64,000 nucleotides of DNA from positions 318,819-382,818 of the forward strand of contig ML976669.1 of the NCBI GenBank assembly GCA_010015655.1, read 5' to 3'. This DNA comes from Bimuria novae-zelandiae CBS 107.79. Taxonomy: Eukaryota; Ascomycota; Dothideomycetes; Pleosporales; Didymosphaeriaceae. Positions 1 to 64,000 of this stretch are shown piece after piece. The notes under the pieces were generated by a model, which worked only from the letters and a program-made list of their open reading frames with translations, was not told the origin of the DNA and ran no database searches. The translations under genes and the position numbers were made by a program. Position 1 is the stretch's first letter, and the number at the start of each line of letters is the position of its first letter.

Positions 1-2013
1 CTTGGAGCGGGCATCTTGTCGCATGTGGGGTGATTGGAGGTCACTGCTGGAATCGCCTAGACGATGGCCTTGTGAGGAGTCGTAGCCTGTCAAATTCGGG
101 TCATCTACAAATATTAGTGAGTGGAGGGTATTCTTTTGCGGCGCGGAGGGCGGGTGCCTGATCTGGGTGTCAAGACTGCGTGCTGGTGGGTCGACGGTGG
201 TTCAACAAAACCTTACTTACCAGATGTGTGCGGCAGAGCGCCACTCGACCGCAAGGTTGCCATCAGGCGAGCATGGGCGACCTTGAGAAGGTGTACATAT
301 TGTCGTAATTTGGTTACTTGCTGGAAACCATTCTCTGCATCGGGTTGTGCAGCAGCGCAAGCCGGGCAGAAGATCTTCTGTTTCGACTTGCTCCAGTAAG
401 CATTCTTGACGTCGCTGCGAAGGTCCGTTCCACAACCCCTGCAAACCATGCAACCGTAATTGAAACACATATTGTCGAAATGCAGACACTTGTCTTCGAC
501 CTGGGCATCGCATATCGGGCATGCATCCGCACAACGCGGGACGAGTAAGAGTGATTCGGCGGCTTGGTCCTTCTGTGCCTCTTCCTCTAACCGCGTGTCA
601 AGCGAATTGACTTGAGCAAGGAAATCAGTCAGACCGGTAGCGCTACGGGTCTCACGCTCCAACTTGAGAGCACCCTGCAGACAGATGCGTATCAAGAGCT
701 TCAGGTAGTGAGCCAATCCAGTAACGAGCGAGAGGAGTTCTTGTGTGACACCGAGCCGACGCACTCCGGTGCCTTGCGATTGCGTCAAGAGCGCAAAGAA
801 AGCCACAACCTTCTTGCATAGTAACTTCGACTCGCGCGAATACGTCAGGCCTTTCGGTGTGTTGGTGACAAGTTGTGCATCCAAATCATCTGCAGCGTGG
901 AAAAGAAGCTCAACATGGACGATGAACTTCTTAGCCGCCATGACGCCGTCCACATATGCGCCGTTGCTGACGTGGAGCAGCATGTCGGATATACAGGTGG
1001 CGGACTTTTCCTCGAATGCGGACAGAGTCTTCCAGATCCAGTTGACCTTGGCTTCTATCTCTTCTTCTTGTTTCCGGACCCGATCGCGCAGCTCATCTGA
1101 TGCATCTTCGCTTACGTCCTGCGGAGCTTGCAGGATGGGCTGACCAGTCGAGTGCAGGCGCACGTTCCAGTACTTGTGGATCATGTAGCATTCGGGGTGC
1201 CAGTGTTGGTTCTGTCCGTTGCGGAAGATCTCGACAAACTGCTTCAGGATCGAGGTCTGACAGCCATTGCACCTCTGCGCAAACTTGGTCGAGTAGTGGT
1301 AATGGCAGTACACGCTGCCTTCGTGTTCGTAATAGCTGTCCGAAGCGCCGAAAACGGTGGGACAAACGGAACATGTAAAGTGCTCAATGTGGTATTTCCG
1401 GTCCAGCGCCGTAATGTACGAGCCTCGGAGCGCTTGTCCACAATCAAAACACAGCAGATCTAGCCTCTTGAAATAGTCGGTCTCGCAGAGCGGGTACTGG
1501 CCCGGAGGCTTGTCCGGCACGGGAAAGAACTTGGAGGCGACGATCTTGCCGCAGTCCTGCATTGTGTTAGCGAAAAGATTCCGGCAATCAGGACACGATG
1601 GCGCCCGCAGAGCAGGTAGCAGCGCAGTCTGGTCGCGTGCATTCCAATTTCTGCAAGCTGCGAGTACGTACATGGCATGTGAAGCATTCCAGATGGTATG
1701 TGTCTCCCAATGCTCGGACAAACTGCCCAGTCAAGCCTTCACCGCACTTGCCACAGATCTTGCTGCGACCTCGAGGCTTCTCGCGCACAGGATCCGACTG
1801 CGGTGGGTCTGTCGGGTCGGTAAGAGAGCGCACTGGCAGGCCGTTGTTGTTCTTGTGCGGCGAGAGATTCTGCGGGCTCTGCATGTCGTACGGGTTGGTG
1901 GGCTGTCTCGAGAGGCCATTGCTACGCGGGTCGTAGGCCTGGTACTGCTGCTGTTGCTGCTGCGGGGCTTCCTGGCCTCCCAGCGAAGGTGGGCCCTCCC
2001 CGGGAGTGCTCAT
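1..2013 (-). CDS. lrg1: LIM-domain Rho GTPase-activating protein, Lrg1-like (5' part; continues past the left edge)
   Basis: Exons 2013-1672, 1556-221 and 104-1; the gene runs off the window before any RhoGAP domain. The joins are in frame with clear GTACGT and GTAAGT donors. LIM zinc fingers: LIM1 from about residue 87, completed exactly across the first intron, LIM2 about 150-205, a shorter Cys/His unit near 210, and another LIM at about 460-515, after a long helical linker rich in charged residues. The N-terminus has a short polyQ run. This arrangement (N-terminal LIM pair, later LIM, then RhoGAP) is known for fungal Lrg1, a GAP for Rho1 acting in polarity and wall synthesis; the RhoGAP part is not seen here. 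The start at 2013 was chosen for its CGCCGCC ATG context; the frame stays open to an ATG at 2160. Rga1-type LIM-RhoGAP is the alternative. Confidence 0.82.
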
Positions 2014-3281
2014 GGCGGCGGCGTGCCAGTGCGAGGCGCACGTGTTGCCGTCCGCACGCAATCGAAAGTGCCCAGGGGGCAGCGGCGGCGGCGGCGAGGA
2101 TTCAGCGGAGCGCGCGTTGCGAGGCGGTGCGTCGGGCGGCGGGCGAGGGGGAAAAGGCAATAGTGTAGGAAAGTTGGTGAGAGGCTACAACGGGCGGTTG
2201 ACGTAAACTAGGGTGCCAGAGCAACGGCGCTGCTATCGCTGCACGAGACTGAGCGTGAGGGGCGGCGGCGTCGTCGTCGGTGTCCAGCGGTGACGGCTGG
2301 CCAGCGCTGCGTCCTACAACACGGACGCGAGGATGACGGCGGGCGGTCGCAGGCGCGCGCGGCTTCGGCAGCATGCGTCGCGGTCGCGGCGGCGTGGTGG
2401 TGCTGCTGCTGCTGCTGCTTGTGGTGGGAGGCGCCGAAGAAACGGTGAGAGGAGCGTGTCTCGGGGGGCTCGAATTGGCACCCTGGCCGCGGCTGAAACA
2501 CTGACAGGCGCGCGACGGGAGCAGCAAACGGGCAGTCGAGGGCTCAAGCAGGTTGGGATACAGACGTCGGGCCGGGTGGAGGAGGACTGTATGCGGGCGG
2601 GTGCCGTGTTGTATGGGGAGGCTGTGGAAGCGCCAAGCTGCTCTTAACAGCGAAATTAACGACGGGCGATCCACTGCATCAGCGCGAGAGAGATAGACGC
2701 TGTCATGGCCGTGCTTATTTTAGGCATTAAGATGTACGACGTGCATGCTCTACTAATCTCTGCACAAGTCTTCATCGCATCGTCTACGTGTCTGCATACG
2801 TGCAGCATCGCTCCAGTCTGGACGTCGACAGACAGTCACGTGCGACACTGCTGCAGGAACATGCACAAGCAAAGTTGACGCGCATGGGAGGTGAGGCTGC
2901 CAGCCTTGTCCGGCGTGCCTCCCGCGTCCAGTTGGAGAGCAGCCCGACAGCCAACACGCATGCAATCTGACATTGTACGTCCAAGTACAGGGTGTTGCTC
3001 TGGGAAATCATCGAAGTGATACTCCGGCGGAACGCTTACTGCTAACTTGGCGCTGTATACTGACCTTCACCACTACACTCTGCGGTGCCTCTCTCTAGCC
3101 ACCCCGCGCTGCCATTGTTGCCGCCTAGCTGCCCTGTGCGCATACGTCCAGCAAGCGCGCATTTCAAGGTTCCAGCTCTTTCACGCCCACGCGCACCGGC
3201 GCACAAAGACCATCAAAGCCGCCTACGCTCGCCACACCCACGCTCCCACGTCGCGACCTCACCCACGCAACACCGCCCACC
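2014..3281. other. Divergent intergenic region between the LIM-RhoGAP and rpb4 genes
   Basis: About 1.27 kb with no convincing gene. It must hold both divergent promoters. The part next to the RhoGAP gene (about 2014-2650) is GC-rich with CGG/GCT runs and probably contains a long 5' UTR. The part before rpb4 has pyrimidine-rich stretches (3080-3280) typical of fungal promoters and leaders. Short open frames here have low-complexity composition and no recognisable domain. Confidence 0.5.
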
Positions 3282-3905
3282 ATGGAGGACGAACCGCAGC
3301 CCGAGCAGGTCCAACAGCCCGTCGAGGCGCCTACCTTCAAAGCGCCGCGCATGATCTCGCGCCCAAAACCGCAGCAGCAGCAGGAGGAGGAAATAGGCAA
3401 CGACCTGAACCTGGGCAGCTTCGAGGGCGAGCAGCCGCTGTCCATATCCGAGGCGCGCATTCTCATCACTGCCGTGCACGACAAGCGAAGGAAAATGGCG
3501 CGTGAAGGCCAGGGCGTGCTGGGCGATAGGACGCACAATGACACTCAGTACGCACATCTGCGGGCAGTTTTGGTGCAGGGGCTTTGCTGAGGCGCGCAGG
3601 TCTATCCAGCAGTTCGTCGACTATCTCGACATCTTTGCGCGCTACAAGGAGTACTCAAATCTGACGGCCATGATCACCGTTCTCGAGGCGAATCCCCAGA
3701 TCAACCACGCCGAACGTGCTATGCTTGGTATCTATTCATTCCTGGTTCCGGCAGATGACATCCCGCTGACCTCCCAGGCTCGCTCTGTCCCGATTCGGCC
3801 GACGAAGCCAAGACGCTCATTCCGTCGCTGACATCCAAGGTGGACGACGAGACGCTCGAGGCAGCGCTCCAAGAACTGCAGAAACACCGTATGTCGTCAT
3901 ACTGA
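3282..3905 (+). CDS. rpb4: DNA-directed RNA polymerase II subunit RPB4
   Basis: Exons 3282-3547, 3600-3727 and 3778-3905, joined in frame to give 173 aa. Rpb4 pairs with Rpb7 to form the stalk of RNA polymerase II. The N-terminus carries a short acidic/Gln segment, then the 'LSISEARIL' helix. The C-terminal half has the family signatures 'FVDYLDIFARYKEY', 'HAERAMLG' and, across the last intron, 'SADEAKTLIPSL'. The last residues align with the end of the human and yeast proteins, so the stop at 3903-3905 is preferred. A GTATGT just upstream of that stop could act as a further donor and would change only the final few residues. ATG context is CACCATGG. Single-copy housekeeping gene, unrelated to the cluster further on. 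Confidence 0.88.
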
Positions 3906-4788
3906 AAACGGCATGGATAACGACTGACCCAAGACCAGAAGATCGCATGTCGTGATATGTGACCGTGACGAGGCAGCCGTGAGAAAAATGAAGTCAAACC
4001 TTCAGAGACAAAACCATACGAGACGATAACGCACGTACAACGATGCACGACAATGCGTAGGAATTCCTTCTAAACCAAAACCATGCATGGGACGGAGCTG
4101 TGCATTCGCGATACCAATGAATAGACCAGGCCGGCTTGGCTGGACCTCGGATTAATACAAACAGTACTATAACATCTATCTGCCTTTAACGCTCCCCTTA
4201 TTGCCATGTGCTCGCCTGCAATTTCGTTGTGGCTGACCCACGCATATACTCTCACATATATATATCACCATTTCCTGACTCAACACTCTCGCGCAAAGCG
4301 GAAGGAGAAGAATCGATAATACAACAATTAAGCACCAGTTGTACACTCAGACCTGTAAAGTCAATCCCCCTTACTAACAGCCACCCACGCGTTTCACCAC
4401 AGCCCATAAAACTCCCTGCCGCTATTCGCCGATGATTTCCCCATCGTCCCTTTCCATTTCAAAACTCTCTCGCGCAGCAACGTGCCCAACTCCACACCAT
4501 CCACGCCGAAAAACCTAGGGCACGCAGAAAGGCACTGTAATGCGCCCTTACACAAGCATCGTGTCAGCAAGTACACCAGACGGGACTGACAAACCGGGCG
4601 CGGGACAGGACCCGCAGGTGGAGGCGGGTGGACCCTAGCGAGCGGCGACTAACGAACTAGCAAGCAACTGAAAAAACATCATCGGAGACCGCTGGGCGTA
4701 GATGCCCGATAACGCACTGGTGGTTTTAAAAGCCGGATGGTCCCCGTGATGTTGGAACCGCATTCTTTACAGAGGCCGCGGGAAGAGA
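3906..4788. other. Intergenic region, nothing recognised
   Basis: About 880 bp between rpb4 and the MFS gene. It contains short pyrimidine-rich runs and a TA-repeat near 4250-4262 but no open frame with gene-like composition, no RNA gene and no repeat that I can see. Confidence 0.4.
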
Positions 4789-6512
4789 ATGGCTGAATCG
4801 GATTTGGTTTCCTCGACGGCGGACTGGGATGGGAAAGAGCTGGTCGTTGGATATGGTGGTGGCGGAAGGGGGGAACGACGTCACAGCGACGCGTCGCTCT
4901 CGCTGACGGAAAACGATGCAGAGGGAAGCGAGCTTGCGGAGAGAGGGGAGAAGGGATACGAGATGGAACTCAAGAGGACGACATCGATTGCTGAGACGCT
5001 GTCGCTGCCGAGGGAGATTATCTTTGTGACTATTGTGTGCAGCGCGCAGTTGCTGGCGCGTGAGTCTCTCCTTCCCGCTCCCGTACTCCGACGTGTCTGA
5101 AATGTCGCTAATGCATAACAGAGGCCGGCCTGGGAAATGTCCAGACTATCGTCCACGTTATAGGAGATGACTTTGGACTATCGGATGCAGAGCTGCCATG
5201 GCTCATCGCGGGATACAGTCTCACGTGCGGCACCTTCATCCTGCCGTCTGGTCGATTCGGCGACGTATTCGGGTACAAGCGCATGCTACTGATCGGGTTC
5301 CTGTGGATGGCGCTGTGGTCCATGGTCCTAGGCTGCTCAGTGTACTCGAACCACGTCCTCTTCACCTTCGCGCGCGTATTCCAAGGCATCGGTCCCGCCA
5401 TCATGCTGCCCAACGGCCTCGCCCTCTTCGGCGCCACCTACGCTCCCGGGAGGAGGAAAAGCATGATCTTCGCCCTATTCGGGGCGTGCGCACCCACCGG
5501 ATCCATAATAGGAAGTGCGTTCGCAAGCCTCTTCACGCTGGGCTGGTGGCCGTGGACATACTGGACCATGGCGATATACCTCGTCCTCCTCACGCTCGCC
5601 GGCATCTTCATGATACCGGACCCGCCCAAGAAGTCCAAGTTCTCGGGCATGCCGCTGCGCGAGCAGATCTCGAATCTCGACCTCCCCGGCGCCGCTGCCG
5701 GCGTCACCGCGCTCGTCCTGTTCAACTTCGCGTGGAACCAGGCACCCTTGGCTGGCTGGCCCACGCCATACGTCTACGTCTGCCTCATCTTGTCGTTCCT
5801 CTTTATCTCGCTGTTCTTCTACATCGAGCTGCGCGTCAGCAAAACGCCGCTCATCCCCTTCGACGCGCTCACCACCGACGTCGCCTTCGTGCTCGCCTGC
5901 GTCGCCTGCGGCTGGGCCTGCTTCGGGATCTGGTACTACTACACATGGCAGTTCGCACAGGTTCTGCGCCACGCGTCGCCGCTGCTATCCACAGCATGGA
6001 TCTCGCCCGTCGTGCCGAGTGGGTGTCTCGCCGCGCTCGCAACCGGCATGGTCATCCACCGCGTCGGCCCACCACCCGTTCTCGCGCTCGCGCTAACCTG
6101 CTTCTCCATCGGAACCATCCTCATCATGACCTGCCCCGTTGACCAGATCTACTGGGGCCAGCTTTTCTTCTGCACATTGATCACGCCGTGGGGCATGGAT
6201 ATGAGCTTCCCGGCTGCGACGCTGATGCTGTCGGATGCCATGGCGAAGGAACACCAGGGCATTGCGGCGAGCTTGGTCAATACGGTTGTAAACTATTCGA
6301 TCAGTCTGGGACTGGGGTTTGCGGGGACCGTCGAGGTGTATGTTGTGGGTGGTGGGACGACGCCGGCGGAGGTCTTGAAGGGGTATCGCGCTGCGCTGTA
6401 TATGGCGGTTGGGTTGTCTGGACTGGGTATGGTTATTAGTGGGGTGTTTTGCGTGAAGTGCTGGCGGAGGGATCGGTTGGCAGGTCGGAAGCACGCTAAT
6501 GAGGAGAAGTAG
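4789..6512 (+). CDS. MFS transporter, DHA2 (14-helix) drug:H+ antiporter family
   Basis: Exons 4789-5059 and 5122-6512 (GTGAGT donor, TAACAG acceptor), 553 aa. A soluble acidic N-terminus of about 75 residues is followed by repeated hydrophobic segments consistent with 14 membrane helices. The MFS motif A between helices 2 and 3 is present as 'GRFGDVFGYKRM', and the helix 4-5 stretch 'ARVFQGIGPAIMLPNG' is typical of fungal DHA2 exporters of the Atr1/aminotriazole-resistance type. The family exports small toxic molecules across the plasma membrane using the proton gradient; the substrate cannot be told from sequence. The gene lies outside the catabolic cluster and shows no copy of the cluster promoter motif upstream. 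Confidence 0.88.
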
Positions 6513-7108
6513 ATAGAGCGTCGAGGAAGTTGTCGTCTCGGGGGTGTGGCCCGTCCGAGTATCAGGGGCGGCTTAGGTACGTTGAAAAATAGCACAAGAC
6601 TAAGTAATATTCGACGTCGCGGTTTCGATATTGCCAGCGTTGCCTTGGAGAAGCTGCAAAGAACCCCAAACATTCGAATTCGATTCGAACTTCGTACCGT
6701 CTCATTCGGAAGTACCGTCAGATCTCGCGAAGAGGAACCTAGCCAAGCGCTTACAGCGTCGACGGAGCTTGCAGAGACGCGTATGCCGGTGGCGCTTGGT
6801 ATACGCTGGTCGAAAAGCAGTCGTTGGCCCGTCAACCGGCGGGAGCAGTATTTCGGTCGAGCAGGACGGAGAAGGGAGACAAGTATAGTATGGGATGGTT
6901 TCGCGGGAGTTGAGCATCTTCGTGAATTTTTTGAAGCTTTGCAAGAGCTGCAGGTCTGGGATGGAATTTTCCTTCGGTTCTTGGGTTTTTGAGTTTACGA
7001 GGGGTGGCTTTATAGAGACGAAAAGGAGTTGTGCCGTGTTTGGTGTACCATGGTTAGGATGTTGAGCATTTGACCTAGTCGACCATAGTTTTGCAATGAA
7101 GTCTTTCT

Positions 7109-7141
<33 letters not shown>
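7109..7141 (+). repeat. Poly-G homopolymer of 33 bases
   Basis: An uninterrupted run of 33 G in the intergenic region 6513-7400, upstream of the small gene at 7401. Tracts this long are hypermutable and often mis-sized in assemblies, so the length is uncertain. The remainder of 6513-7400 has no convincing gene. Confidence 0.9.
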
Positions 7142-7142
<1 letters not shown>

Positions 7143-7400
7143 GAGAATATGATTGCAGTCTGCTATAATGTTGGGATGGTAGAACCATACTTCGCGCTCG
7201 GAATACCAAAGACCCCCCGCGCACGAAACTATCAAAATATCTTTTTGCTCTAGAAACATAAAATACAGCACCCATCCCAGTTCCAAAGCCAGATCCACCA
7301 GACACGAACACATCCCTTGTTTACCCACTCTACAAGTATCCTACCCTGGCACTAACAAGACCTGCATTTAACATCTCATCAGCAAAACCACCAAGAAAAA

Positions 7401-7769
7401 ATGCCACACCCACCCTCAACCCCCACCACTCCACCCATAGCCCCTCCCCAACCCGCAGTCCCGCCCATGGTGAACCTCCGCACGCTCTACGACCCCATGG
7501 CGCCCGAGCCGTTTTACAATTTCCTCACCACGAAGTTACACGATATACTGAAAGCATCTGACCTTTACATCGTGGAGTGGGATTTGTATTACTCCCGCTC
7601 TTATAGTGCCATCCTGCAGCAAGACGAAATTGAGATCACTGTTATTGGAAAGGGATTTGACGAGACGGGGAAAGAGGCTTGTCGCGCGGCGGTTAGGAAG
7701 GTAGCTTGGATGCTGGGGGCGAGGGGAGTGGAGGTTGGGCTTAGGGTGGTGTTTTGGGATCATGAGTAG
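7401..7769 (+). CDS. Hypothetical protein, 122 aa, Pro-rich N-terminus
   Basis: Single uninterrupted frame with a good start context (AAAAAATGCC). The first 23 residues are Pro/Thr-rich and disordered. The rest (about 25-122) alternates helix- and strand-like segments with regular hydrophobic spacing and ends in an aromatic/acidic tail. No signal peptide, membrane helix or known motif is visible, and I do not recognise the family. It sits 112 bp from the 3' end of the convergent P450 gene. It could be a conserved small fungal protein or a chance frame; composition and start context favour a real gene. Confidence 0.5.
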   Translation: MPHPPSTPTTPPIAPPQPAVPPMVNLRTLYDPMAPEPFYNFLTTKLHDILKASDLYIVEWDLYYSRSYSAILQQDEIEITVIGKGFDETGKEACRAAVRKVAWMLGARGVEVGLRVVFWDHE

Positions 7770-7880
7770 AGGGGCTGGATGGTCACACCCTCTAAATATC
7801 TGACCATGTATCATGGGCTGAGGCGCCCCAGGAGCAAATCGTTGGGTGGGCTTATATTACTATACCCAATATACATGATT

Positions 7881-9488
7881 TCATCCACTTCGGTTTGGGG
7901 GCTTGACGGTCATGGGCATCCCATCTCTCGGTCCTGCCTCGAACTTCCACCGCTGAAACGCCCTATCGCCCAACACCGTGTCCAGATCCGTCCATCCGAC
8001 CCGCTGCTTCGTCGGCTGCAACCCACTGCATTCGAAGTCGAAATCCCGCACTGTGAGCAGAAGTGTGACTTTCATCTCTTCCATGGCCATCGTCTGGCCT
8101 ATACAAGCTCGCGGCCCGCGCTCAAACGGTCGCCACGCATTCCGCGGAATTTCATCACGGGAGAAGCGGTCTGGGTCGAACTTGGAAGCATGCGGGAAGA
8201 TTTTGTTGTCGTAGTGCATGGCATGCTGCATCCCCGTGACGACGTGGCCTTTTATGGGGAGCTGCCTCCCTTGGTAGGTGATAAATTCGGCTCCGTCCGA
8301 GCCGCGAGCAGAGTTACCGATTGGATACAAGCGCAGGACTTCTTTGATAACGTTGGTGGTATACTCCAGTCCATTGAGCCTGTTTAGATCCTGTTGAAGC
8401 AGCGCGTAGGTCTCTTCGGTACCGGGGCAGAATACGTTGTCGTGCTCGAGTCGCAGCTTTTGAAGGACCTCAGGGTGGAGGGAGAGAAGCGCGTATGCGA
8501 AGGAAAGCGTGCCGGTGGTCGTTCCGGAACCTGCGAGTAGGATTGTTCGAACTTGCGTGGCGGCCATGTACATGAATTTTGGGTCCAACGGTGCTCTCTG
8601 TGCTTTTTGCACCTCGAGGAGGTGTTCCCGCAGGATGAGGTCCATAATGCATAGCCCGCGCTTCTGGCTAATGTCAATGTCGTCACGCTGAACCTTTTCA
8701 AATCGCACGCGAATCATGTCCCCCAATTGGGTTTCCAGCTTGCGATTTAATTCATTTTGCTTTCTGCGGGCGAATAACTTTGCGATCGGGTTGAAGGATC
8801 TAATCAGGATGATGTTGAGATCGCAAACTTCGTAGAACGTAGCTAGCATCGGTATTTCTTTCATCTGCGCATCGAGCGATTCTTCGAATATAGATCTTGC
8901 AATTGTGTTCAACACGAGATTGTGCAAAACTTGCTCAATCTTGAAGACCTCGCCTGTTGCCGCTTTCTTCTGCAAGGTTGAGCGGAACACCATGACCTCT
9001 TCCGCCATCATGCCGGCCATGTTTCGCTGGTGGGAAGTGGAGAACGCGGGTGCAACCATGTTGTGCGCTGCTTTCCACGCTGCGCCATTTGCTCCGGCGA
9101 GGTTACCCTTTCCTAGAGCAGAATCTATAGCTGCAGCTACCACGGGATGCTTCGGGAGGTTCTTCAACACCGTGAATTGATGGGCGAGATCCGGGTCTGT
9201 AACTATCAAGTGAGGTGGGCCGGCTGGCCACAAGTCCAGATACCAGGCTCCGGGAAGGTCGTACTTCTGCGCGATGGCCGTGTAAATGATTTGCCAATGT
9301 GTGTCAGGAGGGAAACGAGCCATCGTGTCGCCTACGAGCTTCAAATGCCCCCATAGAAAGGAGTGCGGAGGTGCGGGCACGTTTCTATGGAAACGCCTGT
9401 GATTATAGAATTTGATGAAGAAGTAAATCAGCAGAGAAGTGAGGGCAGAGAAGGCCAGAGTGACCCAGGACGGAAAATTCGGAGCCAT
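7881..9488 (-). CDS. Cytochrome P450 monooxygenase (single exon)
   Basis: 535 aa without introns. An N-terminal membrane anchor (about residues 8-25) is followed by a basic/Pro-rich hinge ending 'VPAPPHS'. P450 landmarks: I-helix oxygen-binding motif 'AGSGTTTGTLSF', K-helix ExxR in 'KEVLRLYP', and the haem-ligand loop 'FERGPRACIGQ' with its Cys. The set is complete, so the enzyme is probably active, bound to the ER and fed by P450 reductase. The haem loop resembles fungal CYP59/StcS-like proteins, but substrate cannot be assigned. The frame is open to an ATG at 9572, adding 28 residues of basic/hydroxylated character; I prefer 9488 because the anchor then lies at the N-terminus as usual. It lies 3.6 kb from the catabolic cluster and has no exact copy of the cluster promoter motif. 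Confidence 0.87.
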   Translation of the reverse strand: MAPNFPSWVTLAFSALTSLLIYFFIKFYNHRRFHRNVPAPPHSFLWGHLKLVGDTMARFPPDTHWQIIYTAIAQKYDLPGAWYLDLWPAGPPHLIVTDPDLAHQFTVLKNLPKHPVVAAAIDSALGKGNLAGANGAAWKAAHNMVAPAFSTSHQRNMAGMMAEEVMVFRSTLQKKAATGEVFKIEQVLHNLVLNTIARSIFEESLDAQMKEIPMLATFYEVCDLNIILIRSFNPIAKLFARRKQNELNRKLETQLGDMIRVRFEKVQRDDIDISQKRGLCIMDLILREHLLEVQKAQRAPLDPKFMYMAATQVRTILLAGSGTTTGTLSFAYALLSLHPEVLQKLRLEHDNVFCPGTEETYALLQQDLNRLNGLEYTTNVIKEVLRLYPIGNSARGSDGAEFITYQGRQLPIKGHVVTGMQHAMHYDNKIFPHASKFDPDRFSRDEIPRNAWRPFERGPRACIGQTMAMEEMKVTLLLTVRDFDFECSGLQPTKQRVGWTDLDTVLGDRAFQRWKFEAGPRDGMPMTVKPPNRSG

Positions 9489-11403
9489 CGCTGTTGCCTT
9501 TGAGGTAGACGCGAAACGCTGCCTAAGGAAAGACAAGCGCAAGAAGTGCCAGTGAAGAGGAGGACAGTTCAAGGGACAAAGATCTGATTGAGGAGGCGCG
9601 TGCGGCGCAGTGTATCTGCGCTTAGACGCTACCTCGCTAGTGCATGTTTTAGATGAGCTAACCCGCTAGCACACTGTGAATGTCCGAAAAGATATGCAAC
9701 TTGATAGTACTACCTACCCGAGCAGGTAATAGATTGATTGAATTGTCAAAACCAACAGTACCATTTTTACCTGCCTATGTTGACATGTAGTCAACTTTGT
9801 CTTCCAACCGTGACGTGTTCTCAGGATCATTGGCCCCCCACACGTGGATCCCAGCTCAAAGGCGTCCTGGCAATTATGGACTAGCTTGTTCGCGCGAGAG
9901 TCAGCGAATGAAATTCCCCGGAGTTATAAAGAGTAAGCACTTAGAGACGGCAAAGCCTTCGATCTTACGCCCAGCGCAGGCCCAAATTGATAGCAACAAC
10001 GGGACAGTATTGTGTTTCGATCTCGTCGCCAGGTTAGCATTGGATTCGGAGTCTAGGAGCGTCACGCCCTTTACCACCTGCTCTAGAGAATACTAAAGAG
10101 TACCGTGGCGGCGAACAATACTCAAGAGAAACAAATCTAGTCACTAGCGCCACAACACATTCACAGGCATTCGATCGCTCTGATGGACTTGGCATCGTTA
10201 TCACACTCGTAATATCTCCCAAAGCGATCAGCCTTTGTAAGGTTTCACAGTTCCCATATATAATTAACAGGGCCTTCCCGTGAGTATTTCCCTCCGTACC
10301 AGCCTCCCCACTATACCACAGATATCTAGGTACCCAGGAAAAGAACGATATGCAAGTTTAATCGTCCAGACCTACCTAGATACGATGTCAATCGTGGGTA
10401 CATCTCGAACTTTGCATTTTGTGTATTTTCTGTTCGTGATCAAAATTCACGTCTTCTTACGATTGCCGGCAGTATCTGGGCATGTTTGCGGCTTTCACAT
10501 TGGGGCGCGATCGTGAATAATGTAGCATGCACTGCATTTGCCGAGTTTCGATGATCGATTTGATGGTGAGTGGATCACGTCGGCTTTCATGACAGGACAT
10601 ATATCCCTCTTTTTTCTCTTCTTCGTTCTCTAACTACCCGATAAGCAGATGCCATGATATCCCCATCATTGCATTTTCCTGCGAGACTATCAATAGAGAA
10701 CCTGGAACATTTCAAAAGCGACTGGCCTGGGGAAGCAATTACACTCCATGCTTCTCCAAACACCTCAACACCGGACCTTCATCGAATCTTTGGGTATTCT
10801 GATACCCTTCAACCCGGTGTAGGCTTGACGTACGCAGGGCTTTATTTTAGACTTTTCTCGGTATGGCCGACATCACCCCGACCTATAGAGGCATCAAGTT
10901 CTGTACCCTGGAAGCTCAAGTCTCGCACTCCCTCCTCAATAGAGCTTTAGACCCAAATTTTATGTTTCTCTGGTAAGGGTCGAGAAATGTTATGGCAACG
11001 ACTCTTAATAAAAGCTCCCATTGGACGATAAGCATCGGGTAATCGAGTCTACGCACCAGAGCTTATGCAAGACGACAGCTGAATAACAGTCCACATATTC
11101 TCATGAGCATCCGTACAATGAGCAGTGACAGGGGAGACAACGGCGATCTGGGCTGGGCTGAAGAATAAGCTGAGGGCAAATACTGACGCCCCGTGAAACA
11201 ATCTACAGGGGTTCCAGTACAGTTGTGCACATTACATGTTGGGGGGCAAAAGGCTAACCTTCTGCTCCTTTTGAGTAGAATATTCTTAACCGTTACATTA
11301 CATGATGATATTACTTCTATGAAATGGAAGAATATGCTCTCGCATTCATCGTAAGTTGGAACCGTTCAGGCAGGAGATACTCCACCATATTGAACAGTTT
11401 GCC
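9489..11403. other. Gene-poor intergenic region
   Basis: About 1.9 kb between the P450 gene and a MITE. Only short frames occur, without domains or gene-like composition. A CCCCACAC near 9834 is one mismatch from the cluster promoter motif. Otherwise I see no RNA gene or repeat here. Confidence 0.4.
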
Positions 11404-11603
11404 CAGCGCGTCCAACGTAGCGTACTTTCAAAAGTACGGAACACTGAGACTTTACCTTTACTATATAAAGATAACCTTTAAACTATAAGTTAAAGTATAA
11501 TTATAATTAATATTGTATTAGTAAAGTAAGTTTAATAAGAATAAAAATAAGGTAGAGTTTAAGTATTCCGTACTTTTAAAAGTACGCTACGTTGAACGCG
11601 CTG
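11404..11603. mobile_element. hAT-like MITE, 200 bp, with 8-bp target-site duplication
   Basis: The two ends are inverted copies starting CAGCGCGTYCAACGTAGCG; similarity extends about 50 bp inward with few differences, most of them C/T or G/A. Each arm contains its own small palindrome around GTACTTTYAAAAGTAC. The centre is AT-rich and too short to code. The element is flanked by perfect 8-bp direct repeats AGTTTGCC (11396-11403 and 11604-11611). An 8-bp TSD together with CAG...CTG termini is characteristic of the hAT superfamily. It is non-autonomous; no source transposase of this type is in the window. Confidence 0.87.
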
Positions 11604-11883
11604 AGTTTGCCTGATGATATCCATGCACAGGCATCTGTTGCCATGTATTACAGCATTGGAAAACTCCAGAAAGCATTAGGCAGCCGAGAACGAGCGAATG
11701 AGTGGCGGACTGCCTGGTCTCGTAGAACAGGCCGAATGTAAGTCCAAACACTTTTTGTAAGTTCCCCGACCTTGTCAGCCAAAAGAAAAGCGCTTCGGGA
11801 ACCTATAAAGCCATCCCGTTCGCTCCTTCAAACTCTCCACCACGAACCATCGATAACTCCTACCGAATAACCTATTCATCAAC

Positions 11884-12275
11884 ATGAAGCTCGTTATTGC
11901 TCTCTCCCTCTTCGCTGCTGCTTTTGCCAGCCCGGCCGCAGAACCAGTCCACCTTGTGAAGGATGCTGCTCAGCTTACTTGCAGTATTCTCAGCGGACCT
12001 GTCAATTGCCGTTCAGGCCCAGGCACGAACTACGCAGTGGTTCGTCAGCTTGCCAACAGAGCAAATGTGAACTTTTCTTGCTGGGAACGCGGCGGCTGCG
12101 TTAATGGAGGGTGGTAAAATCTTCTCGATACTTATAGTGTGTCATCATGCTGATGAGCTGTTAGTACCGGAAATACTTGAAGATCCGGAACTGCAATGTG
12201 TGGGACTGGACTCCGACATATGGCTGCTACGTGAGTGCTCATTATACCTCGAGCGCCTGCATGACTAGTAAGTAA
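11884..12275 (+). CDS. Small secreted protein, SH3-like fold (3' structure uncertain)
   Basis: The first exon (11884-about 12113) is clear: a signal peptide 'MKLVIALSLFAAAFAS' and then a Cys-containing region with 'CRSGPGTNYAVVRQL', the signature of secreted bacterial-type SH3 proteins common in fungi. A following exon carrying 'WDWTPTYGCYVSAHY' starts after a TTAG at 12165. However, the natural donor (GTAAAA after '...CVNGG') puts the two exons out of frame and leads to an early stop. Only a poor GTTAAT donor upstream keeps the frame, at the cost of a segment that looks conserved. The gene may therefore carry a frameshift or use an unusual splice. The stop at 12273-12275 belongs to the second exon frame; a good GTAAGT just before it may mean another exon. 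Confidence 0.55.
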
Positions 12276-13136
12276 CTGCTGCTTCATTCTATGGGTGAAT
12301 ATAACTCACAAATGCATAGGCTCTCTTCCTCGCTGTTAATTCAAGGCGTGAAGCGCCTAGAAGATCGAACTGGAGCCAGCGAACAGCTGTTTTGGGGTCG
12401 TTCCTTTGCACAAGTGTGATGGCGGTAGCTAATATGACTGCGTACAATTGATCAGCAACCATGGTGAATTTTTCAAGGAAGCACTCGTTATTCATAAAAA
12501 TGCAAGGGAAATTGTCAGTGGAAGTTCTACGGACCGACTTTCTTGATCCTCAATAGCAGAAATGAAAACAATCAACAAGAGAACCAAGCCCCCTGTTAAA
12601 CACCACCTGCAGGATTGGTCAGTGATATTGAGGTCTTTCGTTCTTATTTTTTTCCCTCGCGCATTTCGTTACGCTTTCCGCATTCTGTTACGACTGCCAA
12701 ATGTATCAGCTCAACATCATGATCGTTTGCGACAATGAGTCTTGTAACGTCGAAAAAGAGTGTTCAGGCAATCGTTGTTTTGATTGAGAAGCTACTCTAT
12801 AGAGCTACATACTGTGGATCACGTGGATCACGTGCACGGGCCGCACGTACCCGGGTGGCCCAAGCTTCATGCCCTAAACCGTCACAAGTCTAAACAGGGG
12901 CCCAGATCAAGATAGAGGTTTACGAATGCACCGACGTCTGAGGAACATCACCATCCATTCTAGTTCTACTTGCATATATTGCAGGCTTGATTTAGGGCTG
13001 CGGACCGGGTTCATCATCTCCTCTACATGTCGTTCGAGTTGAATTTAAACCAGGCAACACTCGTCTCTCAGGATTCTATCCTCCAAAAGAACCGCCACAC
13101 ACCGCCCCCGTGAAAGCACTAGGCGCGATTCGAACA
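12276..13136. other. Intergenic region, nothing recognised
   Basis: About 860 bp between the secreted protein and the hydrolase gene. A short direct repeat (GTGGATCAC, twice near 12816-12830) runs into an E-box-like CACGTG. No gene, RNA or transposon end is visible. Confidence 0.4.
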
Positions 13137-14224
13137 TCACGCTACCTCTTCTTTGGGTATTCGTTCTCTAGCCGCGAGCTGCATCTGCGTGTCGAGCAAA
13201 CTCATCAAAACCGGATCCGAACCATGCTTCAACCATTCAGCATCATGTGCCAGCGCGACGTGGAAACCGAAATCTTTCTCTAGTGTTCGTATCTTTGAAA
13301 TAGTGTCTTTGGCGGCATCCAAATCAGCGTGTAGTGATACAGTGCCTTTGCGGTGCGGCAAACAAAACTGCGCGATTTCATGAGTACCGTCGAGAATGCC
13401 TCTGCTTCTGTTAGAAACACCTATCACCACCCCAAGCTAGACTTGGGAAAGCGTACCTTGAATGGCAGCAGTCGCTTCCCAAAAGAACCCAGTCGCCACT
13501 CTCCAATCGGGCCGCCGCACAAAGATTGCCTGGCAAGTGTCCTGGCGCCTGAATAATCCAGAAACTGCCGTCACCAAAATAATCCTGCGCTTTTTTGAAA
13601 GGTCCAAATGATTGCCATGGACCGGTCAGCTCTTCACTGCGTTCGGTGGCCCGCTCAGGGTCAAAGAAGCGGCCATCCCACTGTGCGTTGGGGTCCGCTA
13701 GGTGCCCAGGCGAGCAACCGACTTTCGTGCCAGGTCCGAAGAACGCCGTTGCATTGGGAAATTCTTCTCGAATCGGCCGGCAGTGATCCCAGTGGGCATG
13801 GCTTCCAGTGTCAGTTAGAGCATCGTGCAACCACTGGAGAAGATGCGCACCTGAATATAACCGTCTGGATCTGGTCAGGAGAGATCCCCTTCTCGCTCAG
13901 CTGTTTTTTAATGCTTCTCCTAGGGCCGGAAACGTTGGTGTAGTCCAGCATAAACTTGTGGACCCAGGGTGTGTAAAGAGAACGATCCTAAGCTAGTAAG
14001 CGTCTCGTAGCTCGGGTGCGTTTTTGGGAGATAACTTCGTTCAGTCCGAGATCCCACAAAATATGTTCGTCCCCGTGAGAGAGGCAGAAGGCCCAATTGT
14101 ACATCCGAAACTTCGCATTGTTGACGTCTGCATGCAGCTTATCCGTATCGGCAATGAAACTTCCGCCATCCAATAACGAAAGGCGCACAAAAGCCGTCGT
14201 CTGTGGAAGAGTCATGAATGGCAT
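13137..14224 (-). CDS. Metallo-beta-lactamase-fold hydrolase (lactonase-like)
   Basis: Exons 14224-14036, 13987-13851, 13801-13457 and 13401-13137 join to 311 aa. The metal-binding HxHxDH motif is intact as 'SHAHWDH' and is assembled exactly across the second intron; later ligands are 'GHLPGN' and the Asp in 'LLGSDCCHSR'. The layout matches N-acyl-homoserine-lactonase-like members of the superfamily, which open lactone or related rings using two metal ions. No signal peptide, so probably cytosolic. The first intron uses an unusual GTTATC donor but is needed to keep the frame. In the cluster context it could open a lactone or lactam substrate (inference). Its start lies only 121 bp from the end of a DNA transposon, which now separates it from the carboxylesterase with which it probably once shared a promoter. 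Confidence 0.85.
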
Positions 14225-14599
14225 CTCTGCTGAGCTATGCAGTCACCAAGGGACAGCAATCAAGCGCTGTTGGGCGGCTCAACAGCCCCCTTGTATTAAG
14301 CACGGCGGGAATAGACCGTGGTGTCCACATATTACACTATACTTACTGTCGTTTCAGAAATATTGGTAAAAACCGCCAAGAGATCGCCCCGCATCCCACC
14401 CCAACAAAATTTGTATAAGGAATAATGTAACCTCCTATAATGGCACGTAATAAATAAAAAGTAAATTATAAGTACCTAAAACTTAAAGCTAGGGCGTTAC
14501 TTAATTAAGATAAGTATATAGCACCCTTTGCGTAGCCGCCTATAGCTCCCCAGCAGCGACAGTCGCCCACTCGCTCATCGTCTCGTCTTTCTAAACCTA

Positions 14600-15850
14600 C
14601 TTAACGAAAGCGCGCCCAATCACTATTAATATCCGCCACTCTATGGCCTTCTAAGAAGACAAAGAAGGCGAAGAAGACGAAGGAGAAGCCAGTGCCGCCA
14701 CCCCTACCCCCGCCAGCCCAACATGTGGAGCCTGTTCTTGTCGAGGAAGAAGATAAAGATATCAAGGAAGAGGTTAAGAATAAGAACGCTAGTAGTTCTA
14801 CGCTATTACTAGCATGCTTTATAATTATTTAAAAAGCTATTACTACTAGTAAAAAGGAGACTCTACCTAATATAAAGTTAATTATATTTAACATTAATAA
14901 TCTATTCCTATTTTAGCTAGCGGCCTAGAGAGATTAAACCCTATTAAATTTATTATAAAAAAAATTACTATTAGCTAGTCTTAAGCTATTACATTTTATA
15001 AAAAGGCGCGGATTACTAACTACTATTTTTAAAAAAATTATATACGTAATAATCTAGACTAAGTTTTAAATTTTATTAAAGAATAGTATTAGCGCTAGCC
15101 TTTAAGGTCACTGTCTTTAAATTTTACGTTATATTTAGTTAAAGAGAAGGAGGTAGAAATTATAGCTTTTATTATTACTCTAAGCTAGCGTAGTAGCGAC
15201 AAATTAAAAGGTAGAAGAATAGTTATATAAGCTTAATTTACTAATCTACCTAAAGTCCTTACTGCTAAAGAGGCCTCTAGTAATAGAATACTAGCAATCG
15301 CTAATTAGTAGCCTTATATTAATATTTATTACTATAATAAAGGCAGGACTATCAGTAGCATAAAATATTACTTAACTTTCTTAATTAAGCTATTTATTAC
15401 TGTCCTATTAATGCGGAGAATTTTCGGTAGTAAAATAAAAAACTACTTAATAATAAGTTTACTATTAATTAGCCTTCGTAGAATATTATCGTTAATCTAG
15501 TAAACTAGAAGGAGAAAAATTATAAAAGCTATAAAAAGTAAACGCTAGTAAAAAAAGGTACTAGCTTATTAATAATTAATAATTTAGTTTTAACTTAGCT
15601 TTTAACTTAGCTTAGGTACCTAAACTAGCCTTAATATCCTCCCCCTTACTTAAGTAATCCACCTTATAATTCTAGCCTAATTTAATTAGAAATAGATCTT
15701 ATTAAGCTTCTTAGTTATTTCTTTAACTAGCTAGCTAACTAGCTAAGATTTAGCAGCGAGCAGTAGAGGGCTATACTAAAGCCTATTTAGGAAAAGCTAA
15801 TAGAGGATTAATAGACTATAAATATACTTCAGGCAAGGAAGCCTAATAAG
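14600..15850 (+). pseudogene. Second, unrecognised coding relic inside the Tc1/mariner-type element
   Basis: The left half of the element reads on the plus strand as a broken frame: a Lys-rich then Pro- and Glu-rich segment (about 14650-14790), followed by long stretches interrupted only by stops that look like RIP products of Gln and Trp codons. I do not recognise the protein. It could be an accessory ORF of the element or another inserted repeat. Bounds are approximate. Confidence 0.35.
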
Positions 15851-15949
15851 AGTATTATAAATAATATATAGAAGGTATATAGCTTTAAAATTAGGGCGCT
15901 TACACGAATACAAAGCAATATTTTTAACTTTAAGTAGTCTAAAGTATAG

Positions 15950-16960
15950 TAATAAGTCTATTAATTAATAATATAACTTACTTTTTTAAAGTTCTACCCT
16001 GCATACGTGCCACATGCCTAACTAACTATAAAATATAAAAACGCCTTAAAGCTTTTAAAGTCTTCTATAAGCTAGTAAATTTTTAATCTAAGTCTTAATA
16101 TTACTAAACGTCGCCTCTATTAGATTAAAATTTAGTAAGTAGAGTAATAAAAACTTAAGTAAAATATTATACTATTTATATAGCTAGCGAAGCCGTTCTA
16201 ATCTATAAATAAATACGTTATTAAAAATATAAATAAATTATAGCTTTAAGTAGAGTAAATAGTATAGTAATACTTACTCTTTAATAAAGGCTGCGAAAGC
16301 CTTAGCGGTAATAAATTTTTAAATAATAAAATAGCTTAAATATTTATCTACTATTAACGCTAGTAAAACATTTTATTTTTCTAATCTCTTAATTAGGAGC
16401 GCTACTTTATATTCTGTTTTCATAAGTAACTAGCTATACTTTCTATTACTAGTACTTTTATTTATTACTAACTTGTTTAGGAAAAAAACTAATCTACTAT
16501 CTAACTCTTTTATATACTAACTTAGGTATTTCAAAGAGGTGTACTTCTTTTTACTATATAAGCTTTTACTATCTTTTGTAACTAGCAAGCTCTCTTAAAA
16601 ATATTATAGATAGTTATAATAAAGACTTAAACGTTAAATACATTATAGAGAAAGTGTTATATCTTATCTAAATACGTAGTTAGATAGTCTTTAAGAAAGT
16701 TAAAAAGCCTCTATATAATTCCTTATTAGCAAAAAAGCTTATTACTATAATATTATTTATTACTAATTTTTAATAGGGTAAGAGCGCTTTAAGTTAACTA
16801 AAAATAATAGTAAGTAGTGCGTATAGCTCCCCTATATATCTAGGTTTAACTATAGCTTATAAATTATCTTCTTAGACACCCCTACTATTCTTATAATAGC
16901 TACTACCTCCTCCCTAGCGCTAGTACGAAGTCTAATTTTATATATAACTTTATAGAGAAG
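15950..16960 (-). pseudogene. Tc1/mariner (DDE_3) transposase relic
   Basis: The minus strand shows a helix-turn-helix-like N-terminus (near 16940-16850) and, further on, the degenerate hallmark 'YLLNFNLIEATFSNIK' (near 16130), corresponding to the YxPDLNPIE..F..K region of fungal DDE_3 transposases. Many in-frame TAA/TAG codons interrupt it, in positions explained by C-to-T change of CAA, CAG or TGG. Bounds are approximate. It cannot encode an active enzyme. Confidence 0.65.
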
Positions 16961-17091
16961 GCGATAACCTATAATATATATATTTTAATTATAGATAGAG
17001 GAGGTTACATTATTCCTTATACAAATTTTATTAGGGTGGGATGCGGGGTGATCTCTTGGCGGCTTTTACCGAGATTTCTGAAACGACAGTA

Positions 17092-17754
17092 TTCAGGTAA
17101 GTGCTTGTTGATAACATGTACCGTACGAGTAGGTATTCGCTTATTGCCAAAGCAAACCTGCAGACCTCGGCATGTCCTCGCGACGTACCATTGATTTCCT
17201 TTCAAGCGAAAAAACCACAACCTCAGTTGAGGTGTATTTGCTAAGAACGATTCTTATTGAGATTACTCACCCTCTTCGAAGAGCGCCGTGTATTGAGGGT
17301 GGTGTCTTCGGCACGTTTCCCCACATATCCGAGGGGAGAGGCAGACCCGCCATATCGCACTTGTGCCCCACCACCATGTAATGTAATCGTAACATAGTGG
17401 GGTAATGTAGCCACGTGACTGACGTCAGAGGTGGTATACGTGAAAGATACTACTCAGGTGCACGGACTAGGGACTCAACAAAAACTCTCCGCCACTCTCT
17501 TTCTCTCTGAAAAGACTCCTCACTACACACTCTCTTATCTGCAGATAGCAATACAGTTTGTTTGTCCTCATATGCCTGCCTGCCTACAGGTAAGCTTACT
17601 GCTCCCTACCAGCAATTAATCCTTAAACGACCCGCTTTCTTAGGACTACATCTTTCTACTTGCGCTTTATTTTGGGCCACCCTTGTAGCGCCATAGCTTT
17701 GTTCCAATCGTTGGACAGTCGCGCATTAAGAATTTCCTTATTGCTTCCTTGGAG
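17092..17754. promoter_or_regulatory. Upstream region of the carboxylesterase gene
   Basis: 663 bp between the transposon and the carboxylesterase ATG. It holds one full cluster motif (17319-17326) and two more core sequences: CCCCAC at 17366-17371 and GTGGGG at 17397-17402. Without the 2.7-kb transposon this would be a roughly 0.8-kb divergent promoter shared with the metallo-hydrolase gene. No gene of its own is supported. Confidence 0.55.
17319..17326 (-). promoter_or_regulatory. CCCCACAT cluster motif, carboxylesterase promoter
   Basis: Exact 8-mer, about 430 bp upstream of the carboxylesterase ATG. It is one of ten intergenic copies found between 17.3 and 41.2 kb; see the finding on the shared motif. 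Confidence 0.5.
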
Positions 17755-19579
17755 ATGACCACCATTTTCAAACACGCAGATTTGGGGAAAATCAAGGGAA
17801 ACATCAAGGATGGCGTCGCTCAGTTCCTGGGGCTCAAGTATGCTTCTTTGCAGAATCGGTTCGCAGCGCCTTCACTAGTGACAAACTATGGTTCTGGGAC
17901 TGTTGACGCCTCCAAATTCGGGTATTTTTCCTTCTCGAATTATCAGTTCCTTGCTCATATCCGACAGTCCTCCTCCAGTCTCACCCATTGGCGCCATCGA
18001 CAATGAGTTCGGTTTCATTCAGAAGTCCTTGCCATTGCCACCAGACCTCCCCTATCATTCGGATATCGAAAGCTTGAACTTGAACATCACTATTCCTATG
18101 AACAAGGAGGGTAGCATCGATGTGACCGCAAGTCTCCCTGTGTACGTCTTTGTGCATGGCGGCGGTTTCGCTGTAGGCTCAAGCTGGTACCCGCATTACG
18201 ACCCTGCGCCACTCGTGAAGCTTTCAGTCGAGAAGGGACAACCGGCCATTGGTATCACAATCAAGTACGTAAGTCACCCGACATGTTTTGTACCCGCTGA
18301 CCTTTTGCAGCTACCGATTAGGCGTACCAGGGTTTCTGACCTCGAAAGAGTTGCGAAGCGCAGGCTATAAGGCCAACAATGGCTTCCACGACGTACGGAT
18401 CGCACTTGAATGGATTCGGAAATTCGTCGGCGGCTTCGGTGGAAATCCAGACGAAATCACCGCTTCCGGTGAAAGTGCCGGAGCATGTAAATACCCTTTG
18501 CGGAAGTCAGTGGCAATTGCTGATAAAGACAGTTGCCGTCATCATGTTACTGACGTCAAAAGAGCCGCTCATGAAGCGGTGTCTGATTACCGGAGGCGCG
18601 GTCCTGTTATTCAAGCCATTGCCCGAGGCGGTAACCGAAGCTACTTATCAGAAAGTCATCGACGCCCTTGGGCTCGCAGAAAAGACTCCTGAAGAACGTA
18701 TTAAAGCGTTACTTTCTGTGCCTGTGGACGATCTCTGGCAAAAGATTCCCCCCGGAACGCTCCTTACTCCTTCAATCGACAACGAAACCGTGCCTGGCAT
18801 AGCGACTTTTCCCATCGTCTCGTCTCAATTTGATGACCCAGCATTTCCGATGCCTGGGCGTAAATGGTGTTCAGCAGTGATGATAGGCGATTCCAAGCTC
18901 GACGTTAGTTTCGAAAATTATGTTCTAGTGCAAATTACTGATATTGAAACAGTGCAGTATCCTCTACTATCTCGGTATGAGCGAAATGCTCCCAAACATC
19001 GCACCGAAGTTCATTGAATCGGTCAAGAAGACCTTAGCAGCACACCCTGAGGTAGCTTTGAATTTGCTATCATTCTACAACATCGCTCCATCAACCGACG
19101 ACGATGAAGCGCTTCTCTCCATCCTCCGGTTCGGTTCGGAAATCAGCTTCTACGCACCTTCCCTTGCCTTCGCAAAAGGCTGGCCGAAGACGAAAGAGAA
19201 CAAGTTTTTCATTTACCACTTCAACGAAGGTATCCCTTGGGAGGGGAAGTTTAAAGGCGAAGCAGGGCACATCCTCGACGTGGCGTATCTCTTCCAAAAC
19301 TACAATGAGCATATGAACGAGGAGCAGAAAAAGGTTGCGCGTGCGTACGGTGAAGACTTCATCGAGTTCGTCAACGGAAACGATCCATGGCCACCCGTTG
19401 AAGGTGAATTGGTAGGCGCGAGAGTCTACGGACCAAGTAGCGAAGGCGTCACGACGAAGTATGTCGCGTCAGGAAACCCCGCAGAGGTCGGCAGAGAAGA
19501 CAGAGTGCTCAAGTTGGGTGAGCAGATCGGCTTCGATTTGGTTTTGGATGTATTCCAGAATTTCATGTTTGGTAAATAG
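17755..19579 (+). CDS. Carboxylesterase/lipase, type B (alpha/beta hydrolase)
   Basis: Exons 17755-17921, 17968-18264, 18311-18486, 18533-18903 and 18953-19579 join in frame to 545 aa, a normal length for the family. Catalytic features: oxyanion-hole motif 'VFVHGGGFAVGS', nucleophile elbow 'GESAGA' (Ser), and the C-terminal His in 'KGEAGHILDVAY'. There is no signal peptide, so unlike many type-B esterases it is probably intracellular, consistent with a catabolic role. Type-B carboxylesterases hydrolyse esters of varied acids; the substrate is not predictable. It would supply a free acid or phenol to the downstream ring-cleavage enzymes (inference). The next gene starts 341 bp downstream on the same strand. 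Confidence 0.88.
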
Positions 19580-19819
19580 TCAGGCGTGGTCAAGAGTTAT
19601 GAAATCAAGCTGTTCGGCACAAATTGAATTCTCTTTTACGCGTTCTGCCGCGGCTTCACGAAGTTTGCGAAGCTCCAAAGTTGAGTCTGGCGCGGTATTC
19701 GGAACATCGCGGTGATTCATTGCCGCTTCCAGTTTTGACACGCTAGCCTGATCGGCTCAAGTGAGGAGTGGAGGCGAAGTGGGCGCGTTCCCCGCTTGCA
19801 ACACCTTTCATAGGCGCGC

Positions 19820-19827
19820 ATGTGGGG
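19820..19827 (+). promoter_or_regulatory. ATGTGGGG cluster motif, SDR promoter
   Basis: Exact 8-mer whose end lies 93 bp upstream of the SDR ATG, within the 341-bp gap after the carboxylesterase. Confidence 0.55.
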
Positions 19828-19920
19828 TGCGGGGACAGGTAAACAAAACGATATGAAATTGGTATCGCAGAAGTATGGATAATATTCTTGCAGTTTTCGC
19901 ATCGCCAAGTGTTTGGTACC

Positions 19921-20961
19921 ATGGTTTACGTGCAATTTAACTCCGATCTCCTGAGCACCCTCAACGGGAAGGCTGTGGTACTTACAGGAGGAGCAACCGG
20001 AATTGGAAGATCAGCCGTGATCCAATTCGTTAGTAGGACAACACCCACCTCTTAACTTTATTCTTTTGAGACACTGTACTAATCCATCTTCAGATGCAGG
20101 ATGCAAGGTCGTATTCGGCGACGTCAACGATGTGGCTGCTCGCGAGCTAGAATCCTCGCTCGGCGAATCAGTGCGCTTCCAACACTGCGACACTTCGTCG
20201 TACCAGGCTCAGCTTGGCTTGTTTGCTTTAGCGGAGAGCACTTATGGCCGGGTCGACATTGTAGTAGCTAACGCAGGAGTGGCGAACCATAAAGACATCT
20301 TCGACCCAAGCTCAGACATCCTTGTCGAGCCTAGTATGATGGAGGTCGACATCAATCTCAAGGGTTCTATATTCACGGCGAGAATCGGTATGCATTACTT
20401 AAGAAAAACTGGAGGTGGCGATCTTGTACTCGTTAGCTCCATCGCTGGTTTCAAGGAGTGTGGAGGCCTTGCGCCGTACACGGCGAGTAAACATGGTGTG
20501 TTGGGTCTCATGAGAGGGCTGCATATCGTTGCTATTCCGGAGAATATCAGGATCAACGTGATATGTCCCTGGATGACTAGTAAGTCCTCCAATTGCTACT
20601 ATTACAAAGCTGTTCTAATGGGCGCATAGAGACGAGACTTGTCAAAGGTATTGAAGCCGGCTGGAGGGAACTTGGTCTTCCAGAAAATGAACCCGAAGAT
20701 GTTGCAAGAAGCATCGTGCTCTGCGCTTCTGCTAATCGAAGTAAAGACGGCAAGACTCACCCAGGAGCAAGGATGCCGTTTGCGGGAAAGATCCTATGGA
20801 TTGCGGGTGGTGAATCCTACGAGATAGAAGACGCGATACAAGAGCTTGAGCCGAAATGGCTTGGTGAAGAGAACAGCAGAGTGCTTGCTAAAGGTCAGGA
20901 GTTTCTTGCAAGTCAAGGCACAAGCTGGGATGCAGATAAGCTCGGACAAAAGACGCCATGA
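19921..20961 (+). CDS. Short-chain dehydrogenase/reductase (classical SDR)
   Basis: Exons 19921-20032, 20094-20579 and 20630-20961 give 309 aa. The Rossmann motif 'TGGATGIG' binds NAD(P); 'ANAG' stabilises the central sheet; the catalytic residues are Ser in 'LVSSIAG' and Tyr/Lys in 'YTASKHG'. It resembles 15-hydroxyprostaglandin-dehydrogenase-like fungal SDRs, which oxidise secondary alcohols or reduce ketones with unknown natural substrates. The first donor is taken as GTAGGA at 20033 rather than the nearer GTTAGT, because only this keeps the frame into the second exon. Cytosolic by appearance. It lies tail-to-tail with the NmrA-like gene (57 bp between stops). Confidence 0.87.
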
Positions 20962-21018
20962 ATGGGTGCACAGATACAATATACCAAACTTCTTTATCAA
21001 CGCCTGATGCATATGCAC

Positions 21019-22018
21019 TTACTTGCTGCCCCCTTCCACAGCATCCAAAGTCAAATAAGCAGGCGCCGGCTTGTCTTCAGTAATATCACCCCACGCGCTC
21101 CAATGCTTCCCAACCAACTTCTCGTTCTCCACTTCATCCGCAATCGCGATCGCCATATCCGCCACGCTAATCCCCGTCAACCTTCCCTCGAAGATATTAT
21201 CACCCCGCTGTTCACCAACCAGTACCATATCATCAACGCTAACTTCGTACTTCCCCGTACACACACCAGGTCTATACAAAGCTGATGGCGACACAAACGA
21301 CCACTTGAACGACGTGTTGCCGTCGAAAAACATATACGCCGTCCGTCCCGCCTTGATAAAGTCCGTCGCGCGGTCCTTAGCCTTGATGCTTGCTTCGTAC
21401 TCCGCAATGGTCTTTTGCTGCTCAGTCGTGGCACGACCTTTGCGCTCTCCGAATCGCGCATCGCGGTAGGCGCGGAGGGCGGTGCCCATTATACCCAGGC
21501 GCTCTTCCATGTATACAATGTGTGCTTCTGAAGTCGCAATGGCGCGCCTGTATGCCATAAAGAAGTCTGGATGGTCGACGCAGCTCTCTGGTGTACCGGG
21601 CACGTGGAGAGACCCTGCGCCGCCAACGAAGAGGAAGTATTTCACGTCTGACTGTTTGACTGCTAGGATGATTTTTCGAACCGTTTCGAGGAAAGGCACT
21701 ATTCTCGTTAGACAACATCTTTGTATGATGGAATTTTTGGCACTTACTGTACAGTAGTGCATCTGCACCTGCTGTATGCGGTCCGTACTCTGAGACAAGT
21801 ACATCGATTCCTGAGAAGTGCTTTGCGAGTTCGGAAATGGACGCTGAATCGATGTCGACAGACCGTGGGAAGTAGCGCCCGTGCGAACCGAGCTTTTCGG
21901 GATGACGAGAGAGGCCGATTACGGTGTGGCCGCGGTTTAAAAGCTCGACGCAGAGATAGGAGCCTCCAAATCCTGCCGGGCCGATTACCCCTACCTTTAG
22001 AGGTGAAGCTGGTGGCAT
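21019..22018 (-). CDS. NmrA-like NAD(P)-binding reductase
   Basis: Exons 22018-21748 and 21698-21019 join to 316 aa. The N-terminal dinucleotide-binding motif 'VGVIGPAGFGGSYL' (GxxGxxG) and the following 'LLNRGHTVIGLSRHPEK' are typical of atypical SDRs of the NmrA/isoflavone-reductase type. The catalytic Tyr/Lys pair of classical SDRs is not evident, so it may be a redox sensor or a reductase of unusual type. It shares a 454-bp divergent promoter, holding one cluster motif, with the hydroxyisobutyrate-dehydrogenase-like gene. Confidence 0.82.
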
Positions 22019-22472
22019 GGTTCTGCTCTTTGTACTGGTGCCGAGTCAGCCCAGGTCGTAAATACTATCATAGTTACTGTGAAATACAAGCATGCCTACC
22101 GTCCCGAGGTCGGATTCATAGAATAATAGTTATCTACAAAGAAGGACGACGATGCGGTATGCTTTCACAAGGGCGTGTACCGGGAGTGGTATTTCTCACT
22201 TCCGAGTAACTTTCAAAATTTAATAGCACGAAATTTGTGACCTTGCGGTGCTCCAAAGTGTTACATAGCACTTGTCCGTTTAGAGTTGGCGTTTGGATGA
22301 ATATTGGGGAGCATATGGAGAATGAGGGGAACAATGTGGGGCGAAGCGCGAAGGCGCGAAGGCCAGATTATGCAGGTACTATCTACTTTGCACGAAGTAC
22401 TACCTCGCCTACTGTAAACAATACTCTTCGACTGTTGCTTGGAATCATTCTCGCAGTTTTCAAAGCTAGAGA
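22019..22472. promoter_or_regulatory. Divergent promoter between the NmrA-like and hydroxyacid-dehydrogenase genes
   Basis: 454 bp between two outward-facing start codons. It contains one exact cluster motif. No coding sequence is supported inside. Confidence 0.6.
22334..22341 (+). promoter_or_regulatory. ATGTGGGG cluster motif in the divergent promoter
   Basis: Exact 8-mer, 131 bp upstream of the dehydrogenase ATG and 315 bp from the NmrA-like ATG. Confidence 0.55.
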
Positions 22473-23582
22473 ATGGCGGACAATTATGCGTTCATCGGCA
22501 GGTTCATTCTACACCATCCGATATTCTGACACTAACTCTCCGCAGGCCTCGGAGCCATGGGCTACGCCATGGCCTCAAACATCAGAAGGAAAATGGATGC
22601 ATCGGCAACTTTGTACATCAATGATATCAACGCTTCCGTTTGTACTCGCTTCAAAGACGAATATAGCTCTTTTGGGCGCATAAAGATCGTTTCCACCGCA
22701 CGCGAGGCATCTGAGAATGCGAAAGTAGTCATATCAATTGTACCTGGAGCACAAGATGTCAAAAAGGTCTACCTAGATGAGAAAGACGGTGTAATTTCTG
22801 CCAAGAAAGACGAAGAGCGGGTACTGTGCGAATGCAGTACGATCGACGTGAAGAGTACACGAGAAGTGGGCGAAAAGCTCAAGGCAGAGGGAATGGGGAC
22901 CTATGTGGATACTCCCGTCTCAGTAAGCTCCTCTTATCTTGTTCATAAGTCTCACTCACTGATCTTCCACCAGGGCGGCGTCCCGGCAGCGGAACAGGGC
23001 ACTCTTGCTATGCTCATCGGCCACCCCAAGCTCTCTACCTCAAACCCCATACACACACGCATCGACGCCACACTCTCTATGATGGGCTCCCCCGAGAAGT
23101 TCTTCTACCTCAACTCCCTCGGCGCTGGCCTCACTGCCAAGATCTCAAACAACTATCTCTCGGGCACGATCCTCCTCGCGACTGCAGAAGCCCTTGCCAT
23201 CGGCGTCGCGCAAGGCCTCGATCCGAAGCAACTGTACTCTGTGATCCGCGCTTCAACCGGCCAGTCTTGGATGTGCGACCATGTCATGCCAATACCGAAT
23301 GTAACCGACATCTGGGTGCCGAGCAACAGCGGGTACAAGCCGGGCTTTAAGACGCAGATGATGCTTAAAGACCTAGGACTCGGTATTGAGGGCGGGAAGC
23401 AGGTTGGAATTAACCCTTCGATGGCGGAGGCAGCGATGGAGGTCTGGGAGAGCGCGAGTAAGGACGATAGGTGCATCGATAGGGACGGGAGTAGCATATA
23501 TTTGCACATCGGAGGGAAGTTGCCGGAGGGATATGAAGACAAGGGCAAAAAGAAGGATGACGGATCGTGGGAGTTTGCGTAG
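22473..23582 (+). CDS. 3-Hydroxyisobutyrate dehydrogenase-like / 6-phosphogluconate dehydrogenase family oxidoreductase
   Basis: Exons 22473-22497, 22546-22922 and 22974-23582 give 336 aa. The NAD(P)-binding loop 'FIGLGAMGYAMASN' is formed only if the first intron is spliced with a GC donor (GCAGGT at 22498) and an AG acceptor. The substrate-binding signature 'DTPVSGGVPAAEQG' forms across the second intron, and the catalytic Lys region is 'LTAKISNNYLSG'. The family oxidises beta-hydroxyacids to semialdehydes or reduces the reverse. The N-terminus shows no clear targeting signal. Beside ring-cleavage genes it may handle a hydroxyacid intermediate (inference). The first exon encodes only eight complete codons and is easily missed. 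Confidence 0.85.
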
Positions 23583-23703
23583 TTTCTGGTAGAGTGAAAC
23601 TCGGGAAAAGGATATCGAGAGTTCTACACAAGTTTACCTGGCGCCGAATGCTACGCTCAAAGCCCAATGCTAATACTGGTAATAACAAATTCGTATTACG
23701 AAA

Positions 23704-25404
23704 CTAGATCTCCATCACCTTCAAGTCGTCGGCCACCTTGAATGGCGCCTCGGTCTTCGCCTTGACCTCGTCGACAGTGACACCCTTTGCGACCTCCTTC
23801 AGTGTGAGTCCATCTATCGGGCTGACGTCGAATACGGCGAGATCGGTGATGATGGTCGATACGCACTTCTGGCCCGTGAGCGGGAATGTGCATTGCTTAA
23901 GAATCTTGGGGTTGCCCTTTTTGTCGGTGTGCTCCATGGTAATGACGACCTTGGTTTGCGAGGGGTTGGCAACAAGATCCATGGCGCCGCCGATGCCCTT
24001 GACCTTACCGGGAAGCATGAAGTTGGCAAGATCTGTAACAAGTCAGCTGCAACGTTCGCGAACCGTGTATACAATCAGGTGCTTGCCTCCGTAAGTGTTG
24101 ACCTGCATAGCTCCAAGCATAGCGACGTCAATCCTGCCTGATCGGATCATGCCGAACGACTCATGGCTACCAAAGGTCGAAGCGCCCTTATTTAGAGTAA
24201 CGGTCTCCTTTCCAGCGTTGATGAGGTCTGGGTCCTCCTCGCCAGGCTTAGGGTATTTGCCCATGCCGAGGATGCCGTTCTCCGATTCCAAGATGATCTC
24301 GACGCCCTCAGGGAGGAAGGCCGGGGCAGCAAGTGGCATGCCTATTCCGAGGTTGACATACATGCCATCTTTGAGCTCCTGCGCGGCTCGCTTGATGATG
24401 CGCTCGCGTTTTTGCGATGCTTCCGAGGAGCCTGTCCGCATGTTAGCGATTGACCCGGTTGTTCGGGTGGTGATGCCTACCTTCGAGAATGGCCCTCTTT
24501 TGCTCTTCAGGATCCTTATAGTGCACCAACCGCTCAATCTTCTTCTCTTCAGTGCTCTTGATGACCCTCTTCACGTAGATGCCTTGCATATGTACTTCTT
24601 CTGGTGCGATGACTCCATCCTCGACAATCTCATCAGCCTCGACGATAGTCATCTTCGCGTTCTTTCCCATTGCTTCGTTGAAATTGTTCTGGGCTTTACG
24701 GAAGGTACAGTTGCCGAGACGATCTGCTTTGGCGACCTTGACGAAGGCATAGTCGCCATAGATGGCTTCTTCCATCACGTATGCTTTGCCGTTGAATTCG
24801 CGGGTTTCTTTAGGAGGCGCCATTTTGGCGATCGTGCCATCGGTGTTGTACTGGACGGGAAGCTCGCCAGTTTGGACTGTACCAGTACGTCAGCAACGGC
24901 AACAAAACGTGGTTTTGAACGCAAGATGGAATGCGACTTACCTATTGTTCCATAAGCCGCTGGTGTGTAGAAAGCCGGTACACCTGCTGCACCTGCCGCG
25001 CATTTCTCCGCGATCGTGCCCTGGGGCGTCAACTCCAGCGCCAACTCGCCCTTCAGATACATTTGCTCAAAGGTCTTGTTGTCTCCAATATAACTTGCAA
25101 TCATCTTCCCAACCTGTTTCGTGTCCAACCACTGGCCGAGCCCCACTCCGGGCATACCCGCATTGTTGCTCACCACTGTGAAGTTCTTCAGATCTTTGCG
25201 GTCGCGCACGGCATTGATGAGTGTGTTTGGCACGCCCGAAAACCCGAACCCACCGACAAGGACTGTTGTATCTGACTTCATATCCTTGATGGCTTCTTGT
25301 GCAGAAGGGTAGATTTTGTTGATCGCGGCCCGGGTAGCTGTGCTGGAGTAGAACCGGATGGCAGGCGCGCTGCGGCGAGCCGCGAAAAGGAATGTTCGTT
25401 GCAT
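23704..25404 (-). CDS. Succinyl-CoA:3-oxoacid CoA-transferase (fused A and B domains), mitochondrial
   Basis: Exons 25404-24942, 24876-24481, 24431-24087 and 24032-23704 join to 510 aa, the usual length of fused class-I CoA-transferases. The N-terminus is a mitochondrial presequence rich in Arg/Ser/Ala ('[14 protein letters not shown]'). The A domain has '[14 protein letters not shown]'; the B domain has the catalytic Glu in '[10 protein letters not shown]' and 'GGAMDLV'. The third intron uses a GC donor (GCAAGC at 24086), needed to give '[11 protein letters not shown]'. The family moves CoA from succinyl-CoA to 3-oxoacids. Generic SCOT acts on acetoacetate; next to maleylacetate reductase and a thiolase, 3-oxoadipate is the likelier acceptor here (inference). 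A one-mismatch cluster motif lies 244 bp upstream. Confidence 0.92.
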
Positions 25405-26000
25405 TGTGAAATGTGTTGCTGCACCAATCCGTATTCACTGGCAATGGTCCCCCAGAAGTTCGTTCAGAGCTCCCTAAACCAGCCTCTAGGTAATGCAAAG
25501 CTCTAGGAATGCCGTACACGAATGTAGAATCCTATCGCAAGCTACAGAGGCCCTCGCTACAGCTCCACGCAGCTCCGCAATGCTCAATGCCTGAGGAAAA
25601 TGTGGGAATGTGGGATGTAAAGGCCGCGAATGCAGAACGATTGCGTTCCCCACACGACTTTTGAGAGGTTGCATATCGCCACTAACCGCAATTAGGCGTA
25701 CCGAATCACCTGCCGTGCCGGCACTGGTGGAGCTCGGGTTCGCCAAGGGCTCCACAAAACGTGTCGGAAGAAGACTTATCCACTGATTTGGCGGTGGAAA
25801 AGCGTTTTCGATTTCGCTTCAAACCCTTTCTGGACCGGAAAGGTTGTGCTACGGATACATTTTCCAGCCTTTTCGAAGCCAACGCTTAGGAAAATACAGA
25901 AACTAGCGTCGCGATCTCCGCCAGGATGTCGACCGCTCCGAGGTCACCCACGGAGAAATGCACCGCTACCGATCCGGTAAAGAACGCACCGCCATCCAGC
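25405..26000. promoter_or_regulatory. Promoter region of the CoA-transferase gene
   Basis: 596 bp between the CoA-transferase start and the stop of maleylacetate reductase. It has CCCCACAC at 25648-25655 (one mismatch to the cluster motif) and two nearby ATGTGGGA-like sequences around 25600-25617. No gene is supported. Confidence 0.45.
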
Positions 26001-27397
26001 CTAGTACAAGTCGTGCACAATCTTCTTCACTGAAATTTGGGTCAGCTAGAATTCTTCGGCCAAGGATAGATTAACTCACAGTTGGCGAAGTCCTTGTGCT
26101 CTTTGCTATGTAGTGCACGCGATGCAATGGCTTCTTCCTCTGCATCTCCGGTCGGAACGTTGTACTGGCTGTGGTCAGCAGCATGGACATTGCAAAGATG
26201 GCCTCACTTACAGCGGTCAGTGTGGTCTTGTGTCCTAGCCCCTCAACCAATTTGGATATAGCATCTGCCACGATATGCGAGTCCTTCTCGTCGTTCCCAG
26301 TGCCCTGCTTGCCTATGTAGGGAATGATCCTCGCAATCTGTTTCGCTTCTTCTGGATTGCTGGCCTTGAAGCGCACTGTCGGTGCTAGACTCAAGCAGCT
26401 AGTGATGCCATGCGGTATGGAGTAGGTTGCGCCAATTGCGTGGCCAATGCTGTGGCTGAGACCCACACCGCCGGTGTAGAGGAAGGGAAACAGCGAAGCG
26501 TAGCAAGCGAGGAAAAGCTTCGTGCGGACGTCCGCGTCTTCTGGGTTTGCTTTCGACTGAGGAAGGTAGGTGAACAAATCCTTGATAGCCTCTAAGCACA
26601 TTCGCTTGGTTGGAATCTCGGACGCGAGTGGATGGTACATGAGCTCGACAGCGTGATCTAATGAGCGAATCTACAGTGCCGTTAGTCATAGAACAGTACC
26701 AACACTCGAGTTCCTTACCCCAGTACTTGTCCAGAGGTTCAATGGAGTGTGCAAAGCAATTTCGCCATCGTATATCACAGCTTTGGGAACGAGCTCTGGG
26801 TTGCTGACGGCGATCTTATGCTTTTCCTCGGTGGTGAATCCAGCGTTCTGTGTCGTCTCTGCAACGCTCAAAGTGGTCGGGACAGCGATACTAGGGACCC
26901 ATTTGCTGGTCTCCTCATGGATGTTATACGCGATGGCCTTTGCCGAGTCGATCGGTGAACCGCCTCCTACTGATATCAAGACGTCGCAACCAGATTTCGC
27001 CATGAGCGCAGTCGCTTCGCGGATGTCGCCAATAGGCCTGCTACACTCAGCCACATTGACATATGCAACTGCCTGAGATTACTTACGCATGTTGACCAAT
27101 CTTGCTAAATGTTCCCCCGTGCACTGAACCTAAACTCTGTTCGATATCCTTGATCACTGGTGTCTTTTCATAGAGAGAGCGGCCGGTGATGATGAATGCT
27201 TTTGAACCGCCGAGCTCCGACACAACGTCTGAGAGCTGTTTGCTGGTTCCTGAATGGCTTTCGTAAGTCAAGAGTACACGTACAATGCTCTGAAACTTAC
27301 CTCTACCGTAGATGAGGAGCTTGACAGGCGAAGCTCGATACACGCCCTTGAGCGATGAGTCGATACCTCCATTCTGGTACTTGCTTGGCAAAGTCAT
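26001..27397 (-). CDS. Maleylacetate reductase / iron-containing alcohol dehydrogenase
   Basis: Exons 27397-27301, 27249-27087, 27040-26719, 26670-26212, 26164-26080 and 26029-26001 give 384 aa. Signatures: nucleotide-binding 'VLISVGGGSPIDSAKAIA'; 'TGIRSLDHAVE' formed across an intron, as in maleylacetate reductases; and the His-rich stretch 'LSHSIGHAIGATYSIPHG', where classic iron alcohol dehydrogenases place metal ligands. Maleylacetate reductase reduces maleylacetate to 3-oxoadipate with NAD(P)H, a step after ring cleavage of hydroxyquinol-type aromatics. The two small C-terminal exons follow from GTAAGT and GTGAGT donors and end in '...HDLY'. It is divergent from the thiolase gene over 262 bp, suggesting joint control. 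Confidence 0.88.
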
Positions 27398-27659
27398 TTC
27401 GTCCTTTCTTTCCTATGTGCTTCACTGTATTGAGCAGAATCGAGGAGCTCTTCTTCGCCTTTACGACATCCAAAGGTCCGATCTGCTGTGATTCGTCATG
27501 GTGGGGTAGCTCTTCCTTTGCCCGCCCCACGTTCTTGCGCCCCGCCACGTCTGTATTGCGGCTGCGGAACGGCAATTCCACCATCTCCGGTTAAACCGCT
27601 TTTCTGCTGTTCGCATTCGATATGCCTGGTGACTCTGCGATCGAAGCTCGAATGCGAAA
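27398..27659. promoter_or_regulatory. Bidirectional promoter, maleylacetate reductase / thiolase
   Basis: 262 bp between the two ATGs. It carries two copies of the motif core (GTGGGG at 27501-27506 and CCCCAC at 27525-27530) placed near the middle, in opposite orientation and 18 bp apart. The flanking AT of the full motif is absent in both. Confidence 0.55.
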
Positions 27660-28980
27660 ATGGCAGCTTTCAACAGGATAGCTCGGAATGCGCTCCAGAA
27701 GAGCCCAAACGATGTTGTCTTGCTCTCTACGGTCCGATCGCCTATCAACCGCAGTTTCAAGGGTGGTTACAAAGATGCTTACCCGGAAGATATTCTCATG
27801 CCAGTAAGCCGGTTTTAAATGCTGTGTTTGCGATCTACTGATGAGCTTCAGGTCATGAAAGCTGCTGTTCAAAGGGCTCAAATTGAGCCAAAGGATGTAA
27901 ACGACGCCCTGATCGGAAATGTCCTCGCAGAGCTTGGATTTGCGAAGACAGGGCGTATGGCGCTCAATCATGCCGGTTTCCCAAATTCGACGACTTTTCA
28001 CACGGTCAACCGCCAATGCTCGAGCAGCTTGCAAGCCATAACCCACATATCGCATTCGATCATGGTTGGTCAAATAGACGTGGGGCTGGCGGGAGGCGTT
28101 GAGAGCATGTCGAGGAATTACGGCTCACGAGGCATTCCCACGGACGTGTCCCCGACGCTTCTCGGGTCGACTAATAATGACGCACGCGATTGTCTCATGC
28201 CTATGGGAATCACCTCTGAGAATGTGGCCGAAAGGTATAACGTCGATCGGAAGTCCCAGGATGAATACGCCGTACGAAGCCATGCCCGGGCAAGCCGGGC
28301 ACAGAAAGAAGGTCGCTTTGATTGGGAGATTGTCTCTATTACAGTACAGCGTATAGACGAAACGACAGGCCAGCCAACAGGACACGAAGTCACCAAAGAC
28401 GATGGCATCAGACACGGCTTGACGTTCGAGAAGGTCTCAGCTCTGAAGCCGGTCTTTGGCGAGAACGGCAAGAGTACTGCGGGGAATTCGTGAGTAATCC
28501 GTGGTATAGAATAGGTTCGCCGGCTGAGTTCACAGATCGCAAATATCCGACGGAGCGTCATCCGCGATCCTCGCTCGTCGATCCTGGGCCGAAGAGCGTC
28601 GGCTCCCGCCGTTAGGACGCTTCGTGGGCACACAGGTTAGCGGTTGTGCGCCGGATGAGATGGGCATCGGACCTATACTATCCATCCCAGCCCTGCTCAA
28701 GTACACGGGAACCGAGCTGAAGGACATTGATATAATTGAGCTGAACGAAGCCTTCGCTAGCCAGACGATAGCATGTATCCGTGCTCTAGGCTTGAAAGAG
28801 GAGAAAGTGAACCCTAATGGAGGGGCGATTGCTCTGGGGCATCCAACCGGTGCGACTGGTGCGCGTCAAACCGCTACTCTTTTCGGAGAGCTGCGAAGAC
28901 AGGACAAGGAACTGGGCATCGTTTCCATGTGCACGAGTACTGGACACGGTGTCGCGTCGCTCTTTGTGCGGGAGTCATGA
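27660..28980 (+). CDS. Thiolase (3-oxoadipyl-CoA / acetyl-CoA acyltransferase type)
   Basis: Exons 27660-27803, 27852-28489 and 28536-28980 give 408 aa, normal for thiolases. The acylated Cys is in 'VNRQCSSSLQAI', the general-base His in 'GGAIALGHPTGATGARQ', and the C-terminal active-site loop is 'MCTSTGHG', with Cys in the usual place. Thiolases cleave 3-oxoacyl-CoA with CoA. Beside the 3-oxoacid CoA-transferase and maleylacetate reductase, the likely substrate is 3-oxoadipyl-CoA, giving succinyl-CoA and acetyl-CoA (inference). The N-terminus is short and weakly basic; there is no C-terminal SKL-type signal, so mitochondrial or cytosolic location is likelier than peroxisomal. The PcaB-like gene follows on the same strand after 350 bp. 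Confidence 0.9.
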
Positions 28981-29330
28981 CCGGTGGAGTGCCGTAGGTC
29001 TAACGCGCATCAGCGTGTCGATATCGATCGGGATGTCTTTTGAGCGATGGTTGTAGCAGTGAAAGCATAATTTGTTGCATAGTTGATTCCTCATGCACAA
29101 CACGAAAATGACGCGACCCACAAAACTACACGTGGGCGCTAACCTCATGGGTCACGCTAAAGTGCCGACCCGAGCGCAAATGAACCCCACACTCCTCCGC
29201 CGCACTCCTCCACCGCCCATGGTCCCACGTCTTGATACACTCTGCCTTTAGTGCTAGCGTTCTCGTTCTTTCCTTGTCATGCTTTCCATTTTTCGTTTTG
29301 TCTGTCACTCAGCGTATCCTAAGTGACATC
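28981..29330. promoter_or_regulatory. Promoter region of the PcaB-like gene
   Basis: 350 bp. It contains CCCCACAC at 29185-29192, 138 bp from the ATG, one mismatch from the full cluster motif. A pyrimidine-rich leader precedes the start. Confidence 0.4.
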
Positions 29331-30755
29331 ATGTTTCTTATTCGTCGCGCACCATTGCGGGCCATTTCCGAACTTACTGCTCTCCAGCAACGGCGAACTT
29401 TGGGCAGTGTCAGCGCCATTGACTCTGCCATCTTCAGAACTCTGTTCGGCACCGAGGAGATTCGTAAAGTTTTCGACGACAAGGCCTACCTCAACCGCTG
29501 TGTGGATGCTGAGACTGCGCTGGCACGGGCGCAATCACGGTGCAATGTCATTCCATCTCACATTGGCGAGATTGTGACTTCGACCTCGCAGGGCGCCGAG
29601 CTGGATTTTGACAGACTTCGCCGAGAAACGGAGACTGTCGGCTACCCTATCCTTCCATTGGTACGGCAACTTTCAGCTCTATGTGGGGAGGAAGCTGGCC
29701 GCTATGTACACTGGGGTGCTACCACGCAAGATATAATGGATCTGGCGAGCATCCTACAAATGAAGCAAGGGCTTGAAATCATCGAAAGAACGCTACGGTC
29801 TGTCATCAAGAACTTAGAAAAGCTGTCACAGAAGCACCGGGACACTCCTATGGCTGGTCGCACCCACTTGCAGCATGCATTGCCGATCACCTTCGGCCAC
29901 AAGTGCGCAATATGGCTCTCCGGCTTCCAAAGACATCTTGAGCGCCTTGAGCAACTCAAACCTCGTACTCTCATGGTCCAATTCGGAGGTGCGGCCGGCT
30001 CACTCGCCTCGCTAGGTTCTGGCGATGATGGCATCCGGGTGCGAAAGGAGATGGCTCGGGACCTGGGCCTCACAGATCCTCCGATCACCTGGCATGTTGC
30101 CCGTGATGGTGTCGCTGAGATCGCCAACTACCTCGCCCTTGTTGGAGGCAGCTTGGGCAAGCTCGCACTGGATATCATTATCATGTCATCGAACGAACTA
30201 TCAGAAGTGTCTGAACCTTTCGTTCCTCACCGCGGAGCTTCATCCACAATGCCACAGAAGCGGAACCCGATCTCAAGTGAAGTCATACTGGCAGCCTCGA
30301 AGATATTACGCTCGAATGCCGGCTTGGTCTTGGATGGCATGGTGTCAGATTTCGAGCGCGCTTCAGGGCCCTGGCACTTGGAATGGGTCGCTGTTCCCGA
30401 AAGCTTTGTCATTGCTGTCGGCGCTCTCAACCAAGCAGATTTTGCGCTTTCTGGTCTGGTTGTGAACTCAAAGGCAATGCTTGACAATCTTTACTCCACT
30501 AGGGGTCTCATTGTGGCGGAGGCGGTCATGATGGGGCTGGCTCCGCATGTGGGCCGCCAAAAGGCCCATGACATTGTGTATGAAGCTTGCAAGGAGAGTA
30601 TCGAGAACGACACAAGCCTGTTAGAAGCCCTTCAAACCCGTGAAGAAGTCACAGGAAAGATATCGCATGAGCAGCTGAGTTCACTGTGCGACGCAAAGAA
30701 TTATCTCGGTTCTTGTGGTCTTATGGTAGACGAGGTCCTCGCCAGGTCTATATAG
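29331..30755 (+). CDS. 3-Carboxy-cis,cis-muconate cycloisomerase-like protein (PcaB type, fumarase/aspartase superfamily), mitochondrial
   Basis: Single exon, 474 aa. The start is the ATG at 29331, giving a basic presequence ('MFLIRRAPLRAISEL', then 'QQRRTLGS') that suggests mitochondrial import. The superfamily signature is intact ('GASSTMPQKRNPISSEV'), as are the upstream 'GATTQDIMD' and 'AGRTHLQHALPITFG' regions that build the active site. Closest in type are bacterial PcaB enzymes, which lactonise 3-carboxymuconate; adenylosuccinate lyase is a more distant relative. Ascomycetes normally use a beta-propeller enzyme for this step in the protocatechuate branch, so a PcaB-type enzyme in this cluster may act on a different muconate-like ring-cleavage product. 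An exact ATGTGGGG at 29681-29688 lies inside the coding region and is probably chance. Confidence 0.86.
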   Translation: MFLIRRAPLRAISELTALQQRRTLGSVSAIDSAIFRTLFGTEEIRKVFDDKAYLNRCVDAETALARAQSRCNVIPSHIGEIVTSTSQGAELDFDRLRRETETVGYPILPLVRQLSALCGEEAGRYVHWGATTQDIMDLASILQMKQGLEIIERTLRSVIKNLEKLSQKHRDTPMAGRTHLQHALPITFGHKCAIWLSGFQRHLERLEQLKPRTLMVQFGGAAGSLASLGSGDDGIRVRKEMARDLGLTDPPITWHVARDGVAEIANYLALVGGSLGKLALDIIIMSSNELSEVSEPFVPHRGASSTMPQKRNPISSEVILAASKILRSNAGLVLDGMVSDFERASGPWHLEWVAVPESFVIAVGALNQADFALSGLVVNSKAMLDNLYSTRGLIVAEAVMMGLAPHVGRQKAHDIVYEACKESIENDTSLLEALQTREEVTGKISHEQLSSLCDAKNYLGSCGLMVDEVLARSI

Positions 30756-31037
30756 TTAGCTCGCCATTTCGCCCGGCAATGCTTACGAAGTCGATATGAT
30801 GATATATATTAAAAGTTGCAAGAATAGCTTCAATCACTTAGTAGCTCTCATAATGCACAGCGTTCGCATGAGTACCGCCAGGACAAATGAAAACGCAATC
30901 ACGTCCATTCATCAACGACCCGCCAATGTCCCGGTTTCAACCTAGTCATGCTGCTCGTTCTGGTACACTCTTTGCTTCACCGAACAAGTCAATATGTCGT
31001 AACCCCGCGGATGCTAGGAAGAGAGCCAGGCCGTTAG

Positions 31038-31045
31038 CCCCACAT
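31038..31045 (-). promoter_or_regulatory. CCCCACAT cluster motif, dioxygenase promoter
   Basis: Exact 8-mer, 127 bp upstream of the ATG of the homogentisate-dioxygenase-like gene, in the 417-bp gap after the PcaB-like gene. Confidence 0.55.
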
Positions 31046-31172
31046 CACGCGGATTCCACACCAGTCAGCAACGGCAGATCTAGCGCTACGCCCCAGATGC
31101 TTGGTTCAATATAAGTCAAGCTACTGCGGCGAACACAGGACTTTCCCATCAACATTTTCACACTTCTTCAAC

Positions 31173-32967
31173 ATGGAGTTCAAAGAACGTCAGCTTGTCA
31201 CCGACCCCCAGAAGGCCTTTCACTTCACCGATCTACAGAGGCTGAAGCCTACGCGAGCAAACGACCCTTATGAGTACCAAGCAGGATGGGGCAACCGCCA
31301 TCAGTCGGAGGTCATCCCCGGAACCTTGCCTGTAGCGCAGAATAACCCACAAGAGGTTCGCTTTGGTCTTTACACTGAAGGCATCACATATTCAGCTTTT
31401 ACTGCTCCACGGAATTCAAACTTCAGCACATACATGTACCGCTGTAGACCAGCGGCTGCCCATAGTATGTCGAATGCGAGCTTCCACGTCTTCCTGCGCT
31501 AATGAAGTATAGAGGGTTATGTTCCTATTGAGACGAAATCGAACATCCAAAACTGCTTTCTATCTATCAACCCCAAGGTTGAGGCTCTACCAGAACAGGC
31601 GGAATGGGCGCCGTATCCGCTTCCCAAAGACGAAGACAAGATCGACTTTGTGAATGGACTACATACCTTGGCTGGAAGCGGTGACCCTAATATCAGGGAA
31701 GGCATCGCCCTCTACGTGTATATGATTAACTCCAGCATGGAGCGACGGGCGTTTTGCAACACCGATGGCGACTTCCTCATCTGCGCGCAGCTCGGCAGTC
31801 TCGATATCGTGACTGAAATGGGCAAGATCTTCCTTCAACCCGGCGAGATTTGTGTTATTCAGAGAGGCATCCGATTCTGTCTGAACTTAGCCCCAGATAC
31901 CAAAGTTGCTCGTGGCTACATCACCGAGGTGTGGGGTTCCATGTGGGAGCTCCCGGATCTTGGTCCGCTAGGTGGACATGGGTTGGCGAACCCACGCGAC
32001 TTCTTGTACCCTGTTGCTGCGATCGACGAGGAACTCCACGTTGATTGGCAGATTGTGAACAAGACCAACGGGCAGCTCGTTGCCATTCAGCAGGACCACA
32101 GCCCATTCGATCTTGTCGCGTGGCACGGCAACGTCGTCCCTTACAAGTATGATCTCACCAAGTTCTCTTCGCAAAACAGCACCTCGATTGACCACACCGA
32201 TCCGTCAATCTTCTGTGTGCTCACTGCGAAGTCTCGCGACCCGGTCACACCACTAGCGGACTTCCTTTGGTTTGGACCGCGATGGGATGTGGCGACGAAC
32301 ACTTTCAGGTTGCCTTACTTCCATCGTAACTCTGCCTCGGAATTTCTCGCCTGTTTATACGGCCAGGGTCTTGGAAGAAGCGATGAGTTTCTTCCTGGTG
32401 GTGGCAGCTTTGAGGGATGCCATACGCCTCACGGTGGTTTCCATGAAGGCTACCAGCATGGCATGAGGATTCACGAGAGCGTTCCAGAAAAGACCCTGAC
32501 AGGTATGACGGATATCATGTCTTCCCGGATGCCTTTGCTGACATATACCAGACCAACTCACCATCATGGTTGAGTCGAGCCGCTTGTTCCTCTGGACCGA
32601 ATACGCCCGCACTGGTTGCGGCACAATGCACGCTCATGGTACTGATTACAAGGTCTGGGATGCACTACCCGTAAGTCTCTTCTCCACATCAAAGACCAAC
32701 TTCTGAATTCCACCACAGGATCGGTTTTCCGCCAACAACAAAGCCAAAGAGTTGCTCGCTCGCATCAAGGAAGACAAGATCGCGGAGAAGAAGCGGTTGG
32801 CACCTTACTATATCGGCGGATTCGCTCATGGTGCTAATGCTAGCGACACCGAAGGCGTACATTCCAAGGAACTGGAGCCATATCTCAAGGATAGCAAAGC
32901 CAACGGTATCAGGCACGACTCAATGAGCAGCGGGCATGCATTGGAAGGCGCTGTGGAGGTAGCTTAA
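31173..32967 (+). CDS. Homogentisate 1,2-dioxygenase family ring-cleavage enzyme with C-terminal extension
   Basis: Exons 31173-31464, 31513-32502, 32552-32670 and 32719-32967 give 549 aa, about 100 longer than usual homogentisate dioxygenases. Family features: 'YEYQAGWGNRHQSE' at the N-terminus, 'TYSAFTAPRNSNFSTYMY', and the non-haem iron site 'YFHRNSASEF' (His, Glu) followed by 'TPHGGFHEG' (His). The core ends near residue 467; the remaining roughly 80 residues form a charged tail I do not recognise. Homogentisate dioxygenase opens the ring of homogentisate to maleylacetoacetate. The usual partners (maleylacetoacetate isomerase, fumarylacetoacetase) are absent here, while maleylacetate/3-oxoadipate enzymes are present, so a different dihydroxy- or trihydroxy-aromatic is likely (inference). 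No targeting signal is obvious. Confidence 0.88.
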
Positions 32968-33105
32968 TTCTCATTTCCTGAGTCTTTTTCTCGAGTCAAG
33001 CGTGCGTCGCGGAACAATCAACTTCATATGTACGAACTACATGTTCTATATACGTCCCATTGCATAAACGAGTCTGCGCTTAACCGCTTCAGGGTAGTTT
33101 AGCGA

Positions 33106-33126
33106 CCCCACATGCAGGATGTGGGG
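33106..33126. promoter_or_regulatory. Perfect inverted repeat of the cluster motif
   Basis: CCCCACAT (33106-33113) and ATGTGGGG (33119-33126) form an exact 8-bp inverted repeat with a 5-bp spacer, 81 bp upstream of the CaiB/BaiF gene start. This is the only palindromic arrangement of the motif seen in the window and looks like a site for two bound proteins. Confidence 0.6.
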
Positions 33127-33207
33127 CCAAAAGTGCGAACAGCGAGAGACTCTTTGATATACATAACGCTCCGGACGCCGACAATGATGGATACATAGAA
33201 CGAAATC

Positions 33208-34839
33208 ATGCTTTCAAGGTCGTGTAAGAGACTTGCTGTATCCAGTAGGGGCTGGACCTTGGCGCGCGGACATCCCGCCTCCAATCGCTGGATATGGAGG
33301 CGTGGGAATGCGACAGCGAGCTCAGTGGACAAGAAAACCATCGAGAAGCTACCATTGGCTGGCATACGGGTGCTAGACATGACTAGGGTGCTCGCCGGGG
33401 TATGTCCATTCCCGCTTGGGAAGGTAAACTGTATAGTGACACACGACAGCCTTATTGTACGCAGATACTCGCAGACCTTGGGTATGATCTAAGTTTCAAG
33501 TTGTCTTATGTTGTGCTGATGTTGAAATAGGGCAGAAGTTATTAAGATCGAGCACCCAACGCGCGGAGACGACACACGATCATGGGGACCACCTGATGCA
33601 CCTTACACCGACGGTGTTGAGCGCCAATTCCCCGGTGAAAGCGCGTATTATCTCTCTGTAAGCTCTAGTGCATCTCACTTGCAAACAACTGCACCAACTC
33701 TGACACTGCGACAGGTAAATCGCAACAAGAAGTCTCTCGGCTTATCCTTCAACAATCCCTCCGGGATATCGATTCTCCACTCCCTCGTTCAAAAATGTGA
33801 CGTCCTTGTAGAAAACTATCTACCTGGCTCTCTCGCCAAATATAAGCTCGACTACGCTACCGTCTCACAAATTAATCCCTCGCTGGTCTACGCTTCTGTG
33901 ACCGGATACGGGCAAACAGGACCTTATAGCAACCGCGCAGGTTACGATGTCATGGTCGAAGCCGAGATGGGACTCATGCACATCACCGGGGAGCGAGACG
34001 GACCACCCGTGAAGGTCGGAGTGGCAGTCACTGATATATCGACGGGTATGTACACGGCGATCGGTGTGTTAGCGGCGTTGTATGCAAGGAAAGAGACTGG
34101 TCTTGGGCAGTGGATCGATGCGAGCTTGAGCGATTGCCAGGTCGCGGGGCTGGCAAACATCGCGAGTAGTGCGCTGATTAGTGGGAAGAAGGATAGCGGG
34201 AGATGGGGGACTGCTCATGGTATGTCAAACTTTGTATTTCTAGGACTGCATGGTTACGATGCTAATTTGTATACAGCATCAGTGGTACCGTATCGCGCAT
34301 ACAAGACCAAGGACACCAACATCGCTGTGGGTGGATGCAATGACAAGCTCTACGGTATTCTCTGCGACAAGATTGGCAAGCCGGAGTGGAAGACAGATTC
34401 GCGCTTCGTCACCAATGCGCTACGTGTCAAGAATAGAGACACACTTGATCGCATCATCGAAGATGTGCTCAAGACGAAGACGACGAAAGAGTGGTTAGAT
34501 ATTTTTGAGGGAAGCGGTATGCCCTACGGTGCTGTCAACGACATTCAAGGGACCATCAACCATGAGCACGGTATGTTCATTTTCCACCTTCGAAGCTATT
34601 GAAGAATGGCTAACGTTGCGATTACAGTTCTCGCTAGAAACATGATCGAGGAGGTAGACCACCCTGGCGTTGGACCGATCAAACTCGTCAATCATCCAGT
34701 CAAGTACTCAAGAGCAGAGCCGAAGATCAGGACGCCGCCTCCGATGTTGGGCGAACATACAAATGAGGTGTTGAAGGAGCTTCTCGACTTCACCGAAGAT
34801 GATATCCAAGATCTCAAGGTCAAGAAGACAATTGCTTAG
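33208..34839 (+). CDS. CaiB/BaiF family (class III) CoA-transferase, mitochondrial
   Basis: Exons 33208-33399, 33450-33481, 33531-33657, 33715-34219, 34277-34570 and 34628-34839 give 453 aa. The 32-nt second exon encodes 'PYCTQILADLG' together with its neighbours and completes the conserved N-terminal 'LDMTRVLAG...AEVIKIEHP' region. The catalytic Asp of the family fits 'ASLSDCQVAGLANIA'. The N-terminus ('MLSRSCKRLAVSSRGWTLAR') is a clear mitochondrial-type presequence. Family members move CoA between carboxylic acids; the mitochondrial eukaryotic ones (SUGCT-like) use succinate, glutarate or hydroxymethylglutarate. It is structurally unrelated to the class-I CoA-transferase at 23.7-25.4 kb, implying a second acid is activated in the same pathway. 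Confidence 0.89.
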
Positions 34840-35104
34840 CCCGAGGATAGGAATGGTTGCATAGCATATAACCGCCAAAATATTCCCAGGCGTCTGTAGC
34901 ATATCGTATCGCATACAATAGATCCCGCTTCAAACATTCACTTGTTCGTCCATGACATCACGCAATGAGCAAAGAATAGGGGCCCTCCACCAATGATTTT
35001 GTAATCATCTTCAAAACACTCAGCCTCATTTTCAAGCCTCCACTTCTTCGCGACATCAGCAGCATCGTGACCCTTCACCGATTATTTTGTAATCATCGTG
35101 GCCT

Positions 35105-35112
35105 CCCCACAT
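35105..35112 (-). promoter_or_regulatory. CCCCACAT cluster motif, carrier promoter (distal)
   Basis: Exact 8-mer, about 306 bp upstream of the carrier ATG. Confidence 0.5.
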
Positions 35113-35164
35113 CGTTGTGGTGCCCACCCCTACGCGTCTGCCAAACTCGCTAGCCCCGCACCCG

Positions 35165-35172
35165 CCCCACAT
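35165..35172 (-). promoter_or_regulatory. CCCCACAT cluster motif, carrier promoter (proximal)
   Basis: Exact 8-mer, about 246 bp upstream of the carrier ATG and 60 bp from the distal copy in the same orientation. Confidence 0.5.
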
Positions 35173-35418
35173 CCTCCCCAAAGCAGCACCCCTGCAGCAC
35201 CACCACTATCAGACATACCGGGAGAAAGGGCATACAATATGGATGCGCATGCATGTAGAATACCTATCGCGGCGATGACAAGCGCAGGGTGGGGTAGGTT
35301 GTAACGGAAGTGGTGCCCTGCGCGAGGCGTGGGCTGGCAAGCTCTGACGCCGATTTTTTGAGGACTACCTATATGGACCTTGGAAGTTGCTTTGCAACAT
35401 TATTTTTCCATAGGTGAT

Positions 35419-36520
35419 ATGGCGTCGAAGGTATCGCAGAACGTTGACGCTGTGAGGTCGGAGAAAGCTGCTGTGCTGCCTTTTAGGTATCAGTTTGCTG
35501 CTGGGGCGGTTGCAGGGACCTCGGAGGTAAGAAAGAGTGCCGCGCGAGTGGTGTAGGCGGTGCTGATAATTTTAGATCCTGGTGATGTGAGAGAAAAGTC
35601 GCTACTTGAAGCTTGTGAAGTGCTAAGAATGTAGAAAGGTACCCTCTTGATGTGGTCAAGACGCGGATTCAATTGCAGCATGGCGTAGCAAAAGATGGCC
35701 AAGGGTATACTGGCGTGCTGGACTGCTTCAGGAAGATCATAAAGAACGAGGGCGCGACGAGACTGTACCGTGGGATCACAGCGCCGATATTGATGGAGGT
35801 CCCTAAGAGGTTCGTTGTCATCCATTGAACTGTTCGACCAGGGAAGTGGGCTGATCCAATAACAGAGCTATCAAGTTCTCTGCCAACGACTCATTTGGTC
35901 CTTTCTACCAGCGCTTGTTCCAAGTCCCAGCTCTGACGCAGCCCCTCGCCGTGCTCACGGGTGCAAGTGCCGGCGCGGTTGAAAGCCTCGTTGTAGTTCC
36001 CTTCGAGCTACTCAAGATTCGTCTGCAGGACAAGACCTCTGCATCGCGATACAACGGTCTCTTCGACTGTCTCACTAAAGTCGTGAGACAAGAAGGACCT
36101 CTCGCGCTCTACAATGGCTTCGAAGCTACACTCTGGCGTCACATTGTGTGGAACGCTGGGTACTTTGGATGTATCTTTCAAGTGAGGGCGCAGCTACCCG
36201 AGCCATCGAAGTCGGCGAACCCAAAAGCGCAGAAGACGGTCAATGAATTGGTGGCAGGCTTTGTGGGCGGTATTGTGGGCACTACGTTTAATACGCCACT
36301 CGATGTGGTCAAGAGTCGGATACAAAGCGTTGCCAAAGTGCAGGGCGTGAGAGGAAAGTATCAATGGGCATGGTCGAGCTTAGGGATAGTGGCAAGAGAA
36401 GAAGGTTTGAGGGCATTGTATAAGGGATATGTAGCAAAAATATTGAGGTTTGGGCCTGGCGGGGGTGTGCTGCTGGTTGTATATTCAGCAGTTATAGATA
36501 TGTTTGGGAAGGTGGTGTAA
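35419..36520 (+). CDS. Mitochondrial 2-oxodicarboxylate carrier (SLC25, Odc1/2-like)
   Basis: Exons 35419-35526, 35576-35586 (an 11-nt microexon), 35639-35809 and 35866-36520 give 314 aa. Three mitochondrial-carrier repeats are present with their PxD/ExxK/R signatures: 'YPLDVVKTR', 'VPFELLKIR' and 'TPLDVVKSR'. The microexon supplies 'ILV' and most of a Met codon, giving 'SEILVMYPLDVV', the sequence expected for this subfamily; skipping it leaves a different four-residue join. The carrier exchanges C5-C7 oxodicarboxylates such as 2-oxoadipate across the inner membrane. In this cluster it may bring a ring-cleavage product such as 3-oxoadipate into mitochondria, where three cluster enzymes appear to go (inference). 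Confidence 0.9.
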
Positions 36521-37604
36521 AGGTTTGTAGGACTCGAATATGAAGCCCCAGTAACCTCTCTAGTCCTAACGACGACGAAGGCGTAGCGCAATGGCCGCCC
36601 GAAACCATCCCTTGTGAGGATCGAAGATGGACATGCCTACTGTAGAAGCACAATCCCTGTGGGCTTATCAATATGCGTTTCAGGTCGCACGGCGTCGCTT
36701 CTCGGATCTTGGAACTGTATGTAACGGTTTGTTGAGAACCGGGTAAAGCAGCACAGTGAGGTGGCCAGCCCGTATATGCACCTATGAGGCTATTGGCCAA
36801 AGCACCGAGATATGGCCTATAAACCAACGTACATCGAATAGATAATCACTATACCACATATCTATGCGAAGCTTGGCCGGCAGGCGATGTGACTCAGATC
36901 CGAATTTAGAGGGCGCGTGAACCATAGGTTTAACTCTCGTTCCTTAATCAAAGCGATCATCCGTCAATGATACGAGTTAGATCGTCTATTCGTCCCTTCC
37001 TGGATCGATTCTCGAAGGATTCGAGAACTGCGTGACCAGAAGAGACAGGCCAGGGTTGATGCCCCACTACTGCAAGCCTTACCAGGGTCCCCACATGCAC
37101 GGGAGGGAGTCCGAAGATATGGAATCAATGAACGCCTACCTACCCATCAGCTGCGTGACGATGGTTAGCTGCTCGTGGGCTTGCCCAAAAGATCAAGGCA
37201 AACGATGAGGCTGTTGTTTGCGGCACGTCGAAGGCGACTGTCACCGTCACAATAGTGTGCGTGCGACAATCGTTTCACGTCATGCAGAGAACGTAGCTCC
37301 GCCTCTGGTGCCTACTCCGTTAGAGCTGACAGGCGCTTCAAATGAAGCAGTGAGACTGCAGATGATATGCGCCAGCGAGTAGATGAAGGGCGAATTTGGA
37401 GGGAAGGCGCATCCCGGTCTTATATTGCTCCTAGGCGAGTCATGGGTAGCTCTTCCCCCGCAACTCAGGATGCCAACCGAGTCGTCGCTCCAGACTTGTC
37501 GACCGGCACTTCGCTCATCTATTCACTCTTCAAGACCCTTTCCGATTATACTGGACCGCTGAGGATATCGAAGCTCTTTACGCGGACTGCCCGACACTAC
37601 CCTT
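36521..37604. other. Intergenic/promoter region before the transcription factor
   Basis: 1.08 kb without a supported gene. It carries one exact CCCCACAT and a CCCCAC core near 37061. A short hyphenated palindrome around 37009-37026 (TTCTCGAAGGATTCGAGAA) is also present. No RNA gene is seen. Confidence 0.45.
37089..37096 (-). promoter_or_regulatory. CCCCACAT cluster motif upstream of the transcription factor gene
   Basis: Exact 8-mer, about 508 bp upstream of the transcription-factor ATG; a possible autoregulatory site. Confidence 0.45.
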
Positions 37605-40600
37605 ATGGCCTTGAAGCAATGCAGCCTGTGCGACCGCAAGTTCACGAAGCTTGAGCATGTGAAGCGGCACGAACGATCGCGTAGGCGCCAATTCCTCTCG
37701 ATGCGATGCCTTTTCACGACTAATTTAGGGCATAGATACCAGAGAGCGTCCCTATGAATGTCCGACGTGCAAGAAGCATTTTTCGCGCAGGTAAGACCTA
37801 AAACACCGGTTCCGCGGATTGCCACCAACAACGAATAGCGACGTATTATTTCGCCATTGCAAAGGCCATGCACAGAATGCTCTAAACAGGCTGAGCAATA
37901 GCCAGAAAAATCAGCAGCAGCAGCAGCAGCAACAGCAACAACAGCAACAACAGCAACAGCAACAGGGTGCGCAGAATACGACCAACGACAAGCAGCAGAG
38001 TGAGGCCGGTCCTACATCGGAGCGAACACCACAACTTTCCCATGACCCAAGTTTATCACCTCTTTCAAGACGGAAAAGTTCACAACAAGTCCCGCCGTCT
38101 GGAGACGGGGTGCAAAACCCTCAACAATCGCCGAATTTGCAATTGCAGCGATCTTCCATACAACAGCAGTCGTCCCCCGGCGAAAGCCGGTTAGAAGCGC
38201 TTCTCAACGCGGCGCAGCATCTCGGAACACCCGGCGACGTACCTTGGAGGTCACCCTCTCCAATAGATTTACCCACGGGCAATGAGCGTTTCCTGACGCG
38301 TCAGCCGGACAATATGCCTCCACCTATTGATCCGGCAATTGACATGCTTTCCTTTTCGCCTCAGGACCACGTTTCCAGTCTTGACCAGTGGGCTTTCGAG
38401 CTAGTGCAGAGCAACCATCCACTCCCGAACCGGACACCAGCCGATGCTCTGCAAACTTGGTTGTTCCCTCTTGAAAATGACATTCTGGGTTCCCATCACA
38501 TGGCCATTGACAGTCACTTCGACACCGGCATTTTCCGGAATGGTGGAGATAACCATGCCAGTCCATCCGGTAGCAATGTTTCAATCGCGAGCAGGATACC
38601 CGAAGAGCGCTTTTCGCGAGTGGAAAGCTGTTGGCCCTCAAAATCTCGGACGCCATCCCGCTTGATGCCGACCTTGTGGCAGTGTCTGGTTTCGGCAGAT
38701 TGCTCGAATATCCTTTCAGAAATTCCTTCTGGTGTTATTGAGACCCCGATCAGTGAGCGCGAAAGAAGAAATTCACGATGGGGCCTCGACGAAGAATGCA
38801 GGGACCTGTTACAAGGCGCACTCAATAACGCACCGCAAGCGAACAGTCTCCGTTCTGAGTCATTTGGCGACACCGCATCATCCAACGGTGAGGCTGGAGC
38901 GAGCCCTGGCAACGATGGTGTGCGCTTTCCACCTGCAGAGATTCTAGATATTGCTTTGGAGATGTATTTGTATTACTTCCACCCAACATTGCCTATCATC
39001 CACATTCCTACTTTCTCGGCGAAGAACGCTTCGAGGTCGTTGCTACTTTCCATGTGCCTTATCGGGCTCAGCATCCTCGGCACAGCTGGAGCCGCGAGAT
39101 TCGTATCGCGTACATATCCGGTAAGTCTGGCCAACTTCTCCATACCAGAAGCGGGAGCTAATTAAAGTATCAGGTGGTCTTGCAAATGGTCTCTGCGGAA
39201 CTGCAATCGTTATCGACAAGTAACCACACTCCACAAAAACAGATGCGCATCCTTGCCACAGGACTGCTAGCTCTGAACTTAGCTTCTATAACTGGCGTAA
39301 GCAGGAACGTGGCAAAAGGTGAAACATTTGCTAAGCAGGAGCAGCGCAAGAGTCGAATAGCTCATGCTGGGAATCTCTACAACGACTTAATTATGGTAGG
39401 TGAAGTGCCATTCGTGCGAGCGAGCATTGTTGACAATTAAAGGCGGCACAAAAACACGGGCTGTTCTCTGCGAATGAGAGCGCACCACCAGATTCGTTCT
39501 TGGAAGATATATTGGATATTGACGCTCGATGGAAGGCGTGGTGTCGGGTAGAATGCGCGAAACGGTAAGCAAGAACTCGTCTTGGTTTAGGCCTTGCTAA
39601 AAGTGTCAGGATCGTTTTCGGTCTGCTGGAGGCAGACTGCTGGTACGCGTCGTACCTTTCGGCTTCGCCGCTGATACGACCCGAATCAGTGCAGATACTA
39701 CCACCCTCGGAGTATAACCTGTACCATGCGAATTCTCCCACCAAGTGGTTCAACTTAGTACAGCGCGGGGCTCGGATACATTCGAATCGCATCACACCCT
39801 CCTACCTACCGACACCAGGGCTGAAGCTGGACTCTAGCACCCTTCGGAGTCTGCTTACGCTGTTCCTCCTCCGAGTATACGAAGCCAACGACCGGTTGGC
39901 CAATATTAGTGGACCCCAGAAGCACCTCGAGCCGTGGCGTGTATATTCGGAGGATCCTAGAAGTCGCGAGCTGATACCGCTCCTGGTGAATTTCTCATCG
40001 TCGTCCATTGACGCATTACGAACGGCAGACCTCAACTCCGCAGTGCTCTGGCACTCAACGTGCATGATGCTCGGAGCGAACATGCGCTATTTCGAGCTTG
40101 CCGCTGGACGGGCGGGGTCTGGACCCGCAATAGCTGCTCTGGAAGATATCTCGGTATGGTCACAGACACCATCCGCACGAAGAGCAGTGTTGCACGCCGC
40201 GCACGTCTTCAAACTCCTCTTCGACCGCAAAGTCTCCGATATCGTCAACCCACACAGCTGCGTTGCGCTCTTCCAAGCCGCGCTCGTCCTCGGGTTGTAC
40301 ATCTTCACAGTTCCTCCCACCCCCTGCGGCATCAATGATAACTGCGTCGAGCTGCTTGATCTTATCGACTGGACCCACGTAGGCCAAGTCGGCCTTATTG
40401 ACTCGCCGCACTCCCCTGGGACATCCTTAGGCTTCGGCGACGCGTCTGTGTTGAACTTCATCCGCAGCGGCGGTCCCTTCAGCATAACGGGCATCGCGCT
40501 CGAAGGCGGGTACCTCGCCGCCCGAAGAACACTTCTGCACTGCGCAGACCTGATGGACGGCATGGGGAGGTGGAAGAGTCGAACCTTTTCGCAGATTTTA

Positions 40601-40657
40601 CACATCATGAGCGACGATCTTACGGAAACGGATGCAATGGATAGCGAGGATGCATGA
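37605..40657 (+). CDS. Transcription factor: two C2H2 zinc fingers plus fungal MHR domain; candidate cluster regulator
   Basis: Exons 37605-37680, 37736-37790, 37839-39120, 39174-39395, 39443-39564 and 39610-40657 give 934 aa. Finger 1 is 'CSLCDRKFTKLEHVKRH'; finger 2, assembled across an intron, runs from 'CPTCKKHF' through 'SRSDVLFRH'. A polyQ tract of 18 follows, then a low-complexity linker. From about residue 415 comes the fungal-specific transcription factor domain ('ALEMYLYYFHPTLPIIHIPT'), continuing to the C-terminus. A stretch near 39300-39341 could be an extra 42-nt intron; both readings stay in frame. Two-finger C2H2 proteins with an MHR domain (Adr1-like) bind GC-rich 6-bp sites and control carbon use. 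The helix residues K,E,H,R and R,D,V,R suggest GGG and GTG triplets, i.e. GTGGGG, the core found in most promoters of this cluster. Confidence 0.88.
37912..37965 (+). repeat. CAG/CAA repeat encoding 18 glutamines
   Basis: 18 consecutive Gln codons (pure CAG at first, then mixed CAA/CAG) just after the zinc fingers of the transcription factor. Length variation between strains is likely. Confidence 0.9.
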
Positions 40658-41119
40658 CGGTTACCGTCCTCTTCCCTGGAGTGCTTGTCGATTACCGAAC
40701 TCCGGGACAGGTGGGGAAGGGGATGAATGTACGATTACTGACGTCTGTCTTGCATCGCGAGAGTTTGTATATATGATACTTTGGGTACTCATGGGTTTGG
40801 GGGTTTGCGGAAAAGTAGGAGGCGGTTGTCCTAGGGGTTGTACACTTGTGAGCGTTTCATCAACGCTGTGTGTCGCTGCAAATAAAAGCACTACATTACC
40901 ATTGCGAAACATTCTATAACGCTCCAGCATGATCGTGAAGGTTACAAGGCCAGATAAGACAGTTCTATTTAGTATCGTCTTTGTACTGTGTGTTACCCCG
41001 GAAATACAGTGGTTAAACTATGCGCTTATGCGCTCCACACATGTCTACATTACGCGCCCGATGCAGGGTGGGGAGGTGGTGTTTCTAGTGCTGCGGCTGC
41101 TACCCCAGGCTTCGAGCAT

Positions 41120-41127
41120 ATGTGGGG
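41120..41127 (+). promoter_or_regulatory. ATGTGGGG cluster motif, second P450 promoter
   Basis: Exact 8-mer, 152 bp upstream of the P450 ATG. GTGGGG cores also occur near 40711 and 41071 in the same 622-bp intergenic region. Confidence 0.5.
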
Positions 41128-41279
41128 TACCTCCAACCAGCTACCTAGGTAATGAAACACCACCGCGACGTGTCGCCATCAGACCTTCAATGTTCACAAG
41201 CAATTCTACTCGTTCACGCCTCTCCTTCCCATTCTGTTTCTCTCACTGCTTGCCTCCTCTTTCCTCAACCTAATTCACA

Positions 41280-42973
41280 ATGTCATTCGCCCTCATCATC
41301 CTGCTCCTCGTAGCAGCCTCAGTGCTATACTACACGCGTACTTCAACCCGCATACCAAAAGGCTACAAGCCCGCGCCAGGCCCCAAAGGCCTCCCCCTCA
41401 TCGGCAACGCGCACCAACTCCGCGCACACCCACACCGCCAAATCACGTCCTGGGCGCGCACCTACGGCGAGATCTACAAGATTCGTCTGGGCTGGAACGA
41501 CTGGTACATGCTCTGCTCACCCGACGCCGTAAAAGAGATCATGGACCGCCAGAGCAAGGACAGCAGCTCGCGGGCGCCGCTGCCGGTCGCGAGTCAGGCG
41601 CTCAGCGGAGGCCTGCGGTTCTTGTTCATGGAGTATGGACCTGAGTGGAGGAAGTTGCGGGCGATTAGTCATAGATTGTTGACGCCGGGGGTCAGCGCGA
41701 CGTTTAAGCCGAGTCAGGAGTGGGAGGCGAGGTTGATGTTGGAGGAGGTGTTGAGGGGCGCGGGTGAGAGGGAGGGGAGGGGGAGTGAAGTGGCGTATAA
41801 GGCTGTGAGGAGGTATACAGTTAGTGTTATTATGACGAGTACGTATGGGAGGAGGATTGCGGAGTGGGTACGTATGCTCGTTTGCCGTTTTCTTTGACTG
41901 TGCATTGGTTGTGTGAGGCTGATGGTTGGTAGGACTGCGGCGAGGTCAAGGAGATTTATGGGATTATGAACGACTTCTCTAATGTCGCGGCGCCGGGGAC
42001 ATACCTTGCGGACACGCTGCCGTTCCTTGGGAAGTTACCACCAAGCCTGCAGTGGTGGCGGAAGCCTCTCAAGCCGCTGTTCGACCGCCAGGCCAATCTC
42101 TGGATGTCTCTGTTTTCGTCATTGAAGACGCAGATGGAGACCAAGCAGGCACCCGAGTGCTTCGTCAAGCAGCTCATCGAGAGTAACTATGAGAAGCAAG
42201 GCATCAGCGAGCTCCAAGCTGCTTTTCTCGCGGGCTCGCTCATCGAAGCTGGGAGCGAGACGACCAGCGCGGCGGTCAACAGTGCGATCCTTTACCTGTC
42301 TGCCTACCCAGAAGTGCAGCATAAAGCATGGGAAGAGCTTGACAGGGTGGTAGGAAAAGAGAGATCGCCGACGTACGACGATGAAGAGAACTTGCCCTAT
42401 ATCCGCGCCATCGTCAAAGAAACGATGCGCATCCGACCCGTCACGAACATCGGCTCGCCGCACTATACCACCGCCCCGATCGTGTACAAGGACGTATTCA
42501 TACCAGCCAACTCAATCGTTGCCCTCGAGCAGTACCCCATCCACTACGACCCCGCACTCTTTCCAGATCCCACGCGCTTCAACCCGGAGCGGTACCTCGC
42601 TTTTCCCGAGAAATCGGGCTTTTACGCCGGTGGCTCTGCAGCTTCCCGCGATCACTGGAACTTCGGGGCTGGAAGGCGCATTTGCTCGGGTCTTCATCTG
42701 GCGGAGAACAGTATGTTCATTGTGCTCGCGAAGTTACTCTGGGCATTCGATATCAGGCCGCCGATCGATGAGGCAGGTAGAGAGATGGAGGTCGATCTGA
42801 GCGATGGGGCGTTTGAGGCGGGTGGAAACACGATCGCGAAGCCGTACAGTGTGAGGTGGATTGTGAGAAGTGATGAGGTGAGGGGGACGATTCAGAGAGA
42901 AGCGATGGAGGCGAAGAGAGATGGGTACGTATTGAGAGGGGTCAAAGTTGGTGAGGAGGGGATCGAGGTTTAG
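41280..42973 (+). CDS. Cytochrome P450 monooxygenase (OrdA-like class)
   Basis: Exons 41280-41867 and 41933-42973 give 542 aa. The N-terminal anchor ('MSFALIILLLVAASVLYY') is followed by a Pro-rich hinge ('PAPGPKGLPLIGN'). The I-helix has 'EAGSETTSA', the K-helix ExxR is 'KETMRIRP', and the haem loop is 'FGAGRRICSGLHLAE' with its Cys ligand. All key residues are present. The haem region resembles fungal P450s of the OrdA / O-methylsterigmatocystin-oxidoreductase type, a broad class that also includes hydroxylases of simple aromatics. ER-bound. With a motif in its promoter and adjacency to the regulator, it probably belongs to the cluster and may hydroxylate the aromatic substrate before ring cleavage (inference). 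Confidence 0.88.
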
Positions 42974-43210
42974 ACGACAAGTTCATTATGTTTGTGTATG
43001 GACGCTTAGCAAACAAAATTTTCTGATGTCACGCGCTCGCGGCTGCGCTGGTTCAACCTCAAATCGCACCTGCTGTTTATATATCGTGCCTTCCGCAAGC
43101 ACGGCCCGCAGGAGCGCGCTTTCCCTAGGCACCTGAGCGCACGTCACCCGCCGCACTTAATACTCCATACATTCTTTGTGCACTGTCTCTTGCTCTCACT
43201 CACTGCACCT

Positions 43211-45246
43211 ATGGCATCCAAACCGGACGAGAGCTCTGCGCAAGCCCCGATGCATAGTCCTGGAAACGCTCACGACGAGATGGCAGCTAATAGGCATGCG
43301 GTAGAGCAGCCCAGCACTCCTGCTATTCAAGAGGAACTTCCATCCCACGACGAATCAAGCGACCGCATGTCTTCCACTCCGGTCCGCTCATCTGAGCAGC
43401 GTCCACCTAGCATCCAGATCACCAGCTCGCCTCCGGTCCACGAGTCGTATGAGCTGCGGTACTCCCCGCCGAATGTGTCGGCTGTCTCCAGCTTGCTGAC
43501 CTCGCCGGCCACGCCGTCGTTCATTAGGCCGCGTCACCCACGGTCATCGTCACCTGATGCTGATCTCAGCAGCAGCCCGATCCAAGAAGACAGGATGCAG
43601 AAGCCGGTCACCGAGGAAGATGACATCGACTGCTCAGATTCGGAAGTTTTCCAGCGTGGGTACAGCGTTAACGGTGAAGATAATGGAGACGAGGCCGGCG
43701 AAGGCGATTTCGAGGAAGGGAATGCTTTGACGTACTATGGTGCCCCGCAACCTGTATGGGACGTCAACGACCCTAATATTGACCCTGAATCGCGAGAGTA
43801 CGTCCTGTCGGCACGTGCCTATACGCTTCGGCTGGCGGCCAAAGAAGAGGCTGAGAAGGACGATGCTGAGGACGTGATGAATCCACCAATCGAAGGTGGC
43901 GAAGGCTTTGTGGTTCCGCGTGTGGAAGGATTTACTTCTGTGGGTGAGGAAGAGTTAGGTCGCATATTGAGCAATGGAACAGGACCTGTAAGTACAGCCC
44001 GAGAACGGAAGCCTCGGTGTCAACGACTCTCGTATCTACCTTGCCTGGAGTAACACGCAAAATCACAAAGCAGAAGTTCTATGGACGTGCAGCTGACAAC
44101 GTAAACAGGATGGCGCACATGATTTCTCGCAAGACGACGGTACTGCGTCGCCTTGGTCGTCCACTCACTCACTCGTCCGACGCGCATCGTCTCCCAGCGG
44201 CCGGCCCATGTCCTCATTCGGTAGTCTCAACGTAATGCGTGCGGGCAGCCGAGCCCACGTCAAGTTTGCGGCAGATGCCGCTGCGAGCGACACGCCCTTC
44301 GCCAAGACCATGAAGTACTTCAAGAAGTTCACAGATAAAGAGAACACACCCTCCAAGTCCCGCCGTAACGCCTCTTTGCCGGACGAGATTGCCGAGCTAG
44401 CGAAGGCTGCGCAGCAGGAAGGGATTGAAGACGACAAGGAGATGTGGGACAAGTATATGGAGATCGATTTTGCGCCTGACGATCCGGTCATGGGGGACGA
44501 AATAGCTGGGGACCTCATCATGATGGGAACGCCAACCAGGCAGGGTGGTCGTATTGCAAATGGCCACTGCAGCTCAACGCCATTGCTCCATCCGAAGCAC
44601 CAAGTAGCTTCACGAGGACTCGAGAAAGAAGGCACCGTGTACGAAGTCAGCATTCCAGGCCATTATGATGACGCCTTCCAGCTGCGCTTCCGCTCCAAGT
44701 CTTCCTTCGAGCATGTCGCATCCTTCATCCGCCAGCGTGGTGAAGATCTGGAGGCTAGTCCAGCAGATATCGACTATGTGGTTGAGGTGAGTTCACCCAG
44801 CATCAAGGTGAAAGTTTGCAAGATTTGTCCTATTCCTGCAAGTCTCACGTAGAGGCCTATCTGACGAGACTTTGCAGGAATTCCTCAAAAGCCCTTCGAA
44901 CTTCATTGTAACAGATGAAAGCCCAGACGCCATGGGTTCGGAGCTTGGTTCTCAAGACGGCAAGTCCGTTGCCGATTCGCGCGGGCGAAACTCTATCGAG
45001 GCAGCCGAACTCAAGGGCACGCCATCCGCCAAAGGGGACTCCGAATATCAGGACCATGAATACGGTGATGCGGGGGACAAGCAGCTCATTCTCTACCAAG
45101 AAGATCCCGTCTTTGTCAAAGTCATCGGCATGCTTCCTCAGGCCATGTTCTGGACTGTCGCGCAGCCCATTGCACGCTACACCAACAAGGCTTTCGACAA
45201 GACCTTGGGGATGCTGACCGGTCTGTCTCTGAACCCAGATGAGTAG
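43211..45246 (+). CDS. Hypothetical protein, 607 aa, acidic and largely disordered
   Basis: Exons 43211-43987, 44109-44786 and 44878-45246; donors GTAAGT and GTGAGT. The first third is Ser/Pro/Glu-rich with many potential phosphorylation sites (SP, SSP). The middle has a basic 'KTMKYFKKFTDKEN' stretch and acidic helices. A more ordered part (about residues 400-490) looks like a small folded domain. The C-terminus has a moderately hydrophobic amphipathic segment ('VIGMLPQAMFWTVAQPIARY') that could associate with membrane. I do not recognise the family. There is no cluster motif upstream, so it probably lies outside the catabolic cluster. Confidence 0.72.
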
Positions 45247-45699
45247 GATTCGTGTGCGTAGCGCAATACGTGTGATTGTATATCGGTATCGGTTTTTTGG
45301 ACGCGGTTGATGGGTACGCTTGAGACTTCATCTGCGGATTATGTACGATATCAAATCGAGTTAGCAAGCGTTCGTGGACTAGCATGAATTTGAATGGTAC
45401 TTTGCTGGTGCCTATTAAAGCCCTGTTATATCGCGTGCAGGAAAGCTTTTAATAAAGTCCACCTATGTGAGTCAGGTCAGCCGGTTGCCTCGTGACTTTT
45501 AGTTGCTCTTCGGGAAAGGATTTATTCACGCGCAAATTACACCAATAATTGTGGATACTGAGCGTGTTGCGCGACCGTGCCTAAATCAGTCACTCAAATG
45601 CCGCCTCCAAGGCACCGAGATTGACGTCCCGTGGTACATTGTCCAGATCAATATCAAGATCAACACCTCGTTTTCCAACCCCCGCCTTCTTTGTCAACC
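45247..45699. other. Transition from gene DNA to the transposon block
   Basis: About 450 bp. 45503-45699 has balanced composition and an open frame that I do not recognise; it reads into the AT-rich repeat and may be a fragment of a once-larger gene or unique flank. Composition drops sharply in GC at about 45700. Confidence 0.35.
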
Positions 45700-47126
45700 C
45701 GGAATCAAGTATAAGGTAAAGATAACCCTTAAGATCTATAAATATTAGGAACTAATTACCCTTAATATTCTTAAGGAAGCTAACTATAATGTAATATTAA
45801 AACTACTCTAGTTTAGGAAGCATAACTCTATAATTAATTAGGAATAAAGAACGCTATCCTTTAAGCGCTATAACTATATATTATAAGCAAAGCCTACGCA
45901 TTAATAGAATATAATAGTAAATAAAAGAGCTATTAATACTATAGTCTCGCAATAGACAGTTAAAAAACGGAAGATACCCTTAGTAGACGCTAGCAGGAAC
46001 TACTAGATTACAGAGCGTAAGAAGATAGATAATAGCACAAACTATAAAATTCTAGAATACTACCGAGCGTGGAATTATATGTTTACTAAAAGAGAAGGAA
46101 AAGCAAACCTTCTAAAATATTAACCCTAGGATCTTGCAATAGACCTAGTAGAAGAAAAAACACCACCCTTTAGACTACTATATAGTAAAACTAGAAAGAA
46201 ACTCTAGTAATAGAAAGAATTTATTAAGACAAATCTTGCAAAAGGATATATATAACTATTAAAGTTACTAGTAGCTAGCCTATTTATATTTGTTATAAAA
46301 AAAATGGCACACTATAACTATGCGTTAACTATTAGAAAATTAATAACATAATAATTAAGAATTAATACCTACTACTAAACATCTTAGAACTAAGAAATCA
46401 ACTTTTAAGAGCTAGAAATTTACGCTACTAGATCTATAAGATAGATACTATCTTATATAAATTAAAGAAGGTGACGAGTGGAAGATAGCGTTTAAATTAC
46501 GCTATAAATTATTTAAGTATCTAGTTATGCTTTTTAAACTTACTAATACACTAGTAAACTTCTAAGCACTTGTTAACTTTTTACTTCGTAACTATCTAGA
46601 CATATTTATTATCGCGTATATAGACGATATACTTGTTTATTCTAAGAACGAATTAGATTATGTTCCGCACGTATAAATAGTGTTAACGGATAAGGCACAC
46701 CTTAGGATTAAACTAAAGAAATGCAAGTAGTATGTAATACGACTTAAATTCCTAGGACACGTTATTAGCATGGAAGGAATTAAAGTTATATTTAATAAAA
46801 TTAAATATATTAAGAACTAGCTAATACTAAAGATAGCTAAGAATATATAAGAATTCTAAGGATTCTGTAGATTTAATTAATAATTTATTAAGGATTATAT
46901 AAAGATTATAGTACCTCTTATAAACCTTACAGGAAAGGACATACTATTTTTATAGACTATAAAGTATAGAATGTCTTTTTAACTCTTAAAGATTGCATGT
47001 ATTATACCACTAGTACTTATCCACTTTAGGGATGGAAAACTACTATAAATTAAAACGGACGTAAGCGACCTTGCGATAGGCGCATATGCGAAATAAGAAA
47101 AAGATAGTAAATAGCACCCTATTACA
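45700..47126 (+). mobile_element. Ty3/gypsy relic (pol fragment: protease-RT-RNase H), truncated
   Basis: Collinear with positions about 55880-57310 of the large gypsy element, so it belongs to the same or a sister family, but it is diverged. The RT catalytic motif YIDD is still readable at 46617-46628 ('AYIDDILVYSKNE'), while most other positions have RIP-type stops. It ends abruptly at 47126, where a TG-starting repeat begins, and has no recognisable left LTR in the window. Confidence 0.75.
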
Positions 47127-48103
47127 TGTAATGGGCTACGCCCAGTTATTGCCTCGGATCCTTAACCCTCGATTATGCAAACCCTAGATATATAAATTTA
47201 ATGCCTAAAGCTTAACTTTAGACTTTTTATTAAATTTATAAGTATTTTCTAGCACCTTTAGCTCCTTAAGCACCCTATCCCTTATATTAAATTTAATTAC
47301 TTTTACGTATCGTAGGATAAGTAGATTTTAAATATAATTATAAACTAAAGCTATAAAGTAGCATACGAAGTTAAAGAACTTACGTAAATAAATATTATAA
47401 AAGTAACGCCTAGACCTATAAGGAGATAGAACCCTCCCTAGTAAGTAATTAAAAAGAAGTCTTAATAGACACTTAACGCTAGCAAGACTATCTTTACTAA
47501 ATAAAAAAGTTATAAAAATAAGAATAGGACCTTTTGCTAAAAGTCCGCATCTTAACGTAAATAATTATACGTAGTAAGCTATTAGCTTATAAAAAAGTAA
47601 TAGCTAAGGAAATAAAAGGATAGCCTTTTTATTTATAACTAAACTCTAGGCATCGAGAGTTAATAAGAATAAAATATAATAATTCTTAAGTAAGGTTAAA
47701 GTATTTATTAACCTCTAAGACACCTTTTAGACTCTACTATAAGAAGTAAAAAGACTAACTAAAGAAATAGTAGGGGAGCGCTAAAAATCCCTAATAACAT
47801 AATAATACTTTTAAAAAATAAAAGGTACGAATTAGCTATTAAAAGCAGGCTAATAAATAGAGCTGCTAAAGAGATTAATAGTAGAGTTTATTTTAAACTA
47901 AGGAAGAAGCCACCGTCCTAAAATTTTTAATTTAGCCTACTTTAATAGTAAATAATAGGATTACTACTACTTTAAGATAGTAATATAATATAAGCTCCTA
48001 GAGGATAAGGACTACCTTAGAAATATACCTAAATATATTATTAGTTAATTAATAGGACGTGTAGCGATAGTAGGAATTACGTATTTAAACTACTATTTAA
48101 AAT
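47127..48103 (+). mobile_element. Second Ty3/gypsy element, 5' part
   Basis: Starts TGTAATGGGCTACGCCCAG, which has the look of an LTR start (TG) and less RIP damage in its first 60 bp. It continues as AT-rich, stop-filled DNA up to the insertion point of the large gypsy element. Its continuation lies beyond 61994. LTR and coding limits cannot be set from one copy. Confidence 0.55.
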
Positions 48104-48536
48104 TGTTAGGATCCGTTGAGACCTAACATGACGCGAGGCGGGGCATGGGCACTTATCCGTGCGACCAGCCAAGATTCCTGACTTAGCCACGGATTACGTG
48201 ACCAAGTCACGCGTCCCAGAAATATCGGGCGTCCCAAAAGTATCTTGGCATATGGGACTTTAGGATTCTTAGGACACCTAGGATTCATGGGACGGGTCAC
48301 GTATATAAGGACACGAGGATAGTCTTCTATTATTATATTTAACTTATTTATTAATCTATTGTTTAGATCTAAATAAGTAACCTTGTTAATTTAATTATAC
48401 TATATATACCTTTAATACTAACGCCCTAGTAATAAGCGCAAGCTATTACTATAGCCCTCTTTTATCCTACCTATACTCTTACCTAAGAACTAACTTTAGC
48501 CCCTTAGAGATTAGCTACCTCTTTAGGATCTTAATA
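48104..48536 (+). repeat. 5' LTR of the large gypsy element
   Basis: 433 bp, starting TGTTAGGATCC and ending in TTAATA, a C-to-T decayed form of the TTAACA seen in the partner LTR. The inverted ends TGTTARGATC / GATCTTAACA are clear when both copies are compared. Confidence 0.9.
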
Positions 48537-48639
48537 TTTTAAATACCCTTAATATAAGTACTACTAGGACCCCTACCTCTTCTATAGCTTCGGATAACTA
48601 TGTTACCTTTATAGGGGATGGCAAGAACAAGGCACATAA

Positions 48640-49714
48640 ACCTAACTTATATAATAATAATTATACCCTCTTTGACACCTAGCTCTTATAGCTAGACCTC
48701 TACTTCTTTAATTAGAACTAAGACCTAGAAGATAAAAAGAAGGTTATCTTTATTATAACCTATATACAAGGAAGTGCTAAAGAATAGATCTATCCTTACC
48801 TAGTTAAGTATTTAGACATAGATTACGATAACGAAAATAAGGAATATATTAATAAACACGCTAATATAATTAATATTATTAAAAACTATAATAACTTTAA
48901 AATATACTTTTAATAAATATTTAAGATTACTAATAAAATAGCTATTACTAGACGGACGATATAAATAGTTCGCTAATATTAATTTATAGCTAAATATATA
49001 GCTAAGTTCCACAAGTACGTAGTATAACTCGACTAGGAGGATAATCTCTTAAAATAATATATAAATAAGGCCTTAAACGTAACGTGCGCAAGGAACTCCT
49101 ATATAATAGTATAAAAATAAAGACTTTAAAAGAACTATATAAAGAGACTATTTATATTAATAGGGAGTAGTTTGCCTTGCAAGAAGAGTTCCGTAGGAAC
49201 TTAAAGAACACTAGTTTTAAATAATAAGCACCTATAGTCTATAAGGCGCTACTAAAAGTACCTTAACGCTAGTAACGTAACTACTATAGACCCTAACCTA
49301 TAAAAGATATCTAGTTTAATAACCTAGAAAAGGGAACAGGAAAGGCTATAAGCTTCTAAAAGCCTAACTAACATGTCTTAGATAGAACCTAACAACAGGG
49401 GACTAAGACGCGTAAATATTTTACATGTAGTAAACTAGGCTACATAGCCAGGAACTGCAGATCTAAGAACAAGATCACTAGGTAGTTAAACGTACTAACT
49501 ATTAATAAAAAGAAAACTACTAACAAAGAATAGCAAGTAGTAAACGCTATTAAATAAGTTAATATCTATAATAAAGAATTAGAGTAATTAGAGACTGCTA
49601 ATTTATAACTTTATACGAATGCATATAAAGGTTTAGAAAGAAAAAAAGGAGAAGGGACTAATGCCTTAATCTTTTATACCTTACCTTAGCTAGAGTAAAC
49701 TAGTTACTAGCAAG
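48640..49714 (+). pseudogene. gag relic of the large gypsy element
   Basis: Broken frame with capsid-like Trp/Leu-rich segments and, near 49416-49460, a degenerate zinc knuckle reading 'TCSKLGYIARNC', where the first Cys and the His codon appear changed (TGT to TAT, CAC to TAC), as RIP would do. Continues after the copia insertion. Confidence 0.7.
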
Positions 49715-49719
49715 ATAAC

Positions 49720-49895
49720 TATTAAATGTCACGTCTTAATAGATGTCCTGATGATTCGGGGGGTTAAATTAATGTATTAGGTTGTTCTGCCTGTCTACGG
49801 GGTTCCCTCGGCAGGTTCTGTGTGTTCTCGGTTAATCCCCAGCCTTTTTCGGGCTACCCCTAATCCTCTAAACTTAATATGCTTTTTATCTGACA
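49720..49895 (-). repeat. 3' LTR of the copia element
   Basis: 176 bp, almost identical to the copy at 54753-54928. The differences seen are transitions of the CpA/TpG to TpA kind. Confidence 0.88.
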
Positions 49896-49899
49896 CACC

Positions 49900-52800
49900 C
49901 CCTTAGCTTGGAGCCGTTCGAGCCATGGCTAAGGTTATCAGACAAGGGTAAGGTTATTAAGCTGGTCTTAAATCTCCTCTAAAGGTGCTTTATTAGCTAC
50001 CTTTCGATCCCTTACCTCCACCAGTCCTAGTTACTTTAGGAAGTTCTGCTACTAATTTACTAGGAGTGCTTTAGTTAAGCCGTTTGCAATTATCTCTATA
50101 GATTTAGTGTATTCTACCTTTATCCTTCCCCTAGTTACTTCCTATCAGAGCTAGTAATTATGTATATCGACGTATCGAAGCTTCGTATGCAGCTTCGAGA
50201 TCTCCTGCGTTACTAGCCAAATAGTTTGCTAGTTGTCACATTAGATTATAATAGTAGGGCTAGGTAGCTTAACTTTCAGTTCCTCTATTAATCTTAATAT
50301 AAAAATAGCTTCCTTTGCGACTTGCGCCAGAGCAAGGAGCTTAGCTTCTATAGTTAACGTAGTAATAGTATCTTATTTACTTGCACGCTATATAATAAGG
50401 CTATTAAATAGCTTAAAAGCATAGCCTTGCGAGCTCTTACGGTCTAGAGTGTTATCTATAAATAAGGCATTACTTGCTACCTGCAAGGATTTACCTCCTC
50501 TAAGTTAAAGTGTTTTCCACTTTGTTTCGTTAAGGTATAGCAGGGCTCGGTCAGCCGCATAATAATATTCTAGACTAGGATTTAATAAGAATCTTACTAG
50601 CCTTAAAGTTATAAATATAATATCTGGTCGGGTACTAACAGCTGCATATAGGAGTGATCCAATCTTACGTTAGTATTTATTAATCTCTATAAGCGAAGCC
50701 AGCCCTTCTCTCGGCTTAAGCTCCCCTATGCCTATTAGGGTGTCATGTCGGATTGTTTAGTCATCAACCAGTTGGCTAATTTTGTCACAGTATGCGGCCT
50801 AAGAGAGTTAAATAAGTCGGTTCTACTAATCTCTAATTACTTTAATTCTTAGGAACTATAGTAGGTCTTCTTTGCCTGTTATTAAGTATTTCTTCCTAAG
50901 TTATTCTATAACTTGCTAAGCTTAGCCAGCTTTATCTTAGTGGTGCGTAATGATAATGTCGTCTACGTAGCAGAAGATAATAATACCATTCTTAATTATG
51001 CAGCATAGCTTATAGGGCACGGTCTAGAAACCGAACTTAATAAGCGTAGCTATAAACTCTTTCTGCTAAAAAAGTAGTAAGATTTATAGTCCGTAGAGTG
51101 CCTTCTAGACTTTAAAGACAGTACTAGGTTTTTAATATCTAGGCGGCATGCGCATATAGACTTCTCGATCTAGTAATGCGTGTATAAACGCGTTAGTAAC
51201 GTTATATTATATAAGTTCGAGGTCATATTTGGCAGCAATTACTATAAGTAAGCGGAAGGATCTTCTGGCTAATGTTGCTATGTAGGTGTCCTAGGAGGTT
51301 ATATTGCGTTATTAGTCTCCTCTAACTACTAGTCGCGCTTTGCACTTAATAAACTAGTAATGTTTATTAAACTTGTACACATACACCTATATATAGTCTA
51401 GGATTTATTGGCCTATTGCCTTTACTGTCTTGTACGGTACTTCTATCCAGGATTAGATAATTCTATAACTGTCTAGATGCGATTACTGTGCTTCCCGGAA
51501 TAATTCTCCTATTAGATATTGGTTAAGATCCGTTTTATAAGTAGGTGGCAGAGGTAACTATAATTAGTAAATCTTAACGCCCTTCGCTAGTAGTCTTTTT
51601 ATCTAGGCTTTATTAATCGTGTTCCTGTTGTGTTTTCTGACCCTTCCTACTTTCGTTCCTGCCATGAAAGCTGCTGCCTAGGGGACTGTCTTAGATAAAG
51701 TAATCTCGGGTAGGTTTATATTTTCCCTTGTTATTAGCTATGCTAGCAGAACTGTAGGTAGTAAAGTTAAAGGTAGTATTAGGTAGTAATCTCTAATCTT
51801 CCTTCCTTAATAGTAGCCCGGTGGGTCTACTTCGTCCTCTATAGGTAATTTGTTTTCTGCGACATCGTCTTCGTAGAATAATTCGGTTTCTAGTTAGTGC
51901 ACTAGTAGTAGTAGCTTAATTATCTTAATATATGTAGCTATCTCGGCCAGCGTATTATGCATAACGTTGTCCATTAGATCCTCTATCTTTCTATTAAAGA
52001 TTATATTTTTATTAAATACGACGTCTTGCGTGCTAATAACCTTAGCTAGCGTTAGTATCTATATTTAGTAAATATTTAATAACCGGTATCCGATAAGGTA
52101 TCCAATCCATACTTTAGGGTCGAGTCGTTATAGTCTCAATTTTCCACAGTAAGTATCGTTTGTTATAGCGAATGCTTTGCATCCGTACGCCTTTAGGTAG
52201 GCTAAGTTTAGTTTCTTAATAGACGTAACAATCCTATTAGCTAGTAATACTCGTGTGAAGAATATCTTATATAGTGTTTTCTAGTTATTCGTGTAGTTTG
52301 GCGTTCAATTGTATAGATACACTCTAGCTCTTGTAATTTCAGGCTAGAGTTCCCATAGAAGGTTTGCGTCCAGACGCATTACGCGAGATTTTTCTTTATT
52401 CACGCCCCCTAAGTATTTAGCACCACCGTTTTAAGCTTGCGTGTCTAGTGCTGAAGGCTTAATAATTATACCTAGGCTTTTTAGCCACCGCTTAACTTCG
52501 GGTTTGACTGTGGTGATCTTATTGTCCATTTTAATAACTTTTAGAGTGATGTCATATTAGTTCTTAAGAAATCTAAAGAAGATTATTAATATCTTAATAA
52601 TTAACCTTGCCATTCAGTTATCCGTGAAGTAGAAGTCCTATTAGAGACCAGAATATCTATCCGTAACAAGCATCTGGCTCTTCTCTTTATTAAACAATAG
52701 TAATTTATAGGTGTAAAAATTAATAAAAAGCCTTTTTACAGGTCCTTGCTTATTAATCCTAGGTGCGTGGCTTATCTACCTTCGCATCTTTACTCTTCTA

Positions 52801-54720
52801 CATAAGTTACACTCTACTATTATAATTCCCTTAACGCGCACCCCCTTAGCTCGCTACACTAGGTGCTTAATTACAGCAGGTCCTAGATAACTAAGCCTTT
52901 TATGCCATAGGAGGGCTAATACTCTTTAAGGTCATTATTACGTTTAAGAATTATGGGAATACGTATAGTGCGCTGTATAGTATACGGGTTAGTATTCTAA
53001 TACCTATTATCTATAAATTTTAGTAAGCTCTTTAATAGTTGTTCTATTTAGTCGCTTTAGAGTAGTAGGCTCCAATTAGGTATCTTACTAGAATCCCTTC
53101 TGCCTTAGCACTCGAAAGGAGACTAGGTTACATAGCATGTCTAGACATATTACTACGTTATGTAGTACTAGTCTTTTAGCTCCCTATTTGTGTTTTAGGT
53201 TTAAGATAATAGTTCTATATCTCTTTACCCAGATTTGAGTGTTGCCTGCCTATATAAAGTCGCCTTGTGTAGGTGGCTAATAGTTCTAAATTCGATCGGG
53301 GTCGTTCGTGATGTGGCACGTCGAGCCCGAGTTAAGGATAAAAGAACGCTAAAGAGGATAGTTAAATTAGTCTATAGTAAAGGTCGCAGAATAGGCGGCT
53401 TGCACCTTTAAAATCTATCTTCTATTTAGTTACTAATTAGTAATCTCTAGAGTTAGGGTATGAGAATTCTTAAAGGATAGAGTCTTAGTTCTAGGTCTAC
53501 TTTAAGCTCTTAGTAGACTTTAAAAATCGGCATTGTGCTCTTGTTTCAAAGCAACATATTTAGCTATTCTTAGGTTTGGCTCCTACTATTCTAGTGCTTT
53601 GTCCAGGTAGAGATAGAAGCATTCCCTAATAAGGTGTCTTATATCGCAGGCTAGGCACTTAGCGGTTTTATTAGTGCTTACTCTAGCAGGTTTACCACGA
53701 TTAGCGTCTACTTTAGCGGAGTTACTACTACCTTATTAAGGGTTTAAAGAGCTTAAAGGTGCACGATCATCATCCTTTATAGCTATACGTTAATGTCAAG
53801 GTCTACCCTGTTTTATACCCCGAGAGTTTCCCGTTTCTGCATGTTAGGGATCCCCTTACATGCTCTGGGCAGCTTGGCTACTTTTAGCAAGATAAGATAA
53901 GTCTTTCGTTATAAACGCTGCCTTTTAGCTTCTATTTCGCGTTATTAGATGATTTAGCATTATATATTCTTAGAAACGTCCTATCATGTCCTTTTGGTCC
54001 ATGCCGGGTAGGTCCTTTCCATTTAATTAGAAGGTTGTAGCCCATACTAGAGCTATCTTATTTACTACTAATATAAAGTCTACAGCCACAGGATTAAATT
54101 ATGTGGTATTAGACACGTTTAGTGTCTTAGCCTCTGTTACGGCATAATTATATTTAGTAAGCTATATGTCCTAGTTATTTACTATGCGTAGAGGCTTTAA
54201 CAAGCTATAGTATCGCTGTCGCGCTTGCTCTTGTTCGAACTTAAAGGTAACTCTTACTTTTGCTTTTAGCTTTATAATCTATTCTTTAATAGTAGTATCT
54301 AGGAGACAGCAAGTGCGTTGTAGATGCGGTGCTACTAATAACTAGATAAACACTACAATCTGCTACAAACTTGCGACTTTAGTCTTATACTTTATATACT
54401 GCATCTTATATTTCTCTATCCAGAGTTTATAGAGGTCCAAATCCTCTTTATAGCTCTTTAGTCCAGCGAACGAAAGTTTGGATAGTCTTAATAGTAAGAC
54501 GCCGTCTAGAAGGGTTGTGGCTAGCGTATAGTCTGCCGTCTTAGGTAGCTCGGGCTCAAATGGCTCCGTAAGTAGGGTAATTGCTAAATTGGGGTCAACT
54601 TGCGCCTATATATTGTATGCGACGCAGCGGGCTTGTAGTTAGTTAAGCTAGCTATAGTATTTAGTGTTATCGCAAAGAATAATCGTTCCGTTAGTTTAAT
54701 TTAGATTTTAGGTTGCCATT
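49900..54720 (-). pseudogene. copia gag-pol relic
   Basis: Minus-strand order is gag start near 54715, then integrase, then reverse transcriptase ('FCYVDDIIIT' at about 50943-50970), then the RNase H part down to about 50100. Multiple in-frame stops, mostly TAG/TAA in place of Trp/Gln codons, inactivate it. Limits are approximate. Confidence 0.75.
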
Positions 54721-54752
54721 TTCGCTCTTGTTAAGGTAGTGAGACTCTTAAT

Positions 54753-54928
54753 TATTAGATATCACGTCTTAATAGATGTCCTGATAATTCGGGGGGTTAA
54801 ATTAATATATTAGGTTGTTCTGCCTGTCTACGGGGTTCCCTCGGCAGGTTCTGTGTGTTCTCAGTTAATCCCTGGCCTTTTTCGGGCTACCCCTGATCCT
54901 CCGAACTTGATATGCTTTTTATCTGACA
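54753..54928 (-). repeat. 5' LTR of the copia element
   Basis: 176 bp, same length as its partner. The left boundary TATTAGATATCACG corresponds to TATTAAATGTCACG in the other copy. Confidence 0.88.
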
Positions 54929-54933
54929 ATAAC

Positions 54934-57900
54934 TAACGTTTTTAACTTTTTAAAAAAATACTAACTAAGGGAGGGAGACTTTAGGTTTATAGTAATTAAA
55001 TAATAAAACTATGTAGAAGCATTTTTCTATGCTTACTAACCTAACCTAGTTAGTAAAGTAGCACAAGAAATAGCAGATTATTACTACGCTTACAAAGACC
55101 CTAAGAAGAAGTACCTAAATAAAAACCTAAACTATAAACTAAAGTACGACTTGGACTACTGCAACCCTACGCACGAGACTATCTAATAGACCCTTTATAA
55201 AGAAGACTAATGTACTATTTATTACTAAGCTATAGAATATAGCTACTTTCCCTAAATATACTAATAATATAGATAGAAGTGGTTTAACTACCTTATCGCC
55301 TACTATAATATTCACCTCTAAGATAAACGCGAAACGCGATACTTTCTATATTTTAACTAAATACTAAACTAAGTAATATTGCTATTAGTTAATAGGAAAT
55401 ATATATTAGACAAATAGCAAATATACTTATACCCTAACTATAAAAAATATAAAAAGTAAAAGAATAAGCATAGATTTAATCGCGTACTAAAAGGGACTAC
55501 GACCCTCTAGATTAAAGTAGTAATAAAAAAAGAAGATAGTAAAGTTTCCCTAAATAAAACTTAATAATAGCCTTAGGAAAAGAGTAAAGGACACCTTAAA
55601 CCTATAGAGCTTGTTATAAAGAAAATGTCTTTTTTAGACCTAGGCTTAGACAGGAAAACGCCTTTAAAGGAATAAATGCTACTAATAGTAAGGTATTAAT
55701 TAAGCTATTAGTATAGCTTAAAAAAATATAAATAAAAGCCATGCTAGACTTAAAAGCACAAGAGAATTATATATTAAGAAAAGCACTTAATAGAGTAGGA
55801 CTCTATAAGCGTAAGAAGGCTATACCCTACGCTATTTATATCGCGAATAGATAGCTAATACCTGGCAAAGTAATAATTAAATACGAAGTTAAAACCACCC
55901 TTACGATCTATAAACACTACAAATTAATTACCCTCGATATTATTAAGGAAGCTAATTACGATAAAATTTTAAAATTACCCTAGTTAAGGAAGCATAACCC
56001 TATAATTAATAAAAAAAAAAAAAAGCTATCCTTTAAGCGCTGTAACTATGCATTATAAGTAAAGCCTACGCATTAATAGAGCATAATAGTAAATACAAGA
56101 GCTATTAATAATATAGTCTTATAATTAAGAGTTAATAAACGCGAAATTAACTTAGCAAACGCTAGCAGGAACTACTAGGTTATAAAGCGTAAGTATAAAG
56201 AGAATAACACACCTTTTTAATATCCCTAACAAATATAAGGAATAGAGTTATTTATTTTAAGAAGAGAAAGGAGTAAACTCCCTTCCTAAGCATATATACT
56301 AAGATTACTACATTATTCTCGAAGAAGGAAAAACGCCGCCTTTTAGACCACTATATAGCTAGAGTAAAAAGGAACTCTAATAGACACGCGAATTCCTAAA
56401 GAAAGCCCTTAATAAGTAATAAATACGCAAGTTAGAATTGCTAGTAGCATTACCTCTAATATTTATTATAAAGAAGGATAGGACATAATGTCTATATATT
56501 AACTATAAGAGGCTAAACAATATAATAATTAAGAATAGATACCCACTACTAAATATATAAGAGTCTTAAGATAGGCTAGGACGAGCTAAAACATTTATAT
56601 AATTTAACTTATAAAATAGATACTACCTTATATAAATAGTAGCAGGTGATAAGTAGAAGATAGCCTTTTAAACTAAATATAGACTATTTAAGTACTAAGT
56701 TATGCCTTTTAGACTTACTAATGCACTAGCAACATTTTAAGCAATAATTAATAATATATTATAAAACTACCTTAATATATTTATAGTTACCTACCTTAAT
56801 AATATCCTAGTATTTTCTAAGTAGGAGAAAGATCATGTGTAGCACGTATAAATAGTACTATAAGCGCTAAATAGCGCTAACCTATAATTAAAACTTAAGA
56901 AATATAAATTTTACGTTATAGAACTAGAGTTTCTAGGACATGTTATTAGTACTAAAAGTATCTAAGTAAGCCCTTTAAAGATTAAGGAAGTAAGAATGTA
57001 GAAATTACTTACTAATCTTAAGAAAGTATAAGCCTTTCTTAAATTTACTAAATTTAATAGATAATTTATTACAGACTACTCTAGAATTATACTACTTCTC
57101 ACGAACCTTATAAAAAAGGTAGACTTTTTAATTAAATAAAAGATTGCAAATAAGTATTCTAAACACTATAAGAAGCATATATTACGCTACTAGTCCTTAT
57201 ACACTTCTAGGATAACAAACCCTTACGTATTAAGACAAACGCAAGCAATTTGGCGGTTAGAGTATACGCGAAGTAAGAAAAAAATAGTAAATAGCACCTA
57301 GTTATATACTACGTACATAAGTTTATATTAAAAGAATTATAGTATAAAGTACATAATAAAGAACTACTTATAATAGTAAAAACTATTAAATATTAAAGAA
57401 TCTACGCATATAGTTACTTAGAACTTATAATTTTTATAGACTATAAAAATCTTACACGCTTTATAACTATAAAGGAACCTACCTAATAATAAGTAAAATA
57501 GTTAAAAACGCTAGGATAATACAAATTTAAGATGATATATACCCTAGGTAAGGAAAACGGACGAGCAGACGCCCTTAGTAGAATAAATAATAATAAAAAA
57601 AGGTTAAGACATACTTTATAATACTAAAGAAAAACCCTAATAGCTTTTTAGAACTAATAGCTAAATTTAATTAACTCCTTGTACTTACACGAAAAGTACC
57701 CGAGGAACTATAAACTAAAATTATATAATAATACTATAATAACCTAGTGAATAGACACCTAAGGATTAGAAAAACCATAGAACTTATTTAGCGGAATTAT
57801 AGCTTTAAGGGAATTAAGGAAGCAGTAACCACCTACATTTACAAATATATAGATTACTAGCGCAATAAACACGCGACACATCTAAAGTATAGAGAAATAC

Positions 57901-59000
57901 AGACTATACAAATACCCGTTGCACTATAGGAAGACATCGCTATAGACTTTGTTATAGGACTACTAAAATTAAGAGATCCTGTAACTAGAATTACTTATAA
58001 TATAATACTAAATATTATCTATTAATTTACTAAATACGTGAAATTACTATTATGTTAGAGGATAACTGTAGCTAAGGAACTTATATTCCTTATTCTAGAC
58101 TAACTTATATAATACTATAGTATTCTAAAGATAATTATTAGCAATAGAGACAAACTCTTTACTTTAAACTATTAGATAATCCTTATAGCACTTATTAGAA
58201 TAAAACAGAAATTATTAATAGCATACTATCTGTAAACCGACAGACAGACAGAACGTACGAATTAAACTATCGAAACGTACCTACGCATCTACTGTAATAA
58301 CTAGAAGAATAACTAGATTTCCTTACTACCTATGGCATAGTTAGCATACAACAACAAGACATTAATAGCAACAGGATTTATACTATTCTATATAAACTAT
58401 AAAAGACACCTATATCTCTTTATTTAAACACTTCATATAGCAATTAGGACAGAAGAAGTAATAAATATAATAAAAACTATAAAAAAAAACACATGCATAA
58501 CTCTAAAAAAACCTTATAAAAGCTTAATAGTAAAGTATTTCTTATATAAACTAAAAAAGAAAAATAGTACCTTAGCTAAAGAAGGGGGATAAAGCATATC
58601 TACTTATAAAAAATCTTTAAACCTAAAAAAAAAAGTATAAGAAACTAGATTATATTAAAATTAAATTATTTTTTATTATTAAATAAGTATTACTAATTAA
58701 CTACTAATTAGAACTACTGCCTAACGCGAAGATACACCTAGTATTTTACGTAAACTAACTTAAACCTGTAAACCTTAAAACACTAGTTAAAATAACCTTC
58801 TACTACTAGCTAGAGGAAGAAAATAAATTTAAAGTTAAAATACTTCTAGGATATAAAGAAGTTAGATAAAAAGACTTTTAAAATAATAAGTTTTTATAAG
58901 AATAGTTAGTTAAGTAGAAAGAATACCTACACTGAGAAAATATATAAGAACTAGAATCTAAACTCCGTAAGAACTACTAGTAATTTTTAAAAAAGGCATA
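54934..59000 (+). pseudogene. pol relic of the large gypsy element (protease, RT, RNase H, integrase, chromodomain)
   Basis: RT region at about 56400-56900, with the catalytic YLDD converted to YLNN (56793-56804), a G-to-A change that removes both metal-binding Asp. RNase H and integrase follow to about 58450. Near 58830-58990 a degenerate segment ('LVKWKEYLHWEN'-like once Trp stops are read through) matches the chromodomain found at the C-terminus of fungal chromovirus integrases. No active protein is possible. Confidence 0.78.
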
Positions 59001-59984
59001 AAATAAGATTTATAATTACTACTACTACGCTAGAGTAATAAGAGAAAGTTTTAAAGGAAAAGAGACTTATAACATAAATATACTAAAGATAAACACTACG
59101 TAGCAAAAAAGGAAGGCTTTAACTAGATAATAGACTAGTCTATTACCTTAGGGCCTAAAGTAGTATCTAGATTAATTAACACTACTACCAACGCTAGTTT
59201 CTTACGAGCCTTTAGGGCTTCTAACTTATCTATTATAAATATTTTATAATTAAATAACTCTTATTCCTTTTAACGTAACTTTTTACGCTAATCGCGTAAA
59301 CGTGCTATCTTCTTTTATACTAGATAAGCATGTAAGAGCGCTGCGTAAGCAAGCTTTTCTTTTACTTAAAGTTTTGCCGCCTTCTTAGCCTCTAACTTTT
59401 CTAACCTTTCTAACTTAGTATCTATCTTTAAATAATCTAGCAAAGGAATATCCTCTAGCTTATATTTCTAATTACTATACTAAATATAATTTATGCACTT
59501 TAAGTATAATAATAATAACTAATAGAGTAATTACTTCTTAGCGTAGTATAAATAGATAACTATAGTAAATACGTAATTTTACTTAAGATAATTAGCTTGC
59601 AAATAACAGTATTAGGCAGATTAAAAAAGTAGCTTTATAGGTAGTTAACTTATAAGGATATTAAGTCTAGAGGAGGGGGCTAATATTAAAATCTATTAAG
59701 ACCTAATATAACGCAAGGCGGGGTATAGGCACTTATCTATGCGACTAGCTAAGATTCCTAACTTAGCTACAGATCACGTAACTAAGTCACGCGTCCTAGA
59801 AATATCGGGCGTCCCAAAAGTATCTTGGCATATGGGACTTTGGGATTCTTAGGACACCTGGGATTCATAGGACAGGTCATGTGTATAGGGACACGAGGAT
59901 AGTCTTCTATTATTATATTTAACCTATTTATTAATCTATTATTTAGATCTAAATAAGCAACTTTATTAATTTAATTATGCTATA

Positions 59985-61855
59985 ACGTACTTCATATGCG
60001 AGCTGGACACATAAGCGAGCTGGTCACTCTGCCAAGACCCTACCAAAATCCATAGTGATTCACTACAACCCACGATGTCTCAACAATAATAAACTACACT
60101 AGATATAAAAGAAGCGCAAATACAGCTTACGCTTTAAGCTCTTAAATAAGACGTAAATCTATCTCTCTAACACGCTGTAGCTATCTATAACGTCTTCTAA
60201 AGTATATTAAGCACGCGACGCGCTGGAACTACCTTTTAATATAATTATACGCCTAACTTAATAAATCTACTTAAGATAGAAGAGGAGGTGATTATTCGGC
60301 ATATACTTAAGCTAGATAAGCGAGGATTTCCGCCCCGGCTTGCTGCTGTAAAGGATATGGCTAATTCTCTGCTGGCTGAGCGGCATAGTAAACCTATAGG
60401 CTAACTCTAGGCTGTAAACTTTGTCAAGCGCCAGCCAGAGCTTAAAGTTAAGTTTAATTGAAAGTACGACTATAAGAGAGCCCTCTGTGAGGATCCTGCG
60501 GTTATACAAGACTGGTTCCGGCTTGTAGAGAACATGAAGGCCAAGCATGGCATCCTCGACAAAGACACCTATAATTTCGACGAGTCAGGCTTTATGATAG
60601 GCATGATAACGACTAGAGCAGTAGTTACAGGCTCTAAGCGTTAAGGCAGGCTAAAGAGCGTGCAGCAGGGCAACTAGGAGTAGACTATAGTTATCTAAGG
60701 CATTAGCGCGATAGGGTGGGCGCTCCCACCCTTTATTATCTTCTAGGGCAAGCACCACCTCTCCGCTTAGTATAAAGAGCAGGATCTACCACACGATTGG
60801 GTTGTTAGAGTCTCTGAGAATGGCTGGACAATAAATAAGCTTAGTCTGCTGTGGCTGAAGCACTTTAATAAATATATAAAGAAGCGTGTTATTAGTGTAG
60901 CACGTTTACTTATTATTAATGGCTATAAGAGCTATAACTCGCTTAAATTCTAGCAATACTGCAAGGATAATAAGATTATTACTTTGTGTATGCCCCCACA
61001 TTCGTCGCACCTCCTGCAGCCACTCGATGTAGGCTGTTTTGCGCCGCTGAAGAAGGCGTACGGGCGCCAAGCCAAGGATCTAATGCGTAGCTATATTAAC
61101 TATATTACTAAAATCAAGTTCCTACCTTGCTTTATTGCGGCTTTTAAGACTTTAATTACTAAAAGTAATATTAAGGGAGGCTTTTAAGGCGCTAGCCTAG
61201 TTCCCCTTAACCTAGAAGTAGTAATATCGAAGCTTAATATTAGGTTACAGACTTTACTACTAGTTATTATAAATCACAGTGAGTGGCAGTCGCAAATACT
61301 AAAAAACACCCTAAAATTAGGGTTGTAATTAACGCTGGTAAAGTAAAGGATTTAGAGGCACCTAGATAGTTCCCTAACTTTAATAGTTAAGGCCTTTAAG
61401 AAGATAGCAAAAGGCGCTAAGCTAATAGCGTATTCTCTAGTATTAATAACTAAGCGCAACGCTAAGCTTAAAGCTACTAATAAGGCTACTATGTAATATA
61501 AATTGCATAAAAGAAAGCGTGTATAGCGTGAGGGAGTTCTAATAGCTAAAGAAGGCCTATAGCTAGCTACTATAAAGGACTTTAAGGCGCGTAGTAATAG
61601 GAAGAAGGCAAAGAAGCGGGTGCGCGCTAGTAAGGGCAAATTAACTTAATAACGCTATAGACGCTATAGCGAGCCTAGGCACAACTTGCGCACCTGTAAG
61701 TAAGCTATAAAAGTAGATTCTAAATAGATTAGCCTACTACAATTCCTAATAACTATTTTTATACGTTTTGTACTATCGTGTAGAGTAGAGCTTTTGGTGG
61801 GGTCTTGGCAGAGTGTCCAGCTCGCTTATGTGTCCAGCTCGCATATGGAGTACGT
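59985..61855 (+). mobile_element. pogo/Fot1-type (Tc1/mariner superfamily) DNA transposon
   Basis: 1871 bp with terminal inverted repeats of about 64 bp beginning ACGTACTYCATATGCGAGC, three mismatches between the ends. TA target duplication is shown by exact length agreement with the uninterrupted LTR copy. It carries one transposase frame. Confidence 0.9.
60075..61649 (+). pseudogene. pogo/Fot1-like transposase, stop-interrupted
   Basis: One collinear frame of 525 codons from ATG 60075 to TAA 61647-61649 with no frameshift; every break is a TAA/TAG/TGA. Domains: CENP-B-type HTH ('KLDKRGFPPRLAAVKDMAN'), then a DDE domain with 'YNFDESGFMIG' (first Asp), the second acidic position mutated to Asn ('INGYKSYNS', at 60918-60920, where DGHxSH is usual), and the third Asp in 'LLQPLDVGCFAPLKKAY'. 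A basic C-terminal tail follows. The codon changes fit RIP. The length is typical of Fot1-like transposases. Confidence 0.88.
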
Positions 61856-61989
61856 TATACACCTTTAATACTAACGCCCTAGTAACAAGCGTAAGCTATT
61901 ACTACGACCCTCTCTTGTCCTACCCGTACTCCTATCCGAGAACCAACCTTAGCCCCTTAGAGATTAGCTACCTCTTTGGGATCTTAACA

Positions 61990-64000
61990 AAAATGCACTA
62001 ACGTTAACCTCTAAAAGTTATTAAACTATAACTTTTATAACTATCTGGCGAAAGAAATCGCGCGTAACTACTTACTTATAATATAATAAAGGAACTAGAA
62101 GCTTTATAACTTTAACTTTAACTTCAATAACTATGCTATAGAAGCCAAGGAGTATAGTTAGAAGATTCTAAAGAATATATACTTTTAAAGCTTTCGCGAT
62201 AACCTACAGGACTAATTAGTTATAATGAATATAAATAACAATTAGGTTCTGTAAGGGGTCTAGAAGAGAGTTAATAAAGTTAAAAAAACCCTTTTTTAAA
62301 ATAAATTATAGCTACTAAAGTTTTCTGCTAAGAACAGGGCGCTAGACGGGATAAATTAGAAACCTACCCGAGCTACGTCTTACCTAAAAACGAGTCGTAC
62401 AATCTAATCCTTGGCCTAACTTGAATAAAGAAGAATAGGGTTAAACTAGCCCGAGCGAAGAAATTAATTTAGATTAAAAGTTTAGGCACCCGTATTCGTA
62501 ACTAAAAAAGTAAAAAACTATTAATAAAGCCTTAAAGGGTATTAGCTACTGCCTTTATAGCCCTAGATTAGCGTAATTAACGCCTATAAAATAAGGCTAA
62601 AGTATTTTTTATATTAATAAAGGATATATAGAAGGCGTTAACCCGCAAGCTAAAGGTAAATCTATAAGAGTTATTACCTAAAGCTTTTAAGGACTTATAG
62701 CGTATCTTTTGCAAGGAACAAGCTGATAATCTCCCCCTACACCGTGGATCTAGAGTAGATCTTTCTATCCCTCTTATAAAAAAAGATGGCAAGACCCTAA
62801 AGATCCTCTACAGTCCTCTATTTAATATATCTCGTAAAGAGTTGCTCGTCCTTTAGAAAGAGCTTACTAAAAACTTAAATAAAAGCTTTATTTAGGTAAG
62901 TAAGTCTAGCACCACCGACCTAGTAATATTTATTAAAAAATTAGTAGAGGACTACACTTTTATATTAATTATTAAGCCTTAAATACTATTATAAAGAAAG
63001 ACCAGTATCCTTTACTATTAATTAGTATAACCTTTTAGCTCCTCGCGAAAGCTAAATAGTTTAGTAAACTTAATATAATTTAAGCCTTCTATAAGCTTTA
63101 AATAGTAAAAGGCAAGGAATAGAAGACGGCGTTTAAAACCTAATTTAGTCTTTATAAGTAGTTAGTAGTTCCTTTTAGCCTAGCTAACGTGCTAAGTACG
63201 TTTTAGTAGTATATTAATTAGGTGCTAAGGGAGTACCTTAATAACTACTACTTAATATATATAAATAATATTCTTATCTTCTTTAGTAGTAGCTAAAAAG
63301 ACTATAAAAAGAAAGTATGTACTATAATTTAAAAGTTAGGGGTTGCAGGACTGCATTTAGATATTAAGAAATTTTATTTTTATATTAAAAAGACTAAGTA
63401 CTTTAAATTTATTATAGAAGTTAAGAAGGGCGTAAGTATGGATCTAGATAAAATCTAAGTAATTTAAGAATAGAAGCTACTAACTTTAGTAAAGGGAGTC
63501 TAGAGCTTTATAGGCTTTATAAACTTTTATTAAAAATTTATACGAGACTTCTCTAGTATAGTAAGCCCCTTTATAAAGTTTATTAGTGAAGAAGCAAAAT
63601 TTATTTAAAAATAAGAGTAATAGTATGTATTAGCTTCTTAAAAATAGCATTCTATATAGAACCCGCGCTAGCCTACTTTAACCCTAAATAAGAATTAGTA
63701 CTAGAAGTAGATACCTTTAGCTAGTTAATTAGGGAATACTTCTCTTAGTATAATAATAATAGGATTCTGCGCCTAGTAGATTACTTTTTAGTAAAGAATA
63801 GCTTGGCAGAATATAACTATACTATCTATGATAAAGAGATACTTATAGTTATTAAATACGTAAATAAATAAGACTATATATATTAAGTGGTAAAGCACCT
63901 TATAGTCTATACTAATTATAAGAACCTTACGTATTTTGCTACTAAATAAAGATTAGATAAATAATACGTTTAGTAGGCAGACATACTTAGCTATATTAAT
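61990..64000 (+). mobile_element. Second Ty3/gypsy element, 3' continuation (gag-like then RT), runs off the window
   Basis: Continues the element interrupted at 48103. A gag-like stretch ('FRDNLQDQLVIMN') lies near 62190-62230. From about 62600 a reverse transcriptase reads on the plus strand: 'LPLHRGSRVDLSIPLI' (62735-62780), then YINN in place of YIDD at 63258-63269, then the RNase H start. This family differs from the large gypsy element. Stops are frequent and of RIP type. No LTR at this end is in view. Confidence 0.75.

Follow-up and report, generated by a model that had tools for sequence, protein, structure and literature searches.

The carbon catabolite repressor CreA/Mig1 is a two-finger protein with the consensus SYGGRG, of whose eight words GTGGGG is one, and yeast Adr1, which also carries two fingers, has the site TTGGRG and a second helix that reads R-D-L-R. 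Closest in design to the locus described here is HxnR of Aspergillus nidulans, a regulator with two C2H2 fingers and a PF04082 domain, encoded within the nicotinate catabolism cluster that it regulates; HxnR is described as self-regulated, and GHGGGG is predicted in all regulated promoters but that of hxnN (PMC5746545, PMC8478523). In 2017, a pathway-specific C2H2 regulator was considered unusual, specific fungal pathways being generally under Zn2Cys6 proteins (PMC5746545).

The window, which is the whole 64-kb stretch of DNA that was analysed, contains a 24.1-kb cluster with a gene for a protein of about 934 amino acids (gene model 37605..40657, + strand; exons 37605-37680, 37736-37790, 37839-39120, 39168 or 39174-39395, 39443-39564 and 39610-40657). 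It displays the features of the HxnR kind: two N-terminal C2H2 fingers (residues 6-26 and 34-54) combined with a PF04082 match, a gene inside the cluster, and predicted sites before the cluster genes and before itself. We do not consider it an HxnR orthologue because its fingers start 28 residues apart, compared to 33 for the Pfam matches at 8-32 and 41-63 in the published positions of HxnR, and because the enzymes identified in the cluster differ from those under HxnR, with no nicotinate hydroxylase or other hxn product among them (PMC5746545, PMC8478523). HxnR is nevertheless a precedent for the design, with predicted GHGGGG sites there and GTGGGG with an AT preference here, although HxnR is backed by genetics whereas the present regulator is known from sequence (PMC8478523). 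A title-level literature search found no report of the regulator, of a fungal ATGTGGGG element (among 20 titles out of 712 papers containing the string) or of the cluster.

The cluster looks like a set of genes for the breakdown of ring-shaped compounds, and each of its 13 genes has its nearest GTGGGG 87-516 bp upstream of the ATG. Exact ATGTGGGG copies lie at 17319..17326 (−), 436 bp before the ATG of a carboxylesterase-like gene (17755..19579, +; our own reading of the open reading frames, with no Pfam match for the one C-terminal piece tested), where further cores occur at 17366 (−) and 17397 (+); at 19820..19827 (+), with the core 99 bp before the ATG of a short-chain dehydrogenase (SDR; 19921..20961, +; PF00106); and at 22334..22341 (+), in the divergent promoter of an NAD(P)-binding protein (21019..22018, −; a weak PF13460 match below its cut-off) and a 3-hydroxyisobutyrate-dehydrogenase-like protein (22473..23582, +; PF03446, PF14833). 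The next three intergenic regions lack the exact 8-mer. The variant GTGTGGGG is found at 25648..25655 (−) before a 3-oxoacid CoA-transferase gene of the SCOT type (23704..25404, −; PF01144) and at 29185..29192 (−), 146 bp before the ATG of a lyase of the 3-carboxymuconate cycloisomerase/adenylosuccinate lyase superfamily (29331..30755, +), and the divergent promoter between an iron-containing alcohol dehydrogenase family gene (26001..27397, −; PF00465, its low end read by eye) and a thiolase gene (27660..28980, +; PF00108) carries a GTGGGG core at 27501..27506 (+) and a second core, within ACGTGGGG, at 27525..27532 (−).

Exact copies resume at 31038..31045 (−), 135 bp before the ATG of a homogentisate-1,2-dioxygenase (HGD) family enzyme of 549 amino acids (31173..32967, +). 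The gene for a class III CoA-transferase (33208..34839, +; PF02515) is preceded by the inverted pair CCCCACAT-N5-ATGTGGGG (33106..33126, copies at 33106 and 33119), the only such pair with a gap of 0-30 in a genome search. Two copies, at 35105..35112 (−) and 35165..35172 (−), and another core at 35289 (+) precede a mitochondrial carrier gene (35419..36520, +; PF00153). The regulator's own ATG has a copy 516 bp upstream (37089..37096, −; another core at 37062, −), and a cytochrome P450 gene (41280..42973, +; PF00067) has one at 41120..41127 (+), its core 158 bp before the ATG, with more cores at 41068 (+) and 40711 (+). A canonical homogentisate (tyrosine) cluster was rejected as an identification: no fumarylacetoacetase gene adjoins the HGD gene, and the three PF09298 matches are on contigs C63, C53 and C36, with none on C14.

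A word count that presupposed no motif, performed on the 11 intergenic regions, returned GTGGGG, TGTGGGG and ATGTGGGG as the top 6-, 7- and 8-mer (Poisson P of 3.9e-11, 6.6e-11 and 5.1e-14 among 1856, 3834 and 4911 words, respectively). GTGGGG is present in all 11 regions, in 20 intergenic copies against 1.9-3.0 expected. None of 2000 Markov simulations exceeded 10 copies or 7 regions, and the maxima in 1000 draws of GC-rich stretches of the genome were 8 copies and 6 regions. The element common to every promoter region is thus the core GTGGGG. The initial annotation had proposed a regulon marked by an 8-bp motif around this core, with a constant AT flank; the evidence for a regulon is strong, as the core is the unbiased top 6-mer and precedes all 13 genes, but the flank is preferred, not constant, because only 10 of the 20 intergenic cores have AT ahead of them, compared to 1 of 72 in the sampled genome. 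A longer AT box was not found (12 of 30 bases are A/T at positions −5 to −3 of the AT-flanked sites). The base 3′ of the core is never G (0/20, compared to 14/72 in the sampled genome, P 0.035). A related word, GTGGAG, is mildly in excess (9 copies, 3.0-4.9 expected).

The exact 8-mer occurs 13 times in the window, where 100 dinucleotide shuffles gave a mean of 1.02 and a maximum of 4. The twelve copies reported originally correspond to this total without the one at 60994 in the AT-rich right part; the ten intergenic coordinates and the variants listed with them are all exact and in place, and the ten are intergenic under our gene models as well. Of the other two, one lies outside the cluster (at 23) and one in coding sequence within the lyase gene (at 29681). 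The cluster thus has 11 copies, 10 of them in intergenic DNA, which accounts for 23% of its length (P 3e-6). Since the genome contains 1217 copies (620 + 597) in 77.4 Mb, or one per 63.6 kb, 0.38 copies would be expected in 24.1 kb, compared to the 11 observed. In a sample of twenty 10-kb stretches (round coordinates, contigs 1-5), one copy was found, with none in the 13 stretches of GC >45%. Direct ATGTGGGG pairs number two genome-wide and none in the cluster; by our own reading, one is in a small coding repeat and the second where a reading frame ends, and we did not use them as regulon evidence.

Could this pattern stem from chance, from base composition or from a dispersed repeat? Shared words can occur per se: of the 1000 genome draws, a single one contained an 8-mer with 10 copies, and a single one a 6-mer that was present in 11 regions. 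Here, however, the shared word is the one predicted from the local protein, site flanks are not conserved beyond 8 bp, and no 24.1-kb stretch held more than four copies among the matches listed (the first 100 of 1217, covering C1, C2 and the first 1.28 Mb of C3, some 6.2 Mb in total). We consider such an origin, which the genome-wide rate already contradicts, extremely improbable.

A more serious contender is CreA, through which glucose would repress the cluster via SYGGRG words, either in place of the local regulator or, in a weaker form, in addition to it. Besides the membership of GTGGGG in this word set, a finger pair of the CreA/Mig1 type (RLEHQTR/RSDELTR) is encoded at C1:862224, and the SYGGRG class is over-represented in the intergenic DNA of the cluster (51 of 127, P 9.5e-6). 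The seven words other than GTGGGG occur in 10 of the 11 regions, with 31 intergenic copies. The expected number was 15.0 on the basis of the non-coding sample (P 2e-4) and 22.4 when the whole GC-rich sample was used (P 0.05), and simulations gave 16 (our own sum); the reversed control words of these seven gave 21 copies, with 13.4 and 20.6 expected from the same two samples. The excess of GTGGGG, 8-11 times over expectation, is nonetheless far larger than the 1.4-2.1 times of these seven words jointly, or the 1.0-1.6 times of the reversed controls; GCGGGG is at expectation over the whole cluster (13 copies, 13.2 expected), and AT ahead of GTGGGG is far rarer in the sampled genome (1 of 72) than here (10 of 20). 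CreA, whose second finger reads R-D-E-R, is therefore weakened as the main cause, and we regard it as unlikely; because the other CreA-type words show a mild excess, added control by CreA may exist.

The local protein carries the helices KLEHVKR (K-E-H-R) and RSDVLFR (R-D-V-R), as first read, and this pair is predicted to read GTGGGG. In the recognition code, a valine at helix position 3 is associated with a preference for T and a lysine at −1 with one for G. Finger 2 would read 5′ GTG and finger 1 3′ GGG; in an antiparallel arrangement finger 2 is the one towards the AT, and something C-terminal to it may account for the preferred flank. The pair can be aligned with the ADR1 structure 2adr, and its first helix is likewise x-E-H-R, but its second helix differs from the R-D-L-R of Adr1, and the Adr1-type word TTGGRG shows no increase in the cluster (23 copies, 26.9 expected).

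It is conceivable that another C2H2 activator from elsewhere, Adr1-, Msn2- or HxnR-like, binds these sites and that the local protein has a different role. Among the finger pairs encoded in the genome, one is Adr1-like (RLEHLKR/RRDLLLR) and two are Msn2-like, there are 34 finger-region matches besides the regulator's own three exons, and GHGGGG, the form predicted for HxnR, includes the core (PMC8478523). Against this, none of the ten further finger-bearing stretches that were read, out of those 34, has an R-D-V-R second finger, and we judge this alternative quite unlikely. The simplest candidate for the binder is the regulator that belongs to the cluster and has the tag before its own gene, a proposal that draws on (i) the recognition code, (ii) the position of the gene in the cluster, and (iii) conserved fingers and linkage in other fungi.

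Among 108 relatives examined for fingers, 45 were without a readable finger pair, and the contact residues K/E/H/R and R/D/V/R are identical in all of the other 63. Directly after finger 2, the motif AQxA(L/M)NR is present in 24 of 27 Pleosporalean sequences and in none of the 36 others (our own count). In other fungi, too, the regulator seems to be linked to enzymes of the cluster: with a shared contig inferred from equal contig size, it accompanies the lyase in 10 of the 10 species common to both lists of relatives and HGD in 4 of 8. Its locus tag is 2 and 4 apart from that of HGD in Didymosphaeria variabile (N0V89_011599-011601) and Plenodomus lingam (IAQ61_004645-004649), respectively, and the two are on contigs of different size in Ascochyta, Boeremia, Xylogone and Elasticomyces (the last perhaps representing different isolates). 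In Fusarium, HGD and lyase carry neighbouring locus tags and no Fusarium protein occurs among the best 120 of 123 regulator relatives, so the cluster enzymes may do without the regulator. Viral contigs yielded 42 stretches that matched a pattern, none of which encoded a relative. A tentative and rather doubtful extension is that a separate, non-HxnR C2H2 family runs, via a fixed GTGGGG code, a ring-cleavage cluster that is conserved in Dothideomycetes and Eurotiomycetes, and that in Pleosporales the site was extended to the 8 bp of ATGTGGGG and an arm was added after finger 2. As part of this extension, an unlinked paralogue of HGD on contig C17, where C17:768639 is a candidate position, may belong to the regulon as well. 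A ATGTGGGG copy at a distant paralogue locus was dropped, being inside that locus's reading frame.

Combining these findings, we propose that the local C2H2/PF04082 protein, a putative pathway-specific activator of its own cluster, probably has GTGGGG as its site, with ATGTGGGG as the best form. We infer that this protein would bind the core, respond to an inducer, and activate the 13 clustered genes and itself. The predicted finger target and the unbiased top 6-mer of the cluster agree exactly, and a single binding assay would thus put the regulator and the recognition code to the test together. As the promoter tag matches its expected recognition, the local protein is probably the dedicated switch of the cluster, and the regulator-site pair offers a handle on the compound that induces it. 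On the best reading, it resembles HxnR in being a pathway-specific regulator of the cluster that encodes it.

The window (C14:318819-382818, in an assembly of 77.4 Mb and 191 contigs) holds a block of normal GC content between AT-rich stretches (15000-17000 and 45700-64000, GC about 24-44%), which in our interpretation resemble mutated repeat DNA. Our own gene models place 13 genes at 17.2-43.0 kb. The first is carboxylesterase-like by our own reading, the one piece tested having no Pfam support. It is followed by genes that a profile search of exon pieces assigned to a short-chain dehydrogenase, an NAD(P)-binding protein, a 3-hydroxyisobutyrate-dehydrogenase-like protein, a 3-oxoacid (SCOT-type) CoA-transferase, an iron alcohol dehydrogenase, a thiolase, a lyase from the carboxymuconate-cycloisomerase superfamily, an enzyme of the homogentisate-dioxygenase family (HGD), a class III CoA-transferase and a mitochondrial carrier, then by a C2H2 regulator (37605-40657) and, again from the profile search, a P450. 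These enzyme names are valid at family level only, as exon pieces were scanned and NCBIfam scores fell under the family cut-offs. In an alignment to 1ey2, the cluster HGD appears to retain the iron ligands of human HGD (His335, Glu341 and His371). Taken together, the enzymes suggest a pathway that hydroxylates and cleaves a ring and breaks down CoA thioesters. Left of the cluster lie a LIM-domain gene (213-1730), an MFS transporter (5112-6512) and a second P450 (7881-9665).

An any-word search of the 11 intergenic regions (5498 bp) returned GTGGGG, TGTGGGG and ATGTGGGG as the top over-represented words of six, seven and eight bases, respectively. GTGGGG occurs 20 times between genes, at least once in each of the 11 regions, compared to maxima of ≤10 copies and ≤7 regions in 2000 Markov simulations and of ≤8 copies and ≤6 regions in 1000 draws of real GC-rich genome stretches. 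Shared words do occasionally turn up in other DNA: in one of these draws some 8-mer occurred 10 times, and in one some 6-mer reached 11 regions. The window contains 13 copies of ATGTGGGG, 11 of them in the cluster; its positions 1-14500 have a single copy, at 23. Genome-wide there are 1217 copies, and twenty 10-kb stretches taken at round coordinates on contigs 1-5 yielded one, with none in the thirteen that have GC over 45%. The initial annotation, which had this motif mark the cluster promoters, is thus borne out by 10 intergenic copies among the 11 in the cluster against a genome rate of one per 63.6 kb. Per 10 kb, GTGGGG numbers 10.4 copies within the cluster and 4.1 in the GC-rich DNA left of it, and it has none in 41291-45700, a right edge that is not strong because this interval is 4.4 kb long and mostly coding, with about 2 copies expected.

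Cores occur in both orientations before the cluster genes. With starts taken from our own gene models, the nearest core lies 87–358 bp upstream of the ATG in 12 genes; for the regulator the distance is 516 bp. The AT flank, described initially as constant, is a preference: AT precedes 10 of the 20 cluster cores versus 1 of 72 in the sampled genome (Fisher 2.5e-7), and half of the cores lack it. A G follows none of the 20 cluster cores versus 14 of 72 (P 0.035). An inverted ATGTGGGG pair, 5 bp apart, precedes the class III CoA-transferase gene and is the sole such pair with a gap ≤30 bp in the genome, where the two direct pairs both lie outside the cluster. Before the SCOT gene, positions 25600-25615 carry two tandem ATGTGGGA words, which are one-mismatch forms of the motif.

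The regulator gene has six exons in an unbroken frame and encodes a PF04082 domain and two fingers, CSLCDRKFTKLEHVKRHERSH and CPTCKKHFSRSDVLFRHCKGH in our gene model. In the usual zinc-finger code, helix positions 6, 3 and −1 read the base triplet. Finger 2 (R, V, R) would read 5′-GTG and finger 1 (R, H, K) GGG, giving a predicted 5′-GTGGGG. Among the first 108 relatives examined, 45 had no readable finger pair; in the other 63, these positions and the acidic position 2 are identical throughout, while finger 1 positions 1 and 4 and finger 2 position 5 vary. A finger-region search of the genome gave 37 matches, three being the regulator's own exons. The ten other finger-bearing stretches that were read, among them one with a single finger and one with a stop in a finger, contained no R-D-V-R second finger; other pairs in the genome include one CreA-type (RLEHQTR/RSDELTR), one Adr1-type and two Msn2-type. 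Directly after finger 2 (37839-37900), the segment AQNALNR, kept in most Pleosporalean relatives and absent from those of Aspergillus and Chaetothyriales, is a candidate reader of the AT flank. A CAG/CAA run at 37910-37970 encodes polyglutamine.

The sites could instead belong to CreA, whose consensus SYGGRG has GTGGGG as one of its eight words. The 20 intergenic GTGGGG copies compare with 1.9 expected from the non-coding sample, 2.4 from the whole GC-rich sample and 3.0 from simulation; the seven other words together number 31 against 15.0, 22.4 or about 16, respectively, led by GTGGAG (9) and GCGGGG (6), and their reversed forms, a composition control, number 21 against 13.4 or 20.6. Since the SYGGRG class is over-represented in intergenic DNA relative to its share (51 of 127) and the seven words exceed expectation, CreA sites are possible in addition to the main GTGGGG element. 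CreA alone, however, explains neither the size of the GTGGGG excess nor the AT preference before the core, and as the main cause it is less likely than the local C2H2 protein.

A genome search placed no fumarylacetoacetase on C14; its three matches are all outside this contig, two of them adjoining further HGD genes (C63:430967-432711 and C53:440908-444773), and ATGTGGGG is absent from the 3.3–3.8 kb stretches examined at these genes. A fourth HGD-family gene, on the minus strand of C17 (start near 768489, within C17:761001-771000), had no fumarylacetoacetase detected nearby. It carries ATGTGGGG about 150 bp upstream of its likely start and again between exons, which, for a single gene, is only suggestive of a possible trans member of the regulon.

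Relatives were drawn from the best 120 proteins each for regulator, lyase and HGD, clustered at 90% identity. The closest among the matches listed were from Didymosphaeria (87%) and Paraphaeosphaeria (86%) for the regulator and Didymosphaeria (93%) for HGD, which makes a Pleosporalean origin of the window most likely. Among these matches, and with a shared contig inferred from its size, lyase and regulator lie on same-size contigs in 10 of 10 species common to both sets (Amniculicola, Clohesyomyces, Delitschia (56.6 kb), Aspergillus venezuelensis, A. unguis, A. californicus, A. lucknowensis, A. sclerotiicarbonarius, A. terreus and Penicillium lividum), and HGD and regulator in 4 of 8 (together in Didymosphaeria, Plenodomus, A. 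multicolor and A. navahoensis; on contigs of differing size in Ascochyta, Boeremia, Xylogone and Elasticomyces). Locus tags are close in Didymosphaeria variabile (HGD N0V89_011599, annotated as a single protein with a class III CoA-transferase domain; regulator N0V89_011601) and Plenodomus lingam (IAQ61_004645 and IAQ61_004649), and one listed Pyrenophora tritici-repentis entry joins the regulator to a carrier domain. In Fusarium, HGD and lyase tags are adjacent, and the matches listed include no regulator relative.

The closest known system is that of HxnR, the nicotinate-catabolism regulator of Aspergillus nidulans, whose cluster and regulator are alike in kind; by finger spacing and gene content, however, the regulator here is not an orthologue. 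According to a 2021 paper (PMC8478523), the HxnR sites, GHGGGG, are a prediction and had not been determined by experiment. We found no published account of the present regulator or element in the open-licence literature searched. We conclude that the cluster sites form a regulon signature, and that their predicted reader is most likely the local C2H2 protein.
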